DNA of 64,000 bases from a bacterium (lineage in GTDB: Bacteria > JAJVIF01): contig JAJVIF010000001.1 of the NCBI GenBank assembly GCA_022072165.1, positions 1,426,001-1,490,000 on the forward strand, in the 5' to 3' direction. Each line of letters opens with the position of its first letter. The stretch's first letter is position 1. The position numbers were made by a program, and so were the translations under genes. Of the stretch, positions 1 to 64,000 are shown one piece after another. The notes beneath the pieces were generated by a model. The model saw nothing but the letters and a program-made list of their open reading frames with translations. It did not search any database and was not told the DNA's origin.

Positions 1-524
1 ATGCGATGTACCTGGCGGTCCCCTACGACACCGGGATGTTCCTGCACATCACGGCGAAAGTGATGCAGGCGCGGCGCATCCTCGAAGTCGGGAGCTCCAA
101 GGGGCTCTCCACGCTCTGGCTCGCCGGAGCGCTAAAGGAACTGGGACGCGGTCAGCTCATCGGCACGGAGTTCGTGGAGGCGAAGTGGCAGCACGCCAAT
201 CGCCTGCTGGAAGAGTTTGAGCTGACGGATGTCGCGGAGATCCGGCTGGGAGATGCGTTCGAAACGATTCCGCAACTGCAGGGTCCCTTTGATCTGGCGT
301 TTCTCGATGCCTGGAAGCCGGATTACCTGCGGCTCTATCAGACCTTCAAGCCCCTGCTCCGCCAGGGAGGACTGGTGATCGCTGACAACATGATTTCGTC
401 GCATGAGAGGACCCGGGAGTTCAAGGCGGCCCTGGAAAACAGTCCCCAGACCGACACCGTGACCCTCCCGATTGGCAGCGGTGAAGAGTATTGCTACATC
501 TATCAGTCCGGGGATGCGGATTAG
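1..524 (+). CDS. SAM-dependent O-methyltransferase, 5' truncated by window edge
   Basis: The readable part is most of a class I S-adenosylmethionine-dependent O-methyltransferase of the caffeoyl-CoA/catechol type. The SAM-binding loop EVGSSKGLS lies about 27 residues into the readable part. The acidic strand DLAFLDAWKPDY near residue 95 matches the family's metal-binding and catalytic strand. The frame is open to the window edge, so the real start lies upstream; the ATG at position 6 would leave too short an N-terminal region before the SAM loop. The TAG stop overlaps the TAA stop of the convergent neighbour. The substrate cannot be told from the sequence. Confidence 0.85.
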   Translation, partial: AMYLAVPYDTGMFLHITAKVMQARRILEVGSSKGLSTLWLAGALKELGRGQLIGTEFVEAKWQHANRLLEEFELTDVAEIRLGDAFETIPQLQGPFDLAFLDAWKPDYLRLYQTFKPLLRQGGLVIADNMISSHERTREFKAALENSPQTDTVTLPIGSGEEYCYIYQSGDAD

Positions 525-1399
525 CCTGACAGCACGGTTTCAGGTGAGGTGCGTCGCAGCAGTCTGGCGCTGATGGCCAGCATGGCCAGGCAGCCCAACA
601 GATGCAGCAGCATCCATGTCATGGGTGCGATGAGTGTCAGTGGTGTCGCGACCGGGAAATAGATGTCAGTGACGCCCAGCCAGCCCTGTAACAGCCAGGG
701 CGTCCAGAGCCCCCGTAACAATTCCCCACCGACTCCGCGAATCGCAACCATGTTGGGATCCAGCAGAATCACCAGCAATCCGGTGAATTCACCCACCAGG
801 AGCCACAATCCGGGACGCAGGCTGCGCCATCCCCAGAGGGCACGTCCTGCCAGCCACCAGGCACTCATGGTGGTGCCACGAAACGCCAGCAGGGTCGCGA
901 TCGGCAGGAGGTTGTCCATCTGCGGGAATGCCCCAAAGAGGGGGACCACCCAGCACAGATGCGCCAGATACAACAGCAACTGCCCCAGGACAACACCCCA
1001 GAGCAGCAGTGCAGGCCAGGAGGCGAGGAGCGGGATCGGGAGTTGACCGAAGCGTGCGATCCGTTCCACCAGGACTGGTCCCGCAATCGCCGGCCACAAG
1101 AGGCAAGTGAAACCCCAGTGGAGCAGCAGGACCTGCTGCTGTAGACGCACACTCTCGGGGAATGGTGCCTGGGGAATCAGGCCGAGGATCCAGCCCTCGG
1201 CGAAGAGCACGACGGTGAAGAGAAGCGCCCATTCGCGTCGGAGCCCACGTCCCAGCAGCATGGCGACCACCAGCGGGCTCAGGGCAGATCGGGGGAGCGC
1301 TGAGCTGACTACCCGGACGGGGGCGATGTCCGCCGCGTCGGGCTCCGCCAGTGGGATCTGGGGCCGCCGCGTCCCGATCGGCTGGTGCGCATCTGGCAC
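521..1399 (-). CDS. Polytopic membrane protein, probable permease partner of the adjacent ABC ATPase
   Basis: This 292-residue protein has roughly six to seven hydrophobic segments spread over most of its length, for example LLLWGVVLGQLLLYLAHLCW in the middle. It has no recognisable catalytic motif. A GTG start lies 3 nt after the stop of the upstream ABC ATPase gene, so the two are almost certainly co-translated and this is the likely membrane subunit. It does not show the usual ABC-2 permease signature, so the assignment rests on context and hydrophobicity. Its stop codon overlaps that of the convergent O-methyltransferase. The transported substrate is unknown. Confidence 0.6.
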   Translation of the reverse strand: MPDAHQPIGTRRPQIPLAEPDAADIAPVRVVSSALPRSALSPLVVAMLLGRGLRREWALLFTVVLFAEGWILGLIPQAPFPESVRLQQQVLLLHWGFTCLLWPAIAGPVLVERIARFGQLPIPLLASWPALLLWGVVLGQLLLYLAHLCWVVPLFGAFPQMDNLLPIATLLAFRGTTMSAWWLAGRALWGWRSLRPGLWLLVGEFTGLLVILLDPNMVAIRGVGGELLRGLWTPWLLQGWLGVTDIYFPVATPLTLIAPMTWMLLHLLGCLAMLAISARLLRRTSPETVLSG

Positions 1400-1402
1400 G
1401 GG

Positions 1403-2347
1403 CTAGTTGACCACGCCCCGGGTGACCTGGAGGAAGAGTTCTTCCAGCGTCCCCTCCCGTTCCTGAAATCGCTCCACCTGGAATCCCCGCTGCATCAGAT
1501 ACTGGACAAAGCCCGGTAGGCTGAAGTCGGTGACCTCCGGCGAGACCGTACAGTGCCAGCCCCGGGTCGAGACCTGCTTGACCGCCACCAGGCCGGGGAA
1601 CTGGGCAGCAAGCTGCTCGAAGCGCTCGTCGGGCTGGGCGAGATCGATGGCGACAATGAGTCCCTGCTGAATCTCGCGCAACAACTCCTGGATACGCCCG
1701 GCCTTCACCAGAGTCCCGTTTTCGATCACGCCGACCGCATTACAGAAGTCCGCCAGTTCGGTGAGAATGTGGCTGGAAATGAGAATCGTTTTACCCAACC
1801 GACCAAGTTCCTTGAGCAACTCCCGGATTTCGATCCTCGCCCGGGGATCGAGACCCGAGGCGGGCTCATCGAGGAGCAGCACCTGCGGATTGTGGATGAG
1901 GCAGCGCGCCAGCGAGAGGCGCTGCTTCATGCCTCTGGAAAGGCCGTTCACATTGGTGTCGCGCTTGCCGCCGAGATCGGTCAGTTCGAGGACATCCGCG
2001 ATGATAGGCGGGCGGGATGGCCCGGGGATGTTGTAACAGGCGGCAAAGAAGTCGAGGTACTCGTAGGTCGTCATCTCGTCGTACACGCCGAAAAAGTCGG
2101 GCATGTAGCCAATGAGCCCCCGGATCGCCTGGGGATTCCGTATGACATCGTGGCCAGCGATCCTGGCGGTGCCACTGTCAGGGCGCAGGAGGGTCGCGAG
2201 GATCTTGATGGAAGTGGTTTTGCCCGCACCGTTCGGACCGATGTATCCGAAGATGTCCCCTTCTTCGATGCTGAATGACACCCCTCGCAACGCATGGAAG
2301 TCCCCGTAGAACTTGGTGAGCCCGTCCAGTTCGATCATGGCAGCCAT
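1403..2347 (-). CDS. ABC transporter ATP-binding protein
   Basis: This is a single-domain ATPase of about 314 residues. It has Walker A GPNGAGKTT near residue 38, signature LSRGMKQRLSLARCL, Walker B VLLLDEPASGLDP and switch histidine SSHIL. The roughly 90-residue C-terminal extension is common in ABC-2 exporters of the drug, polysaccharide or Nod type. The frame is open well upstream, but the ATG at 2347 is preferred: it has an AAAGGA Shine-Dalgarno sequence 6 nt upstream and starts just before the canonical strand MIELDGLTKFYG. An ATG at 2338 is the alternative. The gene lies 22 nt after queE and 3 nt before the membrane gene, forming a probable queE-ABC-permease operon. Confidence 0.9.
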   Translation of the reverse strand: MAAMIELDGLTKFYGDFHALRGVSFSIEEGDIFGYIGPNGAGKTTSIKILATLLRPDSGTARIAGHDVIRNPQAIRGLIGYMPDFFGVYDEMTTYEYLDFFAACYNIPGPSRPPIIADVLELTDLGGKRDTNVNGLSRGMKQRLSLARCLIHNPQVLLLDEPASGLDPRARIEIRELLKELGRLGKTILISSHILTELADFCNAVGVIENGTLVKAGRIQELLREIQQGLIVAIDLAQPDERFEQLAAQFPGLVAVKQVSTRGWHCTVSPEVTDFSLPGFVQYLMQRGFQVERFQEREGTLEELFLQVTRGVVN

Positions 2348-2369
2348 ACGGTGTCCTTTGCGGGGGGTC

Positions 2370-3020
2370 TCAGACGCCCCGGGTGGCGGGGTCCCAGATG
2401 TGTTTGTGCAATTGTGCCTGAAAGCGAACCTGGAGCCGATCCGCCAGGATCCAGCTGGCGAGCTCCTGATAGTTGAGTTGCCCATGCACGGGGGAAAAGA
2501 GCACCGGGCAGCGTGCCGCGAGCCGGTGCTCCGCCACCACGCCCCGCGCCCATTCATAATCGGCACGACCAGCCAGCACGAACTTCACTTCGTCGTGGGG
2601 AGTCAGCAGATCGAGATTCGCCCAACGATTCCGGTCTGCCTCGCCGGAGTCAGGGGCCTTGAGGTCCATGATCCGTTTCACCCGGGGATTCACCGGGGCG
2701 AGGTTGTACGCGCCGGAAGTCTCGAGCATCACCTCATACCCGCTGTCGAGCAACGTCTCCATGAGGGCGACTGCTCCGGGCTGTGCCAGGGGTTCGCCCC
2801 CCGTGACCTCCACCAGCGGACAGCCGAAGGCCGCCACCTCCGCCAGGATCGCCGCGATGGTCATCGACGTGCCGCCGGTGAAGGCATACGCCGTATCGCA
2901 CCAGACACACCGCAAGGGGCAGCCGGTCAGCCGGACAAAGACACAGGGGCGGCCTGCCTGGGTCCCTTCACCCTGGATGGAGTGGAAGATTTCGGTCACC
3001 GTGAGCTGGCCGGACGTCAC
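2370..3020 (-). CDS. queE: 7-carboxy-7-deazaguanine synthase (radical SAM)
   Basis: QueE converts 6-carboxytetrahydropterin to 7-carboxy-7-deazaguanine on the queuosine/7-deazaguanine pathway. The family N-terminus VTEIFHSIQGEG is followed by the radical SAM cluster motif CPLRCVWC (CX3CX2C) and the SAM-binding motif TGGEP. About 216 residues, the normal size. I chose the GTG at 3020 because TACACT (3027-3032 on the minus strand) ends 6 nt before it, as in many neighbouring leaderless genes. An ATG at 3071 would add 17 non-homologous residues and put this start 2 bp from the divergent ABC gene's ATG. queD, the preceding pathway step, is at 6656. Confidence 0.92.
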   Translation of the reverse strand: MTSGQLTVTEIFHSIQGEGTQAGRPCVFVRLTGCPLRCVWCDTAYAFTGGTSMTIAAILAEVAAFGCPLVEVTGGEPLAQPGAVALMETLLDSGYEVMLETSGAYNLAPVNPRVKRIMDLKAPDSGEADRNRWANLDLLTPHDEVKFVLAGRADYEWARGVVAEHRLAARCPVLFSPVHGQLNYQELASWILADRLQVRFQAQLHKHIWDPATRGV

Positions 3021-3076
3021 GGCGGAAGTGTACCCGGCGAGTTGTGTGCCTGAGGGCGCGTAGAATGCCATCGATG
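3018..3076. promoter_or_regulatory. Divergent leaderless promoters of queE and ABC ATPase
   Basis: On the minus strand TACACT (3032-3027) ends 6 nt before the queE GTG. On the plus strand TAGAAT (3061-3066) ends 7 nt before the ATG at 3074. Both transcripts should begin at or next to the start codon. Confidence 0.6.
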
Positions 3077-4054
3077 GCGCTCACCGTCCCGGTCGTGGAG
3101 GTCACCGACCTCACCAAGCACTTTGGCGCGGTGGCCGCGGTCCGGGGGATTAGTTTTGCGGTGGCGCCCGGGGAATTTTTTGGCCTGCTGGGTCCGAACG
3201 GGGCCGGGAAAACCACCACCATCAAGATTCTGTCGACTCTGCAGCTGCCGACCTCGGGGACCGCCCGGATCGCGGGCCACGATGTCGTCCAGGCCCCCGA
3301 TGCGGTGCGTCGGCGCATGGGGATCATCTTCCAGGACCCCTCCCTGGATGACCGCCTCACCGCCCGGGAGAATTTGCAGTTTCACGCGGCGCTCTATGGC
3401 ATCCCTTCGCAGGTCGCCACGGAGCGGATCGGCATTCTGCTGGAGGTCATGGGGCTGACAGAGCGGGCGGGAAGCCCCCCCCGGACCTTCAGTGGCGGGA
3501 TGAAGCGTCGCCTGGAAGTCGCCAGAGCGCTGCTGCATGTCCCCAGCATTCTGATCCTCGATGAACCGACAACAGGACTCGATCCGCAGTCGCGGCGCGC
3601 CTTTTGGGACCTGATCCGGAGTATCCGCAACGAGCGCGAAGTGAGTGTCCTGCTCACCACACACTATATGGAAGAAGCCGAAGTCTGCGACCGGCTGGCA
3701 ATCATGGACGAGGGGCAGATCATCGCGCTGGACTCGCCTGCCGCCCTCAAGGGGGATCTGAAGGGCGAAACCATCGAACTCCGTCTGGCTCCTGGTGAGG
3801 CGCCCGCGGACTTTCCCTATCCGGCGGAAGCAATGGCGGACAACAAGTGGCGACTGAAGGTCGAGCAGGCAGACACCGCCCTGCCACTCCTGGTGGAGCG
3901 GTTCGGGACACGGATCCTGTCCCTCGATGTGCAGCGTCCGAGCCTCGATGATGTCTTTATCGCGCTGACCGGCAAGGCGATTCGGGAAGCGGAAATGGAT
4001 GGCAAGGGACGAATGCGGCAGATCATGCAGCGCCACGGAGGTCGCTTCCGGTGA
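3074..4054 (+). CDS. DrrA-type ABC exporter ATP-binding protein
   Basis: This roughly 326-residue ATPase matches the daunorubicin-resistance (DrrA/CcmA-like) family. It has Walker A GPNGAGKTTTIK, Q-loop IIFQDPSLDD, signature FSGGMKRRLEVARAL, Walker B ILILDEPTTGLDP and H-loop TTHYMEEAE, then the C-terminal domain that regulates this subfamily. The ATG at 3074 follows a -10 TAGAAT by 7 nt, so translation is probably leaderless. The TGA stop overlaps the GTG of the lipoprotein gene (GTGA), and that gene overlaps the permease gene, so the three form one tight transport operon. Confidence 0.92.
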   Translation: MALTVPVVEVTDLTKHFGAVAAVRGISFAVAPGEFFGLLGPNGAGKTTTIKILSTLQLPTSGTARIAGHDVVQAPDAVRRRMGIIFQDPSLDDRLTARENLQFHAALYGIPSQVATERIGILLEVMGLTERAGSPPRTFSGGMKRRLEVARALLHVPSILILDEPTTGLDPQSRRAFWDLIRSIRNEREVSVLLTTHYMEEAEVCDRLAIMDEGQIIALDSPAALKGDLKGETIELRLAPGEAPADFPYPAEAMADNKWRLKVEQADTALPLLVERFGTRILSLDVQRPSLDDVFIALTGKAIREAEMDGKGRMRQIMQRHGGRFR

Positions 4055-4893
4055 CCCGACAAACGTTCCCTGCTGGCTCTGTCATCCTGCTGCTCCTGCT
4101 GAGTGCAGTTGCCGCAGCACTCGTGGCGGGCTGCACCCGGAATTCACCGGAGCGAAAGGAGTCCGCGAAGGCCGGGAAGATCGAGGCAAAATTCACCCCT
4201 GAGAATCCGCACTATCCCAAGCCTGCGGTGCGACGTCCGGATAACTCCGCTGCGGCCGCGAGCCGGACGTACTGGAATCGGCTGACCGGGGTCGCGCCGC
4301 AACCGTTGCCTGAAGCGGAACGTCTCACGACTCCCCTGCTGCAACTCCCCTGGGGCTGCTCCCCCGAAGAGGCGGAAGCGTTGCTCCCCACCGGCTGGAG
4401 CAGAATGCGGGATCCTTCGCCGCCACTTTATCCGCCCACCCTGACCGGCTTTGAAACCCGCACTTATGGCATCCAGCAGTTTCCGGGAAAGGCCATGGGA
4501 GGCGCGACCATCACGCTGGGGTATCACCAGCGGGCGTTGGGCGAACAGCGCATTCTATTGAGCATGACGCAGGATGGCGGTGACCGGCTGATCGCCAGCG
4601 GCCTGTGGGAGCGGTACGGGCCGACTTCCGTGGACCGGGAGCAGGCCCCGGACGATGAAGCTCAGATGTGGGTGAAAGCGATTACGCTGGACTGGCCCGA
4701 CCCGCCGTCGCGGTCTGTGCAGGGGTGGATCTCTCTGCAGGCGCGATACGAGGGGCATCTGGCCGGGACCCCCTCGAATTTCCTGTCCAATGAGGACCGC
4801 TGCAACCGGGTTTCGCTGGTCGCGATGTCCCCATCGCACGACGCGGCATTGCGGAAAGCGCTGGGCCGGAAAGCCGGAGGGACGACGCATTGA
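4051..4893 (+). CDS. Predicted lipoprotein inside an ABC exporter operon
   Basis: This 280-residue protein has an N-terminal hydrophobic stretch (SVILLLLLSAVAAALVAG) and a lipobox LVAGC, so it is exported and lipid-anchored, presumably periplasm-facing. The rest is hydrophilic and Pro/Arg-rich, and I recognise no domain. It starts with GTG overlapping the ABC ATPase stop (GTGA) and ends in TGA overlapping the permease TTG start (TTGA). This placement between the ATPase and permease genes implies a fixed stoichiometry with the exporter. It could be an accessory or substrate-handling lipoprotein; that role is inference from position only. Confidence 0.75.
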   Translation: MTRQTFPAGSVILLLLLSAVAAALVAGCTRNSPERKESAKAGKIEAKFTPENPHYPKPAVRRPDNSAAAASRTYWNRLTGVAPQPLPEAERLTTPLLQLPWGCSPEEAEALLPTGWSRMRDPSPPLYPPTLTGFETRTYGIQQFPGKAMGGATITLGYHQRALGEQRILLSMTQDGGDRLIASGLWERYGPTSVDREQAPDDEAQMWVKAITLDWPDPPSRSVQGWISLQARYEGHLAGTPSNFLSNEDRCNRVSLVAMSPSHDAALRKALGRKAGGTTH

Positions 4894-5735
4894 GCCAGCC
4901 CATCGCGACCTCCACCGCTGCGCTCCAGCAGCTCGCGGGCTGGGCGGCCGGTGATCTGCCGGAAGAAACGACCCTGCGTCGCTACGGCAGAGCGATCTAC
5001 TACCTTTGGCTGCGGGAGCTGCTGCGGTACTTCCGGGAACCGGTGACGTTCTATGGGTCACTGGTCCGTCCGATCCTCTGGCTCTTTGTGCTGGGGGTCG
5101 GGATGCAGGCGCATTTCGCGCCACAGGGGGTGACCGGGGATGTCACCTATACGCAGTACATCTTTCCCGGCATCGTGACGATGAGTGTGCTCTTTACGGG
5201 ACTCTTTCAGGGCGTCACGATGATTTTCGACCGGGAGTTCGGCTTCCTCAAGGAGATTATGGCGGCCCCGGTCCCGACCCTGGCGATTCTGATCGGGAAA
5301 CTGGTGGGAGGCGCGACCCTCGCCATGATTCAGGGTGTCATCGTGCTGGCCTTTGCCCCAGCGGTACATGTCCATTTTCCCCTGATCCAATTGCCGCTCA
5401 TCCTGGGGGTCATGTTCATGATGGCGCTCGGCACCACCGCCATCGGACTGCTGATCGCCCAGCGGATGACGAGCTTCGAAGGGTTCGGGACGATCGTCAA
5501 TTTTCTGGTGTTTCCCCTTTACTTTTTGTCCGGGGCAATGTTCCCGCCGACAGGTCTGCCCCCCTGGTTGCAGACGCTGGTCTATCTCGACCCTCTCGCG
5601 TATGGGGTCGATGCCTTTCGGCATCTGCTACTGGGTTCCGGGGTCTTTCCGCTGGCGCTCGATCTGGGGTTGTCAGTAGGCTTGAGCCTGGTGCTTATCG
5701 TGCTGAATCTGATGTGGTTCCGACGGACCAGTTAG
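4890..5735 (+). CDS. ABC-2 type permease (DrrB-like)
   Basis: This 281-residue membrane subunit of an ABC-2 exporter has six hydrophobic segments. The ABC-2 signature region is present: RELLRYFREPVTFYGSLVRP at the N-terminus, FDREFGFLKEIMAAP in the cytoplasmic loop and LSGAMFPPTGLPPWLQ before the last helices. It is the natural partner of the DrrA-like ATPase at 3074. The start is TTG overlapping the lipoprotein stop (TTGA), giving translational coupling; no Shine-Dalgarno sequence is evident. Its TAG stop overlaps the stop of the convergent HAD gene. Substrates of this family include drugs, lipids and polyketides; none can be assigned here. Confidence 0.9.
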   Translation: MSQPIATSTAALQQLAGWAAGDLPEETTLRRYGRAIYYLWLRELLRYFREPVTFYGSLVRPILWLFVLGVGMQAHFAPQGVTGDVTYTQYIFPGIVTMSVLFTGLFQGVTMIFDREFGFLKEIMAAPVPTLAILIGKLVGGATLAMIQGVIVLAFAPAVHVHFPLIQLPLILGVMFMMALGTTAIGLLIAQRMTSFEGFGTIVNFLVFPLYFLSGAMFPPTGLPPWLQTLVYLDPLAYGVDAFRHLLLGSGVFPLALDLGLSVGLSLVLIVLNLMWFRRTS

Positions 5736-6616
5736 TCCAGCAGCGGCAACAGGCAGGTCTGGACAGCCTCGGCGATGCCATCGGCATCGTTCGCTGCGAC
5801 CCGGACATCGGCGGCGGCAAGGGCGGCGGCTGTGGCATTACCCATCGCGACTCCGATGGCGGCTCCCCGCAGCATGGGCAGATCGTTGGCGTCATCGCCC
5901 ACCGCTACGACACGCGAGAGAGGGATGCCGCAGGCGGCCGCAATCCGCTGAACGCCGGGCCACTTCCCCCCTGCGGGGTCGAGGACTTCCAGCACAAAGC
6001 TGGGAGCCGGGGGCACCTGCATCGCGTGGAGATAAAGGGCTCCGGGGAACTGCCGGTCGAGATGATCAGCGGCAGCAGAGGTCGCCTCCGGGGAGCCGAA
6101 TGCCAGCAACTGAATCACCGGACCCGGCGGGAGGTGCTCTGGCGGGGCGATGGCGACCAGGCCATCGTAGCGGCGGGTCAGGACCTCGGCGTGATAGGTG
6201 CCGGGGTCCGCGGGAATTGACCAGATTTCCGGGGGGTTACCAAAGCGATCCAGATGTGCCACCGGGGCAAGCCCTTCGGCCAGAATCGCCTGCCAGGTGA
6301 CGCCGAGGAGTGCGGCGGGAAAGTCGATCCGCTCGATGGTCTCGTGGGTGTGAGGGTCTTTGAGCAGCGCGCCGTTGTGTGACAACACAAAACAGGGCCA
6401 GGGGAGGTCCCGCAGGGGTTCAATGGCAGCGCGATATCGGCGTCCGGTGGTAATGACGACCGCTGCTCCCCGGTCGACAGCCTCGCTGAGTGCACGGATG
6501 GCCGAGGGCGGGATGGACTGGTCCGGCAGCAGGAGTGTGCCATCGAGATCCAGAGCCATGAGGGCGCGACGAGGGGTCGGATAGCGGGCAGCGGCGTAGG
6601 AAGCAAGGGAGGTCAC
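5732..6616 (-). CDS. HAD superfamily (Cof-type) phosphatase
   Basis: This 294-residue Cof/YbiV-type hydrolase (HAD subclass IIB) has motif I ALDLDGTLLLP with nucleophile Asp about residue 23, motif II threonine in VVITTGRR, a motif III lysine in GGKWPGVQRIA and motif IV VGDDANDLPML. The cap lies between motifs II and III. The family dephosphorylates sugar phosphates, flavin precursors or pyridoxal phosphate. The flavin genes nearby (ribE, ribD) make a role in riboflavin synthesis worth considering, but that is inference. I chose the GTG at 6616 because TATCCT (6628-6623) ends 6 nt before it; the longer frame to 6700 would run through the queD promoter and start codon. Confidence 0.85.
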   Translation of the reverse strand: MTSLASYAAARYPTPRRALMALDLDGTLLLPDQSIPPSAIRALSEAVDRGAAVVITTGRRYRAAIEPLRDLPWPCFVLSHNGALLKDPHTHETIERIDFPAALLGVTWQAILAEGLAPVAHLDRFGNPPEIWSIPADPGTYHAEVLTRRYDGLVAIAPPEHLPPGPVIQLLAFGSPEATSAAADHLDRQFPGALYLHAMQVPPAPSFVLEVLDPAGGKWPGVQRIAAACGIPLSRVVAVGDDANDLPMLRGAAIGVAMGNATAAALAAADVRVAANDADGIAEAVQTCLLPLLD

Positions 6617-6658
6617 GGCGGCAGGATACGCGGAAGTGACTAGAATGCGTCGGGTATG
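6614..6658. promoter_or_regulatory. Compact divergent leaderless promoters, HAD gene and queD
   Basis: The two start codons are only 39 bp apart. On the minus strand TATCCT (6628-6623) ends 6 nt before the GTG of the HAD gene. On the plus strand TAGAAT (6641-6646) ends 9 nt before the queD ATG. The -35 region of each promoter must lie inside the other gene's promoter or coding region. Confidence 0.65.
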
Positions 6659-7018
6659 CCAACCACGCTGGTCAAAACCTTCACCTTCGAGGCGGCCCAC
6701 CGGCTGCCGTACCTGCCGTCAGACCACAAGTGCTACCGGCTGCACGGGCATTCCTTCAGGGCGGAGGTAGCCGTCACCGGGGAGCTGGACCCGGCGCTGG
6801 GGTGGGTCATCGACTATGCCGACATCAAGGCGGCTTGTGCACCGGTCCGGGAAGCGCTGGATCATCGATATCTGAATGAAGTCCCGGGACTGGAGAATCC
6901 GACCTCGGAGCTGATCGCTCAATGGATCTGGGAGCGTCTGAAGCCGGTCCTGCCGGGACTGGTCCGGGTCACGGTGGCGGAAACATGTACGGCACGTTGT
7001 GATTTCACGGGCCCGTAG
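6656..7018 (+). CDS. queD: 6-carboxy-5,6,7,8-tetrahydropterin synthase
   Basis: QueD, a member of the 6-pyruvoyl-tetrahydropterin synthase fold, makes 6-carboxytetrahydropterin from dihydroneopterin triphosphate for QueE. At 120 residues it is the usual size. Visible zinc ligands are His15 (FEAAHRLP), His30 and His32 (LHGHS). The catalytic Cys26 sits in [11 protein letters not shown], and LDHRYLNEV and the glutamate of VAETCTAR complete the active site. It is expressed as a probable leaderless message from TAGAAT at 6641-6646. Spelling of the pathway is supported by queE 3.6 kb away; queC is not in the window. Confidence 0.93.
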
Positions 7019-7087
7019 CGGCTATCGATGCTTCGACTGCCCTTCACTGTGGACCGCAGCGCTTGCGCCGCCCTGCTCCATTAGATT

Positions 7088-7107
7088 CGACGGCCCAAGG
7101 GCCGTCG
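7088..7107. terminator. Bidirectional hairpin between queD and the CCA-adding gene
   Basis: CGACGGCCC and GGGCCGTCG form a perfect 9-bp stem around AA, in the 107-bp gap between convergent genes. There is no strong U tract. Confidence 0.55.
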
Positions 7108-7125
7108 TCCAGTGCCGATGCCAGA

Positions 7126-8610
7126 TCAGTGACCAGTGGATTCGTTGAGTAGCCGGCCCGCCAGCTGGAGCGCGTCCTCACGGCTCCCGATCTCCCCGAC
7201 TGCCTGCGCTTCCCGAATCTGACGCAGCAACTGGCCGATCCGGGGACCGGGAGTGAGTCCGAGGGCGTGCAGCAGATCATCACCACTGAGGAGCGGTGGC
7301 GGACTGACCACAGTCGATTGCTCCTCCCACCAGACATGGCACAGATGCCGGACGATCTTCCAGTGACGCGCCAGGTGATGCGGCTTCAGTAACGGCCCCT
7401 GGGCTGCCAGTCGATCTGCGATGGAAATCAGCGCCAGGTCGACACCATAGTCCCCGAGCGCGGTGAAGTACCGATGCACCATGCGTCGGGCAGTCGGGGC
7501 GTCCAGGTCCAGGAACCCTGGTCGCAGATGCCCCCGGACCAGCGCATCGATGTACCCGATCTCTTCCTGTGACAGATGGAGGTTTTCCAGATACGGCCGC
7601 ATCAGCTCACCTGAGAGTTGGTCGTGTCCGATGAAGGTGATCGCGCCGTCATCCCGCATCTTCCAGGTCCCCGGCTTGCCGAGGTCGTGAAAGAGGAGGG
7701 CCAGTTTCATGAGCGCGAGGCGCGACCGCCCCAGGACAAAGGACGAAGCAACCCGTTCGTCGAGGCGGTCGGCAAAATCCGCCAGCGGATCGGGCCAGGC
7801 CTGACACAGCATCTCCAGCTGATGCACGCACTCGAGCGTATGTTCCAGGACCGGCAAATGGTGGTAGCCGTTTTGCGGGATGTCGCGCATCCCATCGATG
7901 GCGGGGAAGCGCACGCCCAGTACCCCATCGAGGCAGAGCGCGGCCAGCGTTGCGGCGCCGCCGGGCTGACCCAGGATCAGCATCAGCTCATCCCGGACCC
8001 GTTCGCCGGAGGGCTGCGTCAGCAGCTCCCGGTGTCGATGAATCTCCGACCGGGTCGCTTCCGGCAGGGCAAAGCGGAGAGAGAGCGCGAGGCGATACGC
8101 CCGCAGGATCCGGAGCGGATCATCCACGATGACTGTCGGGCTGGTCCAGCGGACCTCCCCTGCTGCCAGGTCCCCAAGTCCCCCAGTGACATCCACCAGT
8201 GCATCCGCGCACTTGTCTGGCGTGTCGAGGGAACGATGTAGCGGCAAAGCCAGCGCGTTCCAGGTGAAGTCGCGGCGACGGAGTTCTGTCTCAAGCGTTT
8301 CGGCCGACTCCAGCCGCACAAAGTCGTAGGGCTGCTGCCCGACAATGACCCGTTCGACCGTGAGTTCACGGGTGTACCGGATGCAGGGGGCGTCGAGGGC
8401 CGCAGCGAGGAGCTCCGGGAGGGGGATGGCATCAGGCATCGCGACATAAATGCAGTCGGCATCTTTGGGAGGACGTCCCAGCAGGGCATCGCGGATCGCG
8501 CCGCCGACCAGCCAGCAGGGAACGCCAGCGGCAGCCGCCAGCTTCCTGACATGGGTCAGGACAGGCTGTGCATCGATCCAGGCTGCCAGAGAGGCGTACT
8601 GCAGGGTCAC
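7126..8610 (-). CDS. CCA tRNA nucleotidyltransferase / poly(A) polymerase family with HD domain
   Basis: This 494-residue class II nucleotidyltransferase has WLVGGAIRDALLG at residues 33-45, the catalytic DAD at 50-52 and RRDFTWNALAL, the usual NTP-binding element. An RNA-binding helical domain follows. An HD phosphohydrolase domain holds HHLPVLEHTLECVHQLE and LLFHDLGKP. This layout is typical of bacterial CCA-adding enzymes with 2',3'-cyclic phosphodiesterase/phosphatase activity. Both tRNAs in the window already encode CCA, so a repair role is plausible. The GTG start at 8610 lies 6 nt after TACTTT, so the message is probably leaderless. A poly(A) polymerase function cannot be excluded. Confidence 0.9.
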   Translation of the reverse strand: MTLQYASLAAWIDAQPVLTHVRKLAAAAGVPCWLVGGAIRDALLGRPPKDADCIYVAMPDAIPLPELLAAALDAPCIRYTRELTVERVIVGQQPYDFVRLESAETLETELRRRDFTWNALALPLHRSLDTPDKCADALVDVTGGLGDLAAGEVRWTSPTVIVDDPLRILRAYRLALSLRFALPEATRSEIHRHRELLTQPSGERVRDELMLILGQPGGAATLAALCLDGVLGVRFPAIDGMRDIPQNGYHHLPVLEHTLECVHQLEMLCQAWPDPLADFADRLDERVASSFVLGRSRLALMKLALLFHDLGKPGTWKMRDDGAITFIGHDQLSGELMRPYLENLHLSQEEIGYIDALVRGHLRPGFLDLDAPTARRMVHRYFTALGDYGVDLALISIADRLAAQGPLLKPHHLARHWKIVRHLCHVWWEEQSTVVSPPPLLSGDDLLHALGLTPGPRIGQLLRQIREAQAVGEIGSREDALQLAGRLLNESTGH

Positions 8611-8622
8611 GGAGGCAAAGTA
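8608..8622 (-). promoter_or_regulatory. Leaderless promoter of the CCA-adding gene
   Basis: TACTTT at 8622-8617 on the minus strand ends 6 nt before the GTG start codon. No Shine-Dalgarno sequence could fit in this interval. Confidence 0.55.
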
Positions 8623-8698
8623 TCACGGACTGGCACCGGCGGAACTCCCATGTATCCTGTAGGGCAGTTCCCGAGATTCTGCCCGCCAGCGGAGCCGT

Positions 8699-9685
8699 AT
8701 GACGCACTTTCGTCTGGGTGTCGTCCCGTATGTCAACGCCATGCCTCTCTGGGTCCCTCTGGAGAAGCACCTGGTCTCTACCCAGCATTCCTTCACGTTT
8801 GAAAAGGCAGTCCCGGATCGCCTGGCCCGGGACCTGGCGGCCGGGCAGGTGGACTGCGCCACGCTCTCGATCGTGGAAGCGATGCGGAATGTCCGGCTGC
8901 GGGTGGTGGATGGTGTCTGTATCGCCAGTCGCGGTGCAGTGGAGACGGTGCAGATTTTTCATCAGCGACCGCTGGCGCAATGCAGGAAAGTCCTGCTGGA
9001 CAAGGACTCCCGAACCTCGTCGTTTGTTGCCAAGTTGCTGCTGAACACCATTTTCCCGCTGGCCGATCGGGAGTTCGCCACGGGTGTGGTGGATCCGCAT
9101 CTGCTGCATCCGGTCCCGGATGCTGCCGCGAAACCGATCCTGCCCCCCCTGGCCCGGGGGGAAGCAGTCGATCAGGGACACCTGCCAGCCGGCCCACTGG
9201 AAGGTGGCCACGGTGTTGCCCGGGTGGCGGCAGTGGTCGCGCCGGTGGGTCCTGCGGGGCATAACCGCAACCTGCTACAGCCGATTCCGCTGACCGACTA
9301 CGACGCCTTCCTCAGCATCGGTGACAAGACCTGGGAGTTCCTGAAAAGCTCCTGGGACCGGTCGGATATCGGCGAACTCTGGACCAACCACACGCAGTTG
9401 CCTATGGTCTGGGCTGCCTGGACCTGCGGTGAATCGTGTGCGGTGAAGGACCTGGCACCGGTGCTGGTCCGGGCCCGGGAGACCGGGGGGACCATTCTGG
9501 ACGACATCATCCAGCGCCTTTCCCGGAGCCGGGAGGTTGATAAAGCTCAGATCTGGCGTTACCTGACCGAGGTGATGCATTACAAGCTGGGTCCGGAGGA
9601 GAAGCAGGCGATCAGTAAACTTTTCGAGATGGGAGCGACTGTGGGATCGCTACCGCCCGCCGGACGGGTCTACTTCGTCAGCTAA
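8699..9685 (+). CDS. mqnA: Chorismate dehydratase, futalosine menaquinone pathway, with an unusual insertion
   Basis: MqnA dehydrates chorismate to 3-enolpyruvylbenzoate, the first step of futalosine-dependent menaquinone synthesis. The N-terminal LGVVPYVNAMPLW, the DCATLSIVEAMRN stretch and LLDKDSRTSSFVAKLLL match the family, as do the C-terminal DAFLSIGDKTWEF and LPMVWAAWTC. Between them, about residues 130-200, lies a Pro/Ala/Gly/His-rich segment with no family counterpart that I know. This makes the protein 328 residues against a usual 270-290. mqnE at 32423 supports the pathway. A candidate -10 TATCCT near 8654 would give a leader of about 35 nt containing GCGGAG. Confidence 0.82.
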   Translation: MTHFRLGVVPYVNAMPLWVPLEKHLVSTQHSFTFEKAVPDRLARDLAAGQVDCATLSIVEAMRNVRLRVVDGVCIASRGAVETVQIFHQRPLAQCRKVLLDKDSRTSSFVAKLLLNTIFPLADREFATGVVDPHLLHPVPDAAAKPILPPLARGEAVDQGHLPAGPLEGGHGVARVAAVVAPVGPAGHNRNLLQPIPLTDYDAFLSIGDKTWEFLKSSWDRSDIGELWTNHTQLPMVWAAWTCGESCAVKDLAPVLVRARETGGTILDDIIQRLSRSREVDKAQIWRYLTEVMHYKLGPEEKQAISKLFEMGATVGSLPPAGRVYFVS

Positions 9686-9693
9686 ACGTCACC

Positions 9694-10350
9694 ATGTTCA
9701 CCGGCATCATTCAGCATCGCGGACGCATCGAACGCCTGGAGTCCCGGGGGGCCAACGCCCGGCTGGTGCTCTCGGTCCCGACAGAGTTTATGCAGGGAGT
9801 CGAGACGGGTGATTCCATCGCCTGCGATGGCATCTGCCTGACCGCCCTGCTGCCGGGTGCGTCTGGGTTCGAAGCCGATGTGTCGCTGGAGACGCTCCGC
9901 CGCACCACCCTGGGACAACGTCGCGCCGGCGATCAGATGAATCTGGAGCAGTCCCTGCGACTGGGGGACAAGCTTGGAGGACATCTGGTGACGGGGCATG
10001 TGGATGCGGTGGGTCGGTTGCTGCAGCGCACCTCCCACGGGGAAAGCGTTCAGATGCGCTTTGCCCTGCCGCCGGAACTGGCACCGCTGATCGCGCATAA
10101 AGGAAGCGTGGCGGTCGATGGGGTCTCCCTGACACCCACCGATGTCACCCGGGAGCATTTCGACGTCTGGCTCATCCCGGAAACCTTGTCCCGGACCTCC
10201 CTTGGGGGTCTGCAGCCCGGCGGACTGGTGAATCTGGAAGCGGATTTACTGAGCCGCTATGTGGCGCGGCAGCTGGCCCTGTCCGGATCGGGGCTGTCTG
10301 TCGCGGGGCTCGAAGCGGCCGGCTGGGGGGCCGGGCCTGTGGTAGATTGA
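9694..10350 (+). CDS. ribE: Riboflavin synthase alpha chain
   Basis: Riboflavin synthase dismutates two 6,7-dimethyl-8-ribityllumazines to riboflavin. The 218-residue protein has the diagnostic N-terminus MFTGIIQHRGRI and two tandem lumazine-binding barrels. GGHLVTGHVDAVGRL marks the first repeat's end and KGSVAVDGVSLTPTD the second. The C-terminal helix used for trimerisation is present. The gene starts 8 nt after mqnA and has no clear ribosome binding site, so it is probably co-transcribed with mqnA and partly coupled. ribD lies separately at 18605, so the riboflavin genes are scattered. Confidence 0.95.
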   Translation: MFTGIIQHRGRIERLESRGANARLVLSVPTEFMQGVETGDSIACDGICLTALLPGASGFEADVSLETLRRTTLGQRRAGDQMNLEQSLRLGDKLGGHLVTGHVDAVGRLLQRTSHGESVQMRFALPPELAPLIAHKGSVAVDGVSLTPTDVTREHFDVWLIPETLSRTSLGGLQPGGLVNLEADLLSRYVARQLALSGSGLSVAGLEAAGWGAGPVVD

Positions 10351-10379
10351 GGGTCCACTCCGGCACCACCGGGGTCCGA

Positions 10380-10453
10380 GGCGGCGTCGCCTAGTGGTTG
10401 GGCAAGGGTCTGCAAAACCCTCTACTGCGGTTCGAATCCGCACGTCGCCTCCA
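10380..10453 (+). tRNA. tRNA-Cys (GCA), CCA encoded
   Basis: The acceptor stem GGCGGCG pairs with CGTCGCC with one G-U pair. The anticodon stem AGGGT/ACCCT closes loop CTGCAAA with anticodon GCA. The T arm contains GGTTCGAATCC. Discriminator T is followed by an encoded CCA at 10451-10453. It lies 29 bp after ribE. Confidence 0.97.
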
Positions 10454-10464
10454 AATTTTGACCC

Positions 10465-10492
10465 CCGACCCCGTCCACCAGGGCGGGGTCGG
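10465..10492 (+). terminator. GC-rich hairpin after tRNA-Cys
   Basis: CCGACCCCG (10465-10473) and CGGGGTCGG (10484-10492) form a 9-bp stem with a 10-nt loop. No U tract follows on the plus strand, so it may be a processing end or a weak terminator. Confidence 0.5.
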
Positions 10493-10548
10493 CGTGTGAA
10501 TACCGGACAATGCCCACCATCGCGGGGGCGGTTGGCGCGGTTCTTGAT

Positions 10549-10563
10549 TACACTCCCCGTGTG
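10549..10563 (+). promoter_or_regulatory. Leaderless promoter, decides a GTG start
   Basis: TACACT (10549-10554) ends 6 nt before the GTG at 10561. The longer frame starting at 10510 would place this element inside coding sequence. Confidence 0.55.
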
Positions 10564-11217
10564 AGCTTCCTCTTCAGGCGTGCCGCTGACTCCTCGCTGG
10601 TCCAGTTTGGGCAGCGAATGCAGGCGACGTATGCCGGCCGCTTCGATCCGGCTGCGGCACAGCTGGCCCATCGGGCAGGCTTTCGCCCGCCCCAGCGCTG
10701 GCCGCTACAGTGGCACGGGGTCGCCCGATGGCGGATGGATCACGATGCCCTGGGAATGCTGGGTGAGTTTTCGGTCCAGCCCCTGAACGGCCCGCGGACT
10801 CGTCGACTGGTGGGGATTCTCCAGTTCGGGCAGTTTTGTCCGGCGATCGCTCCGATCGTTCTGCTGGGCCCGACCCGCTGGGAGGGTCCGCTGGAAGCGC
10901 CGCTGGTGCCGCCGTACTTTCGCCGCTGCGACGTGTCGGCGTCATGGCGCGGACTGGGCATCGGCGCGATGAGTCCGACTGGCGACCTGCCATCGCTTCC
11001 CGACTTCCCTGACACACTGCTGCCATCAATTGTGGCCGCTGAAGGACATCTGCTGAGCCTGGACGCGCAAGGGGCCTGGTTCCTGCTGCCCGCCACTTCG
11101 GACGGCTCGGTCCGCCTTACCGCACATACGCTGCTTTCCCAGTTGGCGACCCTGCGTATGCCCCTCGCGATCCCGGTCCCGGAGCTGCGACCATCTCACT
11201 ACCGGGCTGCGATGTAG
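10561..11217 (+). CDS. Conserved-looking hypothetical protein
   Basis: A soluble 218-residue protein with no signal peptide, membrane segment or motif that I recognise. It is rich in Pro, Leu and Arg, with several aromatic-rich strands such as RRLVGILQFGQFCPAIAP, suggesting a compact beta-rich fold. I placed the start at GTG 10561, right after a -10 element, rather than the ATG at 10510. The next gene begins 6 nt after its stop, so the two are an operon, probably with a joint role that cannot be named. Confidence 0.6.
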   Translation: MSFLFRRAADSSLVQFGQRMQATYAGRFDPAAAQLAHRAGFRPPQRWPLQWHGVARWRMDHDALGMLGEFSVQPLNGPRTRRLVGILQFGQFCPAIAPIVLLGPTRWEGPLEAPLVPPYFRRCDVSASWRGLGIGAMSPTGDLPSLPDFPDTLLPSIVAAEGHLLSLDAQGAWFLLPATSDGSVRLTAHTLLSQLATLRMPLAIPVPELRPSHYRAAM

Positions 11218-11223
11218 TCCCGC

Positions 11224-11937
11224 ATGGTGCCTGAACTCCTCTTTGTGCTTGGCATCGGTGCGGCGACCCTCGGCATCCTGCTCGTGCGGGAATGGCGTCG
11301 CCCACGCGATATCACGCTGTTGCGACAGCTCGCCGATGACCACACCGTGATCAGCGAGGGACTACCGCCTCCCCCCTTCGACCGGTTGAACGATGACCCC
11401 ATCGATGGTGCGGTCGCGCAGGCACGACGTCAGTTGCCTGAAAGTGAATATGTCCTCTGGATGGAAGAAGACACCTGGGGCAAGGGGCCTTGCGTGGTGG
11501 TCCTGACCACGCATCCGCATCCACAGAACTATCGCGACACCGTGGTGCTGCTCTCGACCAGCTGGGAGCCGAGCCAGAATCCCCGCATCATTCGACAGGC
11601 GACCGACTTTGTCCGGCGCCTCTATCTGGAGGGGCGGGACCTGGAGGCTGGGCAGGTCTGGCAGGGCTTTCAGGTCCTCTCAACCCTCCCGGCCAGCATC
11701 GAAGCCCGTCTCCCGGATGATCTGCCCCGCACCGGCGCGGACCCGGCGTATGAGCACCTGACCCGGATCCTGTTGCTCTATCGCTTTTCGATTTTCTACT
11801 TCACGCCGACTCGCCAACCGGAACAGCTCCAGCAGTATCTGACGCTGACGGCCGGACTGGCCCCGATTCTGAATGCCTGTCTCGGCCCCCCTCCCAGTCC
11901 GTTTGGTCGGGACTCTGAAATGCCCCCTGCACAGTAA
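11224..11937 (+). CDS. Hypothetical membrane-anchored protein
   Basis: This 237-residue protein has one N-terminal hydrophobic segment (VPELLFVLGIGAATLGILLV) followed by a basic stop-transfer REWRRPRD. It is therefore probably anchored in the inner membrane with its bulk in the cytoplasm. The soluble part is unrecognised; it contains acidic and aromatic-rich stretches and ends in a Pro-rich tail. It follows the preceding unknown gene by 6 nt and is followed by a strong terminator hairpin, so the two genes are the whole transcript. Confidence 0.6.
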   Translation: MVPELLFVLGIGAATLGILLVREWRRPRDITLLRQLADDHTVISEGLPPPPFDRLNDDPIDGAVAQARRQLPESEYVLWMEEDTWGKGPCVVVLTTHPHPQNYRDTVVLLSTSWEPSQNPRIIRQATDFVRRLYLEGRDLEAGQVWQGFQVLSTLPASIEARLPDDLPRTGADPAYEHLTRILLLYRFSIFYFTPTRQPEQLQQYLTLTAGLAPILNACLGPPPSPFGRDSEMPPAQ

Positions 11938-11953
11938 TAGGCCCCCCAGAAAT

Positions 11954-11986
11954 CACCGCGCCCCCGGCAGGACCGGGGGCGCGGTG
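11954..11986. terminator. Strong bidirectional hairpin between convergent genes
   Basis: A perfect 14-bp stem, CACCGCGCCCCCGG with CCGGGGGCGCGGTG, surrounds loop CAGGA. It separates the 11224 gene from the convergent 12011 lipoprotein and can serve both strands. Confidence 0.75.
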
Positions 11987-12010
11987 GTGAGAGGCATGGC
12001 GCGAGTCCGA

Positions 12011-14932
12011 TTAGTAGTCGATCACGCGCCGCTGGATCCGGGCCAGCGAACCGGCTCCGGAGGCGTTGTAGAAGGTGCAGGCGATGCGGTCGATGGTGCC
12101 GTCATACGCGATGCGGGGATGGAGGGTGCTGTCGGTGGTGTTGTCGATGGCGAATTCGACGTCGTTGAAGGTCAGGTCGGCATTCAGGAAGCGGCCGTAG
12201 ACGTCAGCGTTAGCGGAGCCAGTGCGATAGTCGCGCCAGACCACGAGGAAACGACCCAGGTTGTCACGAATCGCGTACGGGGAAGTTTGTCCTACATCCG
12301 CAGGCTGGCTCACGGCGACCGGGGTGCTCCAGGTGCCAGTGCGACGAGTGACATAAATGTCGTTGGTGGCAGTGGTGAAGGCGTTTTCATCATAGAAGAC
12401 CACGGGGTTGCCCGCCTGATCCGTCAGGATGAAACCGTGCATACTCGCCGCCGTCTGCAGGGAAGTAGAAACCCGTTCCTCAGCGGCAACCGGAGTATTC
12501 GTGTTGGTATCAAAGGCGCGATAGAAGAGCCCATTGTCGGGTCCAGCCGTGGTGTTGGCGTTGGTCCAGACGACATGCAGGATACCGCCACTCCCCATCA
12601 CCATGTGGGGATCATTGAGGTTCCCGATGTGCGACGCGGGATCCAGGCCGGTGCTCACCGACGCGAACGACGCCGCGCCAGCAGCGTTGGTCACGGCATA
12701 GATGTGGAGGTTGTCGTTGGACTGGTCCGACACGCTGCTGGAGGGAGTGGTGTCACGATTCGCGAGAATCCAGGCTTTATTGGTGTCGGTGGGGTCGGCC
12801 ACGATCATGGGGTCGCGCCACTCGGCGACCGCGCTGACCGTCTGCACCGGATTGATAGTGACGCTGGCACCGGCTCCCGGGACGATCCTCATGAAGGCGA
12901 GATTGCCACCAGCACCGGAGGTCCCGGTCGAGATGTACGCCGCCACGACATTGCCGTTCGCCAGGACCGCCAGGGACCCGCCGTTCGACGAACTAATCCC
13001 CGTCATGTCCACGGGCGCGCCCCAGGTGACGCCGCCATCATTGGAACGAATGATGGTGTTCGTCAGGGAGCCGGGTCGGTAGGTGACATAGATGTTGCCA
13101 TTGCCATCGGAGACCATGGGATTCATGAAGCGATCCCACTGATAACTAAAGGTCCCCTGCAGCTGTGAGGGCGCGACCGGATTGTTGGGGCCGATCGTCG
13201 GGGTGATCGGACCGGCAGCCGAGGTGACATTGACCGTGAAGGGACCGTACTCCGTAGAGAGGCGTCCGCCAGCCGGCAGATACGCATCGGTGATGCGGAG
13301 CTTGTACTGCTGGGAGGGATTCTCGACCGTGTAGGTATGGGTGAAATCGGGGGCGTTGTCCCCGGAGGTTGCCGTGATGCTGGCATCCCAGGTCCCGTTG
13401 TTGTCCCAGTCAACTTCGAAGAGCGACAAGCCATCGGGATCCAGGGTCGCCAGCCCAGGAACCGCCGTGTCGAGGTCGATGTTGAAGGGCGTGTCAACCA
13501 CAACGCTGGGCGGGAAGGTGAAAGTGGTGCTCGCTGGCGGGCCGAGGTTCGGTGGACCAGAGTTGAAGTCTTCGACGAGGACCCGAACGACCTGGTAGCG
13601 GGTGCTGGAGAGGGTCGCGCCCGGCACCGGGACCGTGCTCGCCTCACTGAGGATGAAGGGCTTGATGCCAGTCGGCGACCCATCATCCAGGTCCTGGCTG
13701 TCCTGCACCCGGATGAGGCCGGCCACCCATTCGCCGCCAGGAGCGACGTCGTACAGGTCAGTGTTGTTCACCGAGACCCCTGACTCCCAGAGCACAGGAT
13801 TCCCGGCCACCGGAGCGACCGCCGACCCATTCAGCGGCCCGCTGGCATTCAGGAGCGGGAAGTCGGCATCGATGGCGATGATGGAGGAATCTTCCCGGAC
13901 TTCGGTCAGGTCCGCACCATTGGGGAACGTGGCGGCCACTGTCGCATCGTGATCCCAGTCGAGGATCTGGAAGGCGACGGACGCGATGTCACTGGACTGG
14001 TCATCGCGCAGGGTGCCACTGACACTGGCAGAGATACGCTGCAGGTCACCGCAGGCCTCGGGGAGGATGTAGCGCAGGTCGGTGGGGTTTCCGGTGGGGA
14101 GTCGCTTGGTTCGTCCGGCACCAGTGCTGCGCGGATCCTGATACTTGGCCGTGACTACGAGAGTGAAGTTGAAGGATCCGGATCCCGGAGGGGTCACTTC
14201 GTACATCACCTCAGCAGCCCCCCCCTGCGGGAAGACATCGAAGCCGCTCGGGCTCAGCAGGGCGTTCCCCTGCCAGCCGTTGTTGGTAGCGTCGTAGTTC
14301 CCCTGGGCGGTCCGGGGCTGCGTGGTGTCGATACCGGCCGCGAAGAGGCGATAGGGAAAGACATTCGCACCGCTGGTGGGAATCCCGAAGGTGGTTTTGT
14401 CGAAGAGGACGCCCGGGTCGCGATAGCCATCGGCGTTCATCAGGAAGTTCGCGTTGGTCTTGACGTTGCCATTGAAGAAGGTGTCAGCGCCATCGATGAC
14501 CGCGATCCCGTTGACATCGAAAACGTGCAGATCGACCCGCTTGGTCGCCGAGGGAGGGCCGTTCAGGTCCGGCGGTGCAGCGAAGGGGTGGGTCAGGCGG
14601 ACTGTGAGTTCCAGGTTGCCATCACCGTTGCGCTGAATGCCGGTGAGTCGAAGATTCTTCGGGCCAAGGAAGGGACGAATGCTGAGGTGAAAGTTGTCAC
14701 CCTGCCCGGCGGCTTCCCTGGGAAAGAGGGGGGTCGCTTCGTAGTTGAGGCTCGCAGGGTCGATGGTGACTTCCATCGCGCCCAGTGATCCGGTTGCCAT
14801 GTCGCCCAGCCCCACGACTGCGCCAAAGGGATCTGGCTGGCTGATGGACTGGGAAGCAGGAGCAAGAGGGCCTGAGGTCGAGCAGGCAGCAAGCGTGAAT
14901 ACTGCCGGCAGTGCGACAAACAGTCTGCGCAT
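12011..14932 (-). CDS. Very large secreted lipoprotein, HPF/NADGY family member 1
   Basis: A 973-residue lipoprotein: signal MRRLFVALPAVFTLAAC with lipobox LAAC (Cys17), then a Ser/Pro linker. The N-terminal domain, about residues 40-230, carries QGDNFHLSIRPFLGP, LTHPFA, KRVDLHVFDV, NADGYRD and GFDVFPQGG. A middle region has ILDWDHDATV near residue 310 and a PKD/cadherin-like DPDGLSLFEVDWDNNGTW. The C-terminal third holds an Asp-box (SNDGGVTW) and repeated WRDPMIVADP, AVSQPA and VWRDYR strands, as in sialidase-like beta-propellers. It has a GGAGG ribosome binding site and a -10 TAGGAT at 14975-14980. Closest in-window relative is the tandem neighbour at 15092. The function is unknown; surface binding is a guess. 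Confidence 0.85.
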   Translation of the reverse strand: MRRLFVALPAVFTLAACSTSGPLAPASQSISQPDPFGAVVGLGDMATGSLGAMEVTIDPASLNYEATPLFPREAAGQGDNFHLSIRPFLGPKNLRLTGIQRNGDGNLELTVRLTHPFAAPPDLNGPPSATKRVDLHVFDVNGIAVIDGADTFFNGNVKTNANFLMNADGYRDPGVLFDKTTFGIPTSGANVFPYRLFAAGIDTTQPRTAQGNYDATNNGWQGNALLSPSGFDVFPQGGAAEVMYEVTPPGSGSFNFTLVVTAKYQDPRSTGAGRTKRLPTGNPTDLRYILPEACGDLQRISASVSGTLRDDQSSDIASVAFQILDWDHDATVAATFPNGADLTEVREDSSIIAIDADFPLLNASGPLNGSAVAPVAGNPVLWESGVSVNNTDLYDVAPGGEWVAGLIRVQDSQDLDDGSPTGIKPFILSEASTVPVPGATLSSTRYQVVRVLVEDFNSGPPNLGPPASTTFTFPPSVVVDTPFNIDLDTAVPGLATLDPDGLSLFEVDWDNNGTWDASITATSGDNAPDFTHTYTVENPSQQYKLRITDAYLPAGGRLSTEYGPFTVNVTSAAGPITPTIGPNNPVAPSQLQGTFSYQWDRFMNPMVSDGNGNIYVTYRPGSLTNTIIRSNDGGVTWGAPVDMTGISSSNGGSLAVLANGNVVAAYISTGTSGAGGNLAFMRIVPGAGASVTINPVQTVSAVAEWRDPMIVADPTDTNKAWILANRDTTPSSSVSDQSNDNLHIYAVTNAAGAASFASVSTGLDPASHIGNLNDPHMVMGSGGILHVVWTNANTTAGPDNGLFYRAFDTNTNTPVAAEERVSTSLQTAASMHGFILTDQAGNPVVFYDENAFTTATNDIYVTRRTGTWSTPVAVSQPADVGQTSPYAIRDNLGRFLVVWRDYRTGSANADVYGRFLNADLTFNDVEFAIDNTTDSTLHPRIAYDGTIDRIACTFYNASGAGSLARIQRRVIDY

Positions 14933-15038
14933 GAGTACGGAGCCTCCAAAGAGCGGTGATGGGCGTACGAAGTCATCCTACCAATCACCCGACAGCGCAT
15001 GTAACAACGGCGTCACATCAGTTCTCCGCAAGATAAAC

Positions 15039-15064
15039 ACAGCCCCCGGCGCACCAGGGGCTGT
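15039..15064 (-). terminator. Rho-independent terminator of the 15092 lipoprotein gene
   Basis: ACAGCCCC (15039-15046) and GGGGCTGT (15057-15064) form the stem. On the minus strand the hairpin is followed by the T-rich run GTTTATCTT. Confidence 0.7.
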
Positions 15065-15091
15065 CGCGTTCCCGGACGCTTCCGCGCCGGA

Positions 15092-17776
15092 TCAGGGCGT
15101 GAGCTGGAACCAGCGCGACCGGATCTCGTAGTTGCTGTCCGGGGCAGACAGAGGGCCACCAAAGCCGGACCGTTCATAGCAGACCACGTTGCGCTGCCGC
15201 ACGACATCGATGATCAGATGCGGATACCGGACATCCGCCGCCGGGATGTCGGTATGGGCGCGGGTCGGGGCGACCAGTTCTGTGGTGAGGTCAGCCGACC
15301 GGGCAGCGAGGTAGATCTCATCAGCCGAGACACCGCGTCGCATGTACGCCACGATCACCGCCCCACTCCCGGCGGCATCGACAATGACATCCGGCATCTG
15401 GCAGTCCGCCCCGGAGCTATCCACCAGCACGGGGGCGCTGAAGGCGGTGCCAGCGGCATCCCCACGAGCGATGTAGATGCGTCCCTGGTTGGAGTCATTC
15501 CCCAGCCAGCGTTCCCAGACCACCAGGGCACGTCCGGAGGAGTCGACAAAAATGTTGGACTCACCGACATTGTCGGTACCCGAGTTAGAGATGTTGACTT
15601 CAGCCCCCACCACCGGACTGGTGGCAGGTGACGTGACTTTCACATACCGGACATCGTTCGTCCCAATGGGACCAGCGATGTAGCTGACATGGAGATTTCC
15701 CGTGAGGTCCGCGACCATCCCCTGATTCGTCTCGCCGTTGAGCCCGCCGCCTCCGTTGGCGTCCGGGGTGGCGATTTGGGTCCAGGTGGGAGTCGCTGCC
15801 TGGGCATTGGCGGTCCGGAAGAGGACCAGGCGGTTGTGATTCGGGCTCGAGGAGTAGGTGTCCCGGGCCAGGAGATATGCCCGATTGCCGGTGAGGTCGC
15901 TTAAGTCACCTGAGAGGATTGTGCCGGAGTAGGCCCCCGGCGACCCGACGATACTCCCGATCGCCCCATTCCAGGTCGTCAGACTGGGAGCGCTGTCGGT
16001 CCCCCGCAGCATCCCCAATGTTTCGGTGGGCGAAGAGCCCGAGGAGCCGACAATCATCGGCTGGCTGACGGAGAGTGTGGGCAGGACACTCATGCTCAGG
16101 GAGTCGCTGACTCCCGTGGTCAGCGTGCCCAGGAAGGGCGTCGGAATCTGCACGGGGGAACCCCAGGAATCGCCCCCATCGGTGGAACGGGAAACGAACC
16201 AGCTGTTGGGGCTCGCGTTCCAGCGGTAGAAGTAGTAGAGGTCGCCCTGGGGATCTGCCGCCTGGATCCGCTTGTACTCGTAGGTGTACGTCCGGATGTC
16301 GCGGAAAGCCTGCGCGGGGTCCGCGTTGATCGGCACTTCCTGCGACTGAAACGTGATGCCTGCCGGTGGTGCCACGACATCGGTAACTGTCACGGTAAAG
16401 GCCTGGTAGCGGACGGTCGGCAGGAGGGTGGTGCCCGGATTCGGGAGCGGCGCAGTGGAGGCCTCGCTGAGGACCTGCTGCAGGACCCCGGTCGGGCTGG
16501 TGTCGTCGCTGTCCTGGCTGTCGGTGATGCGAACCAGCCCCTTCACTTCGACCGGAGCCCCGGTCACCGGGAACGAGTCGGTATTGGTGAGGTCACCGTT
16601 GATGACCGTGATGGGGTCGCCAGGGGTAATGGTCAGCCCCAGGGGGAAGGGCCCGCTGGCCTGGAGGTCGGGGAGGTCGGCGACCGCGTTGATGGGCGCG
16701 GAGTTTTCGGGAATTTGGCTCAAGTCGCTGTTGTTGGGCCAGGAAGCCGGATCAATGACTGTCGCGCCGCCATCCCAGTCGAGGACCTCGCCCGTCAGGG
16801 GGACTGTCGCGGCCGGATCGTTATCCGGCAGCGTTCCGGTCACTGTCACAGTCAGGCGCTCCAGGTCGCCCGCGCCCTGCGGGAGGAGGTAGCGGAGGGC
16901 GGCAGGATTGCCCGGATCCGGGAGGCGGTTCGCCCGCTTTTGCGTGGCGGTCGTGCCGTTGCGCGGGTCCTGGTACTTCGCGACCACAATGACTCCCAGA
17001 TTCACCAGATTCCCACTCCCCAGATCGAGGATGAGGTCCCGCTCGACATTGGCCCCCTGGGGGAAGACCCCATAGCCGGTCGGAGCCGACAGCGCCGTCC
17101 CCTGCCAGCCATCAGCGGTCGGGTTGTAGTTGCCGCCGGGGTTGCCGCTGTCGTAGCTGCCGACCATGACATAGGGGAAGGTATTGGCGGAGGAGACGCC
17201 GAAGCCTGCCGGATCAAAGAGAGGACCAGTGGTCCGGTAGCCATCAGCGTTGGTGACAAATCCATGATTGAGTGTCACGGCTCCATCAAAAAAGCTGTCA
17301 GTCCCTTCGGCGACCAGCACCAGATGCGTCTCGAAGACATGGAGATCGAGTCGTTTGGTCGCCGTAGCCGGACGGGTAGTATCGGTCGGGACCGCAAAGG
17401 GATGCGTGACCGTCACGGAGATCTTCAGTTCGTTGGGCGAGATGAGTTCGATGCCGGACACCCGCAGATCCCGGGGCCCAAAGAAGGGCCGGATCGACAG
17501 GGCATAGGTGTCTCCTTGGCCGAAAGTGGTCGCACTGGCGGTGTGGACCGGCAGGAGGATCGCCTGCAGGGTTTCGGGGTCCAGCGACAGGGTCCAGGCT
17601 CCCAGCGCGGCCGTCAAGTTGCCCGTGGCATCGGCGATAGGCGGCGGCAGTGTGATCTTTTCTCCCGCGACCTGGGCGGGAGTGGTCGGGGAGGCGGCAT
17701 CGCCACAGGAGGTAAGCAGCAGGGCTGTCGTGGCTGCAGCGAGCAGCGGGAGCGTGCGAAGGATGGATCGAGGCAT
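15092..17776 (-). CDS. Very large secreted lipoprotein, HPF/NADGY family member 2
   Basis: An 894-residue lipoprotein: signal MPRSILRTLPLLAAATTALL with lipobox LLTSC (Cys24). Its N-terminal domain closely parallels the neighbour at 12011: QGDTYALSIRPFFGP, VTHPFAVP, KRLDLHVFE, NADGYRTTGPLFD, PTGYGVFPQG and KYQDPRNG. A VLDWDGGATV motif follows, then a C-terminal propeller-like region with Asp-box STDGGDSW and strands such as NRAYLLARDT and GRALVVWERW. I chose the ATG at 17776, which has AAGGA upstream; the frame runs 32 codons further without homology. The adjacent relative suggests tandem duplication followed by strong divergence. Confidence 0.85.
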   Translation of the reverse strand: MPRSILRTLPLLAAATTALLLTSCGDAASPTTPAQVAGEKITLPPPIADATGNLTAALGAWTLSLDPETLQAILLPVHTASATTFGQGDTYALSIRPFFGPRDLRVSGIELISPNELKISVTVTHPFAVPTDTTRPATATKRLDLHVFETHLVLVAEGTDSFFDGAVTLNHGFVTNADGYRTTGPLFDPAGFGVSSANTFPYVMVGSYDSGNPGGNYNPTADGWQGTALSAPTGYGVFPQGANVERDLILDLGSGNLVNLGVIVVAKYQDPRNGTTATQKRANRLPDPGNPAALRYLLPQGAGDLERLTVTVTGTLPDNDPAATVPLTGEVLDWDGGATVIDPASWPNNSDLSQIPENSAPINAVADLPDLQASGPFPLGLTITPGDPITVINGDLTNTDSFPVTGAPVEVKGLVRITDSQDSDDTSPTGVLQQVLSEASTAPLPNPGTTLLPTVRYQAFTVTVTDVVAPPAGITFQSQEVPINADPAQAFRDIRTYTYEYKRIQAADPQGDLYYFYRWNASPNSWFVSRSTDGGDSWGSPVQIPTPFLGTLTTGVSDSLSMSVLPTLSVSQPMIVGSSGSSPTETLGMLRGTDSAPSLTTWNGAIGSIVGSPGAYSGTILSGDLSDLTGNRAYLLARDTYSSSPNHNRLVLFRTANAQAATPTWTQIATPDANGGGGLNGETNQGMVADLTGNLHVSYIAGPIGTNDVRYVKVTSPATSPVVGAEVNISNSGTDNVGESNIFVDSSGRALVVWERWLGNDSNQGRIYIARGDAAGTAFSAPVLVDSSGADCQMPDVIVDAAGSGAVIVAYMRRGVSADEIYLAARSADLTTELVAPTRAHTDIPAADVRYPHLIIDVVRQRNVVCYERSGFGGPLSAPDSNYEIRSRWFQLTP

Positions 17777-17867
17777 CGGCGGAGTCCTTCCCTTGTGGGC
17801 AGCAGATGGGCGACACCGGGGGTGTGCGGAGCAGGGTGGGTCGGGACAGAACCCCCGGATGGCGAAA

Positions 17868-17880
17868 AGCATCCTATGCT
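17868..17880. promoter_or_regulatory. Overlapping divergent -10 elements in an inverted repeat
   Basis: The inverted repeat AGCAT-CCT-ATGCT contains TATGCT (17875-17880) reading right and TAGGAT (17876-17871) reading left. The rightward transcript would have a leader of about 28 nt with GGGAGGG before the ATG at 17915; the leftward leader to 17776 is about 90 nt. Confidence 0.55.
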
Positions 17881-17914
17881 ATGGGAGACTCTGCAACTCC
17901 CGGGAGGGCTCGTC

Positions 17915-18559
17915 ATGTCGACTTTACTGACCCGCATCGCGTGTGTCGCGCTGCTGCTCCTGACCAGCGGGAGCCTGACGCTCGCACAGGCCGCTGAGAG
18001 CGGACTGCGATTTACGGTCGAGGTGAGCTCGAACATGGCTCCGGCCGCGACACGGGTCACGACGTCCATGCAGGATGGGCTGGTCCGGACCGACACCACT
18101 ACGGGATCGGAGACGACAGTCGCAATCATTCGCGACAACAAGACCTACCTGCTGGAGCCTGCCCTCGAACTGGCGCAGGTGACGCCTGTCAGGAAGCCGG
18201 GAGCCGGAGTCCCGGCAGCGCAACAAAAGTACTGGGGGCTGGTGGATCCGTTGCAGGTCGCGCCACCGCAGCTGCCAGCGCTCTTTCGGACGCTGGGAGC
18301 CCGGTCGCTCGGGAAAGACAAGCTCGAGGGCGTGGAAGTCGAGGCCTGGGTTCTCAGCATCCCCGCCGACGTGAATTTTCCCCTCGACAATCTCCGGCTC
18401 TATGTCAATACGGAAAATGGGATGCCCTTGCGACTCGACTACCAGCGCGACAAAGACGAGCAGGTGCAGGTGAAGTTCCTGAGCATCGAGACCGATGCCA
18501 CCTTCGCGCCGGGGATTTTCGAGATCCCCGCGGCGTATCGCCTGGTGGAATACGAGTGA
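17915..18559 (+). CDS. Exported LolA-like / outer-membrane lipoprotein-sorting-like protein
   Basis: This 214-residue protein starts with a cleavable signal (LLTRIACVALLLLTSGSLTLAQA, cut near AQA-AE). The mature part is a run of beta strands: LRFTVEVSS, TSMQDGLVRTDTTTG, TVAIIRDNKTYLLEP, and later LRLYVNTENGMPLRLDYQR and VQVKFLSIETDATFAPGIFEIP. That pattern of a substrate-strand half barrel ending in FEIPAAY is typical of LolA/DUF4412-like periplasmic proteins. It may bind lipids or lipoproteins, which fits a genome rich in lipoproteins, but no ligand can be assigned. It has GGGAGGG upstream and is divergent from the 15092 lipoprotein, possibly co-regulated through the shared promoter element. 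Confidence 0.7.
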   Translation: MSTLLTRIACVALLLLTSGSLTLAQAAESGLRFTVEVSSNMAPAATRVTTSMQDGLVRTDTTTGSETTVAIIRDNKTYLLEPALELAQVTPVRKPGAGVPAAQQKYWGLVDPLQVAPPQLPALFRTLGARSLGKDKLEGVEVEAWVLSIPADVNFPLDNLRLYVNTENGMPLRLDYQRDKDEQVQVKFLSIETDATFAPGIFEIPAAYRLVEYE

Positions 18560-18604
18560 TAGTCCGTGCGATTGATCGGCGCAGGGACATCTGAACTCGA
18601 CGAT

Positions 18605-19807
18605 TTATGTTGGCTCCGGGACGTAGCGCACGGCGAGGTCGTCTCCCAGCGGGACCACATCGGTACGACAGAGGCGCGGCGCTCCCCCGAGTCGGCGCGA
18701 CCCCTTCCCTACCATCCATGACGGCGCACTTTCCCCTCCGAGGAGCACCGGCGCCTGGATATGCAGCAGCTCATCCCAAAGTCCCTGCTCCAGGATCGGT
18801 GTCAGGAGCTGCCCACCTCCTTCGATCAGCAGATGGTTGAGTCCGGCATGCATGAGTGCCTGCAGCACCGCCTGCGCCTCGAGGCCTGCGCGATTCGCCT
18901 TCGCGAACAGGACCCGGACGCCCAGCATCTCCAGTGTCCGGAGGACTGGGACTGGCGCCGACTTACGAGTCACCACCATCACCGGGAGTTCCCGGGCGGT
19001 TTGGAAGAGGCGGTACTTGGCCGGCTCGAAGGCGAGCTGCCCGGAGACCACGATCCGGACCGGTGTCCGCGAAGTGGCGGCGGCATAGGGAATGAGTCCG
19101 GCGGGCCAAGCGACCGCGGCGTGGGCGTAGTCATCCCAGCGCGTGGTGAGGCGGGGGTTGTCGGCCGTGAGGGTCCGGGCTCCAATGACGATCCCATCGA
19201 CGGTGGCGCGGAGCTGATGCACCAGCCAGTGCGCTTCGGGACCCGAAAGTCCGGCGGACTCACCTGCGGACGTGGCGAGACGACCATCGGCGGAAGTCGC
19301 GACTTTGATGGTCACATACGGCAACTGACGGGTATGGACTTTGATGAACGCCCGATTCAGGTGCATCGCCTCTTGTTTGAGGAGCCCCCAGCGCAGAATC
19401 AACCCCGCCTGCAGTAATTGCTCATAGCCCACTCCGGCGTTCTGCGGGTTGGGGTCTTTCATGCACATCACCACTTTGGTGACATGCGCATCGATGAGGG
19501 CCTGAGTGCAGGGACCCGTGCGACCGGTGGTGCCACAGGGCTCGAGGGTGATGTAAGCAGTCGCGCCTGCCGCCTTTCGTCCGGCCTGTCGCAGGGCGAC
19601 CACTTCGGCATGATCCCGTTCGGCGAAACGATGAGCGCCTTCGCCCACGATCTCGCCATGTTTCACCAGAACGCAGCCGACCATGGGATTCGGGCTGGTG
19701 AGTCCGACCGTGGCTGCCGCGAGGTCCAGCGCTCTGCGGAGATACGGGACATCATCGGGATGGAGGATGTCGAGATCCGGCAGCGATGAGGCGGCTCCGG
19801 TCGGCAT
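18605..19807 (-). CDS. ribD: Bifunctional riboflavin biosynthesis protein RibD
   Basis: RibD deaminates and then reduces the pyrimidine intermediate of riboflavin synthesis. The N-terminal deaminase domain has the zinc motifs DHAEVVAL and LEPCGTTGRTGPC, with VGLTSPNPMVGCVLV upstream. The reductase domain starts near residue 175 with PYVTIKVATSADGR and includes VDGIVIGARTLTADNPRLTTR and LLIEGGGQLL. Full length at 400 residues, the C-terminus being normal. The ATG at 19807 lies 2 nt after the rhodanese stop, so the two genes are co-transcribed. A frame open to 20032 is only the overlap with the rhodanese gene. Confidence 0.93.
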   Translation of the reverse strand: MPTGAASSLPDLDILHPDDVPYLRRALDLAAATVGLTSPNPMVGCVLVKHGEIVGEGAHRFAERDHAEVVALRQAGRKAAGATAYITLEPCGTTGRTGPCTQALIDAHVTKVVMCMKDPNPQNAGVGYEQLLQAGLILRWGLLKQEAMHLNRAFIKVHTRQLPYVTIKVATSADGRLATSAGESAGLSGPEAHWLVHQLRATVDGIVIGARTLTADNPRLTTRWDDYAHAAVAWPAGLIPYAAATSRTPVRIVVSGQLAFEPAKYRLFQTARELPVMVVTRKSAPVPVLRTLEMLGVRVLFAKANRAGLEAQAVLQALMHAGLNHLLIEGGGQLLTPILEQGLWDELLHIQAPVLLGGESAPSWMVGKGSRRLGGAPRLCRTDVVPLGDDLAVRYVPEPT

Positions 19808-19809
19808 GG

Positions 19810-20229
19810 TTAGTCGGATTTGCGGGCGTTCCAGGCCGACATCCCGCCAGCCAGCGAATGGACCTGCTCGAAGCCGTGCGATGAGAGGAGATAGGCGGCA
19901 TCGAGAGACCGCATTCCCATCGCACAGATGGTGATGTAGTGCTTTTCGGGCTCCAGGTCCCGGACCATGATGCCGAGTTCCGACAGGGGGATGTTGATCG
20001 CTCCCGGTACCGATCCGCTGTTGAATTCCCACATCTCGCGGACATCAATCAGCTTCAGGGAGTCGTCATCGGCGGCCAGGAGCGCCGCCAGTTCGTCGGC
20101 GGTCAACTGATGTGCTGAGGCGTCCCAGGCATCGCTGGGCGGAGCGGAGGACTCGGCTTCCGGCTCCGGATCCACGGCAGAGTCGGTCGCAGGCTTGCCG
20201 CGTCCCAGGAGTTTGTCGAAGAGTCCCAT
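19810..20229 (-). CDS. Rhodanese-like domain protein
   Basis: A single rhodanese domain of 139 residues. After a linker of about 45 residues rich in Ser, Ala and Glu come LIDVREMWEFNSGSVPGAINIP, the entry strands, and the active-site loop ICAMGMRS, with the persulfide-carrying cysteine in a CXXGXRS frame. LAGGMSAWN is the usual C-terminal strand. Such proteins transfer sulfur or bind sulfur-containing ligands. It lies immediately upstream of ribD, with no obvious link to flavin synthesis. Upstream it is divergent from a ferredoxin gene. Confidence 0.88.
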   Translation of the reverse strand: MGLFDKLLGRGKPATDSAVDPEPEAESSAPPSDAWDASAHQLTADELAALLAADDDSLKLIDVREMWEFNSGSVPGAINIPLSELGIMVRDLEPEKHYITICAMGMRSLDAAYLLSSHGFEQVHSLAGGMSAWNARKSD

Positions 20230-20266
20230 GCTGTCATGCCCCCCACAGGTGTGATGTCTGCTGTCG

Positions 20267-20294
20267 TTCGACTGGTACTGGCGCTTTCTATAAT
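20267..20294 (+). promoter_or_regulatory. Sigma-70-type promoter of the 20361 ferredoxin gene
   Basis: TTCGAC (20267-20272), a 16-bp spacer and TATAAT (20289-20294) form a clear promoter. The leader to the ATG at 20361 is about 60 nt, unlike the leaderless genes nearby. Confidence 0.65.
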
Positions 20295-20360
20295 CCCGGG
20301 AACGTACCGCTCCGCCGGATTGCCAGCGGCATTGTAGCCGCGAGTCAGGATGCCCCCATC

Positions 20361-20681
20361 ATGCAGGAACAGGATGCCCTGTACCCCGTCTGCATTTTTG
20401 TCTGCACCAACAATCGGGGAAACGCCGAAGGTGTGCGGGTGTCGTGTGGCGTCCACGGCGCGGAGGAAATCCGGATCGCGCTGAAGGCGGCCTGCAAGAC
20501 GCATGGGGTCCAGGAGCGGGTGCGGGTCCATTCGTCGGGCTGTATGGAAGGCTGCGAGATCGGCCCCAATGTCCTGATCGAACCGGCCCATCGACTCTAC
20601 TCCGGGGTGACGATGGCGGATGTCGACGACATCATTGCACGCCACGTTGCCACGGAAGCGCTGCCTCCATCAACAGACTAG
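20361..20681 (+). CDS. Thioredoxin-like [2Fe-2S] ferredoxin
   Basis: This 106-residue protein resembles the thioredoxin-fold [2Fe-2S] ferredoxins. Four cysteines fall in the expected places: two in VCIFVCTNNRG near residues 11 and 15, and two in SSGCMEGCEIGPNVLI near residues 61 and 65. The extra cysteines Cys29 and Cys45 are outside those positions. The C-terminal LYSGVTMADVDDIIARHV is typical of this family. It may pass electrons to an unknown partner. The ATG at 20361 starts at the natural first strand, although the frame is open further upstream. The TAG stop overlaps the stop of the convergent acetyltransferase. Confidence 0.85.
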   Translation: MQEQDALYPVCIFVCTNNRGNAEGVRVSCGVHGAEEIRIALKAACKTHGVQERVRVHSSGCMEGCEIGPNVLIEPAHRLYSGVTMADVDDIIARHVATEALPPSTD

Positions 20682-21250
20682 CCCGTCCACTCCGATCGCA
20701 GGAGTCCATAAACACATTCATCCACCCGGACGCCCTGAATGAGGAAGTGCTGCCGCAGGGTCCCCTCCAGGCGCATCCCGTTCCGTTCCGCCACTTGTCG
20801 TGAGGCCGCATTCTCCACATGAATGAGGGCATAGAGACGCTGTAATCGACTGTTCGAGAAGACTTCCCGAATCAGCAGTTGCACGGCCGCAGTCCCCCAC
20901 CCGACTCCTTGCCAGGCTTCGCCGATCCCCCAGGCAAGTTCACCAGTCAGCATCCGCCAGTTCGCATCTTTGAGGGCAACAGTCCCGATCAGCCAGGTGC
21001 CATCCAGTTCCACCATCCAGCGAAAGTCCGAGCGGGACTCATCGCGACAATCGGATCCCAATCCGGAGAGCCGCGTGGCGAGTTCCGAGACATCGATGGG
21101 GTCTACCGGATTGTGACGCTGGGTCGAGGCTTCCTGTCGCCAGGCGTACCAGAGAGGCGCGTGGTCGGGGAGGACCGGGATCAGCCGAAGCCGATCCGTG
21201 GGCGGGGGCGTCTCAGGCACCAGTCGTGTTGTAAAGCCGATCTCCGGCAT
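20678..21250 (-). CDS. GNAT family N-acetyltransferase (RimJ-like)
   Basis: A 190-residue acetyltransferase of the RimJ/RimL-like GNAT type. TDRLRLIPVLPDHAP is the usual first strand, MVELDGTWLIGTVALKDANW and GELAWGIGEAWQGVGWGTAAVQLL form the acetyl-CoA pyrophosphate loop (motif A, QGVGWG), and LYALIHVENAASRQVAERNGM is motif B. RLEGTLRQHFLIQG is the family end. The substrate could be a protein N-terminus or a small molecule. The start at 21250 lies 38 nt inside the 3' end of upp, so the two are translationally linked. Confidence 0.87.
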   Translation of the reverse strand: MPEIGFTTRLVPETPPPTDRLRLIPVLPDHAPLWYAWRQEASTQRHNPVDPIDVSELATRLSGLGSDCRDESRSDFRWMVELDGTWLIGTVALKDANWRMLTGELAWGIGEAWQGVGWGTAAVQLLIREVFSNSRLQRLYALIHVENAASRQVAERNGMRLEGTLRQHFLIQGVRVDECVYGLLRSEWTG

Positions 21251-21893
21251 CGCCCAGCCCCGGCAGGATGTACCCCACCTGGTTGAGCTGGGTATCGACC
21301 GCCGCCGTAAAGATAGGGACATCCGGATGGGTCGCCTCGAGATGGGCGATCCCCTCCGGCGCGCTGATGATGCAGGCGAACTTGAGATGTCGCGGAGCTT
21401 GCCCCTGGTCGCGTCCCCACGCTTTCACGACATCGAGGGTCGCCGCCGCCGAGCCGCCGGTGGCGAGCATGGGGTCCACCACGATGACGGTCTCTGGTGG
21501 GGTGGCCCGGTCGAGCTTGTTGTAGTAGGTGACCGGCATCAGGGTTTCTTCATTGCGGTAGATCCCCAGATGCCAGATTTCGGCCGACGGCAGAAGGGTG
21601 AGGACCGGTTCGATGAAGCCGAGTCCGGCCCGGAGGATCGGTACCACCCCGACTCGCCCGGCCAGGACCTCACCCGTGGTGGCCTGGAGCGGTGTCTGGA
21701 CCGGCACTGACGTCGTGGGGAGGTCCCGGGTCGCTTCCAGCAGCAGGCCGATGGCGATCTGGCGGGCGGCATTCCGGAACGCGGCGGAGTCCGTGGTCTG
21801 GTCCCGCAGCGCGACGAGGGCCTGGGCCATGACTGGGTGGGTCACGATAGTCAGCAGCGGATGGGTGACAGCGGGGGGCGATACCTGGCTCAT
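21213..21893 (-). CDS. upp: Uracil phosphoribosyltransferase
   Basis: Uracil phosphoribosyltransferase makes UMP from uracil and PRPP. The 226-residue protein has HPLLTIVTHPVMAQALVALRD at the N-terminus, the PRPP-binding loop VDPMLATGGSAAATLDVVK and the C-terminal uracil-binding YILPGLGDAGDRLYNTTG. The ATG at 21893 has TATCAT (21905-21900) ending 6 nt upstream, so the message is probably leaderless; the frame is open further upstream into tRNA-Gly, which excludes the earlier starts. Its 3' end overlaps the acetyltransferase gene by 38 nt. udk, the other uridine salvage gene, is at 50460. Confidence 0.95.
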   Translation of the reverse strand: MSQVSPPAVTHPLLTIVTHPVMAQALVALRDQTTDSAAFRNAARQIAIGLLLEATRDLPTTSVPVQTPLQATTGEVLAGRVGVVPILRAGLGFIEPVLTLLPSAEIWHLGIYRNEETLMPVTYYNKLDRATPPETVIVVDPMLATGGSAAATLDVVKAWGRDQGQAPRHLKFACIISAPEGIAHLEATHPDVPIFTAAVDTQLNQVGYILPGLGDAGDRLYNTTGA

Positions 21894-21905
21894 GGGGGGA
21901 TGATA
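21891..21905 (-). promoter_or_regulatory. Leaderless promoter of upp
   Basis: TATCAT on the minus strand (21905-21900) is followed by six C residues and then the ATG. This is a plain example of the window-wide pattern. Confidence 0.6.
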
Positions 21906-21935
21906 GTCCGAAGGCGAGGAGTGAAAAAATCGAAG

Positions 21936-21960
21936 CGCCCCCCGGGGAGTCCGGGGGGCG
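21936..21960 (-). terminator. Rho-independent terminator of tRNA-Gly
   Basis: CGCCCCCCGG (21936-21945) and CCGGGGGGCG (21951-21960) form a 10-bp stem with loop GGAGT. On the minus strand six T residues follow a few bases after the stem. Confidence 0.85.
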
Positions 21961-21967
21961 AATCTAT

Positions 21968-22042
21968 TGGAGCGGAAGACGGGATTTGAACCCGCAACCC
22001 TCAGCTTGGGAAGCTGATGCGCTACCATTGCGCCACTTCCGC
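21968..22042 (-). tRNA. tRNA-Gly (CCC), CCA encoded
   Basis: On the minus strand acceptor GCGGAAG pairs with CTTCCGC. Anticodon stem TCAGC/GCTGA closes loop TTCCCAA with anticodon CCC, and the T arm has GGTTCAAATCC. Discriminator T and encoded CCA lie at 21971-21968. Confidence 0.96.
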
Positions 22043-22107
22043 GTTGCGAGTTCCTATCTTAGCAAATCTGCCCCTGTGCCCCAATACCGTAAGCCGGTTG
22101 AAGTCCG

Positions 22108-22125
22108 TACAATCCCACCTTGATG
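22108..22125 (+). promoter_or_regulatory. Leaderless promoter upstream of 22123 gene
   Basis: TACAAT (22108-22113) ends 9 nt before the ATG at 22123. A TTG immediately before the ATG is a possible alternative start. Confidence 0.55.
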
Positions 22126-22908
22126 AAGGAAACTCTCGGCTACCGGGTGCAGTACGGCATCGCTCCTTCCCGGTCGACCAGTCTGGGGCAGTGGATGCTG
22201 GCGGTCACGGGCGTGGTCGCGCTGCTGGCGTGGTATGGCACTACGGCAGGCTGGTTCGGACCCCGTCCGCCAGCCGACCTCCCGGCTGCCACCGACCTGC
22301 CCCTCCCCACGCCTGCAACTCCTCCCGCCAGTTCCGGGAACCCCCAGTCGCTGCCCCTGCCTGATCCCGGCGCGGAGACCGAAATCCTGAGTTACTTCCC
22401 GTTGGGAGCAGGTCATCGCTGGGATTTCGCCCAGGAAGTCCAGGTTCCCGGAGCCCCACCAACGGCTGACCGGGGGATGAGCTTCGAGGTGACCGCGGTC
22501 GACTGGAACCACGATCGGGCAACCTGGGAATGTCGGCTGGGCCAGGAGACGCTCTACTACTACATTACCGGCGACGACCTGATTGCTTCACGCGCGCCGG
22601 CATCCGCCGGGCTCGTGCAACTGCGGTCGCCCCTGACCCAGGGCGCGACCTGGGAGGACCCGCCGGGGAAACTCCGCTGGCGGGTCGAGCGGACCAGCGT
22701 GCCGGTAATGTTGCCATTGGGGACGTTCAGCTGCCTTGAGTTGCAGAAGGAGCCGCTGACAGGAGATGGCGGTACGGAGACGCTGTTCTATGCGCCGGGA
22801 GTCGGACTCGTGAAGCAGATCACGCTGGAGCCCTCGGGGGCGCGTCGGACCTACACGCTGGTGAGCTATGCCATCGGCGGGACTCAGGTCCCGCAACCCA
22901 CCGACTAA
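22123..22908 (+). CDS. Hypothetical single-pass membrane protein
   Basis: A 261-residue protein with a short cytoplasmic N-terminus, one membrane segment at about residues 25-45 (WMLAVTGVVALLAWYG), a Pro/Ala/Thr-rich linker and an exported beta-rich domain. The domain begins ILSYFPLGAGHRWDFAQEV and contains DWNHDRATWECRLGQETLYYYITGD and DPPGKLRWRVERTSVPVMLPLGTFSCLELQ. The pattern of a 'YFPLGxGxxW' opening and a late GVGLVKQIT strand resembles secreted bacterial proteins of unknown function. It stands alone between a leaderless promoter and a terminator. Confidence 0.65.
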   Translation: MKETLGYRVQYGIAPSRSTSLGQWMLAVTGVVALLAWYGTTAGWFGPRPPADLPAATDLPLPTPATPPASSGNPQSLPLPDPGAETEILSYFPLGAGHRWDFAQEVQVPGAPPTADRGMSFEVTAVDWNHDRATWECRLGQETLYYYITGDDLIASRAPASAGLVQLRSPLTQGATWEDPPGKLRWRVERTSVPVMLPLGTFSCLELQKEPLTGDGGTETLFYAPGVGLVKQITLEPSGARRTYTLVSYAIGGTQVPQPTD

Positions 22909-22916
22909 AATCGGGG

Positions 22917-22932
22917 TCCCGGTCAACCGGGA
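22917..22932. terminator. Small convergent hairpin
   Basis: TCCCGG and CCGGGA pair around TCAA between two convergent genes. On the minus strand it is followed by a short T run. Confidence 0.45.
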
Positions 22933-22946
22933 GGTCGACCCTCCAG

Positions 22947-23240
22947 TCAGCTTATCTGTTCTGTGGCAGCTGCATCCTGCTCGGCGCGGTAGACCGCCGC
23001 GAGAAGTTCCGCCACCACTTCGTACATCTCCGCCGGAATCTCGCCGCCGACCGGAACCTGCACCAGCACCTGCGCCAGCGCTGCATCACGCCGGACTTCC
23101 AGTCCATGCTCCGCTGCGAGGGCAAGAATCTGCTCTGCCAGTGCGCCGCGACCACTGGCGACTACCCGGGGTGCCCGGTCCCGCTCCTGGTCGTAGCGCA
23201 GGGCTGCCGCGAGTTTTGGTGGGTCCGGCAGGGTGCTCAT
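22947..23240 (-). CDS. Orphan FlhB C-terminal domain (EscU/YscU switch-like)
   Basis: This 97-residue protein matches the cytoplasmic C-terminal domain of FlhB/YscU: AAALRYDQERDRAPRVVASGRGALAEQILALAAEHGLEV, then VQVPVGGEIPAEMYEVVAELLAAVYRAEQ. The membrane domain and the NPTH self-cleavage motif are absent; ASGRG occupies the equivalent region. The window has no flagellar or type III secretion genes. Stand-alone FlhB-like proteins exist in some genomes, and their role is unclear. The ATG at 23240 has GATACT ending 7 nt upstream; 23264 is an alternative start. Confidence 0.78.
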   Translation of the reverse strand: MSTLPDPPKLAAALRYDQERDRAPRVVASGRGALAEQILALAAEHGLEVRRDAALAQVLVQVPVGGEIPAEMYEVVAELLAAVYRAEQDAAATEQIS

Positions 23241-23296
23241 GCCCCCGAGTATCGGACATCCCATCGGCCTCTGTGTTTAGTGGTGCGTGTTACACT
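23238..23296. promoter_or_regulatory. Divergent promoters, FlhB-like gene and lipoprotein 3
   Basis: GATACT on the minus strand (23253-23248) ends 7 nt before the ATG at 23240. TACACT on the plus strand (23291-23296) starts the lipoprotein message, leaving a leader of over 100 nt. Confidence 0.5.
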
Positions 23297-23409
23297 CTCT
23301 TTAAAAGCCCTTAACAGGCACAGTGCACCATGCTGACAGCAGCCGGGACGCCCCATCTGTTCCCATCCAGCGGGTGCAGTCCCGAATTCACGCCACCGAG
23401 GTTCACACG

Positions 23410-25236
23410 ATGCAGCGGCGCAGCACCCTCCGACTTCCCCTCTCCATGCTCTGTTTGGGAGCCCTCTGGAGTGCCCTTACCGGTTGCTCGGCTCCGGCCA
23501 GTGCGCCGGCGACTGATCCGGCACTGCTTCCCGGCACTGACACGCCAGTCGCGACGGCGACTCGCGTGGAGGCCACGCTCCCGGAAGGGGCGGCCCTCAT
23601 GATGGCCGCGGAGGTGACAGTCCACCTTGATGACCTCTCTTATGAGATGGTCCCCCTGCGACGCAACACACTGACCTTCGGCGAAGTCTTCGCCGGGGTA
23701 AATCTCACGGGGTACCTGGCCGCGAGTCCCTGCTCCACCTGTCTGCGACTGGAAACCATCAGCCTCGATCCGGCGAAGGATTTGTTGTCGCTGGCGTTCG
23801 CCATCCGGCATCCCTTCCCGGCTTATCCGTCGTTCCCGCGCAAGGACCTCGATGCCTTTGATGTGAAGGGGGTTGTGCTGCTGCCGGAGCCGACCATCGG
23901 GGCGTATCAGTTCAACAGCGAAGTCGCCCCTGGCGTGAAGGCCCGTGGCGACTTCTACAGCCTCCGCAACGCCGATGGCTACACCTCCGCTGGCCGGAGT
24001 CTCTGGACCGACTCGACGTTCATTAACCCGGCGTATGCCACCGAACAGTCGACCATTAACCCGTTCAAGTTCTACCAGTCCGATGGGCTGGAGCGCCGGT
24101 TCCGCCAGGGCCAGGGCTTCGAGTCCCGGACCTATACCTTCGATGTCTCCCGGACGTTTAACACGGTCCGGTTCCTCCTGGCGATCATCGGCAACTACGG
24201 CACCCCGATCCGGAGCCGGGACGATCGCCCGGATGCCCGGTACTTCATCCCGGCGTTCAATCAGAAGGAGGCCTACTTCATCGAGGGGGCCCGACTCTCC
24301 AGCGCGCCGCAGCTGACCTGGAAAGATGCCACCAGCGAGTCGGTGATCGAAGTAAAGGTCGCGGACCATCAGCGCAATCTGCCGGCGAAGGGGGCGGAGC
24401 TCGACTGGGATGACCCGGAAAACACGATTCCTTTCTCCAGCAATGTGGCGGAAGTCAGCATCGAAGCCCCGGTACTCTCCGACTCCCCCTTCTCCCTAAT
24501 ACCCTCCACCGGCGGCGCGGGCACTTTCGCGGATCCCTACCGTTACAACGTCAACATCTCCAACACGAAAGCCGCCTCCTTCGGGACCTATCCCATGCTC
24601 ATCAAGACCCGGGATCAGGTGAACAGCCTTGCCGGCTGGGCTGTTGGAAACCTGCATATCCCCTACGACGACGAATTCGAGCGGGAGAACCCCATCACGC
24701 AGACTGGCTGGATCACCGGCGCTCCGGTCCCCGGCACCGGGGCAGGCTGGTCGCTCTTCGCTTCTGCGGGACCGAACGGGAAGTACTGGGACGACAACAA
24801 CAATCAGCCGTACGAAAACAATGTCCTGCTGACCCTCGACACTCCTCCGATGGACCTCACTTTCTCATCGGCGCTCCCGGTGCTGGAGCTCGTGCATCAG
24901 TACAGCCTGGAGCCGACCCTCGATGGCGCGGCCGTGTTCCTGAGTACCGATGGTGGCTTCACCTTTGACTACCGGGCACCACTGACAGTCCTGTCCGGTC
25001 GTGGCTACGACGCCGAGATGCTGCCGAAGATTGGCCCCTTCGATGTCCTGGCGTACAAGCGCGCCTTTACAGGCGACTCCGAGGGAAGCACCACGAGCCA
25101 GTTTGATCTGTCGGCGGCGGCGGGCAAGAAGCAGGTGGTCTGTCGCTTCGTCTTTTCCACCAACTCCTCCGGGAATGGTTCCACCCCTCCGTTCTATCAG
25201 GGCTGGAGCATCTATCGGGTGAAGCTCATCCCTTAG
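23410..25236 (+). CDS. Large secreted lipoprotein, HPF/NADGY family member 3
   Basis: A 608-residue lipoprotein: signal ending LTGC (Cys26), then a Pro/Ala/Thr-rich linker. The N-terminal domain has VTVHLDDLSYEMVPL, a Cys pair in SPCSTCLRLE, IRHPFPAYPSFPRKDLDAFDV, and LRNADGYTSAGRSLW. Mid-protein it has RYFIPAFNQKEAYFIEG and the ELDWDDPENT motif, both shared with other family members. The C-terminus has one Asp-box-like STDGGFTFDYR and ends with strands reminiscent of jelly-roll or discoidin folds. The SPCSTC pair resembles FPCADC in the 42496 relative. I chose the ATG at 23410, about 9 nt after a GAGG. Confidence 0.82.
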   Translation: MQRRSTLRLPLSMLCLGALWSALTGCSAPASAPATDPALLPGTDTPVATATRVEATLPEGAALMMAAEVTVHLDDLSYEMVPLRRNTLTFGEVFAGVNLTGYLAASPCSTCLRLETISLDPAKDLLSLAFAIRHPFPAYPSFPRKDLDAFDVKGVVLLPEPTIGAYQFNSEVAPGVKARGDFYSLRNADGYTSAGRSLWTDSTFINPAYATEQSTINPFKFYQSDGLERRFRQGQGFESRTYTFDVSRTFNTVRFLLAIIGNYGTPIRSRDDRPDARYFIPAFNQKEAYFIEGARLSSAPQLTWKDATSESVIEVKVADHQRNLPAKGAELDWDDPENTIPFSSNVAEVSIEAPVLSDSPFSLIPSTGGAGTFADPYRYNVNISNTKAASFGTYPMLIKTRDQVNSLAGWAVGNLHIPYDDEFERENPITQTGWITGAPVPGTGAGWSLFASAGPNGKYWDDNNNQPYENNVLLTLDTPPMDLTFSSALPVLELVHQYSLEPTLDGAAVFLSTDGGFTFDYRAPLTVLSGRGYDAEMLPKIGPFDVLAYKRAFTGDSEGSTTSQFDLSAAAGKKQVVCRFVFSTNSSGNGSTPPFYQGWSIYRVKLIP

Positions 25237-25268
25237 GACACACCCGGCAGTCAGACTTTTTTTACGCC

Positions 25269-25293
25269 CGCACCCCGGCAGTTCCGGGGTGCG
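25269..25293 (+). terminator. Terminator hairpin after lipoprotein 3
   Basis: CGCACCCCGG and CCGGGGTGCG form a perfect 10-bp stem around CAGTT, followed by GTCATTTCG. A T run also lies just before it at 25257-25263. Confidence 0.65.
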
Positions 25294-25312
25294 GTCATTT
25301 CGACACGGGGGC

Positions 25313-25328
25313 TACACTACCTCGCATG
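25313..25328 (+). promoter_or_regulatory. Leaderless promoter of the lipid kinase gene
   Basis: TACACT (25313-25318) ends 7 nt before the ATG at 25326. Confidence 0.6.
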
Positions 25329-26201
25329 GCTGACTCACTGCTTCTGGTCCTCAACGCCCGGGCGGGACGCTCCGGGATGATCGATCCGGAGTCGCTCCTG
25401 CCGCGCCTGCGGGAGGCTGGCTGGGATCCCCATATCGCCAGGACCACTTCACCGGCGGAAGCCAAAGAGGTGGTCGCGACTCACGGTGCTGCCGGGGGCG
25501 GGGCGGTGGTGTCCCTGGGCGGCGATGGGACCATCCATTCGGTTCTGCAGGGGCTCGATTTCGCACAGCAGACCCTCGGCATCATTCCGGTGGGGTCGGG
25601 CAACGACATCTACCGCAACTTCCGGGCCCCTCACGATCTGGAGACGGCCCTCGCGCCAATCCTGCGGCGCACGATCACACAATGGGATGTCGGGACAGTC
25701 GGTGACCTCCGTTTTCTTAACTCCGCCGGTGTCGGGCTTGATTCCGAGACGCTGATGGTGCGGGAACGAAGTCGGGGGGCGATTCGACGGAACTATGCGC
25801 TGCTGTTTCTGAAAACGCTCTCCTCGCTGCAGCTGACCGACGTCGAAATGGAAATCGATGGCGAGGTGATGCAGGACCGGGGCTGGTGGTACATCGTCGC
25901 GAACGGTCCCTGGATCGGTGGCGGGATGTTCATCTGTCCGGGAGGGAGTGTGACAGACGGGCAGCTGGAGATTCTCTGTATGAGCGAAGTGCCGAAGTGG
26001 CGACTGATCCAGGCTCTCCCCCGGGTCTTCAAGGGCACGCACCTCACGCTCCCCGGAGTCAAAATGCTCCATGGACGCGAAGTCGTGCTGCGGACCCCGG
26101 CGCGTCCGCAGAGGATTGCGGTCGATGGCGAACTCGCGGACCCGACTCCTGTCACTATCCGGTTGTTGCCAGGAGTCCTGCGGGTCTTCAGTCCAAACTA
26201 A
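25326..26201 (+). CDS. Diacylglycerol kinase family lipid kinase (YegS/DagK-like)
   Basis: A 291-residue lipid kinase of the diacylglycerol kinase catalytic-domain family. LLLVLNARAGRSGM opens the fold. VVSLGGDGTIHSVLQGL carries the GGDGT nucleotide-binding motif, and LGIIPVGSGNDIYRNF is the next conserved block. GVGLDSETLM and ANGPWIGGGMFICPGGSVTDGQLEI belong to the second domain, and EVVLRTPARPQRIAVDGEL ends it. The protein probably phosphorylates a membrane lipid such as diacylglycerol at the inner face of the membrane; the substrate is not fixed by the sequence. A terminator follows. Confidence 0.9.
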   Translation: MADSLLLVLNARAGRSGMIDPESLLPRLREAGWDPHIARTTSPAEAKEVVATHGAAGGGAVVSLGGDGTIHSVLQGLDFAQQTLGIIPVGSGNDIYRNFRAPHDLETALAPILRRTITQWDVGTVGDLRFLNSAGVGLDSETLMVRERSRGAIRRNYALLFLKTLSSLQLTDVEMEIDGEVMQDRGWWYIVANGPWIGGGMFICPGGSVTDGQLEILCMSEVPKWRLIQALPRVFKGTHLTLPGVKMLHGREVVLRTPARPQRIAVDGELADPTPVTIRLLPGVLRVFSPN

Positions 26202-26229
26202 CAAGCGCTTCTTGATCGCGCAAAGCAAT

Positions 26230-26255
26230 AGGCCGTCCGGACTGCCGGACGGCCT
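26230..26255 (+). terminator. Strong terminator after the lipid kinase gene
   Basis: AGGCCGTCCGG and CCGGACGGCCT form an 11-bp stem around ACTG, then ACGTTTCTC. The rest of the 215-bp gap to 26417 shows nothing else convincing. Confidence 0.75.
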
Positions 26256-26416
26256 ACGTTTCTCATCCCATCCACCGTCGTGCGCAGAGCTGGCGCAAGA
26301 CCCCACTTGTGGCGCTGCGACCGCCGGGCCGAACCGGCCAGTACTGCTCCGGCCCTTCCCGGGTACGCGGCACCTTCCTGTCTCGTCAGTTCCGCCAGCC
26401 CCTGTCTCCCCGGAGA

Positions 26417-27910
26417 TCAGGCGGCTGGTGACGGCACCAGTGTTGGTCGCTGGCCTGTCCAGAGTGGGCGGGCCAGGACGAAATCGGTCAGGTCACTCCC
26501 TTCCACCACGGCTGCCAGGAGGCTCTCGAGCATCGCGCCGGAGAGGCCGACCCGACTGCGGGAGCGGGTCAGTGGCGGCTCGCCCAGCGCGAGTCCGGGA
26601 GCCAGCCAGCAGACCGGGTAGCGATCCGGAATCCGTCGCCAGAGCGGCATTGGCAGCGTCGGCGCAGGGCTGATCCAGCAGCAGAACTCACCTTCCACTT
26701 GGGGGACATCGAGGGGTGCCTGTTTGTTCCAGCCGCGCCACTGCTGTCCCCGTGAGAGGAGGCGGGCGACCAAGGGGAGGGGCTCTTCGGGTGGACTGGC
26801 AGCGACTTCGTGCCAGGTCGGTGCCAGGAGCCAGCAGCTCTGGGCGTGTCCGCTGGCCAGGAGGGTGGCGGCCTGACTGAACGCCGCCACCGGGTAACTC
26901 CAGGGGGTGGCGGGAATGTGTTGTCGTCGCCAGTTGGGCAGGTTGTCGACTATCACAAACCCCTGGCATGGCGGCAGCGACAGTCGATGCGCCATCTGCC
27001 GGAAGCTCTGATCGAGCCAGCGGCAAGCCGCCTCTGCGACTTTGTCCGGGCACGACGGCGTGAGGGAGTTCGTGGTCCGGATGCTCCAGGGATGGCGTGG
27101 TGACAGGAGGTCCGCGACCTGCAGCCAGGCAGCGAAGAGATGCACCGGCCAGACTTCGGGACCCCAGGTGGCCGGGTCGCCCAACCGACGCAACAACGGC
27201 TCTGGCGGAGCGCCGGACTTCAATGCGGTCGCCAGCGCACTCAGCATTCGGACTGGTGAATGGTCAGCATCTGGGGCGTCATCGAGGAACGCGTTGATCC
27301 CGCCTGCTGGCACTGATACAAGACCGGCATTGCGGGAGTCGGTCAGTCGCAACGCCCGGTGCGCGTGACGCAGCAGGTCCCGCTGACGACGGCTCAAGGC
27401 CGTGATGTCGCCTGGCCGGTAGGTTTGCCAGGCATCCCGGATGCCCTGGCGTAGAGTGGATGGCACTGGCTGCGGTCCCAGAGGTGCGAGGGCGGTGCAG
27501 GTCCAGCCCCCTTCGGCCGACTCCCACTCCTGAAGAAAGGCCACAAGATCGGCGGGATGCGGGAGGATGCTCGGCACCCAGCGGCGCAACAAAGTGGTGT
27601 AGCTGGGGCTCAGGGCGATGCAGCGCAGGAGGGTGCGGGCGGCATAGCCATCGCCGGCATACTGTCGCAGGAAGCTCGCGAGTCGCAGGGGAAACTCCAG
27701 TTGCGAGGGGTCATCGTTGACGGCCGAAGGAAGCACGTCATGGATCAGTTCGTGGAGGGTGATCTCCGCAAGATCATCGGCAGTGGTCCCGGAACGCCGG
27801 TCAAACTGATGGGCGGTCGATTGCCAGGCGATCGCTTCGCACAGGACCTGTGCATGTGAGGGATCGAGTCCCGTGACAGTCACGGGGGAACCCGGGTCGT
27901 GGGGATGCAT
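26417..27910 (-). CDS. Hypothetical protein with an HEXXH motif
   Basis: A soluble protein of about 497 residues, no signal peptide. Near the N-terminus, LAEITLHELIHDVLP gives HELIH at about residues 53-57, the zinc-binding HEXXH of many metallopeptidases. No third ligand in a known spacing can be recognised, so this may be chance. The rest is helix-rich and Trp/Pro/Leu-rich. The ATG at 27910 has a GGAGGA ribosome binding site; the frame is open into clpS upstream. It is 50 nt after clpS, so the two may be co-transcribed. I do not recognise the family. Confidence 0.6.
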   Translation of the reverse strand: MHPHDPGSPVTVTGLDPSHAQVLCEAIAWQSTAHQFDRRSGTTADDLAEITLHELIHDVLPSAVNDDPSQLEFPLRLASFLRQYAGDGYAARTLLRCIALSPSYTTLLRRWVPSILPHPADLVAFLQEWESAEGGWTCTALAPLGPQPVPSTLRQGIRDAWQTYRPGDITALSRRQRDLLRHAHRALRLTDSRNAGLVSVPAGGINAFLDDAPDADHSPVRMLSALATALKSGAPPEPLLRRLGDPATWGPEVWPVHLFAAWLQVADLLSPRHPWSIRTTNSLTPSCPDKVAEAACRWLDQSFRQMAHRLSLPPCQGFVIVDNLPNWRRQHIPATPWSYPVAAFSQAATLLASGHAQSCWLLAPTWHEVAASPPEEPLPLVARLLSRGQQWRGWNKQAPLDVPQVEGEFCCWISPAPTLPMPLWRRIPDRYPVCWLAPGLALGEPPLTRSRSRVGLSGAMLESLLAAVVEGSDLTDFVLARPLWTGQRPTLVPSPAA

Positions 27911-27960
27911 GACTCCTCCCGGCCTGAACGATCCGGAAGCGCAAGACTGACGGCAGTCGC

Positions 27961-28359
27961 TCAGGCGAGTTGCCAGCGCAGTGCGGCTCGTTCGAAGATC
28001 GCACCCACCCGGCAACAGTCCTGGTGAGTGCCGATGTACGCGACCGCTTCCCCCTCTTCGTGGACCCGGCGGGTGATGGCCTCGGCCTTCGCCCTCGGAC
28101 ACCGGGTCGCCAGTTCGACAATCCGAATCACGTCATCGAAAAAGTGGACGTCGTCGTCGAATAAGATGACTCGCATAACGACAGGTTCATCGAGTCGGGT
28201 GGCAATCTCCTCGATCTGACGAATCAATGGCGCCAGTTCGGGATCAGTAGCCGGAGCTCGTCGGGTGGGAACTGTCAGACTAGCCAGGCAAGGATCAGGA
28301 GTCACTGGTTGCTCCGCGGATGTAGCGTTTTCCCCTGGCATCGTGACGCCAGCGAGCAA
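27961..28359 (-). CDS. clpS: ClpS-like ATP-dependent Clp protease adaptor
   Basis: The 132-residue protein has an unstructured N-terminal half and a ClpS core: MRVILFDDDVHFFDDVIRIV, ATRCPRAKAEAITRRVHEEGEAVAYIGTHQDCCRVGAIFERAALRWQLA. ClpS delivers N-degron substrates to ClpAP. The N-terminal NDD-like acid motif is here FDDD, and the helix TRRVHEEGEAVAYIG carries the usual substrate-pocket residues. The extension of about 60 residues is longer than in E. coli ClpS. The start is TTG at 28359, with AGGAA 6 nt upstream; the ATG at 28341 is the alternative. No clpA is in the window. Confidence 0.82.
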   Translation of the reverse strand: MLAGVTMPGENATSAEQPVTPDPCLASLTVPTRRAPATDPELAPLIRQIEEIATRLDEPVVMRVILFDDDVHFFDDVIRIVELATRCPRAKAEAITRRVHEEGEAVAYIGTHQDCCRVGAIFERAALRWQLA

Positions 28360-28509
28360 AGCCGTTCCTAAAAGGCCAGAAATGTGGTGCCGAGATGCGG
28401 GTCGGGATCCCTGGAGCGAAGCGACAACCGCAGGATGATTGTCTCACATTCAGATGCACTGACTGTCATTAACTGGTCGCCGCGACCAGAATTTTTCCCT
28501 GCAAGGCGA

Positions 28510-28533
28510 ACGGGAGGGGCGAACCCCTCCCGT
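28510..28533 (-). terminator. Hairpin downstream of glnA
   Basis: ACGGGAGGGG and CCCCTCCCGT form a 10-bp stem around CGAA, 27 bp past the glnA stop. The tail on the minus strand is only weakly T-rich. Confidence 0.55.
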
Positions 28534-28559
28534 CGTGGATGGCCTTGCGCCAGCGGGGG

Positions 28560-29951
28560 CTAGTAGACCTTGAAGTAGCGCTGCTGCTCCCAGGCAGTCA
28601 CCTGGATGTTGTACTCCTCCCACTCCTGCAGCTTCGCCGCGATGAAGTGCTCGAAGATATGGTCCCCGAGGATCTCCCGCATGAGAGGCGACTTCTGCAG
28701 CTCGAGAACCGCTTCCTGCAGGTTGCCCGGCAGGGACCCGATCTTCAGCCGCTTTTTTTTCTGCTCGCTCATTTCGTAGACGTTCTCGTTGACCGGCTTC
28801 GGCGGTTCGAGTTGCCGTTCGATGCCATCGAGCCCGGAACGGGACATGACCGCCAGGGCGAGATAGGGATTGCAGGAGGGGTCCGGACTCCGCAGCTCGA
28901 TGCGGGTGGAGTTCCCCCGGGCGGCGGGAATCCGGATCAGGGGGGAGCGATTCGCCTGGGACCACGCGATGTTCACCGGCGCCTCATACCCGGGCACCAG
29001 TCGCTTGTAGCTGTTGATCAGCGGATTGGTGATGGCGCAGAAGGAGCGGATGTGCTCCAGGAGGCCGGCGATGTAGTACTCCGCCTGCCGGGAGAGCCCC
29101 GTCTCGGAGAGCTTGTCGAAAAAGACGTTGGTCTCTTTTTTGAAGAGGCTCTGATTGGTGTGCATCCCGGAACCGTTGACACCAAAGATCGGTTTCGGCA
29201 TGAAGGTGGCGTGGAGTCCCATCTGCTGGGCGATGGTTTTCACGATGAAGCGGAAGGTCACGATGTTGTCGGCGGCTTTGAGGGCATCGGTGTACTTGAA
29301 GTCGATTTCATGCTGCGCCGGCGCGACCTCGTGGTGCGCGGCTTCGACTTCATAGCCCATCCCCTGGAGTGCGAGGACCATCGCCTTACGCGCCGTTTCC
29401 CCCTTGTCGACCGGGTGGAGGTCGAAGTACCCGGCGGCATCGGTGGTGGTCTCGGTGATGTGGCCCTTCTCATCCCGCTCAAAGAGGAAGAACTCCAGCT
29501 CCGGTCCCACCATCATGGCGTAGCCCTGGGCGGCGAGGATCGCGAGGTTCCGCTTCAGGGTGAGGCGGGGGCAGCCGGCGAACGGCGTGCCATCAGGGTT
29601 GTGGACATCACACAGGAAGCGGGCCGTGGCTCCTTGCGGATCGTTGCGGGTCCAGGGGAAGACCTGGAAGGTGTCGAGGTCGGGATGGAGTCGCATGTCC
29701 GACTCCTGGATGCGGCTGAAGCCCTCAATGGAACTCCCATCGAACATGATGCCGTTGTCGAGGGCCTTGTCGAGCTGCTCGATGGGGATCTCGACATTCT
29801 TCAGTCCGCCCAACAGGTCGGTGAACTGGAGGCGCAGGAACCGGACATTGGCGTCGGTAATGGCCTTGCGGATGGCGGCTTCCTTGGCCGATGTGGCGTA
29901 CTGGCCGTTGCCGGCAGCGCTTTTAGCGCGGGAGCGGGTGGCGGTTGCCAT
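28560..29951 (-). CDS. glnA: Type I glutamine synthetase
   Basis: GlnA makes glutamine from glutamate and ammonia. The protein is 463 residues, the GSI size. It has FTDLLGGLKNVEIP, MFDGSSIEGFSRIQESDM, GPELEFFLFE, AHHEVAPAQHEIDF, GSGMHTNQSLF, RLVPGYEAPVNIAWS and NRSPLIRIPAARG, covering the metal, glutamate and ATP sites. The adenylylation-site segment of the beta subtype (NLYDLP) is not visible near the C-terminus, where it reads KIGSLPGNLQEAV, so this is probably the alpha, feedback-inhibited type. It stands alone, with a hairpin downstream and a 370-bp divergent region upstream. Confidence 0.96.
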   Translation of the reverse strand: MATATRSRAKSAAGNGQYATSAKEAAIRKAITDANVRFLRLQFTDLLGGLKNVEIPIEQLDKALDNGIMFDGSSIEGFSRIQESDMRLHPDLDTFQVFPWTRNDPQGATARFLCDVHNPDGTPFAGCPRLTLKRNLAILAAQGYAMMVGPELEFFLFERDEKGHITETTTDAAGYFDLHPVDKGETARKAMVLALQGMGYEVEAAHHEVAPAQHEIDFKYTDALKAADNIVTFRFIVKTIAQQMGLHATFMPKPIFGVNGSGMHTNQSLFKKETNVFFDKLSETGLSRQAEYYIAGLLEHIRSFCAITNPLINSYKRLVPGYEAPVNIAWSQANRSPLIRIPAARGNSTRIELRSPDPSCNPYLALAVMSRSGLDGIERQLEPPKPVNENVYEMSEQKKKRLKIGSLPGNLQEAVLELQKSPLMREILGDHIFEHFIAAKLQEWEEYNIQVTAWEQQRYFKVY

Positions 29952-30322
29952 GTGACGGACCTCGTGATAGCGAGATATTTTTGTATCGGCGCCAGAGGGT
30001 CAGAACGCTGCTCCAGCGACGCCAGGCGGAGTATTGCACTCAAATTGGCTCCGCACAACCCCAAAATTGCGACTTCTCGGTCGAAAATACCCTGATTCTG
30101 CTGCGGGACTGATTGCGGCCAGTAAGGGCGAAAATCCGATGCTGGCCTGAAAGGTTGGGGTGGTGGGTGCTGAGGCTCCCCTTCCCTACCCGAGTCATCG
30201 TGAGCGGGAGCTGCGGCAACAGCCAGCAGGCGACGATGCCGCAGGCTGGTCGAAGGCAGACTCTTCGCTATACTCGCCTCCAACCGGGACAGTCCCGATC
30301 TGCAGGAGGTGCTTGCCAGCAC
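29952..30322. promoter_or_regulatory. Divergent intergenic region between glnA and enoyl-CoA hydratase
   Basis: This 371-bp region holds the promoters of both genes. TATACT (30269-30274) serves the rightward gene. On the minus strand, AATACT or similar AT-rich hexamers precede glnA but I cannot choose among them. No sigma-54 type -24/-12 pair or other operator could be recognised. Confidence 0.45.
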
Positions 30323-31252
30323 ATGAGTGCGGAGTTGCAGCCCCCCACATCCGCTTCGTCGCCCACCCCCATCCGGGTCCCGGGCTCCGCCACCTTGCGG
30401 CCGGATCCGTATGCCCGGGTCGCGGCGGCCTTTACCAGCCCCGAGGACCCTCCCCGGATCCTGGACTGGCCCCATCTGGAGCTCCGCCTGGAGTACCCCT
30501 TTGCGGTGCTTCAGCTGAGACGTCCGGATGACAAGTGGAACACGATGAACACCAGCACGATGTCGATGCTGGATGAAGCCCTGGAGTGGGTCTACCAGGA
30601 CCCCAACATCAAGACCCTCATCGTGACAGGGCAGGACCCGGTTTTTACGACCGGCGCGGATGTGCGTGGGGAGTTGCACCAGCTGGACCAGTGGGAAGTC
30701 CGGGATTTTGTCCGTCGGGGCAAGCAGGTGTTCGCCAAGTTCGAGGAAATGGATTGTCCCACCATCGCCGCCATCAACGGCCTGGCGCTGGGGGGCGGCA
30801 TGGAGCTCATTCTCTGCTGCGATTTTCGGATCGCGGTCCCGAAGGCACGGATGGGGCTCACGGAAGCCAACCTGGCGATCGTCCCGGGCTGGGGCGGGTC
30901 CCAGCGGCTGGTTCGCACAGTGGGCAAGACCGAAGCACTCCGGATGATCTATTCGGGAGAACAGGTCCGGGCGGATCGGGCGCTGGAAACCGGACTCATC
31001 AGCGCCATCGTGCCGGCGGAGTCGCTGCTGGATGATTGTCGGGCCTTCGCGAAAGACTTTGTCAACAAGTCGCGACTCACCCTGGGCCTCGGGAAGCGGG
31101 AAGTCTACCTGGGCCTGGAGACATCGCTTCACTATGGCAACGCGGCGGAGAGCGAGATGATCGCCCTCTCCTGGACCAGTCAGGATCGGCAGGCCGCGCT
31201 CAAAGCCTTTGTTGCCGGTGAAAAGGGACCATCCACGTGGAAAAACAAGTAG
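30323..31252 (+). CDS. Enoyl-CoA hydratase/isomerase family protein
   Basis: A 309-residue crotonase-fold protein. INGLALGGGMELILCCDFRIA forms the oxyanion hole (GGG) with the first catalytic glutamate. GLTEANLAIVPGWGGSQRLVR carries the second glutamate and the CoA-binding segment. Both catalytic glutamates of true hydratases are present, so hydratase activity is plausible. There is an N-terminal extension of about 45 residues, Pro/Ala-rich, absent from usual family members. The ATG at 30323 follows AGGAGGT at 30304-30310 with a rather long spacing. The next gene's GTG overlaps its 3' end by 16 nt, so the two are coupled despite unrelated functions. Confidence 0.87.
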   Translation: MSAELQPPTSASSPTPIRVPGSATLRPDPYARVAAAFTSPEDPPRILDWPHLELRLEYPFAVLQLRRPDDKWNTMNTSTMSMLDEALEWVYQDPNIKTLIVTGQDPVFTTGADVRGELHQLDQWEVRDFVRRGKQVFAKFEEMDCPTIAAINGLALGGGMELILCCDFRIAVPKARMGLTEANLAIVPGWGGSQRLVRTVGKTEALRMIYSGEQVRADRALETGLISAIVPAESLLDDCRAFAKDFVNKSRLTLGLGKREVYLGLETSLHYGNAAESEMIALSWTSQDRQAALKAFVAGEKGPSTWKNK

Positions 31253-32388
31253 GTTTCGGCCTGCTGGCGTTGCTGGCAGCCGCCTTCCCCTGCAGCGTGA
31301 GCGCGGCGGGTCAGGCTCCGCTGGACACGCTCCCCTGGGAGAGCGGCGCATTGATCGCCCCGGAAGAGGAGCCGTTCTTCGGCAGACTGCAGCAGTTCAC
31401 GTTCGAGGGGGAAAACGCGGAGGCGTACTGGCACACCAGCGGTACCCGGCTCATCTTCCAGCGGACTCCCCAGACGCCGGATGCCGCAGAACCCTTCGAG
31501 TGCGATCAGATATTCAGCCTCGACCTCCTGACCGGGGAGCGCACCCTCATCTCCCCCGGCCAGGGACGCACGACCTGTTCCTTCTTCATCCCGGGGCAGG
31601 ACCGGGTGCTGTTCGCATCCACACACGCTCACAACGCCGCCTGCCCCGCGAAGCCTGATTACTCCATGGGGTATGTCTGGCCTATCTATCCGGACTACGA
31701 CATCTACACCGCCAGGCCCGATGGCAGCGATCTGCAGCCGCTGGTGGCCTCCGACAACTATGATGCGGAGGCGGTCACTGACCAGACTGGCACATGGATG
31801 GTCTATACGGCGCTGCGGGAGGGTGACCTCAATCTGTTTGTTCGCAACCTTCGTGATGGCAATGAACAGCAGGTGACCCACCGGGTGGGCTATGACGGTG
31901 GCGCGGTCTTTTCCCCCGATGGCACCCGCATCGCCTGGCGCGCCTCTTATCCCGACACGCCGGAGGCCGTAGCGGACTACCAGCGTCTGCTGGGAGAACA
32001 TCTGATTCGTCCGAATGCCCTGGACCTCTATGTCGCCAATCGCGATGGGTCCGATGTCCGCCGCATTACCAACAACGGGGCGGCCAATTTCGGACCGATC
32101 TTTTCCCCCGACGGCAACTACCTCTTTTTTTCCAGTAATCTCGACAGCCCCCGGTCCCGGGAGTTTGAGCTTTATCTGGTGGAGATCGCCACTGGCGAGA
32201 TCACCCAGGTGACCCACAGTCCGGAGTTCGATGGCTTCCCCATGTTCAGCTATTGCGGGCGGTATCTGGCATTTTGCTCCAATCGGGGCGGGAGCCACGA
32301 GGGCAACACGAACGTCTTTGTGGCCGAGTGGATCGGGCCGGGGAATGGCCGGGGCGAGCCACCCGACAACATCATCGCGACCCCCTGA
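31237..32388 (+). CDS. Exported TolB-like beta-propeller protein
   Basis: This 383-residue protein starts with a signal peptide (FGLLALLAAAFPCSVSAAG) and then runs through PD40-like propeller blades. Blade marks include YDGGAVFSPDGTRIAWRA, VANRDGSDVRRITNNG, FGPIFSPDGNYLFFSSN and FPMFSYCGRYLAFCSNRGG, the last two keeping the typical SPDG and S(N/D)RGG ends. TolB-like propellers act in the periplasm as binding or scaffolding proteins. It begins with GTG inside the end of the enoyl-CoA hydratase gene and has no other start; no partner Pal or TolA gene is in the window. Could also be an oligopeptidase-like propeller without the catalytic domain. Confidence 0.8.
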   Translation: MEKQVGFGLLALLAAAFPCSVSAAGQAPLDTLPWESGALIAPEEEPFFGRLQQFTFEGENAEAYWHTSGTRLIFQRTPQTPDAAEPFECDQIFSLDLLTGERTLISPGQGRTTCSFFIPGQDRVLFASTHAHNAACPAKPDYSMGYVWPIYPDYDIYTARPDGSDLQPLVASDNYDAEAVTDQTGTWMVYTALREGDLNLFVRNLRDGNEQQVTHRVGYDGGAVFSPDGTRIAWRASYPDTPEAVADYQRLLGEHLIRPNALDLYVANRDGSDVRRITNNGAANFGPIFSPDGNYLFFSSNLDSPRSREFELYLVEIATGEITQVTHSPEFDGFPMFSYCGRYLAFCSNRGGSHEGNTNVFVAEWIGPGNGRGEPPDNIIATP

Positions 32389-32422
32389 AACATCACATTT
32401 ATGGGTCGTCAGGAGTGGCACA

Positions 32423-33664
32423 ATGACGGGCATGACCGACGCCTACAGCCGCTTCACGCAAACCATCGCCAATCGGACCGGCATGGACCCCAACGCCGTC
32501 TCCTCCAGCCTGCGCCGCCAGTCGCCGGATACCGCTGCCAGCACCACGATCGACCGTCCGGTGTTCATGGGCTTCGATAAACGTCTGGAACCGATTGCCG
32601 CGAAGGTGGCAGCGGGGGAGCGCCTGTCGCTGGAGGATGGCCTGTTGTTGTATGAGACCCCCGACCTGCTGACAGTCGGAGCGCTGGCGAATCAGGTCCG
32701 GGAGCATCGCTGGGGCGACAAGACTTTCTACAACCTCAACATGCACATCAACCCCACGAATGTCTGCTGGGTGGACTGCGGGCTCTGTGCATTCGGCAAG
32801 TTCAAAGGGACCCCGGGCACCTACGCCATGACCCCGGAGCAGGTCCTGGAAATGGTGAATCCGGAGGTCGATGAGGTCCACATGGTAGCGGGCCTCCATC
32901 CCAATCTGCCGTATGAGTGGTACCTGGATGTCATGCGGGTCATCAAAGAGGCGTATCCGCACATCCATGTCAAAGGCTGGACTGCGGTGGAGATCGACTT
33001 CATGCAGCGGCTGAGTAAAAAGCCGCTACCGGAGATTTTTGAGGAGATGAGGGAGGCGGGACTCGGATCGATGCCCGGCGGCGGTGCGGAGATTTTCCAT
33101 CCCGAGGTCCGGGCGATCATCTGCAAGCACAAGATCAGTGGCGACCGCTGGCTGAAGATCCACCGGGTCGCGCATGAATGCGGCTTCCGCAGCAACGCCA
33201 CCATGCTCTACGGGCATGTGGAGCGGCCGGAGCATAAGGTGGACCACCTGATGCGTCTGCGGGACCTGCAGGATCAGACCGGCGGCTTCCAGTGCCTGAT
33301 TCCGCTCCACTTTCATCCGGAGAACACAGCGCTCCAGCAGGTCACAGAAGCCTCCGGGATGGATGACCTCCGGGAAATTGCGGTCAGTCGCCTGCTGCTC
33401 GACAACTTCGACCACATCAAGGCGTACTGGATCATGCTGACACCGAAGCTGGCCCAGGTCGCGCTCTGGTGGGGGGCGGATGATATGGATGGCACGGTGG
33501 TGCAGGAGAAAATCGTCCACGATGCCAACTGCGCCTCCCCACGCGGGCTCCTGCAAAGCGACATCACCACGGCCATTCGGGAAGCAGGGCGGGTACCGGT
33601 GTTGCGGGACACCCTGTATCGCGAGCTGCCGGACCGGACTGCCAGCCTCGCGGCAGCCGAGTAA
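32423..33664 (+). CDS. mqnE: Aminodeoxyfutalosine synthase (radical SAM)
   Basis: MqnE joins 3-enolpyruvylbenzoate to SAM-derived adenosine in futalosine-dependent menaquinone synthesis. The 413-residue protein has MHINPTNVCWVDCGLCAF, with the CX3CX2C radical SAM cluster, and the MqnE-specific GLHPNLPYEWYLDVMRVIKEAYPHIHVKGWTAVEI, MPGGGAEIFHPEVR, TMLYGHVERPEHKVDHL and FHPENTALQ. MqnC lacks the GWTAVEI-type block, so MqnE is preferred. The ATG at 32423 has AGGAG 7 nt upstream; an ATG 9 nt downstream is the alternative. mqnA at 8699 makes the substrate. Confidence 0.93.
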   Translation: MTGMTDAYSRFTQTIANRTGMDPNAVSSSLRRQSPDTAASTTIDRPVFMGFDKRLEPIAAKVAAGERLSLEDGLLLYETPDLLTVGALANQVREHRWGDKTFYNLNMHINPTNVCWVDCGLCAFGKFKGTPGTYAMTPEQVLEMVNPEVDEVHMVAGLHPNLPYEWYLDVMRVIKEAYPHIHVKGWTAVEIDFMQRLSKKPLPEIFEEMREAGLGSMPGGGAEIFHPEVRAIICKHKISGDRWLKIHRVAHECGFRSNATMLYGHVERPEHKVDHLMRLRDLQDQTGGFQCLIPLHFHPENTALQQVTEASGMDDLREIAVSRLLLDNFDHIKAYWIMLTPKLAQVALWWGADDMDGTVVQEKIVHDANCASPRGLLQSDITTAIREAGRVPVLRDTLYRELPDRTASLAAAE

Positions 33665-33679
33665 CCGAAAGGGTCTTTC

Positions 33680-33925
33680 ATGTCAGTTCACTCTTACGAT
33701 GGCGAAGGGTTCCGGGTGACGTGGGACAAAGAGGCCTGCATCCACGCGGCAGTCTGTGTGAAGGGATTGCCGCAGGTGTTTGATGTCCAGCGCAAGCCCT
33801 GGGTCGATACCGGAGGTGCCGACGCTGCTGCTATCGAAGCGCAGGTCCGGCAGTGCCCTTCAGGAGCCCTGGGGTTTCACCCACTGGATGCCGCGCCTTC
33901 AGCGCCTGACAGCGCGGCTGAGTAG
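33680..33925 (+). CDS. Divergent 4Fe-4S mono-cluster ferredoxin (YjdI-like)
   Basis: An 81-residue protein of the divergent Fer4_19 type. EACIHAAVCVKGLPQVFD and CPSGALGFHP give the CxHxxxC pattern and a terminal CPSGAL, with three visible cysteines and a nearby histidine, as in the family. It could serve as an electron carrier for the radical SAM MqnE next to it (16 nt apart, GAAAGGG ribosome binding site), but that link is inference. Its 3' end overlaps the 3' end of the convergent P-type ATPase gene by 27 nt. Confidence 0.82.
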   Translation: MSVHSYDGEGFRVTWDKEACIHAAVCVKGLPQVFDVQRKPWVDTGGADAAAIEAQVRQCPSGALGFHPLDAAPSAPDSAAE

Positions 33926-36340
33926 CTGCAGCAGTCGCGAGCTTCCGCCCACTGCCATCCCCGCACCACCGAACACCACGACCCACCAGGGCCAGGGCAA
34001 CGGCGCGACCGCCAGGATGCTGGCACTCGTGGGCCATTGCATCAGCAGGACTCCGCTGGCGAGTGCGAGCCCCACGATCCAGCGTCCTGCAGCACTTCCC
34101 AACGCTCCCTGCACGATCGCAGCCCAGGTACTGATGCAGATGAGACTGGCGACGATCACCCCATGCAGCAACCCTGGATCCAGCAGCCCCGACGCACGCT
34201 GGGCGATCACCCACAGGCAGAGGCCGGAGGTAGTCATCAGTCCTGTTGCTCCCAGACTCCAAAGTTCTGAGGTCGTGAAGAACGTGGCGATGGCTGCTGG
34301 GTCGAGGCGGGGGCGTCCATCGGAGTGCCCCTGAAAGGCCAGCAGCGCAGTGGGATGAATCACCAGTTCCAGCCAGACGATGTGCACCGGCAGGAGGAGG
34401 GCGGGCTGACCTGCCAGTGGTAACAACGCGGCGACCAGCACCAGCGGTGCATGGATCAGTAACAGATACGCGAAGGCGCGTCGCAGATTGGCATAGAGCC
34501 GCTGGGCTTCTCCTATGGCGGCGACGATGGTGGCGAAGTTGTCATCGAGCAACACCAGGGCGGCGACATCGCGGGTCGCCTGCGCCCCCCTGGAGCCCAT
34601 CGCAATGCCGACATCAGCCGCACGGAGCGCCGGGGCATCGTTGATCCCATCGCCGCTGACTGCAACCCGCCGATTCATGGCCCTGAGCCGCTGGACCAGC
34701 GTCAGCTTTTGCGCCGGGGTCGCCCGGGCTACGATCCGGAGCGACCGCAACGCAGCATCGGTCCACTGGTCCGCCCCGGCATCGATCTCGTCCCCGGTCA
34801 CCACCGCTGATCCGGGAGGCGCGACTCCAGCCTGTACAGCGATGGCGTGGGCGGTGGCCGGGAAATCACCGGTCACCATGATCACCTGCACGCCTGCCGA
34901 CTGACAGGCCGCAATAGCGGCTGGCACTTCCGGTCGAATGGGGTCTTCGAACGCGAGCAGGCCGAGCCATCGATAGCCAGACTCTGGGGCAGTCTGCTGG
35001 TGCGCTGGCAATTCCTGCGCGGCGACTCCAATGACTTTATGACCGGTCGCCCCCAGGGCCTCTGTCTGCTCCAGCCAGCGAGCCTGCTCGTCGAATGGCA
35101 GGGCACAGAGTTGCAGGATGGTCTCCGGCGCGCCTTTCGTCACCGCCAGCGGCGTGAGCCCGGCTGCCAGAAAAGTCGCGCGTCGACTGGTTTCGGTGTA
35201 AGGCAGGTAGGTCCCCGCTGGGAAGTCCGGCAGCGGGAGCTGGCGTGCAGCAGCCCCTTCCAGAAGGGCGCGATCGAGGGGGTCGTCCCGATACGCCCCG
35301 GTCGCCAGGACGGCCTGAGATAACAAGAGTTCAGCGCTGACATCGGCGGCAGGGACGAGATGCTCCAGACTCAGGAGTCCGGTGGTGATCGTGCCCGTCT
35401 TGTCGGTCGCGATGCAGTCGACCCGTCCGATGTGCTCGACCGCCACAAGTCGTCGGACCAGAGCATGTTGCTTCGCCAGTCGCAGCACGCCAACGCCAAG
35501 AAACGCCGAGAAGACGACGGGAAACTCTTCAGGCAGTGCGGCTATCGCCAGCGTGACAGCACTCAGCAGGGCGGTCTGCCAGGACTGGCCATAGAGGAGC
35601 TGGGCGACGAACAGCAGGACACACAGCCCGCCGGCTATGACCGTGAGTTGCCCCAATAGGCGGTCCATCGCGCGCTGGAGAGGTGTCCGTTCCTCCTGAT
35701 GCGTCTGGACGAGCCGGACAATCCCGCCGTAGCGGGTGCGGGCTCCGGTGGCGGTGACCAGCATCTCCCCGGACCCCGCCAGGAGTCGGGTACCAGCGAA
35801 GCACTGTGTGCCGCCCGTCGCGATGTCCGCACTCTTGGCCACCGGGAGGGCTTCACCGGTGAGCATCGACTCATCGATCTGGAGGGCATCCGCCTGCCAG
35901 AGCGTGCCATCTGCGGGAACCGAATCCGGGGCTTGCAGGAGCACGACATCCCCCGGCACCAGCCCAGTCGCCGGGATCTCGCGGACCTGTCCATCGCGAC
36001 GCACCCGTGCGGTCGAGGCGAGCAGACTCCGGAGTCCGGCAGTACTGGCGTGCGTCCGCCAGCTCAGCAGCAGGTCCATAAAGATGATGGGGATGAAGGC
36101 CACCAGCAGGATGATGGCCTCGCGCTGGTCGCCAATGAGGAAGTAGAGCAGGGCTGTTGCGGCGAGAAACCAGAGCATCGGATCCCGGAGGGCTGCTTTC
36201 AGGGAGTCCTTCCAGGGGGTTGCGACCGACTCCACAATCGCGTTCGGTCCATAGCGGAGCAAACGTGCCGATGCTTCATCGCTGGTGAGACCGTCCGCTC
36301 CTGTCTGGGGGGCGGCGTCAGTGGGAAGATTCCCGTTCAC
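33899..36340 (-). CDS. Cation-transporting P-type ATPase (P2-like)
   Basis: An 813-residue P-type ATPase. The N-terminal cation-ATPase domain has GLTSDEASARLLRYGPN, then ESMLTGEALPV, the actuator loop. CIATDKTGTIT carries the phosphorylated aspartate, and VAVSGDGINDAPALRAADVGIAMG is the hinge. Four to six membrane segments follow. In the fourth membrane helix, where Ca2+ ATPases have PEGLP, this protein has LPEEFPVVFS, so the cation is uncertain. Start: the GTG at 36340 overlaps the stop of the CtlX-like gene (GTGA) and is preferred over the GTG at 36352, four codons upstream. The 3' end overlaps the convergent ferredoxin gene. Confidence 0.9.
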   Translation of the reverse strand: MNGNLPTDAAPQTGADGLTSDEASARLLRYGPNAIVESVATPWKDSLKAALRDPMLWFLAATALLYFLIGDQREAIILLVAFIPIIFMDLLLSWRTHASTAGLRSLLASTARVRRDGQVREIPATGLVPGDVVLLQAPDSVPADGTLWQADALQIDESMLTGEALPVAKSADIATGGTQCFAGTRLLAGSGEMLVTATGARTRYGGIVRLVQTHQEERTPLQRAMDRLLGQLTVIAGGLCVLLFVAQLLYGQSWQTALLSAVTLAIAALPEEFPVVFSAFLGVGVLRLAKQHALVRRLVAVEHIGRVDCIATDKTGTITTGLLSLEHLVPAADVSAELLLSQAVLATGAYRDDPLDRALLEGAAARQLPLPDFPAGTYLPYTETSRRATFLAAGLTPLAVTKGAPETILQLCALPFDEQARWLEQTEALGATGHKVIGVAAQELPAHQQTAPESGYRWLGLLAFEDPIRPEVPAAIAACQSAGVQVIMVTGDFPATAHAIAVQAGVAPPGSAVVTGDEIDAGADQWTDAALRSLRIVARATPAQKLTLVQRLRAMNRRVAVSGDGINDAPALRAADVGIAMGSRGAQATRDVAALVLLDDNFATIVAAIGEAQRLYANLRRAFAYLLLIHAPLVLVAALLPLAGQPALLLPVHIVWLELVIHPTALLAFQGHSDGRPRLDPAAIATFFTTSELWSLGATGLMTTSGLCLWVIAQRASGLLDPGLLHGVIVASLICISTWAAIVQGALGSAAGRWIVGLALASGVLLMQWPTSASILAVAPLPWPWWVVVFGGAGMAVGGSSRLLQLLSRAVRR

Positions 36341-37248
36341 CACAGCTCGCACAGCAGACAGCGCATCGACCCGCCGCCCTTTTCGAGTTCCGGGATCGGG
36401 GCCACCAGGGGCTGGAATCCCCAGGAGGCCAGCGCACCGAGTCCGGCGGCACCCAGGGCGTCCGCTGCGGTCATGGACATCGCGACCAGCGCATCTCCCA
36501 GACTCAGGATGTTGCCGGCGAAGGCGGCCTGCTGCTCCGGAGTCAGTGTCAGGACCTGTGGGGCATAGCGGGCCGCGATCGCCGCCGCCATCGTGTGGTC
36601 GGCGAAACCTGCAGGGGCCATGACACAGGCGCGTCCTGCCAGAATCGCCAGGACCACATTCGTGTGGTACTCCCCCGGTGCCAGATCGAACTCCACCAGG
36701 ACTTCCAGATCCCAGTGCGCGGCCACCAGGTCGGCACCGGCGGCGTTCATGCGATCGGAGCGTCCGAGGTAGCCAATCCGCTGGCGATGATCAATCACGA
36801 GACTGCCGGTGAGTTCACAGACCGCCTCGCGTGGTTCCGACCAGTCGATGATCTGGTGATAACCAAGATCGGCCATGCGTTGTCGCAGGACTGGCCGATT
36901 GGGCTCCCCCTGCCGATCCGGATGCCGCAGGCGTCCATAGATGACCGTTCCGCCCGGGAGGGTCGCAACCGCGTTGTTGGGAAAACAGGCATCGGGCCAC
37001 TGCGGGTCGCCGGGGAGGACCTCGACCCGGAGTCCGGCAGCTTCCAGGGCCGTTACCACGCGCGCGTGTTCTTCGAGGGCGATCGCCGCATCAGCGTCAG
37101 TCGCCCGCATGTATCGGTTATCGGACGCAGCTTGCGGGCTGAGGCGGAAGCCATCCGGACGGACCATCAGCAGTCCCTGCAGCGCTGGGAGAGCAAACGA
37201 CTGATGCGGCAGGGCGCGTAACTGGTCGGGGTCACTGATCCGCAGCAT
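36337..37248 (-). CDS. Amidinotransferase-fold citrulline/arginine hydrolase, CtlX-like
   Basis: A 303-residue guanidino-group hydrolase of the CtlX/DDAH-like family. LLMVRPDGFRLSPQAASDN opens the fold, PDACFPNNAVATLPGGTVIYG carries acidic and asparagine ligands, GEYHTNVVLAILAGRACVM has the active-site histidine, and GGSMRCLLCELW near the end supplies the catalytic cysteine (Cys297 or Cys300). CtlX-type enzymes hydrolyse citrulline or related ureido/guanidino compounds. The ATG at 37248 has TATCCT (37260-37255) 6 nt upstream, excluding the longer frame, which runs into pyrD antisense. The stop is overlapped by the ATPase GTG, so the two are co-translated. Confidence 0.8.
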   Translation of the reverse strand: MLRISDPDQLRALPHQSFALPALQGLLMVRPDGFRLSPQAASDNRYMRATDADAAIALEEHARVVTALEAAGLRVEVLPGDPQWPDACFPNNAVATLPGGTVIYGRLRHPDRQGEPNRPVLRQRMADLGYHQIIDWSEPREAVCELTGSLVIDHRQRIGYLGRSDRMNAAGADLVAAHWDLEVLVEFDLAPGEYHTNVVLAILAGRACVMAPAGFADHTMAAAIAARYAPQVLTLTPEQQAAFAGNILSLGDALVAMSMTAADALGAAGLGALASWGFQPLVAPIPELEKGGGSMRCLLCELW

Positions 37249-37320
37249 GAGGGCAGGATACTCGAGGTGCCTTCCGCTCGAGGCAGTCGAAAACCGTGCG
37301 TGGCGTATCCTCTCCCCATG
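37246..37320. promoter_or_regulatory. Divergent leaderless promoters, CtlX-like gene and pyrD
   Basis: Both genes have TATCCT ending 6 nt before their ATG: minus strand 37260-37255 for the ATG at 37248, plus strand 37306-37311 for the ATG at 37318. Confidence 0.65.
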
Positions 37321-38271
37321 CTCGCGACGTCGTTCGGCTCCCTCGCACTCGCCAATCCCCTGGTAGCCGCCTCGGGGTGCTATGGCTACGGCAGCGAGTA
37401 CGCCGACCTCGTACCGCTGACTGCGTTCGGGGCGATAGTGTCGAAGGGGATCTCGCCGGAGCCCCGGGTCGGGAACCCGATTCCCCGACTGGCGGAAGTG
37501 GCGGGGCATGGACTGTTGAACTCCATCGGGCTGCAGAACCCCGGCATCGATGGCTTCCTCACCGGCAAGTGGCCGCTCATTGCCGATGCGGGGGTCCCGG
37601 TGCTGGTGAATGTCATCGGGTATTCCATGCGGGACTACGTCACGGTAATCGAACGGCTGGAGCATCTCCCCCTGGCGGGGTGGGAACTGAATGTGTCCTG
37701 CCCGAATGTCGACAAGGGGGGGATCGAAATCGGTGCGGAAGCCGCCAGTGTCGCGGAAGTGACCCGGCTCTGCTGCGCCGCGACCTCGAAGCCGGTCGTG
37801 GTGAAGCTCTCCCCCAACCAGGGCGACCCCCGTCCGTTCGCCGAGGCGGCCCTGACCGCCGGAGCGATGGGCCTGACCATCGCCAACACGTATCTGGGGA
37901 TGTCGGTGGACATCCACCGTCGCACGAGCCGTCTGGGACGGGACCATGCGGGGCTGTCGGGACCGGGCATCAAGCCCATTACGCTCCGGATGGTGCATCA
38001 GGTCTGGCAGGCCTTTCACTGTCCGATCATGGCATCCGGCGGCATCTACAAGTGGGAAGACGCGGTTGAGTACCTGATAGTGGGGGCGAGTGCCCTGGCC
38101 CTGGGGACCGTGAATTTCGTGGATCCCCAGCGTGTGGTAACTGTCCGGGAGGGGCTGGAGCGGTTCCTGGAAGTGGAGAACTGCAGCCTCGGGGAACTGC
38201 GCGGGTCCTATCGGTCGCCGCAGGAAGTCCAGGCGGCCCTGGCCGCCCGGCTGGAAGCCTCGGCTGAGTAG
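37318..38271 (+). CDS. pyrD: Dihydroorotate dehydrogenase, class 1B-like
   Basis: PyrD oxidises dihydroorotate to orotate in pyrimidine synthesis. The 317-residue protein has NPLVAASGCYGYG, IVSKGIS, WELNVSCPNVDKGG with the catalytic cysteine of class 1, and KLSPNQGD and MASGGIYKWEDAVEYLIVGASALALGT, the FMN phosphate-binding end. The Cys (rather than Ser) base in NVSCPN and the length match class 1B, normally paired with PyrK; pyrK is not in the window. The frame is open upstream, but TATCCT 6 nt before the ATG at 37318 fixes the start. Confidence 0.93.
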   Translation: MLATSFGSLALANPLVAASGCYGYGSEYADLVPLTAFGAIVSKGISPEPRVGNPIPRLAEVAGHGLLNSIGLQNPGIDGFLTGKWPLIADAGVPVLVNVIGYSMRDYVTVIERLEHLPLAGWELNVSCPNVDKGGIEIGAEAASVAEVTRLCCAATSKPVVVKLSPNQGDPRPFAEAALTAGAMGLTIANTYLGMSVDIHRRTSRLGRDHAGLSGPGIKPITLRMVHQVWQAFHCPIMASGGIYKWEDAVEYLIVGASALALGTVNFVDPQRVVTVREGLERFLEVENCSLGELRGSYRSPQEVQAALAARLEASAE

Positions 38272-38299
38272 TCATCGCAAGGGCGGCCCGTCATTGGGG

Positions 38300-38365
38300 T
38301 AAGATGCGGTGTTACGCGACGCCCCGACCGGGGCCGTTTTCATGCAAGGGGGACTCCACGAGCCC
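38300..38365 (+). promoter_or_regulatory. ahcY promoter and structured leader
   Basis: TAAGAT (38300-38305) is a probable -10. GCCCC and GGGGC (38321-38334) form a 5-bp hairpin with loop GACC, followed by CGTTTTC, and AAGGGGGA lies about 12 nt before the ATG. This resembles a small attenuator. It does not show the conserved SAH riboswitch sequence. Confidence 0.45.
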
Positions 38366-39634
38366 ATGCCGACTCTGACCTCGGACATCACCAATCCCGC
38401 CCTCGCCAGTAAGGGGCTGGACCGCATCGAATGGGCGTTTCGCGAAATGCCGGTGCTCCAGCAGATCCTGGCCCGGTTTGAGAAGGATCAGCCACTCAAA
38501 GGGCTGCGGATGGCCTGCTGCCTTCATGTCACCACGGAGACCGCGAATCTCGCCCGGGTGCTGAAGGCGGGGGGCGCGGAAGTCGCCCTCTGCGCTTCCA
38601 ATCCTCTTTCGACTCAGGATGATGTCTGCGCCAGCCTGGTGCAGGACTTCGGCATCCTGGTCTTTGCCCGACACGGCGCGGATCGTGATCAGTACTACCG
38701 GCACATCAATGGCGCGCTGGACATTGAGCCCCACCTGACGATGGATGACGGTGCAGACACGGTCACCGTGGTCCACACGGAGCGTCGGAATCTCCTGGAG
38801 ACCATCATCGGTGGCACGGAAGAAACCACCACCGGCGTCATACGGCTCCGGCAGATGGCAGCCGAAGGCGCCCTCGCCTACCCCATCGTGGCGGTGAACG
38901 ATGCCCTCACCAAGCATCTCTTTGACAACCGCTATGGCACCGGACAGAGCACCATCGATGGACTGCTGCGGGCGACCAACATCCTGCTGGCGGGCAAGAC
39001 GTTTGTCGTGGCTGGCTACGGCTGGTGCGGACGCGGGGTGGCGAGCCGGGCGAAGGGCCTCGGCGCGCATGTGGTCGTGACCGAGATCAACCCGGTCCGG
39101 GCGCTGGAGGCAACCCTCGATGGCTTCCAGGTGATGACCATGGAGGAGGCCGCTCCGCTGGCGGATTTCGTGGTGACCCTCACCGGGAATCGCGACATCA
39201 TCGACAACCGGCACATCCCGTTGCTGAAGAATGGCTGCATCGTTGCCAACTCCGGGCATTTCGACAACGAGATCGATATCCCGGCGCTCCGCGCAGCCTC
39301 CACCAACGAGCGGCTGGTCCGGGGCGGCATCATGCAGGAGTTCACCATGCAGGATGGCCGGCTGATCTATCTGGTCGGCGAAGGACGGCTGGTGAATCTC
39401 GCGGCGGCTGAGGGCCATCCGGCGGCAGTCATGGATATGTCCTTCGCGAATCAGGCGCTCTGCTCTGCCTACATGGCGAAGGAGTATCAGACGCTGGACA
39501 AGACGGTTTACTCCGTACCGGAAGCTATCGATGCCGAAATCGCCACGCTCAAGCTCGCGAGCATGGGGATCGATATCGACAAGCTGACACCGGCCCAGGT
39601 GGAGTACCTTCACTCCTGGCAGCACGGCACCTAG
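38366..39634 (+). CDS. ahcY: Adenosylhomocysteinase
   Basis: S-adenosylhomocysteine hydrolase, which recycles the product of SAM-dependent methylation. The 422-residue protein has [57 protein letters not shown], the NAD-binding Rossmann start [21 protein letters not shown], and [14 protein letters not shown]. The C-terminal [23 protein letters not shown] is typical. The ATG at 38366 has an AAGGGGGA upstream; an ATG at 38342 would place 8 extra residues before the family start. The mtnA gene at 59549 handles another SAM by-product. Confidence 0.95.
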
Positions 39635-39691
39635 TTCGTCTCACAGCACCAGGGTCCGGAGCGGTAACAGCCGGGTCCGGTTATAAAAGTA

Positions 39692-39717
39692 AACGGCGGG
39701 CGAGATCGCCCGCCGTT
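39692..39717. terminator. Perfect palindromic bidirectional terminator
   Basis: AACGGCGGGCGA and TCGCCCGCCGTT form a 12-bp palindrome. On the minus strand it is followed by TTACTTTTATAAC, terminating the 39757 lipoprotein; on the plus strand it follows ahcY. Confidence 0.75.
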
Positions 39718-39756
39718 GCTGTTTGGTACTGACATGTCGTGCATGGAGAGCGCTGG

Positions 39757-42405
39757 TTACTGCCAGACAATCCCTTCCAGCTCATACGCCGACCCGGTTC
39801 CCCACTGTGCACTCCGCCAGAAGGAGACCATCCGGCCATCCTGCGCCTGTACCGCGCCACCGTAGTTGCGCGCCCAGGGTTGTGTCGCCTGCGGCTCTTC
39901 GATGGCGTAGCCCGCGATCATGGCGGGGGTGTCGGTGTGTCGGAAGCGCTTCAGGCGCAGTTGCGTCGCACCAGCCGCCGTCGAGCCGAAAACAATGCCC
40001 CGACCGCTGGGCGAAATTTCCAGCGTCGGGCGGGGGAATCCGCCGCTAACGGTCATCACAATGGTCGGCGATGGGCTCCAGCTGGTGCCGTCGTATTGGG
40101 CCATCGCGAGCTGCATGGAGTCGTTCCGACGGAAGATCATCCAGATGAGGCCATCGGGGTCCCGGGCGAGACGGCATTCACCGGCCCGGGCGGTAGCTGC
40201 GTAGAGATTTCCTTCGGGCCCCCAGACCCCACTGTTTTGCCGGATCCAGCCGATCTGGGTCCAGGTCGGGACATCCGCCGCGACATAGGGCGTCTCCAGG
40301 TCTTCCCATGTGACAAGCCAGTCGCCATTGGAGAGACTGACAATATCGAGAGATTCGATCCAGGCGGTATAGCCACCACATCCGGCACCGATGGCTGTGA
40401 TGGTGTCCGCCCCGGCGAACTGGTCCGGACCACTCCATGACGTGCCGTTGTACTCGTAGAGATACATCTTCGACTGCGGAGCCGGCTGCCCCTGGCAGAC
40501 GAGGGAGCCCTGTGGACGCGCGACGGCGGCAAAGCCGATCCGGCCATCGACATTCAACGCCATCCGGGCAGCGGAGTACCAGTTGCCCTGGGGAGGTGCA
40601 GAAGTCACGGTCACCGGAGCCGACCAGGTACCACCGTTCTTGCGAATGTGGGTCCACTGATTGCCGGTGCCGTAGTACATGACGTGCATATCGCTGTTCT
40701 GATCAAAAAGGCTCGCGGGCATGTAGTCGCTGCCGCCGGTGGCAGGCGCGATCGTTTCCGGTGCGCTCCAGCTGGGAACCGGGCAGCCACCGTAGCTCAC
40801 CTGATCGATGCGACGACTCGGTGACTGGAAAGAGATGTACGTCAGGTAGATCGTCCCATCGGGTCCGACGACCAGCGATTCATCCCCTTCCCAGTCGAAG
40901 CGTTCGTCCCGGCCATCGTTGGTGAGCCGGACTGCCGGCTGCCAGGCGGCCGGGGTCGCGCTGACTGTAATGGTGGCGGTGGCGATGTCGCTGTTGGCGA
41001 AAGCATCGCTGACCCGCAGTCCAATGGTGAAAGTGCCTGCGGCGAGACACGGACGCCAGGCCCGGACTCCTGTGGCATCGACATCGAAGTTGCTGCCGTC
41101 GTAATCAAGGTCCCATTCGTAGGTCGCGATGGGATGGTCGCCGGGGGTGCTGGCGGAGGCATCCGCGATGGCGTCCAAACCAAGCCGGATCGCCGCGGGG
41201 TCGCAGTTGAGGATGTTTGCCTCGGCGTTCGGAGGCAGCGCTGTGTCAGGGACGCTGACCGGAAACACCTGCCAGGTGGAGTAATCGGTGATACTGACCG
41301 GCGTGGTCAGATCATCTTTGAGCCCGACCCCCTGCGCCGCATCGGTCACCTGCACGACTCCCCAATAATCGCCACCAAGCCCGCCGGCAAGATTCGTTAC
41401 CAGCGCCGTGGCGGTGAGGGGGGTCGGATCGGTCCCGCTCCCCGTGAGGCTCAGGGTCAGAGGCGAGGTGGTGATGCCCGGGACGCTCAGGGTCGCGCCG
41501 GTGACATCGCTCCCCAGCGACTGTCCATGCTTCCAGTCCCAGATGTTGACCTGATAGCTGGCGGTCGAACTGGTGTTCCCGGCCTGCAAGTCGTTGCTGA
41601 GTTCTTCAACCGTCACTTTCCATGGCGCGTTGCCCGCGAACTTCGGCAGTTCGTACGCGGGAGTCTGCCGGGATGCCCGGACCGCCGACTGGCCGTAGTC
41701 CGCCGTGAGGAGGAGGCGAGCCTGCAGGGTGGTCGCCGTACCGAGTTCAAGGCGCAGGGTATCGACCGAATTTTGGCCCGGGAAGTAAACGTTGTATCCG
41801 CTGGGATTCTGGAAGTTGAACGTTCCGGCGGTGGCATCCTCCCGGAGAATCACATAGGGCTGCAGGGTAGCGTTGGCGAAGGCCGGCGGGACCTGTGAGG
41901 TCAGCGACCACATCTGCCCGTAGCCATCGGCGTTCGTAAGGAGCCCCGGTGCGAGGGTCTGCCCCGCGCTGGTCAGCCCAATGGGAGCGTCGGTGACGAC
42001 ATAGCACTTGAGATTGAAGATCGCGAGGTCGGGGCGGGCGGCGGCCGTGAAGGGATGCGCGGAGGCGAGATCGATCTCGACCTGCGTCGGGCCTGTTTTG
42101 CGGAGCGCTTTCACGGAAAAGTTCTGTCCGAACAGCTTCGTGAACCCCGGTGTGAGACCCAGTTCACTGTAGGTGTCCCCGATCGCCTGTCCTTCATGGA
42201 CTGGTGTCACTTCGGCGGTCATCGAGGCCAGGTCCACCGTCAAATCCAGCGTCGCGACGGTCGCCGGTACGCCCCCGGAGCGTGGCAGAGGTCGCATCGA
42301 AGCATCCGCATCGGGGCTGGACGGCTCCCCGGACTGACAGCTGAGTGATCCGAGGCAACTCAGCAGAACCAGTCCCAAGCTGGAGGAAATGCGTCGGCTG
42401 TTCAT
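39757..42405 (-). CDS. Very large secreted lipoprotein, HPF/NADGY family member 4
   Basis: An 882-residue lipoprotein with lipobox LGSLSC (Cys23). The N-terminal domain has LDLTVDLASMTAEVTPV, LASAHPFTAAARPDLAIFN, NADGYGQMW and PSGYNVYFPGQNSVD. It carries the family's IWDWKHGQ motif near residue 290. A PKD-like domain follows (YEWDLDYDGSNFDVDATG, FTIGLRVSDAFANSDIATATITV). The C-terminal half has propeller-like repeats SWSAPETIAPATGG, GGTWSAPVTVTSAPP and RDPDGLIWMIFRRNDSM. The start has GAGGGAAA 5 nt upstream. It lies 90 nt downstream of the family member at 42496 and may share its transcript. Confidence 0.83.
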   Translation of the reverse strand: MNSRRISSSLGLVLLSCLGSLSCQSGEPSSPDADASMRPLPRSGGVPATVATLDLTVDLASMTAEVTPVHEGQAIGDTYSELGLTPGFTKLFGQNFSVKALRKTGPTQVEIDLASAHPFTAAARPDLAIFNLKCYVVTDAPIGLTSAGQTLAPGLLTNADGYGQMWSLTSQVPPAFANATLQPYVILREDATAGTFNFQNPSGYNVYFPGQNSVDTLRLELGTATTLQARLLLTADYGQSAVRASRQTPAYELPKFAGNAPWKVTVEELSNDLQAGNTSSTASYQVNIWDWKHGQSLGSDVTGATLSVPGITTSPLTLSLTGSGTDPTPLTATALVTNLAGGLGGDYWGVVQVTDAAQGVGLKDDLTTPVSITDYSTWQVFPVSVPDTALPPNAEANILNCDPAAIRLGLDAIADASASTPGDHPIATYEWDLDYDGSNFDVDATGVRAWRPCLAAGTFTIGLRVSDAFANSDIATATITVSATPAAWQPAVRLTNDGRDERFDWEGDESLVVGPDGTIYLTYISFQSPSRRIDQVSYGGCPVPSWSAPETIAPATGGSDYMPASLFDQNSDMHVMYYGTGNQWTHIRKNGGTWSAPVTVTSAPPQGNWYSAARMALNVDGRIGFAAVARPQGSLVCQGQPAPQSKMYLYEYNGTSWSGPDQFAGADTITAIGAGCGGYTAWIESLDIVSLSNGDWLVTWEDLETPYVAADVPTWTQIGWIRQNSGVWGPEGNLYAATARAGECRLARDPDGLIWMIFRRNDSMQLAMAQYDGTSWSPSPTIVMTVSGGFPRPTLEISPSGRGIVFGSTAAGATQLRLKRFRHTDTPAMIAGYAIEEPQATQPWARNYGGAVQAQDGRMVSFWRSAQWGTGSAYELEGIVWQ

Positions 42406-42495
42406 TGTCGTTTCCCTCTGTCTCTGACTGTGTCTCCGCTCTGCTCCTCACGTCAGGACACCTGCCGTGCTGCAGAGCGCAGCGTTGGAATGCGA

Positions 42496-44865
42496 TCAGG
42501 GCGCCAGGTCCGCTGGCAGGGTCGTGGCGGGTCCGATGGTGACATTGCCGAGCCCATCGACCACGAGGTCGAAGGGGCGATGCCAACTCCGCTCCCACTC
42601 CAGCTGATCACCCTGGCCAGCATAGAACTCGATGGGGGTGTTGAAGTTCTCCCGGTTCAGGCTGGGAGGTCCGTTGAAGGTGGATATCTGGAGGTCCGGG
42701 GTCCCGGAATAGATCGCCACCCGGATGCTGAGGCGGATCGGCCAGGCGGCGGAGTTCCGGCGGTTGGTGAAGTAGTTCACCCCGACGGGGTAGACCGAGT
42801 TGATCTTCAGGCTGGTCCCCGAAATGTTGTTGATGCCATCCATGACCTCCGGCCCGAAGCCGTTGTCATCGCGATGGATGTAGCGCACATCGACCACGCT
42901 GTCACTGGTGGTGCAGGGCTTGCTGGCCGTGCCAGGTCCATTCCCCTGAATCCAGTTGCAGTAGTAGAGGTGGTCGAAGACAGTGGACGCCGGGGCGGTG
43001 GGACTCCAGAGATGGAGGTCCATGTCGGTCAGATCGCCCGAGGTGTAGACCACCGGCTCCCAGGCGAGACTGATCCGGAACGATGGAATGGTCGTGGGGT
43101 CGACGTTCCAGGTGATCGGGGCATAGTTGGCGTTGGAGGTCCCCGAAGGAATGATTCCCACATACTGGTTATTCGCGGTCACGGTAAAGGTGTTGGGACC
43201 ATTGGGCAGCAGGGGCATGGTGACCTGGAACCGGCCGTATTCATCGGTCTGGAGCGGCAGGACCCAGGGGGTGTTCATCGGCGCTCCGCCGGGGCCGACC
43301 TGGGTGATGGTGGTGACGGCCCGGGCGGCCGAAGCGGGGAGTCCCTGGGTGGTGAAGTCGAGGCCGAGGATGGTGCCGGAGAGAGTCGCAAGACCCTTCA
43401 CCTGATCCACGATCGGCGGATTGAGCGTAATGGTGGGCGGACCGGCAGGTCGAATGAAGACCGGGACGATGCGGTACGCCACGAAGTCCGCGTTAATCCT
43501 GTTCAGCGGGTCCTGATTGTGGAGACGTCCGCCAATGAAGTTCCCGCGCAGCTTCCCATCGGCATCCGGCGGACCGGACTGGCACTGAGTGGCCAGGGAG
43601 GCATCGTGATACTCATCCTCCACCCGGACCAGGGCCAGGTAGGGCTCCGGGCGCTCCAGCGCGCTGAGGTCCGGGCCGGGCAGGGTCCCTGCTGCGAAGG
43701 AGTAGATGTAGGGGTCACCTGGCTGACCGGTGCCGCCTGATGGGGTCGCCTGAGTGATGACATTGAAGATCCGTTCGTTCCCCGGCGACGTGGCGAGGCC
43801 CGGCAGGTCGACCGTCACGGTCCGGACATCGCTGGGGCAATTCACCTGATCGAGGCCTGTGCCGGTGATGGCTCCCGCCTGCCAGTCGAGCACCTCCACA
43901 TCCCAGCTCAGGATGGTGCCGGTGGTGGTGTCGCCGAAGATGGTCTGCGGCAGGTTGGTCCGGACGCTGTACGCTTCCTTGATGTTGTACTCGGGGAGGC
44001 GCACGACGCTGTTGATCCGGTCGACTTTTGTGGTCCCCTGCCCCCAGCTCGCTTCGATGATGGTCCGGAAGCGCCGAATGGAAAGTCCGGGCAGGTCGGG
44101 GTCGGTGATGTCGATGAGCCAGCGCTTAATGTCCGGGCCATCGCCGGGCCTAAACGCCCGGCTGGGAATCTCGGCTCCTTCAAACTCGGCGGAGAAGTCG
44201 TCTTCATTGAAGTACCAGCGATAGGGGTTCAATGAGCCGTCATAGCGGACACCGTCGACCACGCCAACATCGTAGTGATGGGTGTAGCCATCGGCGTTGC
44301 GCACGATGTCCCAGACGCCGAGGGCATCGATGCCACTGGGGGTGCCATCCTGGACTTTCGGCGAGTCGGGGTACGCGAATTTCAACAGGGGTGTCGAGAG
44401 GAGGTCGAGCTCCGGGATGAGGATCACCCGGGTGTCGTAGACCACCAGGTCGGCGCGTCCTCCGGGCAGCGTGGAGACCTTGTAGGGATGACGCAGGGCG
44501 ATGTCGACCCAGACATCGAAGTCCGGAGTCAGACCAAAGGCATCGACATAGAGGCAATCGGCGCAGGGGAACTGCCGGAAGAAGTCCGTGATGTCGGCAT
44601 CGTAGGAGTCGCCCTGAGCTGCGAGGGACCGGGGTGCCAGGGGTTCCAGTATGACCCCATCCGCACTGACCGTCAGAGCATACTCCCCGATGATGGCATC
44701 GCCGCTGATGGTGGAGATGGGACCAGTTGCAGATGAGGGGACTTGTGGAACGGCGGCGGGGGTGGCGGGGTCGGTCCCCTTGCGGCCGTTTTGACAGCCA
44801 GGGGAGAGCAGGGCTAGTAGGGCAACACCTGTGAGTAAGCCAGAAGTGAGCGAGCGGCGAAGCAT
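42496..44865 (-). CDS. Very large secreted lipoprotein, HPF/NADGY family member 5
   Basis: A 789-residue lipoprotein with lipobox LSPGC (Cys24). The N-terminal domain has LTVSADGVILEPLAP, QGDSYDADITDFFRQFPCADCLY, ALRHPYKVSTLPGGRADLVVYD and RNADGYTHHYDVGV. It shares RLPEYNIKEAY with the 23410 member and has VEVLDWQAGAI. The middle holds a carboxypeptidase-regulatory-like repeat (GLATLSGTILGLDF ... RFQVTMPLLPNGPNTFTV). The C-terminus is a beta domain with DMDLHLWSPTAPASTVF. HPY replaces HPF here. The -10 TATACT (44975-44970) gives a leader of about 100 nt with GGGAG before the ATG. It is followed in the same direction by member 4. Confidence 0.83.
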   Translation of the reverse strand: MLRRSLTSGLLTGVALLALLSPGCQNGRKGTDPATPAAVPQVPSSATGPISTISGDAIIGEYALTVSADGVILEPLAPRSLAAQGDSYDADITDFFRQFPCADCLYVDAFGLTPDFDVWVDIALRHPYKVSTLPGGRADLVVYDTRVILIPELDLLSTPLLKFAYPDSPKVQDGTPSGIDALGVWDIVRNADGYTHHYDVGVVDGVRYDGSLNPYRWYFNEDDFSAEFEGAEIPSRAFRPGDGPDIKRWLIDITDPDLPGLSIRRFRTIIEASWGQGTTKVDRINSVVRLPEYNIKEAYSVRTNLPQTIFGDTTTGTILSWDVEVLDWQAGAITGTGLDQVNCPSDVRTVTVDLPGLATSPGNERIFNVITQATPSGGTGQPGDPYIYSFAAGTLPGPDLSALERPEPYLALVRVEDEYHDASLATQCQSGPPDADGKLRGNFIGGRLHNQDPLNRINADFVAYRIVPVFIRPAGPPTITLNPPIVDQVKGLATLSGTILGLDFTTQGLPASAARAVTTITQVGPGGAPMNTPWVLPLQTDEYGRFQVTMPLLPNGPNTFTVTANNQYVGIIPSGTSNANYAPITWNVDPTTIPSFRISLAWEPVVYTSGDLTDMDLHLWSPTAPASTVFDHLYYCNWIQGNGPGTASKPCTTSDSVVDVRYIHRDDNGFGPEVMDGINNISGTSLKINSVYPVGVNYFTNRRNSAAWPIRLSIRVAIYSGTPDLQISTFNGPPSLNRENFNTPIEFYAGQGDQLEWERSWHRPFDLVVDGLGNVTIGPATTLPADLAP

Positions 44866-45008
44866 GGAGCGTCTCCCGGAGTCCAGCAGAACAGCACCGG
44901 ACCCTGTCCGTGGGGTGTGCAGAGTTGGGAACGGGTGTCGTTATCCCGGAACTGGGGATGCCGACTGCCAGTATATCACCGGGGTGGCCCGCTTCTGAGG
45001 GTTGGGCG

Positions 45009-45067
45009 TTGACGCCTCTTCATCGAACCGGGTAGCATTTAAGGGTGGTGAAAGGGGCAGCCCCTTT
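45009..45067 (+). promoter_or_regulatory. Promoter and leader hairpin of the 47-residue lipoprotein gene
   Basis: TTGACG (45009-45014), an 18-bp spacer and TAGCAT (45033-45038) form one of the best promoters in the window. AAAGGGG-CAG-CCCCTTT (45051-45067) in the leader is a 7-bp hairpin that could act as an early terminator. Confidence 0.6.
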
Positions 45068-45137
45068 TGCCCCCCCGCGCCGGGTACGCCGTTGTGGCGT
45101 CGAGGCAACCGGGGGTCGTCTCCTCAAGGAGCATCCG

Positions 45138-45281
45138 ATGCGTCGACTCGTTGCCCTGGTCGGTCTCTTCATTCTGGTGGGGGGGCTCCTGGCGAGCTGC
45201 GGCCCCAAGGACGATGCTGGTGCCGGTGGCGGCACGCCTGAGCCGAAGTCCGATCCCGCCGAAGGTGCTCTGGACGAGTAA
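45138..45281 (+). CDS. Small lipoprotein, 47 residues
   Basis: A short lipoprotein: signal RRLVALVGLFILVGGLLAS with lipobox LASC (Cys21), leaving a 27-residue mature peptide that is Gly, Asp, Glu and Pro rich with no domain. AAGGAG lies 6 nt before the ATG. The gene has its own strong promoter, a leader of about 95 nt with a hairpin, and a good terminator, so it is probably well expressed. It may be a structural outer-membrane lipoprotein or a regulator; the sequence gives no further clue. It is short and easy to miss. Confidence 0.75.
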   Translation: MRRLVALVGLFILVGGLLASCGPKDDAGAGGGTPEPKSDPAEGALDE

Positions 45282-45326
45282 TCCCTCGTCACAGGCCCGC
45301 CTGAGACCGACAATCCGTGCTATCGC

Positions 45327-45359
45327 AGCCCCGGCGCAAGCCAGGGCTCTTTTCTTTTT
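45327..45359 (+). terminator. Rho-independent terminator of the small lipoprotein gene
   Basis: AGCCC and GGGCT enclose GGC-GCAA-GCC, followed by TCTTTTCTTTTT. This is the cleanest U-tract terminator in the window. Confidence 0.88.
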
Positions 45360-45372
45360 GAAGGAGCAGAAG

Positions 45373-46110
45373 TCAGGAAACGTCGGAAGCTGGCCACCAG
45401 CAGGTCGTAAAACCAGCAGCAGGCTGCAGTCGGAGCACCACACTTACACGCAAACGCTTGAAATGCGCCAGGAGCGCGAGGAGTCCCACCGTGCCGGTGA
45501 GGACCTCCCCCCCCAGGCGTCGCGCGAGTTCCTGTTCCGCAGGTGTCTGGAGCGCTGGCAACGATGTAAGGCAAGCCACGGCGCTGGGAAGCTCAGGCAG
45601 CGGCGCATAGAGATGCTGGGTATCGATGAACCGGGTCGGGGTGTCATCCTCGACCGGGTAGCCCATCAGGTAGTTGTCGCGGGTCCAGTTGATGTGATCA
45701 CCAACCTGCACCCAGGGAGCATCCGCCAAAGCAGGCACCAGTCCCCTCCCCTCCTCCAGCAGGATCACCCGCTGATGCCCGGTCCCCGCCAGCACTTCCA
45801 TGCAGGCCGCCCAGATCCGGTCATCAGGAAGCTCGGTCGCGTAAGGATCGGTCAGTCGCGGGACAAGGATCAGCCCACCGGGGACGACCGGTGACTGCCA
45901 GGCTTCCAGTCGCCAGGGGAGCGGTGTCCGGACGAGCGCGAGGGGCGGGGTCTCCAACAGGAGGGTGGCATCGGGCCAGACCTCAGCGGGAGGGGTCCAG
46001 TGCCAGGGCCAACAAACCGGCACCGGAAACCGATCCGGCGTGAGGGTGATGAGGGGCTCCAGGTTGGGCGTCAGGAGCCGAACCTGGTTCCAGAACGTCG
46101 AGGTCGGCAT
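45373..46110 (-). CDS. Degenerate purine nucleoside phosphorylase-like protein
   Basis: A 245-residue protein that resembles the trimeric purine nucleoside phosphorylase / MTAP family only in its second half: VQVGDHINWTRDNYLMG parallels the family SDHINLTGRNPLVG region, TRFIDTQHLYAPL the FVDMSDAYDP block, and LPALQTPAEQELARRLGGEVLTG the GPxFETPAExRxLRxLGADAVGMS block. The N-terminal phosphate-binding GSGLG is absent, and the substrate-binding glutamate of FETPAE is Gln here. It is thus probably inactive in phosphorolysis or has a new role. The ATG at 46110 has TACGCT (46126-46121) 10 nt upstream, so the message is nearly leaderless. Confidence 0.6.
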   Translation of the reverse strand: MPTSTFWNQVRLLTPNLEPLITLTPDRFPVPVCWPWHWTPPAEVWPDATLLLETPPLALVRTPLPWRLEAWQSPVVPGGLILVPRLTDPYATELPDDRIWAACMEVLAGTGHQRVILLEEGRGLVPALADAPWVQVGDHINWTRDNYLMGYPVEDDTPTRFIDTQHLYAPLPELPSAVACLTSLPALQTPAEQELARRLGGEVLTGTVGLLALLAHFKRLRVSVVLRLQPAAGFTTCWWPASDVS

Positions 46111-46173
46111 GGCAGGGAGCAGCGTACCGCAGAGAGGGGTCAGGATTGCCTCTGCTACGCTTCAGCCGTGATG
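46108..46173. promoter_or_regulatory. Divergent near-leaderless promoters with identical -10 TACGCT
   Basis: TACGCT on the minus strand (46126-46121) ends 10 nt before the PNP-like ATG, and TACGCT on the plus strand (46156-46161) ends 9 nt before the symporter ATG. Confidence 0.6.
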
Positions 46174-47616
46174 AAACCGGAGGAAAACGTACCAGCCTTC
46201 GACCGACGCGCCCGGCTGATTTACGCGTCCGGGTATCTCGGAGTTTCGCTGCTGACATTCGCGGTCTCGCAGTGGATCCACTCGTATTACGTCCCGACCA
46301 CCGGCGGTGCCGCGCTCCTGCAGCCGGCGGCGATGCTGGGAGTCGCCCTGGTGGTGGCGAAGATCATCGATGGGCTGGCAGACCCCATCGCGGGGTACTT
46401 CTCTGACACGGCCCGGACCCCGTTGGGCCGACGGCGTCCGTTTCTGCTGATCTTTGGCCCCCTGGCGGGACTCTCTTTTGCGCTCCTCTTCCCGCGGGTG
46501 AGTCCAGGGGAGACCATCAGCTTCGTGCAGTTTGTGACCACCCTTTGCGCGTATTACTTTTTCTACACGATGGCGGTGACGCCCTATCTGGCGCTGCTGC
46601 CAGAATTGACGAAGGGGGATACCGAACGTCTGGGGCTCACGAGTCTCCAGACCTTCTTCAACTTTGCGGGCATCGGCCTGGCGATGGTGCTGGGGGCTTC
46701 GATCCGGACCACGCCCTGGATGGCCCCACTCCTGGGGCTCATCGGGGGACTGGCGCTAATGTTGCCAGGACTGCTGCTCCGGGAACCGCCATTGCCACCC
46801 GCCAGCGGTCCACGTCCCTCGCTTGCCGGGATGTTCCTGGAGCTCTGGGATGCCCTGCAGAACCGGCTCTTCTTGCTGTTTGTGGTGTCGCAACTCTGTC
46901 TCTGGTTTGGCTTCAACATGATCCTGGCCTGGATGCCCTATCTGGTGGAGCGCCTGCTGCGCGGGCCCAGCGTGACGCAGGCGAATCTGGCGGTCCTGGG
47001 AACTGCTCTGGTGCTCCTGCCGCTGGCGTATCGCCTGGTGAAGCAGCTGGGGAAGGTCCGGGGCCTGATGCTCGCCATGACCGGCTTTGCCTGTGGCTTC
47101 CTTCTGCTGTCCCAGCTCCCCCGGCTGGAGGCACCGCCCCTGGATGCCGAGCGACTCATGACCAAGCATCACTTTCACGGGACGATCGAGGAGTTCCGGG
47201 CGCAGCTGGATCCTGCCGAGCTGTCGGGCGATCCTGCGACTCCCAATAAGCGCTGGCAGGTGGGCCTCGTGGTCCTGCTGGGCCTGGGATTACCGCTGGC
47301 GATGTTCTTTTTGAGTCCGAATGCGATTTTGTCGGAGGTGATCGATCTCGATAAGCTCGCCCGGGGTGGCGGTCGGGAGGGGATGTTTTTTGCCGCTCAG
47401 GCAGTGGTGATCCAGACCGGTGGGGCAGCTTCTGGCTGGGTGCTCAACCAGGTCCTGACCCAAGGGGGGGATCGGGCGACGCTGTCGGGCATGATCGCGG
47501 TCGGGCCGGTCGCCGCCGCGGTGGTGCTCGCTGGCGTGGGGTTGTTATGGGTGTTTGGCGGGTTTTTGGGGCGAGAGCGGGACCGGATTTCGGCTCTGTC
47601 TGATATAGCACACTAA
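46171..47616 (+). CDS. MFS symporter of the GPH (glycoside-pentoside-hexuronide) family
   Basis: A 481-residue transporter with 12 hydrophobic segments. The GPH signature IIDGLADPIAGYFSDTARTPLGRRRPFLL follows the first loop, and the conserved FFLSPNAILSEVIDLDKL appears near the C-terminus. These proteins take up sugars or related solutes with sodium or protons. A hydrophilic insertion of about 60 residues (MTKHHFHGTIEEFRAQLDP) sits between helices. The frame GTG-ATG at 46168/46171 gives the start, with TACGCT 9 nt upstream. Divergent from the nucleoside phosphorylase-like gene, which suggests nucleoside or sugar metabolism but does not prove it. Confidence 0.87.
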   Translation: MKPEENVPAFDRRARLIYASGYLGVSLLTFAVSQWIHSYYVPTTGGAALLQPAAMLGVALVVAKIIDGLADPIAGYFSDTARTPLGRRRPFLLIFGPLAGLSFALLFPRVSPGETISFVQFVTTLCAYYFFYTMAVTPYLALLPELTKGDTERLGLTSLQTFFNFAGIGLAMVLGASIRTTPWMAPLLGLIGGLALMLPGLLLREPPLPPASGPRPSLAGMFLELWDALQNRLFLLFVVSQLCLWFGFNMILAWMPYLVERLLRGPSVTQANLAVLGTALVLLPLAYRLVKQLGKVRGLMLAMTGFACGFLLLSQLPRLEAPPLDAERLMTKHHFHGTIEEFRAQLDPAELSGDPATPNKRWQVGLVVLLGLGLPLAMFFLSPNAILSEVIDLDKLARGGGREGMFFAAQAVVIQTGGAASGWVLNQVLTQGGDRATLSGMIAVGPVAAAVVLAGVGLLWVFGGFLGRERDRISALSDIAH

Positions 47617-47666
47617 AATCTGATTGTATCTTTGCCCGTGCCTTTCACACTCCTTCAGAGACTTGC

Positions 47667-47733
47667 TACAATGTCCCTGCCCCTGTTACCGACCCCACTT
47701 CAGTGGAGGGGTCGGATCGTCCGAGAATTGTGG
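47667..47733 (+). promoter_or_regulatory. Promoter and hairpin leader of a small ORF
   Basis: TACAAT (47667-47672) starts a leader of about 55 nt that contains a hairpin with CCGACCCC and GGGGTCGG arms. The region then reaches the GTG at 47734. Confidence 0.45.
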
Positions 47734-47922
47734 GTGACCGCCGTGGCTAAGACCGCCGCTCCCTTGTCGACAGAACCGAAGCCTGTCGTGATCAACGACA
47801 CGCCAACCTCGGGCAAGCCCGAGAACGATAACCTCGCTCGCATGAGCCCGGCCTCGCGCCGCGCTTACATCCGGCTGCGGGAGAAGCAGCAGGCGAAGGC
47901 CGCCGGGCGCTCGACTGAATAG
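47734..47922 (+). CDS. Small hypothetical basic protein, 62 residues
   Basis: A short frame read from GTG (47734) or from a second GTG at 47743. The first half is Thr/Pro/Ala-rich (KTAAPLSTEPKPVVIN) and the second half, MSPASRRAYIRLREKQQAKAAG, is a basic amphipathic stretch suited to binding nucleic acid or another protein. I do not recognise it. A promoter, a structured leader and a terminator bracket it, which supports a real gene. The start is uncertain and an RNA function for the leader is possible. Confidence 0.5.
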   Translation: MTAVAKTAAPLSTEPKPVVINDTPTSGKPENDNLARMSPASRRAYIRLREKQQAKAAGRSTE

Positions 47923-47954
47923 TCAGTCACGCAACTCCCTCCCCAAAACTACTC

Positions 47955-47980
47955 AGGACCCGCCAGCGATGGCGGGTCCT
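47955..47980. terminator. Bidirectional terminator between small ORF and CHAD-like gene
   Basis: AGGACCCGCC and GGCGGGTCCT form a perfect 10-bp stem with a 6-nt loop, followed by GTGGTTTGTT on the plus strand. Confidence 0.7.
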
Positions 47981-48009
47981 GTGGTTTGTTCGGACATGTC
48001 AGCATGCCA

Positions 48010-48558
48010 TTAGTCGCTGAGAGCGCGTCGGAAGCGACGCAGGTCTGGGGAGTCGAGGATTGTCTGCAGCGCGCCATCGAAAGCCTCCAGCCGCCGCAGC
48101 CGATCTTCCTCGAGTGGCTGGAGGCTAGCATCCAGCGAGCTTTCCGCGACCAGTACCCCGTTTGCCGGTGCTGCATCAGCAGCCTCCGCCTCAACTGCAG
48201 TACTGGCGGGAGCCGCCAGCACCGCTGCATCCGGGTCGAGCCCCACCAGGCGAGTCCGGAGTTCCTCCAGCATTGCCTCGCTGTAGATCACCTGCTCGAC
48301 AGCCCGCTGCAGCAGTTCGATCTGGTCAAGCGCAGCGTTGAAGACCCGTCGGGGCAGGCAGTCCACGAAGCATTCCAGGGGATATCGGAGCCGGTACAGG
48401 GCCGTACGGAGCCCCGCAAGTTCGGCAGGATCGTGGCGCTTCCGGTACTTCGCACTGGCCCGCAGCACCCGCCGGAGGCGATCCTGCAGGATGAGTCGGG
48501 CCATGTCACTGAAAGCCGCTGTTGGGTCGAGACCCTTGATGCGGAGGCTCTTTTTCAT
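48010..48558 (-). CDS. CHAD-domain-like protein
   Basis: A helical protein of 182 residues from the ATG at 48558. ASAKYRKRHDPAELAGLRTALYRLRYPLECFVDCL, with the VHxLRVxxRRLR-like pattern, and ALDQIELLQRAVEQVIYSEAMLEELRTRL resemble a short CHAD domain, a histidine/arginine-rich helical bundle that binds polyphosphate. The region between is Ala-rich. The frame is open to 48690, and a TACGCT around 48640 could give a leadered message; the ATG at 48558 is only the best guess. Function inferred only from the fold resemblance. Confidence 0.55.
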   Translation of the reverse strand: MKKSLRIKGLDPTAAFSDMARLILQDRLRRVLRASAKYRKRHDPAELAGLRTALYRLRYPLECFVDCLPRRVFNAALDQIELLQRAVEQVIYSEAMLEELRTRLVGLDPDAAVLAAPASTAVEAEAADAAPANGVLVAESSLDASLQPLEEDRLRRLEAFDGALQTILDSPDLRRFRRALSD

Positions 48559-48712
48559 GTTGTCGCTACACCCCAAGGCCAGGTCTTTGGTGTCCAGAGA
48601 CGGCACTTCACGACTTGCTGACGGCTTACCATAGCGTACCCGCCGGGAGTTTGCCTGAATGTGATGCGGGTCGCGGTGTAAACTTTTCATGGAGCCGAGT
48701 GAGGTGCCCGGC

Positions 48713-48729
48713 TATACTGCGCGATTGTG
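48713..48729 (+). promoter_or_regulatory. Leaderless promoter of 48727 gene
   Basis: TATACT (48713-48718) ends 8 nt before the GTG start codon. Confidence 0.6.
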
Positions 48730-49122
48730 GATCCCCGTCGTGAAGCCGATCTGCTGCGCCAGCTCCCCTTCGGGATGGACCGCCCAGTCTCCCTGGCGGA
48801 TGGCCTGCCGATTCGGGTCGAGCGGATCATCGGTTTCACACTCCTCATTGCTGTCTATGTCCTGCTGACTTGCCTCCCCTTCGCGATCGTCTTCCTGGTG
48901 CTATCTCAGGCCGATCCGACTCTGGAAACCCTCTGGGCGATCCTGGGCAAGAGTTTCGCAGCGCTCTGGTTTGGTTCGGCGATCTGGCTTGTCCTCTGGT
49001 TCATCGTCTATGTCGTTCTCGACATCAAGCATCCTTCCACCCTCGGCCGTGTACCTGGGCTCGATGTCCCCGGTGAAGACGCTGATGAAGAAGAGACCCC
49101 GACAGCCCGACCGACTGCCTGA
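48727..49122 (+). CDS. Small integral membrane protein
   Basis: A 131-residue protein with two strong membrane segments (IIGFTLLIAVYVLLTCLPFA and FAALWFGSAIWLVLWFIVYVVL) and a short acidic C-terminal tail (GEDADEEETPTARPTA). No motif is recognised. Message is probably leaderless with a GTG start. It is convergent with waaA, their stops 12 nt apart, so no terminator sits between them. Confidence 0.65.
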   Translation: MDPRREADLLRQLPFGMDRPVSLADGLPIRVERIIGFTLLIAVYVLLTCLPFAIVFLVLSQADPTLETLWAILGKSFAALWFGSAIWLVLWFIVYVVLDIKHPSTLGRVPGLDVPGEDADEEETPTARPTA

Positions 49123-49134
49123 GTACCTCGCACG

Positions 49135-50463
49135 CTAGCTGGTAGCCTCGCAACGTGATTTCAGCCACTCGCCAAGGGCGGAGGTAGCTCCCCGATGAGC
49201 ATCGACTGTTGTCAGCAGTTTCTCCCGCATTTGCTGTCGCTGCCAGGTATCTCCCAGGATCTCGCGCATGTGATGGGCCAGGGACTCCGCGGTCACCAGC
49301 TGGGCTACCTCATTCATAGTGAGCAGTTCAGCGATCGCCCGGAAGTTTTCCACGCTGGGACCATGCAGCACCGGGCACCCCTGCGCTGCCGGTTCCAGCA
49401 GGTTGTGCCCTCCCCGGGGGATGAGGCTGCCGCCGACGAAGGCGCAATCCGCAATCCCATAGAGGGAGACCAGATCGCCGAGGGTATCGACCAGAATCGT
49501 GGGCGGGTCCTCCACCCTGGGACCATGAACCTGCAGATCACTCAGGAGCCGGTAGGTGATCTGCCGCTCCTGCAGCAGGGCGATGACTTCCGGCAGGCGT
49601 TCAAGGTGTCGGGGTGCCAGGAACGCGACCAGCTGTCGCTTGGCCAGCCGGACCTGCTCCAGCGCTTGAAGCACCGGGACCTCTTCACCCGGATGGGTCG
49701 ACCCGGCAACAAACACCGGGGCATCGGCCGCAATCCCCAGACGTCCACGCGCCAGGGCGCGCTCTTCAGGACCAAGGGGAGTTCCGGCGGCATCGAACTT
49801 CACGTTGCCGACTGGTAGCAATTGCTCATCCCGGACCCCAAAAGTCTTCAGACGGCGTTCATCGAGGGCCGACTGCGGCTTGATGGCGGTGAATTGCTGC
49901 AGCATCCAGCGGATCAACGGTGCCGCTACTGCGGGAGGGCGGGCGGTCCGGTCGCTGATCCGGGCATTGGCGAGGAGGATCGGGATGTCGCGACGCACCG
50001 CTTCGTGAATCAGATTGGGCCAGAGTTCGGTTTCGTAGAGGACCAGGATCCGCGGTCGGAGTCCATCGAAAAAGCGACTCATCGGACCAGGGGCATCGAA
50101 GGGGAAGAAGGTGACCGGCGTCCCCTCGGGGAGCTTGCTGGTCGCAAGTTTGTACCCCCCGTTCGTGGTGGTGCTAAAGACCATCGGGACATCAGCGAAT
50201 CCTTCGGTCTGCCACCAGCGGATGAGTGGCGCGGCGGCGAGGGCTTCTCCCACGGAGACCCCGTGCACCCAGATCGTGCCGCGCGGGGCCGCTGAGGCGA
50301 CATGCCGCACGTCCGCAGGCAACAATCCACGCAGCGCAGTAAAGCGCTGTGGATAGGGCGCGGTGCCGGAGCGACGGGCTTTTACTGCCGGAAAGAGACC
50401 ACCAGCCAGGGTCATCGCGGGACGGTAGACGTGGTACTGCCAGGGCGCTGCCGGAGCGGTCAT
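49135..50463 (-). CDS. waaA: 3-deoxy-D-manno-octulosonic acid (Kdo) transferase
   Basis: WaaA adds Kdo to lipid A at the inner membrane. The 442-residue protein has a GT-B fold: WVHGVSVGEALAAAPLIR with the catalytic glutamate (SVGE), FSTTTNGGYKLA, PRILVLYETELWPNLIHEA, ILLANARISDRT, and the C-terminal ADCAFVGGSLIPRGGHNLLEPAAQGCPVLHGP that binds CMP-Kdo. The ATG at 50463 overlaps the stop of udk (ATGA), so the two are co-translated. Together with kdsB and an lpxL-like gene it shows that the organism makes lipopolysaccharide. Confidence 0.95.
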   Translation of the reverse strand: MTAPAAPWQYHVYRPAMTLAGGLFPAVKARRSGTAPYPQRFTALRGLLPADVRHVASAAPRGTIWVHGVSVGEALAAAPLIRWWQTEGFADVPMVFSTTTNGGYKLATSKLPEGTPVTFFPFDAPGPMSRFFDGLRPRILVLYETELWPNLIHEAVRRDIPILLANARISDRTARPPAVAAPLIRWMLQQFTAIKPQSALDERRLKTFGVRDEQLLPVGNVKFDAAGTPLGPEERALARGRLGIAADAPVFVAGSTHPGEEVPVLQALEQVRLAKRQLVAFLAPRHLERLPEVIALLQERQITYRLLSDLQVHGPRVEDPPTILVDTLGDLVSLYGIADCAFVGGSLIPRGGHNLLEPAAQGCPVLHGPSVENFRAIAELLTMNEVAQLVTAESLAHHMREILGDTWQRQQMREKLLTTVDAHRGATSALGEWLKSRCEATS

Positions 50464-51293
50464 GGAGTGCCGTTCTGGAGTTCTTCGCTCAGAGCTTCGG
50501 GATTGTCAGCTGCCCAGACCACCGGTGAGGGACCTCCAGGCGGCGCCGGGACCGGGGTCTTGGCCATCAGTTCCTCCAGATTCACCAGACGCTGGTAGTC
50601 CTGTCGGCGACCACTCCCCACCCCCGGCTGCCAGTCATCACCCCGCACCGAGGCCACCAGCTCCTCCAGGCCGAAGCCATCGTGGAGGTAGCTCCGGACG
50701 ATGTGCGCCAGCATTTCCTGGAAGAACACCCGTCGGTAAGTGAAATCGACGATGAGGTCGGCGTTCTGCATGGTCGGCCGGATGAAAGTTTCGTAGCTGG
50801 GACGGACGAAGCGCTGGTAGCGGTCGATGTTCCACTGTACGGAGCCCTCCCGCTCGTGCATGTCCCGCAGGAGCCGTCCGATGAGGCGCTGATCGGGATC
50901 GACGTGGAGGAAGACAGTCAGGTCGAACAGCGCCACCAGGGGCCAGGCCAGGAGGAACAGTCCATCCACCACCACCACCGGACGGGGCTCGATGTGGTGG
51001 GTCTCTTCGAGCTGGCGTTGCTGCCGGAAATCGTACAGTGGAGCCTCGATGGCCTGCCCGGACTTTAGCGCTTCGAGGTCCCTGGCGAAGCGGGCGAGTT
51101 CGATATGCCGGGGATGGTCGAAGTTGATGTCCCGGACATCGATGCTGCCATCGCCTGCTGGGGTCATGAAGTACTGATCCATGCTGAGGCGGGCGACCTG
51201 CGCCTTGCCCGCTTTTCGCTGGATGTACCGGGCCAGGTAGGTTTTGCCGGATCCCGAGCCGCCTGCGATACCTATGAGGATGGGGTCTGCCAC
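50460..51293 (-). CDS. udk: Uridine kinase family protein
   Basis: A 277-residue P-loop kinase of the uridine kinase/phosphoribulokinase family. IGIAGGSGSGKTYLARYIQ is the Walker A loop; LSMDQYFMTPAGDGSIDVRDINFDHP and VVVVDGLFLLAW contain the substrate-binding DQYY-like motif and DG(I/L)FLL; RLLRDMHERE is the lid. A C-terminal extension of about 60 residues is unlike E. coli Udk. It phosphorylates uridine or a related nucleoside. The start is GTG at 51293 with CATAAT (51307-51302) 8 nt upstream, so leaderless. The gene is coupled to waaA, a pairing with no obvious metabolic reason. Confidence 0.88.
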   Translation of the reverse strand: MADPILIGIAGGSGSGKTYLARYIQRKAGKAQVARLSMDQYFMTPAGDGSIDVRDINFDHPRHIELARFARDLEALKSGQAIEAPLYDFRQQRQLEETHHIEPRPVVVVDGLFLLAWPLVALFDLTVFLHVDPDQRLIGRLLRDMHEREGSVQWNIDRYQRFVRPSYETFIRPTMQNADLIVDFTYRRVFFQEMLAHIVRSYLHDGFGLEELVASVRGDDWQPGVGSGRRQDYQRLVNLEELMAKTPVPAPPGGPSPVVWAADNPEALSEELQNGTP

Positions 51294-51354
51294 GAGGGTT
51301 GATTATGCCCTGTCAGACCGCTGGGCATGGTTTCCGTACAATCGCCAGGACATG
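51291..51354. promoter_or_regulatory. Divergent leaderless promoters, udk and ABC transporter
   Basis: CATAAT on the minus strand (51307-51302) ends 8 nt before the udk GTG; TACAAT on the plus strand (51337-51342) ends 9 nt before the ABC transporter ATG. Confidence 0.6.
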
Positions 51355-53196
51355 GCCCCCCCTCCTGCCGGTGCATCACCTGCTGCGTCACACCGCCTCC
51401 TGCGCCTGCTCCTGGGTCAGGGGGGCTGGCTCGCGCTGGGGCTCCTCGGCATCCTGCTGAACAGTCTGGGGACCTTTTTCGTTTTTCTTTTCACGGAACC
51501 GTTTATCAACCGGCTACGGGGGATGGCGGTCGACCCCGGCACGTCCAGCTTCACCGCCTGGCTGACGAACACGTTCCCCCGGGTGTTTGGGGCGATGGTG
51601 AACCCCTCGGGGAGCCTGGTCCAGGACATGGAGCAGATCATAGGCTCCCTGGCAGTCGGAATCGTGGTGATGTCCTGTGGGCAGGCGCTGCAGGCGTACG
51701 GGCTCAACGCCGGGGTCCAGCGGATTCTCCGGGACTTGCGGGACCAGCTCTTTCGCCAGACGACCCGGCTGTCGCTGGACTACTTCGAGCGGGAACAGAC
51801 CGGCCAGATCCTGGCGCACCTGACGGTCGACATCGCCGCATTGCGGGACTATCTGACCAACGCGCTGGTACATTTTTTGTCGCATCCGGTGCTGTTTGTC
51901 GGAGCGCTGGCACTGATGCTCACCAAATCGGTGGAGCTCACGGTCCTGAGTCTCATTGTCCTGCCGTTGCTGGCGGGGCTCTTCTGGGTAGTAGGACGCC
52001 GGGTGCGTCGCGCCGGTCAGCGCTCCTTGCAGAGTCTGGGAGAGCTCTCGACCCACCTCACCGAAACCATTATCGGGATGCCAGTGGTGAAAGCGTTTTC
52101 CCGGGAGGCCGCCGGTCAGGCAGAGTTCGCCATGATGAACCGGGCGACCTTCAAGGCGGAGATGACGAAGGTCAAAGCCCGGGCATCAATGCTGGCGATC
52201 AGCACGACCATCGTGACCGGGGCTATCGCCTGGTTGCTGCTGGTGGGTCTCCGTATGGCGGAAGCCGGGACCCTCCCCGGTGGTGCCGGGGCGCTTGTCG
52301 CATTCATGCTCTTGCTGTACAAGTTTTCCGACAGCCTGCAGCGCTTCGGCGGGTACTGGACCGGCTTCCAGGAAATGCTGGCGGCAGCGGACCGCATCTT
52401 TCGGTATCTCGATCTGAAGCCCAGTGTCGCGGATCGTCCTGATGCCACCACCTTTTCGCTTGCGTCAGGCGAAGTCCGGTTCGAAGGGGTCACTTTTAGT
52501 TACAGCGGCGAGCCCCCCTGGTCCCTGCAGGAGGTCAGCTTCTCCATCCCGCCGGGCAAAACCGTCGCGCTGGTGGGGCCCTCAGGGAGTGGCAAGACCT
52601 CCATCGCGAAGCTCCTCCTCCGGTTCTATGACCCGGTATCGGGACGAGTCCTGATCGATAACCAGGACCTGCGCGAAGTGAAGCAGGGGTCGTTCCGGGA
52701 GCATCTGGCCTTCGTGCCGCAAGGGACACTTCTGTTTTCGGGCACCATCGCCAGCAACATTCGCTTTGGCAAGGAGTCCGCGACCGATGCCGAGGTGGAA
52801 GCGGCGGCGCGACAGGCCAATGCCCACGAATTCATCAGTCAGCTGGAGCAGGGGTACCTGACCCCAGTCGGCGAACGGGGGATCACCCTTTCTGGTGGTC
52901 AGGCCCAGCGGATCGCCATCGCCCGGGCCCTCCTGCGGGATCCGGCGATCCTGATCCTCGATGAAGCGACCAGTGCGCTGGACACCACATCCGAACAGGT
53001 CGTGCAGGAAGCCCTGACCCGGCTGATGACCGGCAGAACCACCCTGGTGATCGCGCACCGACTCTCTACCATTCAGGATGCCGACGAAATCCTGGTCCTC
53101 GACCGGGGACAGATCGTGCAGCGGGGAACGCACGCTGCCCTCCTCACTGAAGCCGGGATGTACCGCGAGTTGTATCGTCACGCTTCCATCACCTGA
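51352..53196 (+). CDS. MsbA-like lipid A / lipid exporter (ABC transporter)
   Basis: A 614-residue half transporter with six membrane segments and a C-terminal ATPase: Walker A LVGPSGSGKTSIAK, Q-loop, signature LSGGQAQRIAIARALL, Walker B ILILDEATSALD and H-loop IAHRLST. The coupling region SLDYFEREQTGQILAHLT fits the lipid flippase class. The next gene is kdsB, and waaA is divergent next door, so MsbA-type export of core-lipid A is the likely job; other multidrug-type substrates cannot be excluded. The ATG at 51352 follows TACAAT by 9 nt. Confidence 0.85.
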   Translation: MAPPPAGASPAASHRLLRLLLGQGGWLALGLLGILLNSLGTFFVFLFTEPFINRLRGMAVDPGTSSFTAWLTNTFPRVFGAMVNPSGSLVQDMEQIIGSLAVGIVVMSCGQALQAYGLNAGVQRILRDLRDQLFRQTTRLSLDYFEREQTGQILAHLTVDIAALRDYLTNALVHFLSHPVLFVGALALMLTKSVELTVLSLIVLPLLAGLFWVVGRRVRRAGQRSLQSLGELSTHLTETIIGMPVVKAFSREAAGQAEFAMMNRATFKAEMTKVKARASMLAISTTIVTGAIAWLLLVGLRMAEAGTLPGGAGALVAFMLLLYKFSDSLQRFGGYWTGFQEMLAAADRIFRYLDLKPSVADRPDATTFSLASGEVRFEGVTFSYSGEPPWSLQEVSFSIPPGKTVALVGPSGSGKTSIAKLLLRFYDPVSGRVLIDNQDLREVKQGSFREHLAFVPQGTLLFSGTIASNIRFGKESATDAEVEAAARQANAHEFISQLEQGYLTPVGERGITLSGGQAQRIAIARALLRDPAILILDEATSALDTTSEQVVQEALTRLMTGRTTLVIAHRLSTIQDADEILVLDRGQIVQRGTHAALLTEAGMYRELYRHASIT

Positions 53197-53217
53197 CCTT
53201 CACCAACGAGCCACACC

Positions 53218-53952
53218 ATGTCGCTGATCGGCTGCATCCCTGCAAGATTCGCCGCCACCCGCTTTCCGGGAAAGCCCCTGACCCTCCTGTGCGGAGCCCC
53301 CATGCTTGCCTGGGTTCTGCGCGGCTGCCAGGAGAGTCAACTGGTCTCCCGCTGGCTGGTGGCTACCGACGATGAACGCATTGCTTCAGCGGCCGAAGCC
53401 GCAGGCGTGGAAGCCGTCATGACCGACCCCGGACTCCCCTCCGGGACGGACAGGGTCTGCGCGGCCATACAGGGAACCGGGGCGACCCATGTCATCAACG
53501 TGCAGGGAGATGAGCCCCTCATCGATGGGAGCACGGTCGACCTGCTGGCCACGACGTTGCTGGAGCGGGGGTGTCCTCTGGCGACCCTGGCGCGACCACC
53601 GGAATCCGATGAGGACCCCGCAGACCCCAATCGTGTGAAAGTGGTCCGGGCCTCTGATGGAGCAGCCCTGTACTTCAGCCGGAGCCTCATCCCCTACCCC
53701 CGGACTGCCGTGCCCGCCGCCGGCCCCTGGATCCATGTCGGGCTCTACGGCTACGAGCGTCCCGCCCTCGAACAGCTGGTGAGCCTTCCACCGCATCCGC
53801 TGGAGCAATGCGAAGGCTTAGAGCAGCTGCGAGCGCTGGCGGCCGGGATGCGGATAGCGGTGGCCGAGGTCCGGCACAAGCTGTTGTCTGTGGATAGTCC
53901 CGATGATGTCCCGTCAGTGGAGGCGGCGCTGCAAGTGCGGTATCAGATCTGA
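53218..53952 (+). CDS. kdsB: CMP-Kdo synthetase (3-deoxy-manno-octulosonate cytidylyltransferase)
   Basis: KdsB activates Kdo as CMP-Kdo for WaaA. The 244-residue protein has IGCIPARFAATRFPGKPLTLLCGAPML, WLVATDDERIASAAEAAG, MTDPGLPSGTDRVCAAI and HVINVQGDEPLIDG, the nucleotide and metal sites. The later LYFSRSLIPYPR and HVGLYGYERPALEQLVSLPPHPLEQCEGLEQLRALAAG are family blocks. It starts 21 nt after the ABC transporter gene without a clear ribosome binding site, so it is co-transcribed and perhaps coupled. Confidence 0.95.
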   Translation: MSLIGCIPARFAATRFPGKPLTLLCGAPMLAWVLRGCQESQLVSRWLVATDDERIASAAEAAGVEAVMTDPGLPSGTDRVCAAIQGTGATHVINVQGDEPLIDGSTVDLLATTLLERGCPLATLARPPESDEDPADPNRVKVVRASDGAALYFSRSLIPYPRTAVPAAGPWIHVGLYGYERPALEQLVSLPPHPLEQCEGLEQLRALAAGMRIAVAEVRHKLLSVDSPDDVPSVEAALQVRYQI

Positions 53953-53981
53953 TCGGCGACGGTCAGGTCACGATGCTGCGA

Positions 53982-55214
53982 TCAGGCGGGGTCGGGCTGC
54001 TCTTCGAGGGGCAGGACATCACTCACGGCCCGATCGTCATCTGTCAGCAGCGCCTGGACGCGCCGGATAAAGGCGGGGTAGTACTGATCCATCAGCACCT
54101 TGAGTGTCGCGGCAATGGGGAGACTGAGCAGCGCGCCGGTGATGCCCCCCAGCACGCTCCCGGCCAGCAGGAAGAACATCACAGTGAGTGGATGGACATC
54201 CAGTTGCTTCCCCATGATGCGTGGGACGAGAAGCTGATTCTCGATCATCTGCACACCGGTGAAGATGAGGACAATCTTGCCCAGCACCGCCAGGTTCCCG
54301 CCCGTTTCAATCCCGGCCACCATCAACGCCACGATCAGTGCAATCGTCGGACCGACGACCGGGATGATCTCGGTCACGCCGGCAACGAGGGAAATCAGGA
54401 GCCAGGCGGAGACTTCAGGCACGAAGATCAGCAGCAGGATGGCATCGAGGATAAAGATCGAAAAGCCGAGCTTGATCTGGCCACGCAGGTAGCTGTTGAG
54501 GGTCCGCTCCAGATTCTGCAGGAAGTCGAGGGCGTTGGGCTGGAACGCTGGCGGAACATAGCTCAACAGCGTCCGCTTGATCGTCGGGCCATCAACAATC
54601 ATGTAGAAGACCAGAATCGGCAGCATCACGGCCACCGCGATGACCTGCCCGGCACCACCGAAGAGCTGTGACGCAAACGCCTGGAGATCAATGTTCTTGA
54701 GCCAGTTTTTCAGTTCATCGATGTAGTGCGTTTCGATCCAGATCAGTTGCTCTTCCAGCTCGTCGAGTTTGACCAGGTTCACTTTCGCCAGGGGCTCTGC
54801 CTTGAGGAGCACCAGGTCCTTGAGGGCGGTCAGCTGCTTGGCGATCGTACCGGTCTCGATGGCGGAGAGGAGGAGCCGGGTCTGCTCCTGAATGAGACCG
54901 CTGGTCAGGACGAGGGTCAGTGTCAGAAAGCCCCCCATCACGAGGTAAATGATCAGGATGGAGGGGCCAGCCCCCAGGCGACGTCCCCGTCCGAGGGGCA
55001 TCTGTCCCATCCACTGGACGAGCGGGAAGAGCAGGAACGCGATGACCATCGCCGCGAGGAACAGGGCGATCACTCCCCGCAGGAGACTCAACAGATAGAA
55101 CGCCAGCACCACCGTCGCGATGGTGAGGATGTTGCGGATGTTGAGAATCGACAGCGTTTCCGCACCACGCTCAGCGGGCGTCGATGGGAGGGGCGCTGGG
55201 GAAGCGTCGGTCAT
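53982..55214 (-). CDS. AI-2E family transporter (PerM-like) membrane protein
   Basis: A 410-residue membrane protein of the AI-2E/PerM family. Hydrophobic blocks such as NILTIATVVLAFYLLSLLRGVIALFL at the N-terminus and RGQIKLGFSIFILDAILLLI, VVGPTIALIVALMVAG and MFFLLAGSVLGGITGALLSLPIAATLKVL at the C-terminus match the conserved family end. A central coiled region (QTRLLLSAIETGTIAKQLTALKDLVLL) precedes the second half. The ATG at 55214 has GGAGCAGGT upstream, with a -10 TATGAT or TATCGT further up. Function uncertain; family members export small molecules. Confidence 0.83.
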   Translation of the reverse strand: MTDASPAPLPSTPAERGAETLSILNIRNILTIATVVLAFYLLSLLRGVIALFLAAMVIAFLLFPLVQWMGQMPLGRGRRLGAGPSILIIYLVMGGFLTLTLVLTSGLIQEQTRLLLSAIETGTIAKQLTALKDLVLLKAEPLAKVNLVKLDELEEQLIWIETHYIDELKNWLKNIDLQAFASQLFGGAGQVIAVAVMLPILVFYMIVDGPTIKRTLLSYVPPAFQPNALDFLQNLERTLNSYLRGQIKLGFSIFILDAILLLIFVPEVSAWLLISLVAGVTEIIPVVGPTIALIVALMVAGIETGGNLAVLGKIVLIFTGVQMIENQLLVPRIMGKQLDVHPLTVMFFLLAGSVLGGITGALLSLPIAATLKVLMDQYYPAFIRRVQALLTDDDRAVSDVLPLEEQPDPA

Positions 55215-55277
55215 ACCTGCTCCAGAGCAGTCTCTGTGCCAGCCCGCGGGAAGCGCCGACTGACTGACGATAGCGAA

Positions 55278-56471
55278 TCATAACGCGTGACCAGCGGGCA
55301 CTAACGGTGGCGCATGACGCCAGGCGACATCGAACCGTCCGCCCCCCACGACACGTCGCCCCTGCCACGCGACCGCCACCTGTCCCGGTGCGGGCAGCGG
55401 CCCGGGGGTGGCGTAGGTCACTCGTGCGCGTCGCCCCTCCAGGGGCTCGATGTGGGCCACGATCCTGGGACCCCGATAGCGGGGCTGCAGCTCGCAGTCA
55501 TAGGGCGTCGCGGGGTCGCCACCATCGGTCCGGACCACTTCCCGGAGCCAGACTTCCCGGGTGTCGCAGGCGGCGGCGGGTCCCACGATTAGCGCGTTAC
55601 GGGCAACATCTTTCTCCAGGACAAAGAGCGGCTCCGGTGCCGCCAGTCCGAGCCCCTTGCGCTGCCCGACCGTGTAATGCACGAGTCCCCGATGCTCTCC
55701 GAGGAGGGTTCCTGACTGATCCAAAATCGGTCCAGAGTTCTGGGATCCTGGGCGCAACAGATCCACGACTGCGGCATAGTCCCCATCCGGCGCAAAGCAG
55801 AGGTCCTGCGACTCTGGCTTGTTCGCGACTGGCAGCCGGGCTGCCGCCGCCAGCGTCCGGACTTCGGCCTTCGTGAGACTTCCCAGCGGGAAACCGAGAT
55901 GCGCCAGGAGGGGCGAATCGAGGAAATAGAGAAAGTAACTCTGGTCCTTGTCGGGATCGGTGGCCTGTTCCAGTGCCAGGGATCCTGTTTCGGTTGCGAC
56001 GATACGGGCGTAGTGCCCGGTGGCGAGCCAGTGCGCTCCCAGGTCGCGGGCCTTGCGCAGGAGGACGTCGAACTTCACACCCCGATTGCATTCCACGCAG
56101 GGATTCGGGGTTTCCCCCGCGAGGTACATCCCGGCGAAGGGGTCCAGGACATGCTGCCGGAAGTCCTTCTCCAGGTTGAGCACGTAGAACGGCATCTGCA
56201 GCGCTGCCGCGACACGCCGGGCATCCTCGCTCCCCGGCAACGAACAGCAGCCCCGTCCGGACCGGGGATCTGTCTCAATCGCACCACCATACAGATGTGC
56301 GGTGATACCGATGACGTCGTAACCCAGTTTCCGGAGGACCCAGGCCGTGGTGCCGGAATCGACCCCACCAGAGAGGCCGACCACGACTGGACCTGCGGCT
56401 GGCGAAGGTAATCGATTGGCATCGGTGATCCGCGCGAGGAGCGCGCTGATGGTGGCCTCAGTCATCGTCAT
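55278..56471 (-). CDS. mnmA: tRNA-specific 2-thiouridylase
   Basis: MnmA thiolates U34 of Lys, Glu and Gln tRNAs. The 397-residue protein has VVVGLSGGVDSGTTAWVLRKLGYDV (PP-loop), GETPNPCVECNRGVKFDVLLRKA with the first catalytic cysteine (CVEC), and LPVANKPESQDLCFAPDG with the second, and VHYTVGQRKGLGLAAPEPLFVLEKD. The ATG at 56471, inside the end of the IscU-like gene (14-nt overlap), is preferred; the ATG at 56465 gives 8. It is therefore translationally linked to that gene, a natural pairing because MnmA takes its sulfur from a persulfide relay. Confidence 0.95.
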   Translation of the reverse strand: MTMTEATISALLARITDANRLPSPAAGPVVVGLSGGVDSGTTAWVLRKLGYDVIGITAHLYGGAIETDPRSGRGCCSLPGSEDARRVAAALQMPFYVLNLEKDFRQHVLDPFAGMYLAGETPNPCVECNRGVKFDVLLRKARDLGAHWLATGHYARIVATETGSLALEQATDPDKDQSYFLYFLDSPLLAHLGFPLGSLTKAEVRTLAAAARLPVANKPESQDLCFAPDGDYAAVVDLLRPGSQNSGPILDQSGTLLGEHRGLVHYTVGQRKGLGLAAPEPLFVLEKDVARNALIVGPAAACDTREVWLREVVRTDGGDPATPYDCELQPRYRGPRIVAHIEPLEGRRARVTYATPGPLPAPGQVAVAWQGRRVVGGGRFDVAWRHAPPLVPAGHAL

Positions 56472-56913
56472 CACGCCTGATGCGAGACGCCGCCCATTCG
56501 ACTGCTTCGGCAAGATCGACGACATCCGGCAGCGGCGCGGGGTTACGACGGCGCAGGAGATCGACGCCCCCAGCTGGGGTGCTCAGCACGGCGCTACGGG
56601 CGTTTCCATGACGGCTGGCCCAGTCGCCGAGCGCACGATAGACCGCCTCCTGCAACAGACTGAAGCACTTGCCCTCGACAGACGAACAGCCATCGGAACT
56701 ACAGGACCGGGCGGTCACGGCCTGCAGGACTTCGGCATAGGGTCGCCCCTTGAGGTAGTCGAGGAAAACCGCCACGGTCCGGTCCATCGGCTCCTCGCTG
56801 ATGAGATCGATGGTGACCTCGGCGATGACGTCATCGCTGACAAAGACACGCGCGCGACAGAGGTCGCCCTGCCTGGTGTCTCCCACGATGGCCTGTCCAT
56901 AGGTCGCGTTCAT
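56458..56913 (-). CDS. NifU/IscU-like protein with altered cysteine ligands
   Basis: A 151-residue protein whose order of motifs recalls the IscU/NifU N-terminal scaffold: QGDLCRARVFVSDDVIAEVTIDLISEEPMDRTVAVFLDYLKGRPYAEVLQAV, then GKCFSLLQEAVYRALGDW, which parallels the HCSMLAEDAIKAAL end of IscU. The cysteine of the central GCGSA loop is not there (SEEPM instead), while SCSSDGC adds others. It may bind a cluster differently or carry sulfur for MnmA. The ATG at 56913 has CATAAT (56928-56923) 9 nt upstream, so it is probably leaderless. Its 3' end overlaps mnmA. Identification is by pattern only. Confidence 0.6.
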   Translation of the reverse strand: MNATYGQAIVGDTRQGDLCRARVFVSDDVIAEVTIDLISEEPMDRTVAVFLDYLKGRPYAEVLQAVTARSCSSDGCSSVEGKCFSLLQEAVYRALGDWASRHGNARSAVLSTPAGGVDLLRRRNPAPLPDVVDLAEAVEWAASRIRRDDDD

Positions 56914-56928
56914 AACAGGGTCATTATG
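56911..56928 (-). promoter_or_regulatory. Leaderless promoter of the IscU-like gene
   Basis: CATAAT on the minus strand (56928-56923) ends 9 nt before the ATG at 56913. This start is shorter than the open frame, which continues to 57048. Confidence 0.5.
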
Positions 56929-57099
56929 CGGTGTTGGCGACAAATTCGGGCTTGATGCTGATGGATCCTGCCGGGATGTCGGGCTCATAGTGGGCCGAAA
57001 GCGGGACTTATCCCCCGGATGGGGAGAGTTCTGCCCTGCCGGGTGCAAAGTGGGGCAGTACTGGGGGAGAAAGGGTGCATAACTATGGCACTTATGCTC

Positions 57100-57127
57100 T
57101 TGAGATGACGCGAGGAGTCACTATACT
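57100..57127 (+). promoter_or_regulatory. Promoter of a candidate non-coding RNA
   Basis: TTGAGA (57100-57105), a 16-bp spacer and TATACT (57122-57127) form a near-consensus promoter. No credible start codon follows. Confidence 0.6.
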
Positions 57128-57133
57128 CCTCCT

Positions 57134-57588
57134 CACTGCTTGTTGACAGCAGCGACGGAGTGCACGGAACGAACCGACTCCCGAGCAGACTCCCAGGAAT
57201 GGCCGCCAGGGATGGCAAGCTCGGAACCAGAGCGAGTTCGGGATGCGGGCGCACCGGTCGAAATCATCGTCCTACACTTCCGCAAGGGGTGCGAGCGATG
57301 ACAGGCGCGATCAGGATCTCACGACCCTGTCCGCGCCGGGAGGTCCCCGCAAGGGTGAACTCTGACGCACCGGCAATTTGCCCCGTTCAACTTTCCGCCG
57401 AAACACCGGCTCCGCGAGCGCACAGCCGGGTCCGCGATGGGGGGGGAGCCCCATCACCGCCTGACGGGATGACTGTCAGGGTCCGGGGACCCGAATCTGC
57501 CGCAGTCGCTGCGATGATCTGACGGTCCGGACCGTGGGGATCATCAGTCAACACTCCCGCGAGGCACCCCAGCAATGGGGTGCCTCGT
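57134..57588 (+). ncRNA. Candidate structured non-coding RNA, about 450 nt
   Basis: Between the IscU-like gene and the CPBP gene no ORF with normal composition exists. The stretch has many paired segments: CTGCT/AGCAG near the start; CCGAGC (57181-57186) with GCTCGG (57219-57224); GGCGCG and CAGG (57304-57315) with CCTG and CGCGCC (57326-57337); AAGGGTGAAC (57351-57360) with GTTCAACTTT (57385-57394) around GGCA-ATT-TGCC; GATGATC with GATCATC (57513-57545) enclosing ACGGTCC-GGACCGT. A promoter precedes it and a terminator ends it. It lacks the hallmark sequences of RNase P, tmRNA or SRP RNA, so its class is open. Confidence 0.55.
57561..57588 (+). terminator. Terminator of the candidate ncRNA
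   Basis: CGAGGCACCCC (57561-57571) and GGGGTGCCTCG (57578-57588) form an 11-bp stem with loop AGCAAT, followed by TCTGCTTTCT. Confidence 0.78.
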
Positions 57589-57654
57589 CTGCTTTCTGGT
57601 TCCTTCACTGAGCCCCGTAGCTGGTGGCTCGAATGGCGCGATCGTTTGGACGTG

Positions 57655-57673
57655 TACGCTACCCGGTGCCATG
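57655..57673 (+). promoter_or_regulatory. Near-leaderless promoter of the CPBP protease gene
   Basis: TACGCT (57655-57660) ends 10 nt before the ATG at 57671. Confidence 0.55.
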
Positions 57674-58423
57674 ACGACGGCTCCTCCTCCCGCACCCGAC
57701 CACGGTGATCCGCCCCCGCTCCTTTCCTGGCTGGCGCTGGTCATCGTGCTGGCTGCGACCGGGCTGGAAGTGACGACCATTTTGCAGGCGCAACTGGCGG
57801 GGTCAGAAGTGGCGATTGAGCGACTCTTCACTCCGGCGGCGCTGGGACTCGTGACGGTGCAGCTGCTCATCGCCGGGGGGCTCGCGATGATCTGTCAGCA
57901 GCTCACCGACGGAACCTGGCTCACCCTCGGGTCGTGGGAGGTCTTCCGCTCCCGGGACGCAGCACTGCGCGCGGTCGTGCTGGGAATTGCCCTCTTTGTG
58001 CTATTGAGCTTTTTACTGCCATCGCTGCTGATTTCGATTTGGCCATCGCTGCATCAGGCACACCCCAATATTCTGGCCGGAGCGATCCCGGACCTGCAGA
58101 CACTCCTCTGGGGCCTGCCGGTCGCGGTGATTGGGGGCGGGGTCCGGGAAGAACTCTGGCGCGTGGTCTGGCTCCGGGCTTTCGAGCGTGTGGGGGGGCA
58201 GACCGGACTGCTGATCGGCTTCGCGAGCAGCGTGGTCCTCTTCGGAGCGGTCCATTGGTATCAGGGGCCGGTGGCGGTGGGCATCACCGCGGTCATGGGG
58301 CTCCTGCTCGGATGGCGCTGGATGGTTCGTCGGGATCTGTCAGAGCTGATCGTGATGCACGGACTCCACAATGCCTGCACGCTCGTGCTGGTCTGGCTCA
58401 TGCCCCACGCAGGCGCTCCGTAA
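57671..58423 (+). CDS. CPBP family intramembrane metalloprotease
   Basis: A 250-residue membrane protein of the CPBP (CAAX-protease-like) family. The motifs are VREELWRVVWLR (EExxR), FGAVHWYQG (second zinc histidine) and MHGLHNACTLVL (third). About seven hydrophobic segments, with the motifs at the ends of the later helices. These are intramembrane proteases or processing enzymes for peptides. The 3' end overlaps the 3' end of the convergent acyltransferase gene by 26 nt. The frame is open upstream to 57575, but the -10 at 57655 argues for 57671. Confidence 0.85.
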   Translation: MTTAPPPAPDHGDPPPLLSWLALVIVLAATGLEVTTILQAQLAGSEVAIERLFTPAALGLVTVQLLIAGGLAMICQQLTDGTWLTLGSWEVFRSRDAALRAVVLGIALFVLLSFLLPSLLISIWPSLHQAHPNILAGAIPDLQTLLWGLPVAVIGGGVREELWRVVWLRAFERVGGQTGLLIGFASSVVLFGAVHWYQGPVAVGITAVMGLLLGWRWMVRRDLSELIVMHGLHNACTLVLVWLMPHAGAP

Positions 58424-59456
58424 GCCCTTCGAGTTCTGGACATTGCGCGCGCCAGGGCGCCCATTGCTCTTCGGTGAGGACCCGGGAGCTCCATTCTTCC
58501 GGGGGGACCAGGTCGACCGTGGACTTGAAGCGTCGATGGAGCCAGAGCCACTGTCCGGGATATGCCCGGATCATGGCGAGGTAATGCTCATGGATACGGG
58601 CGGTGTTGAGGAGTCCATCGAGTTCGGCGTTGCCCGAGTCGAAACTCGTGAAGGGAGGACCATAAACCGGGCGGTACTGATCCCCATCCCAGACCGCGGT
58701 CAGCAGCATCGCCGGGACTTTGTACCGCTGCATGAGGAAGCCGGGGCCTTTGACACAGGAGGCGAGGCGTCCGGCCACCGGGACAAACACGCCATCCCGC
58801 CCCCCATTCTGATCCGCAATCAGCCCCAGGATCACTTTGTCCTTGCGACGCAGGGTTTCGATGAGCTTGCGGGAATTTTCCTGCGACAGGAAATGGTCGA
58901 TGCCAATCCCCTCCCGCAGATCGATGGCCAGATCCGTGAGCCGGGAGTCGCGCTGGGCTTTGCCTGCGGCGGCCATGGGGACATCGGTCACGATATGCGC
59001 TCCCGCCCACTCCCAGCTGCCGATGTGCATTCCCAGTCCGATCATGGCGCCCTGATCCGAGGCGAGATAGTTGTTCCAGTATTCTCCCCCCACAGCCGGA
59101 GCAGCCTGGGCACGGATGTCTTCAGCGCTGTAGAGGGGAAAGCGGAGGAAGTCGACCATCGTGCGGGCCAGGGTCCGCATGGACTCCTGCAGAATCAGGT
59201 CGGGATGCGCCCCTTCCGGTTGATTCGCAAGGACATCGGCGATTTGTGCAAGTGCATTGCGAAAGTTGCGGCGCAGGAAGGGCATTTTCAGCGCCAGTCC
59301 TGCGAGCCGGTCGGCCAGTTGCAGGGCCGCAGGTCGCGACATCTGCCGGACCCGCCAGGCGAGGCCCCGGGTGCCAGCCAGCTCCAGTTGTCGCCGGACT
59401 TTCAGCCGCCAGGGAATCGCGGGCACCGCATCGGTGGGGGGAGCAGCCGTGGCCAT
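58398..59456 (-). CDS. LpxL/HtrB-like lysophospholipid acyltransferase
   Basis: A 352-residue acyltransferase of the lipid A late acyltransferase family. GLGMHIGSWEWAGAHIV carries the HX4E-type catalytic pair (GMHIGSWE). GLIADQNGGRDGVFVPVAGR, with the DQ motif, and QWLWLHRRFKSTVDL, with the C-terminal WxxRR-like end, are the other family blocks. In lipid A assembly it would add a secondary acyl chain at the inner membrane. The N-terminal segment is amphipathic and there is no clear membrane helix. ATG at 59456 has TACAAT (59471-59466) 9 nt upstream. Confidence 0.87.
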   Translation of the reverse strand: MATAAPPTDAVPAIPWRLKVRRQLELAGTRGLAWRVRQMSRPAALQLADRLAGLALKMPFLRRNFRNALAQIADVLANQPEGAHPDLILQESMRTLARTMVDFLRFPLYSAEDIRAQAAPAVGGEYWNNYLASDQGAMIGLGMHIGSWEWAGAHIVTDVPMAAAGKAQRDSRLTDLAIDLREGIGIDHFLSQENSRKLIETLRRKDKVILGLIADQNGGRDGVFVPVAGRLASCVKGPGFLMQRYKVPAMLLTAVWDGDQYRPVYGPPFTSFDSGNAELDGLLNTARIHEHYLAMIRAYPGQWLWLHRRFKSTVDLVPPEEWSSRVLTEEQWAPWRAQCPELEGLTERLRGA

Positions 59457-59551
59457 CGGGAAGTGATTGTACGGGGCGCTGCCGCGGGGGGAGACCGGGT
59501 TCCTATAATCGCGGCCGGTATCTCAACTCTGGCCGCCGGACCTGCCCCATG
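59454..59551. promoter_or_regulatory. Divergent promoters, acyltransferase and mtnA
   Basis: TACAAT on the minus strand (59471-59466) ends 9 nt before the acyltransferase ATG (leaderless). TATAAT on the plus strand (59504-59509) serves mtnA, with a leader of about 33 nt. Confidence 0.6.
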
Positions 59552-60622
59552 CCCCCGACTCCCGACATGATTCCGATCTGGCGGCAGGGTGACGACATCT
59601 GGATCGTCGACCAGCGTCGCCTCCCCGGGAGCTGGCACGAAGTCCGGATCGCCACGGTCGAGACCATGGCGGAGGCCATCCGGACCCTGGCGGTCCGGGG
59701 CGCTCCAGCGATTGGCATCGCCGGAGGCTACGGCTACTGGATCGCCGCCAGGCTCTTGCTGGCCGAACACCCGCAACTGAACGCTGCAGCATTGCAGGCA
59801 GAGCTGACTGCTGCAGCCACGGTGCTCCGCGAGACCCGTCCGACCGCCGTCAATCTCGGTTGGGCACTGGACCGAATGGAACGGGTTGCGCAGGCGCTCC
59901 TCGCGACAGGCGAGGTCCCGGCGAACTTCACAGCGCTCCTGGGAGTCGCAGCGCAGGCCATCGCGGATGAAGACCTGACGATGTGCCGGCGGATCGGGGC
60001 GGCCGGTGCCGCACTGATTCAGAGCGGCGAGGCGATCCTGACGCACTGCAATGCTGGCGGGCTGGCGACTGGCGGCTACGGCACGGCGCTGGGGGTCCTG
60101 CGGGCCGCCCACGCAACAGGGAAGGCGATTCATGTCTATGTGGATGAGACCCGTCCTCTAGGACAGGGTGCCCGCCTGACGACCTACGAGCTGCATCATG
60201 CCCGCATCCCCTACACCCTCATTACCGACAGCATGGCCGGGAGTCTGATGGCGTCGGGACGGATTCAGCGTGTCATCACCGGGGCAGACCGGATCGCGGC
60301 CAATGGCGATGCCGTGAACAAAATCGGCACCTACAGCGTGGCGGTCCTCGCCCGGCATCACGGAATTCCGTTCCACATCGCGGCGCCCTCCAGTACGGTC
60401 GATTTGTCGCTTATGACCGGCGCGGCGATTCCCATTGAAGAGCGGGCGACGACGGAAGTCACCGCGCCCTATGGGGCAGCGGAGTACTTCGCCGAGGTTC
60501 CGGTCTGGAACCCGGCGTTTGACTGCACACCGGCGACGCTGATCGCATCAATCATCACGGAGCAGGGCGTGCTGGAGGGGCCGTACATCGGACGGCTCGC
60601 GGCGCATCTGGGCGCGGAATAG
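59549..60622 (+). CDS. mtnA: S-methyl-5-thioribose-1-phosphate isomerase
   Basis: MtnA isomerises methylthioribose-1-phosphate in methionine salvage. The 357-residue protein of the eIF2B-related fold has RTLAVRGAPAIGIAGGYG, RPTAVNLGWALDRM, ILTHCNAGGLATGGYGTALGV with the catalytic cysteine, VYVDETRPLGQGARLTTYEL and VITGADRIAANGDAVNKIGTY with the catalytic aspartate. IEERATTEVT is the terminal block. The ATG at 59549 is the first plausible start after TATAAT; there is no strong ribosome binding site. A ribose-1,5-bisphosphate isomerase paralog is unlikely given the close match. Confidence 0.93.
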   Translation: MPPTPDMIPIWRQGDDIWIVDQRRLPGSWHEVRIATVETMAEAIRTLAVRGAPAIGIAGGYGYWIAARLLLAEHPQLNAAALQAELTAAATVLRETRPTAVNLGWALDRMERVAQALLATGEVPANFTALLGVAAQAIADEDLTMCRRIGAAGAALIQSGEAILTHCNAGGLATGGYGTALGVLRAAHATGKAIHVYVDETRPLGQGARLTTYELHHARIPYTLITDSMAGSLMASGRIQRVITGADRIAANGDAVNKIGTYSVAVLARHHGIPFHIAAPSSTVDLSLMTGAAIPIEERATTEVTAPYGAAEYFAEVPVWNPAFDCTPATLIASIITEQGVLEGPYIGRLAAHLGAE

Positions 60623-60635
60623 CTCCCATCAAAAA

Positions 60636-60653
60636 GACGACCCGAAGGTCGCC
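60636..60653 (-). terminator. Rho-independent terminator of the 60696 gene
   Basis: On the minus strand GGCGACC-TTCG-GGTCGTC forms a 7-bp stem with a TTCG tetraloop, followed by TTTTTGATGG. It lies just past the convergent mtnA stop. Confidence 0.85.
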
Positions 60654-60695
60654 CTGATCTGGTTGCCCTGTTTACTCACTAAAGAAAGCTCGGCG

Positions 60696-61781
60696 TTAGT
60701 ATCCGGAGTCGTCATCGGAGCCATCGATAATGATCGGCTCCCCGGCTCGCGGTGCCGTGGTCGTGGGCATGGGAGCCGGAGCCCCCAGGGCTTCGACCGT
60801 CACCCAGGCGGTGAGTTCCACGGTAAACGTCCCCTCCTGGTACCCCTCGTTCGTGATTTCCCAGAAATCGATGCTGCCGGTGACCTGCTCAGGCATGGGC
60901 GTATTGCGTCCGCGGGCAGCCTCGCCGATAGCCCGACGGACCGCCATTCGGAGAGCTTCCTCCCGGGCGCGGTCGAAGCCATCAGCGATGCTGCTGCTCG
61001 GGACGTCGGCCCGGGCGGTGTACCCGGAGCCCCGTCGTTTTGCGCCGTAGGTGCTGTAGGGCATCCCCAGGTCGAAGTGGAACTGAACGACGCCTTCATA
61101 GACTTTGGCATCGCGGAACTGGAGCTGAGGTACGCCGGACTGCGGCCCGGGCTGGAAGGTGATGAGATCCTGCCGCTTCACATAGGTGAACTTCAGGCCG
61201 TTGGTGAGCTGATCGGCGACCGTGACGGCCTTGAGGATCGCGACATTCGGCAGGGATTGCGTGGTACGAGCCTCCGCCAGGACCGAGTCAGGCACCAGCA
61301 CCATCAGCGGCACTTCCTGGCCCTCCAGTGGACCATCGGCGAGCACCTGCTTCAGGGGCGAGAAGCTCTCGTCTTCCAGCTTCGCCTGGATGTCCGCCGA
61401 GGTCATGGGGGGCTCATCAGCTTCGTCACTGCCGCCAGTGATGTCCCAGTCGTGGAGGCTGACATCCGGCGGGAGGTCATCGTTGATGACATCGATCGCC
61501 CAGGCCAGGAAGGAATCGCCTCCCCGGTAGCTCCAGATGAAGGTGTCTTCCGCGATGTCGCCGAAGGGCTCCCCATCGTCCCAACTGGTTGAGATGCCGT
61601 CATTGTAGTACTCGTCTGCGTCTTCATCCGACATCGCCGAGGGGTCATCGTCGCCCTCTTGGTCATCGGCCAGGATCGGGTCCTCCCCGGTTTCGTCATC
61701 GTCATCGCCCCCCTGAGCGACAGCGAGTGAAGGCACCAGCAGGAGGGTGGAGCAGAAGAGCGCGAGCCAGAGGCGAGACAT
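60696..61781 (-). CDS. Exported acidic protein of unknown function
   Basis: A 361-residue protein with a cleavable signal (LWLALFCSTLLLVPSLAVAQG, cut near VAQ-GG). The mature N-terminus is a low-complexity acidic stretch of Asp, Glu and Gly over about 60 residues. Further on is a mixed alpha/beta part with GVVQFHFDLGMPYSTYGAKRR and AREEALRMAVRRAIGEAARG. The end is TVELTAWVTVEAL, then a Pro/Asp-rich tail. I recognise no family. The promoter TATACT (61831-61826) leaves a leader of about 40 nt with GGAG. The acidic region suggests calcium or metal binding but has no repeat motif. Confidence 0.65.
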   Translation of the reverse strand: MSRLWLALFCSTLLLVPSLAVAQGGDDDDETGEDPILADDQEGDDDPSAMSDEDADEYYNDGISTSWDDGEPFGDIAEDTFIWSYRGGDSFLAWAIDVINDDLPPDVSLHDWDITGGSDEADEPPMTSADIQAKLEDESFSPLKQVLADGPLEGQEVPLMVLVPDSVLAEARTTQSLPNVAILKAVTVADQLTNGLKFTYVKRQDLITFQPGPQSGVPQLQFRDAKVYEGVVQFHFDLGMPYSTYGAKRRGSGYTARADVPSSSIADGFDRAREEALRMAVRRAIGEAARGRNTPMPEQVTGSIDFWEITNEGYQEGTFTVELTAWVTVEALGAPAPMPTTTAPRAGEPIIIDGSDDDSGY

Positions 61782-61982
61782 GGGGTGACTCCGTTTCAGG
61801 AAGGCCAAATCCTGGACCACCAGTCAGTATACAAGGTGTCGTGCAGTCCGGTGGCGGTGACTGAGAGTACAGACGCGGCTTTCGGGTTCAGCGTCCGGCC
61901 CCATAGAGTCCAGCAGGAGCGGTGGAGGTGTGCCACAATCCGGACAGGTCGCCAGGTTCTTCCAGCCGTTGGGTCTGCCGTG

Positions 61983-64000
61983 ATGCCACCAGCAATCGAT
62001 CGCCAGTTACTGCTCGGACCGCCAGGAAGCCCTCTTACGGATCGGGTCCTCGAGGATTTTGCTGCCCGGCTGCGGGATCCCGCCACCGACCCCCGGCGAG
62101 TCCTGCTGCTGGTCCCCAATCACGCGGCGGTCCGGAATTGTCAGCGACGGCTGCAACAGCGGGCCGACCTCCCGGCCCTCCCCGACTCCATCGTCCCCCT
62201 GAGTGCGCTGCCCCGACGTTTGGGAGCGATCCCGCCGGGCCGTTCGTTGCCCACGATGGTTGAGGGCTTGCTGTTGCGCGGAGCATTAGCGGAGGTCGCG
62301 GCCAAACATCAACGACAGGGAAATGAGCCCCTGTTACCAGCGCATCGGGCGGGGGTGTTGCGGGCGGTCCGGGATCAGATTCGGGAATGCAAGCAGGCGG
62401 CGTATCTGCCGGCCAAAGTGGAAGAACTGCAGTGGAACGAGCCGGAGGCGCGGACCCTGGGGCTCTTTCCCTGGGCACCGCTGAACCGGGTCTCTCAGGA
62501 GCAGGGAGCCCGGCATCGGCAATCGCTTTTGCAGCAGTTCGCCGAAGTCTGGAGCGCTTATGAAACGCGCATCCACGCTGATCGCCCCCTTCCAGATGGC
62601 GGCCTGTTGCCAGGCTGGCTCGACAGCGCGGACCAGTTGCTCTTTGGCGCAGTCGCGCTGGAGTCCACGCCGCCGGACCTCGACTGGCTCGGCATCGATG
62701 GCTTTACCGAGTTCACCGCCCTGCAATGGCGACTCCTTCAGCCCCTCCTCCTGACTCCGGTGGTCCGCTTCGCGTTACCTGTCGATCGACTGGAGGACGG
62801 ATTCTTCCTGTCGGATGCAGACCCGCGTCGCTGGTTCAGCGCCATCCTGATACAGGAGCGATTTTTCGAAGCGGTCCACGTCCAGACCGACGCCGGTGCG
62901 CTGACATCGCTCTATGGTCTGCTCCCCGCAGTTACCCGGAGCGAACCGCTGGCGTCCACGCCCCTGCCGGGGGTCATCCTGAGTCGACCGCATGATCGGT
63001 CCCGGGAAGTCGCCTCGGTGTTGCGACGTGTCCAGCTTCGCATCCAGGCGGATCCAGCGGTGCGATACCGGCATCACGCGCTCGTCGTGCGCGATCTGGC
63101 GACGTACGGTCCGTTACTGGAGCGTGAGGCCTCACTCCTCGGGATCCCAATGCGTATTGAGCAGTCGCGGCCACTCACCGACCATCCGCTGGGGCAGGCC
63201 TGGGTCCGGGCCTGCCGTCTATTAGGGAGTCCGGAATGGACACCCGCGGGGGTACTGGAAATTCTGCAGCCCCTCACGGCCAACGAGGCGGTGTTCCGGG
63301 CGTCAGGGCAACTTCAGTCGTATCTGAGCGGACGCGCCTTGCCGACCAGCCCCGAAGAGTGGCGGTCGCTTCTGAAATCGCTGCCAACAATCTGGGAGGA
63401 ATCGCTGGCACCGGTCATCAGCCTCGTGGCGGACCTGCTGGACGCCCGGGACCATGCCGCCACCGGCGACCCGCAGGACTTCATTGATGCGGCGGTCGGC
63501 TGGCTGCAGGGGACGCTGCTTCCGCTCTGGCGACGCGAACAAACCGAGGATGCGGGAGTCGGCGGGACTGTCGCCTCGACTCTCCTGACGCTGGCGACGC
63601 TGCTGCTGGAACTCCCGGTCGATGCGGCCGCCCTGCAGGAACTGGAGATGGCTCCCTGGACGCTGATCGAACAGGCACTGGCATCGACCTCCTGGGAAGT
63701 CCGGGACGCCCGTCGCGAAGTCCTGCGAGTGGTCGATGCGGAAAGCGCTCGGGACATCGAGGCGGACCACATCGCCATTCTTGGGCTGACGCTGGGGAGC
63801 TGGCCGCGACGTCCGGCATCAGAGCCGTTTTTCGATGACGATTTGCGTCGGCTCCTCTCCGAGACACAGCGTGGTGAAGGAGCGGAACGACATCGGCGAC
63901 TCGATGCCTGGTCACGTCCGGACTGGAAAACCGAAGACACGACGCTGGCACTCGAAGGCTGGCTCTTCCGGGTCGCCTGCGGACGGGCGCGATCAACACT
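61983..64000 (+). CDS. AddB-like / PD-(D/E)XK-associated helicase-nuclease subunit, cut by window end
   Basis: The frame stays open from the ATG at 61983 to the last base (672 codons), so the gene continues. The N-terminus RRVLLLVPNHAAVRNCQRRLQ is a Walker-like region without a complete P-loop, as in AddB. DWLGIDGFTEFTALQWRLLQPLL, REVASVLRRVQLRIQADPAVRYRHHALVVRDLATYGPLLEREASLLGIPMRIEQSRPLTDHPL and ADHIAILGLTLGSWPRRPASEPFFDDDLRRLL are typical AddB/RexB-type blocks. The C-terminal nuclease is beyond the window. AddB partners AddA in double-strand break repair; look for addA next to it. The GTG just before the ATG is an alternative start. Confidence 0.72.
   Translation, partial: MPPAIDRQLLLGPPGSPLTDRVLEDFAARLRDPATDPRRVLLLVPNHAAVRNCQRRLQQRADLPALPDSIVPLSALPRRLGAIPPGRSLPTMVEGLLLRGALAEVAAKHQRQGNEPLLPAHRAGVLRAVRDQIRECKQAAYLPAKVEELQWNEPEARTLGLFPWAPLNRVSQEQGARHRQSLLQQFAEVWSAYETRIHADRPLPDGGLLPGWLDSADQLLFGAVALESTPPDLDWLGIDGFTEFTALQWRLLQPLLLTPVVRFALPVDRLEDGFFLSDADPRRWFSAILIQERFFEAVHVQTDAGALTSLYGLLPAVTRSEPLASTPLPGVILSRPHDRSREVASVLRRVQLRIQADPAVRYRHHALVVRDLATYGPLLEREASLLGIPMRIEQSRPLTDHPLGQAWVRACRLLGSPEWTPAGVLEILQPLTANEAVFRASGQLQSYLSGRALPTSPEEWRSLLKSLPTIWEESLAPVISLVADLLDARDHAATGDPQDFIDAAVGWLQGTLLPLWRREQTEDAGVGGTVASTLLTLATLLLELPVDAAALQELEMAPWTLIEQALASTSWEVRDARREVLRVVDAESARDIEADHIAILGLTLGSWPRRPASEPFFDDDLRRLLSETQRGEGAERHRRLDAWSRPDWKTEDTTLALEGWLFRVACGRARST

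Follow-up and report, generated by a model that had tools for sequence, protein, structure and literature searches.

Roughly 15-25% of the genes of this bacterium are very probably expressed as leaderless mRNAs, beside a majority of genes that are led by a Shine-Dalgarno (SD) sequence. The mark of this class is a -10-like hexamer, TANNNT, which ends a few nucleotides ahead of the start codon. The mechanism, i.e., -35-independent, -10-adjacent leaderless expression, is already known, and this genome is another instance. What is new is where the trait occurs: in a sparsely sampled phylum whose three other sampled members lack the peak.

The window, a stretch of 64,000 nucleotides, covers positions 1,426,001-1,490,000 of contig C1 and has a GC content of about 64%. 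The whole genome comprises 3.26 Mb in four contigs and is 99% complete. For analyses at genome scale we used an 864-kb sample, i.e., the window and 40 further 20-kb stretches from three of the four contigs, 26% of the genome. Gene starts were set with our own gene caller by codon usage and coding potential alone, no upstream signal being used; 695 genes were called in this way. The 3' end of the 16S rRNA is intact and keeps GGATCACCTCCTTT, with the anti-SD CCTCC. An SD core was defined as GGAG, GAGG or AGGA and scanned at -20 to -4.

The preliminary description had taken the hexamers of the window for a genome-level expression strategy, one which a genome-wide plot of TANNNT positions should display as a peak. 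A sharp peak was found on the 864-kb sample, and the claim stands. TANNNT at spacers of 6-9 nt precedes 84 of 670 genes, compared to 11.9 +/- 3.5 in 200 dinucleotide shuffles (maximum 22). At most spacers below 30 the count per position is 0-6; at spacers 9, 8, 7 and 6 it is 17, 17, 25 and 25. Flanking positions, used as a control for the 6-9 count, give 14.8. Letter orders of equal composition (ATNNNT, TTNNNA, TNNNTA, ANNNTT) yield 6-16 and no peak. In the window the surplus over chance was likewise confirmed: when starts are set from coding potential only, TANNNT stands 6-9 nt ahead of 11 of 55 genes, compared to 0.95 +/- 0.97 in 500 shuffles (maximum 6).

These numbers decide the objection that the hexamers are chance AT-rich words picked by eye in a genome of 64% GC. 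The sites were indeed listed by eye, the variants CATAAT and GATACT were accepted, and such sites are denser in the window than in the genome on average. Yet the genome-scale count far exceeds the shuffle maximum, permuted letter orders have no peak, and the window count lies above every shuffle. The objection has not survived the positional peak at genome scale, and we give it practically no credence.

The fraction of genes was estimated with an EM mixture model which selects among candidate starts and distinguishes three classes: TA-led (24.5%), SD-led (54.8%) and neither (20.7%). The resulting motif is T.79 A.93 C.50 A.61 C.49 T.94 at spacers 6-9, with hexamers such as TACAAT, TACACT, TATACT, TAGAAT and similar words. 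At a posterior >0.8 the model names 129 of 689 genes; 12 column-permuted motifs name 8-38, on average about 20. After subtraction of the permuted-motif count about 16% of the genes are secure; 24% is the model estimate. The share depends on the model, with an excess of 10% for coding-only starts and 24% in the EM, and 15-25% is a fair range for the leaderless-type share after permuted-motif nulls. Some called sites may be hexamers that resemble a -10 box by chance, or true promoters of short-leadered mRNAs without SD. The 129 TA-led genes start with ATG (103) or GTG (26). An SD core is present in 5% of TA-led and 92% of SD-led genes, a contrast that arises partly by construction. Several TA-led starts agree with homologues and Pfam boundaries; the homologue check covers 17 genes. 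Together, the peak and the EM class support a genome-level expression strategy as far as the 864-kb sample reaches.

The window is richer in TA-led genes than the remaining sample (22/56 vs 134/633, p=0.004), at least partly because a reader had picked it out. Column-permuted motifs label on average 5 of its 56 genes (maximum 13), the real motif 22. On contig C3 (stretches L031 and L051), 1 of 22 genes is TA-led, compared to 141 of 602 on C1 and 14 of 65 on C2; the sample is small, and this replicon may differ from the others in its use of TA-led starts.

All 20 starts listed in the preliminary description were re-read. In each, an in-frame ATG or GTG follows the end of the hexamer after 6-10 nt; six are GTG, as several had been said to be, and the statement that no room is left for an SD agrees with an SD core at -20 to -4 in 0 of the 20 genes. 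TANNNT occurs at 17 sites (including 8610), CATAAT at 51293 and 56913, and GATACT at 23240. The latter two words are weaker variants, yet CATAAT at such spacing is enriched (4 vs 0.3 expected). The EM model, trained on the 864-kb sample, labels all 20 genes TA-led with posteriors of 0.64-1.00 and adds two window genes, 61820 and, weakly, 45045. At 3020, 6616, 10561, 37318, 46171/46168 and 51352 the coding-only start differs from or competes with the listed one; these six starts were shifted towards the signal by the EM model. The predicted -10 hexamers of the window, with one contrast case at leadered distance, are:

3027..3032, minus strand: TACACT, spacer 6 to GTG 3020 (gene 3020-2370), posterior 0.64
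3061..3066, plus strand: TAGAAT, spacer 7 to ATG 3074 (ABC transporter ATPase, 3074-4054), TA-led in the EM model
6623..6628, minus strand: TATCCT, spacer 6 to GTG 6616 (HAD-like hydrolase, 6616-5732)
6641..6646, plus strand: TAGAAT, spacer 9 to ATG 6656 (6-pyruvoyl tetrahydropterin synthase family, 6656-7018)
8617..8624, minus strand: overlapping GATACT/TACTTT, spacers 8/6 to GTG 8610 (CCA tRNA nucleotidyltransferase-like, 8610-7126)
10549..10554, plus strand: TACACT, spacer 6 to GTG 10561, start moved from 10510 by the EM model
21900..21905, minus strand: TATCAT, spacer 6 to ATG 21893
22108..22113, plus strand: TACAAT, spacer 9 to ATG 22123
23248..23253, minus strand: GATACT (variant), spacer 7 to ATG 23240
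25313..25318, plus strand: TACACT, spacer 7 to ATG 25326 (diacylglycerol kinase/YegS family)
37255..37260, minus strand: TATCCT, spacer 6 to ATG 37248 (DDAH family)
37306..37311, plus strand: TATCCT, spacer 6 to ATG 37318, start moved from 37300 by the EM model
46121..46126, minus strand: TACGCT, spacer 10 to ATG 46110
46156..46161, plus strand: TACGCT, spacer 9 to ATG 46171 or 6 to GTG 46168 (MFS transporter)
48713..48718, plus strand: TATACT, spacer 8 to GTG 48727
51302..51307, minus strand: CATAAT (variant), spacer 8 to GTG 51293
51337..51342, plus strand: TACAAT, spacer 9 to ATG 51352, start moved from 51280 by the EM model
56923..56928, minus strand: CATAAT (variant), spacer 9 to ATG 56913
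57655..57660, plus strand: TACGCT, spacer 10 to ATG 57671
59466..59471, minus strand: TACAAT, spacer 9 to ATG 59456 (lipid A acyltransferase-like)
61826..61831, minus strand: TATACT, spacer 5 to GTG 61820, additional case, posterior 0.85
8653..8658, plus strand: TATCCT at leadered distance, 40 nt before the SD-led ATG 8699, position derived from the 40-nt spacer (contrast case)

The Pfam domains PTPS (gene 6656) and DAGK_cat (gene 25326) each begin at residue 5. The ATG at 46171 has an in-frame GTG at 46168, and either start fits. For the gene at 3020 the start codon of the homologue in relative G002 lies one codon off the expected place; the G002 homologue of the ABC transporter ATPase at 3074 carries an SD instead. 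A palindrome, GCCATCGATGGC, at 3063-3080 overlaps the start codon of the 3074 gene and creates an alternative minus-strand start at 3071. Elsewhere in the window, two tandem genes on the minus strand (12011-14929 and 15092-17872) encode members of a family of proteins of about 950 aa with some 30 matching places in the genome. This family has many matches also in G002 and few elsewhere; a weak BNR_2 match was its only Pfam hit, and no solved structural relative was found.

From its placement the hexamer is best identified as the genome's own -10 promoter element. TA-led starts make up 33% of divergent genes (59/180) and 10% of close operon followers (14/135; p=2e-6). Being commonest before divergent genes and rare inside operons, the hexamer behaves as a promoter should. 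The TA near starts might have come from the stop codons (TAG/TAA) of upstream genes, but divergent genes, where the signal is strongest, speak against such an origin, and it was rejected. Further, the strong form of the motif, TA[CTG][AC][AC]T, is located 35-49 nt before the codon of SD-led genes, with 25 occurrences in 178 genes where about 1 is expected; printed SD-led examples show the order -10 box, leader, SD, ATG. A histogram drawn independently of class has maxima at 5-11 and at about 33-50, separated by a trough at 12-29, the counts being 29 hits in 7 positions, 41 in 23 and, in the trough, 8 in 18. Spacers of 13-32 nt are almost empty of the motif. Leaders of intermediate length, which would leave no space for an SD and yet exceed what a leaderless start allows, are avoided. 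A -35 box was sought upstream of the -10 box in the leaderless set by EM and by consensus, and none was found; the motif likelihood is 27.5 in the -35 zone and 24.4-29.9 in control zones.

Could the hexamer be a translation element instead, i.e., an AT-rich, non-SD ribosome-binding motif inside a leader? It sits where an SD would sit and is mutually exclusive with it. Against such a function, the same motif occurs at promoter distance, 35-49 nt, before SD-led genes, it is concentrated at divergent rather than operon-internal genes, and a second -10 motif farther from the codon is very rare in TA-led genes. In Deinococcus radiodurans, moreover, the same motif bound RpoD and an RBS was no substitute for it (PMC12340547). 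We consider a translation element very improbable. Scarcely greater is the probability that the -10 boxes are real while the genes have very short leaders of about 3-10 nt or are translated from a codon further downstream. Spacers of 9-12 nt in 36 of the 129 genes would put the start a few bases before the codon; however, the spacing peaks at 6-7 nt, so that +1 falls on the codon, and spacers of 13-32 nt are almost empty.

We therefore return to leaderless transcription as the preferred reading. A base that lies 6-9 nt behind the end of a -10 box is approximately +1 to +4 of the transcript, which supports the proposal that transcription starts within about 3 bases of the codon. The hexamer would be the -10 element of promoters read by the housekeeping sigma factor. 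In roughly 15-25% of the genes transcription would begin on the codon's first base or no more than about 3 bases ahead of it, from promoters that would work from the -10 box with no recognizable -35 box. If the mRNA is leaderless, translation must proceed without an SD; presumably, the 5'-terminal AUG or GUG is recognized directly by ribosomes, probably 70S, carrying the initiator tRNA. Most other genes would be SD-led; their visible promoters have this -10 box 35-49 nt or more ahead of the codon, with a leader which holds the SD. Sequence statistics show the identity of the motif, its spacing, the two placement classes, the lack of SD and -35 box and a mixed system with an intact anti-SD; where the transcripts begin, which sigma factor reads the promoters and the 70S route we infer.

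In 11 of 90 divergent pairs both sides are TA-led. The median distance between start codons is 58 bp in these pairs and 164 bp in other pairs (p=0.007). The window contains five such pairs with start codons 39-69 bp apart. At 6616/6656 back-to-back leaderless promoters are predicted, with start codons 39 bp and -10 boxes 12 bp apart, and at this distance simultaneous occupancy by two polymerases seems unlikely. Two divergent TA-led pairs outside the window, L016:18489-18509 and L019:3331-3360, would, provided that their starts are correctly placed, have -10 boxes that overlap and only 19 and 28 bp between the start codons.

A different picture emerges in the relatives. A search of genomes across the phylum returned four members, this genome and three of the same class (G001, G002, G003), the latter being fragmented drafts from other families. 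Their GC contents are 48.5%, 44.4% and 46.9% vs 64% here. The TANNNT peak at spacers 6-9 is absent from all three: 14/206, 20/320 and 5/89 genes were counted, at or below backgrounds of 21.4, 33.2 and 6.8, respectively. The SD signal is clear in each. For the relatives the EM wandered off to diffuse A/T-rich words, which we did not take as promoters. Ribosomal protein bS21 is absent from 4 of 4 genomes and S1-domain proteins are present in 4 of 4; IF3 was found in three and missed in G003, which is 82% complete. In an alignment of the main sigma factors from this genome, G001 and G003, the promoter-contacting stretches are nearly identical. bS21, S1, IF3 and the sigma factor do not account for the contrast. 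Base composition (64% vs 44-49% GC) would be its obvious correlate. On balance, we lean towards the view that a single high-GC family of this small phylum gained or kept leaderless expression on a genome scale, the other sampled families being without it despite the same absence of bS21 and closely similar sigma factors.

A -10 box next to the start of leaderless genes is an established arrangement in Actinobacteria and Deinococcus-Thermus (Zheng 2011, PMC3160421). In the latter, TANNNT, with TACACT prominent, is located about 6-7 bp from the ORF in nearly a third of ORFs, beside genes with GGAG-type SDs. In D. radiodurans -10-adjacent leaderless expression was confirmed by mutation, and in Deinococcus the lack of a -35 is tolerated (Zhong 2025, PMC12340547). 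Run through the same pipeline, plasmid DNA of D. deserti and D. radiodurans displays the same peak and E. coli none; the EM procedure returned TANNNT at 6-7 nt and 24.5% for D. deserti plasmid DNA. The genome studied here resembles Deinococcus-Thermus in a TANNNT near the ORF, in coexisting SD genes and in needing no -35. It differs in belonging to another, sparsely sampled phylum, in a slightly broader spacing (6-9) and in a somewhat lower share. It works alike and is not a member of the Deinococcota, since its phylum has only four genomes in the search whereas the Deinococcota are well sampled. Further, every Deinococcota species examined in PMC12340547 has the -10 motif, whereas here it is absent from the three sampled phylum relatives.

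Mycobacterium tuberculosis, of an unrelated phylum, likewise has a TANNNT -10 without a conserved -35, and leaderless genes are 26% of those with a primary TSS (Cortes 2013, PMC3898074). TSS mapping demonstrates leaderless starts for the same motif geometry (PMC3898074); 5' ends are mapped there and predicted from sequence here. According to a citation in PMC9581028, GeneMarkS-2 predicts that 21.6% of bacterial species use leaderless transcription; such genomes resemble this one in mixing leaderless and SD genes and in a promoter signal adjoining the starts.

With these observations, a phylum with few sampled genomes joins those in which leaderless genes abound. The start codons of this genome call for a promoter-aware gene finder, and the packed divergent leaderless pairs (39-69 bp) offer suitable material for studying how two promoters share one short region. 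Within one class, families can differ in the trait, and here they do so in parallel with GC (64% vs 44-49%). If it did arise or persist in one family only, the phylum would lend itself to asking, by comparison, why a bacterium switches to leaderless genes.

Follow-up and report, generated by a model that had tools for sequence, protein, structure and literature searches.

A family of about 135 putative lipoproteins with a common N-terminal module and varied C-terminal parts in the genome of a barely known bacterial phylum

The DNA analysed here, called the window, is a stretch of 64,000 nucleotides from a bacterial assembly (GCA_022072165.1, contig JAJVIF010000001.1, positions 1,426,001 to 1,490,000). 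It contains five genes for long proteins with lipoprotein-type N-termini, and an earlier note made from the sequence had described them as paralogues that share an ordered set of N-terminal motifs matching no known family. The locus thus raises the question of whether these proteins form one family, how far this family extends, and what its common part contributes to such differently built proteins.

The common N-terminal module

Comparison of the five window proteins by blastp revealed significant homology, independently of the motifs, over their first 300-470 residues, with E values of 4e-95 for genes 1 and 2, 3e-19 for genes 3 and 5, 4e-14 for genes 2 and 4, 6e-10 for genes 4 and 5 and 9e-10 for genes 1 and 4; the weakest pairs, genes 1 and 5 and genes 2 and 3, connect via the remaining window proteins. 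The common region comprises about 400-450 amino acids, including a second, Ig-like half, and each protein starts with a signal peptide ending in cysteine. All five proteins contain HP(F/Y), R-x-D-L, NADGY, and DW, and the alignment has several invariant Pro and Asp positions as well. The motifs claimed earlier are therefore confirmed with one exception, since GD(N/T/S)(F/Y) is found in four of the proteins whereas gene 3 has GEVF at this place. Likewise, the claimed lengths of 608-973 residues are correct for the coordinates in Table 1, but the term "giant" was generous, considering a median mature length of about 916 residues among 108 family members.

Table 1. Features of the five family genes in the window (positions count from the first nucleotide of the window)
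Feature	Coordinates	Strand	Description
Gene 1	12011..14932	(-)	973-aa lipoprotein ORF; N-module, Ig/GEVED-like stretch, Asp-box-like propeller; family profile 410 bits
Gene 1 N-module	13580..14926	(-)	aa 1-451 by family profile; NADGY at 14423-14437
Gene 1 C-part	12800..13141	(-)	Weak BNR_2 (Asp-box propeller) match, E 0.0094, under curated cut-off
Gene 2	15092..17872	(-)	926-aa ORF; N-module, propeller-like C-terminus homologous to gene 1
Gene 2 N-module	16391..17752	(-)	By profile; NADGY at 17237-17251
Gene 2 predicted structure	16313-17695	(-)	AlphaFold model m7962c8b74898
Gene 3	23410..25236	(+)	608-aa lipoprotein (from ATG at 23410); N-module, short beta-sandwich-like C-terminus
Gene 3 N-module	23440..24642	(+)	By profile; NADGY at 23968-23982; first half modelled (m448107749a90)
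Gene 4	39757..42405	(-)	882-aa lipoprotein; N-module, PKD domain, propeller-like C-terminus
Gene 4 N-module	41257..42381	(-)	By profile; NADGY at 41920-41934
Gene 4 PKD_4 domain	40963..41193	(-)	E 9.5e-6, 26.0 bits vs cut-off 27
Gene 5	42496..44865	(-)	789-aa lipoprotein; N-module, Ig-like and weak DUF2135-like C-terminus
Gene 5 N-module	43459..44835	(-)	By profile; NADGY at 44284-44298

The real start of gene 2 is probably an internal ATG near 17776. Window neighbours with a Pfam name (RibD, an acetyltransferase, a diacylglycerol kinase, S-adenosylhomocysteine hydrolase, and an MFS transporter) are housekeeping or transport genes and thus give no sign of a fixed partner operon. The 3' part of the frame at 16715-18559 (+) reads as a secreted protein and gives the impression of a LolA-like look.

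Across the genome the module is divergent in overall sequence, with a median pairwise identity of 25% and a median of 47% to the nearest relative. All 130 aligned members have the His of HPF, and RxDL, P-Y, RxPxYxxP, and DW contribute further invariant or near-invariant residues. The ordered motif set occurs in 87 of 137 members, compared to a mean of 0.0 in shuffled sequences, and a degenerate DNA pattern for NADGY matches the genome 46 times as opposed to twice for the reversed pattern. About 40 extra codons split the profile match of two adjacent members (L109, G000 C3:44141-46258, and L208, C3:46387-48237), in both of them at profile positions 124/126.

None of 72 diverse N-modules matched any Pfam model at E <= 0.01, and the five window modules are likewise uncovered, as are the window ORFs at 10510-11937, 22120-22908, 26417-28102, and 45067-45894. 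NCBIfam offered no model above cut-off over the module in the 72 members or the five window proteins; the sole match within the 72 modules was a weak one of a single member to collag_bnd_Cnm (E 0.0015). The earlier statement that no known family combines these motifs thus stands with respect to Pfam and NCBIfam, neither of which has a model covering the HPF-NADGY region. PDB sequences produced only signal-peptide or chance matches to the family profile, plasmid records contained no relative of gene 3, and in the open-access literature we found no paper naming isolate AUK107 (see below) or describing the family expansion. The protein family is absent from the databases searched, whereas its general kind, expanded and modular envelope proteins, is known, and its scale is rare.

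AlphaFold predicted the N-module of gene 2 to be nearly all-beta (pTM 0.76) and to consist of two halves (model residues ~27-240 and ~280-440). Model quality (pLDDT 73 for gene 2, 68 for the first half of gene 3) is limited by the alignments, which consisted of window sequences and related loci (63 sequences for gene 2) and excluded the paralogues of the window's own genome. Foldseek returned no hit for the whole module at E <= 1e-3 (best E 1.9e-3, TM 0.17). The best VIA match, with a Z of 5.5 to GH2 sandwich-plus-Ig regions and 8.4 A over 175 residues, lies inside the usual background, and the first half of the gene 3 module alone reached a Z of 6.6 to the 122-residue sandwich of an envelope protein (7dda). 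For this first half, too, Foldseek and VIA produced no more than middling matches to common sandwich folds. We read the module as a predicted beta-sandwich with an Ig-like domain behind it and claim no new fold. The modelled arrangement weakly resembles the N-terminal sandwich and Ig domain of GH2 enzymes and the Ig-like domains of transglutaminases; this likeness is what any protein made of a beta-sandwich and an Ig domain would give, and sequence similarity is absent.

Copy number and distribution

Searched with a profile of the five window N-modules alone, the 3.26 Mb genome gave 134 matches; a profile built from 72 members gave at least 143, fragments included, with up to 150 candidates scored. 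The 137 ORFs with an N-module together encode 127,810 residues, corresponding to 11.8% of the genome. Since some of these ORFs are halves of disrupted genes, we count about 135 family genes. The large expanded system that had been guessed from five copies is therefore real, and the window holds about 4% of it. Fifty-two members are solitary, and the others form 32 clusters of two to seven genes, 27 of which lie on a single strand. In-frame stops interrupt the members at G000 C2:381249-384218 (L095) and C2:420314-421541 (L097), decaying copies that form a small pseudogene tail.

All four phylum genomes in our collection carry the family, with at least 140, 120, 116, and 103 matches, respectively. 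Among 381 genomes outside the phylum, for each of which the best four candidates were considered, only five hits of signal-peptide length appeared (E >= 2e-4). A pattern scan of 84,980 species, which used an alignment of members from the other phylum genomes and a collection that does not contain the window's own genome, detected 48 loci, every one within three records: bacterium isolate AUK107 (JAGGVT01), bacterium isolate LacPavin_0920_SED3_MAG_49_9 (JAPKYR01), and Planctomycetota bacterium isolate CSMAG_1386 (DAOVJF01). The public title of the last record (L160, L166, L167, and others) says Planctomycetota. This name may be incorrect, as the genome falls into the same class as the others and carries a family that is not seen outside this small phylum elsewhere.

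In a quick midpoint-rooted tree, the 81 modules of the phylum genomes G001 and G003 formed one clade. Of the modules of the window's own genome, 106 grouped in a single clade, and the rest fell into small clades that alternate with 17 modules of phylum genome G002. This branching pattern suggests a few ancestral lineages that were followed by separate large expansions.

C-terminal parts and their separate evolution

For the middle half of the members, the part behind the N-module is 420-530 residues long. A Pfam scan of 119 of these C-parts found PKD_4 in 41, PKD in 25, and SBBP and BNR_2 in eight each, with single or few matches to Kelch, FG-GAP (2), PQQ (PQQ_2), He_PIG, GEVED, and DUF5122. 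Further matches were likewise restricted to single or few C-parts and included Reprolysin/M10/M57, GH43, HZS_alpha, Lactamase_B, and a di-haem cytochrome c peroxidase (CCP_MauG, E 1.6e-49). Two C-parts contain HExxHxxGxxH and one contains two CxxCH motifs. The latter are found in the gene at G000 C1:905060-907885 (L068), whose N-module is fused to this haem-type C-part, probably the one with the peroxidase match. Two tandem members (L076, G000 C1:1251564-1259271) have the HExxHxxGxxH motif of metalloproteases in their C-parts. PKD, LVIVD, and DUF5122 domains follow the same N-module in the other phylum genomes.

Within the window, the C-parts of genes 1 and 2 are related to each other and propeller-like; their resemblance to BNR/Asp-box sialidases is limited to weak BNR_2 matches below the cut-off, and the GEVED match of gene 1 also falls below it. 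The C-parts of genes 3 and 5 are unrelated. That of gene 3 resembles the end of the rhombosortase-dependent M36 model at E 0.0012, far under the cut-off.

The two parts of the proteins evolve independently. The nearest relative by N-module is also the nearest by C-part in only 47 of 110 genes, and 75 of 111 pairs with an N similarity above 0.5 have a C similarity below 0.1. Together with the scan of the C-parts, this comparison bears out the earlier view that the C-terminal regions differ (Asp-box propeller, PKD, beta-sandwich). Two recent copies of N-halves illustrate the process. The genes at C1:1694598-1698215 and C1:1698500-1701490 are 98.5% identical over 1516 nt of their N-half DNA and have unrelated C-parts. 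The genes at C1:1016322-1020005 and C1:1022270-1025863 are 99.9% identical over 2280 nt, of which 88 nt precede the ORF start, and this identity extends to about residue 730, after which two different propellers follow. A third neighbouring pair, at C1:1622312 and C1:1627763, is a whole-gene duplicate (99.3%). Since the members of both pairs with shared N-halves are neighbours, the pattern fits either local duplication with subsequent replacement of the C-part or conversion of the N-half.

Candidate roles of the module and related systems

A lipobox Cys is present in 133 of the 137 ORFs, and none of these 133 has Asp at position +2. The four ORFs without a lipobox start inside the module, and most of them are pieces of broken or mis-started genes. 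The genome encodes Omp85, of which the phylum genomes have one to three proteins each, and this indicates a diderm envelope. The proteins would be lipidated at the cysteine and reach the outer membrane; as LolA (PF03548) had no match in any of the four phylum genomes, this location is assigned by analogy. From the lipobox, the diderm envelope, and the missing Asp at +2 we infer that they face outward and constitute a surface system.

We favour, with somewhat better than even confidence, the reading that the N-module serves as a lipid-anchored platform which presents interchangeable C-terminal domains on the outer envelope. Such a protein would consist of signal peptide and lipobox, linker, beta-sandwich, and Ig-like domain, followed by a propeller, a stack of PKD/Ig domains, or, in a few cases, an enzyme. 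Binding or catalysis would then take place in the C-part, with the N-module acting as an anchor or guiding export, and tandem duplication followed by recombination between N- and C-parts would drive diversification. Three features fit this platform: a single anchor type carries many heads, recognizable enzymes are found in the heads alone, and recombination takes place where the two parts meet. What speaks against it are 13 ORFs with fewer than 150 residues after the N-module, some of which (a few are broken) may work without a C-terminal domain, and the strong conservation of the module, which would also fit a ligand-binding or catalytic site. More tentatively, and at less than even confidence, this could be extended to a display system common to the phylum, in which an all-beta lipoprotein N-module with a dedicated export route carries more than 100 propellers, Ig stacks, and enzymes attached by N/C recombination and occupies about one eighth of each known member's genome.

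The conservation leads to the first alternative, namely that the N-module itself is the working part, either an enzyme or a binder of a polysaccharide, a mineral, or an envelope component, and that the C-domains only modulate it. In its favour, about 130 paralogues that otherwise diverge so far share one invariant His and keep Arg, Asp, Asn-Ala-Asp-Gly-Tyr, and Asp-Trp nearly unchanged, 42 of 137 members have a CxxC pair, and about ten genes encode little beyond the module. However, the conserved residues could equally form a structural core, no fold match indicates an active site, and the recognizable enzymes (CCP_MauG, metalloproteases) are part of the C-terminus, which is why we regard a working N-module as unlikely.

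The family could also form a variable surface coat that evades phages, grazers, or other partners by switching or recombining its members, comparable to antigenic variation. The two neighbouring pairs with nearly identical N-halves and replaced C-halves, the 99.3% identical tandem duplicate, and the many tandem clusters would fit such a coat. Most paralogues are nevertheless old and divergent, as seen from the identity to their nearest relatives, and enzymes among the C-parts are ill-suited to a pure coat; we consider this explanation quite improbable.

A single type of N-module on very different cargo might instead be an export tag for a dedicated outer-membrane machine, i.e., a type II-like secretin or an Omp85 protein. 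Four secretins per genome and the Omp85 proteins provide candidates, but no machine is linked to the family genes. A role as type IX secretion cargo was also considered and set aside; the core protein SprA (TIGR04189) had no match over the cut-off in the four genomes, but the control set was likewise devoid of positives. Overall, an export tag appears very doubtful. Finally, the proteins could act like SusD in nutrient capture together with TonB-dependent transporters, to which the very large number of outer-membrane-type lipoproteins in a genome, and their propellers and Ig domains, would correspond. We set this option aside as scarcely credible and largely refuted by the transporter count. 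In the window's genome one TonB plug domain, where SusD would call for SusC partners, faces about 135 lipoproteins, no N-module among the 72 scanned matched Pfam with the SusD models included, and many genes are solitary, in the window amid housekeeping genes.

One undescribed family fills about an eighth of this 3.26 Mb genome, and three other phylum genomes have counts of the same order. For a barely known phylum it would represent the main outlay on the envelope, and it would add a new example of modular protein evolution, with some hundred different heads on a single type of anchor. A family model would name more than 100 proteins per genome that are now nameless and could act as a marker for finding further members of the phylum in metagenomes, and the module is a possible scaffold for protein display on cells.

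Several known systems share parts of this organization. Asp-box/BNR, SBBP, Kelch, and FG-GAP propellers and PKD domains supply many of the C-parts and leave the N-module, which defines the family, uncovered. The SusD-type lipoproteins of Bacteroidota are large, lineage-specific expansions of lipid-anchored envelope proteins as well; SusD, however, is alpha-helical and paired with SusC, whereas the module described here is predicted to be all-beta and its genome has one TonB plug. The closest likeness in organization is to the unrelated PE/PPE proteins of mycobacteria, which take up almost 10% of the coding capacity in M. tuberculosis and combine conserved N-domains of about 110 and 180 aa with variable C-parts, among which C-terminal enzymes are described as exceptional (PMC3034920). 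Their sequence variation is mediated by the homologous conserved 5' regions (PMC3034920). Both families thus have a conserved N-part, a variable C-part, a share of roughly a tenth of the genome, and recombination in common, while the family reported here differs in phylum, envelope, and export, and its N-module is a lipobox-bearing, predicted beta-sandwich that matches neither the PE nor the PPE model of Pfam.
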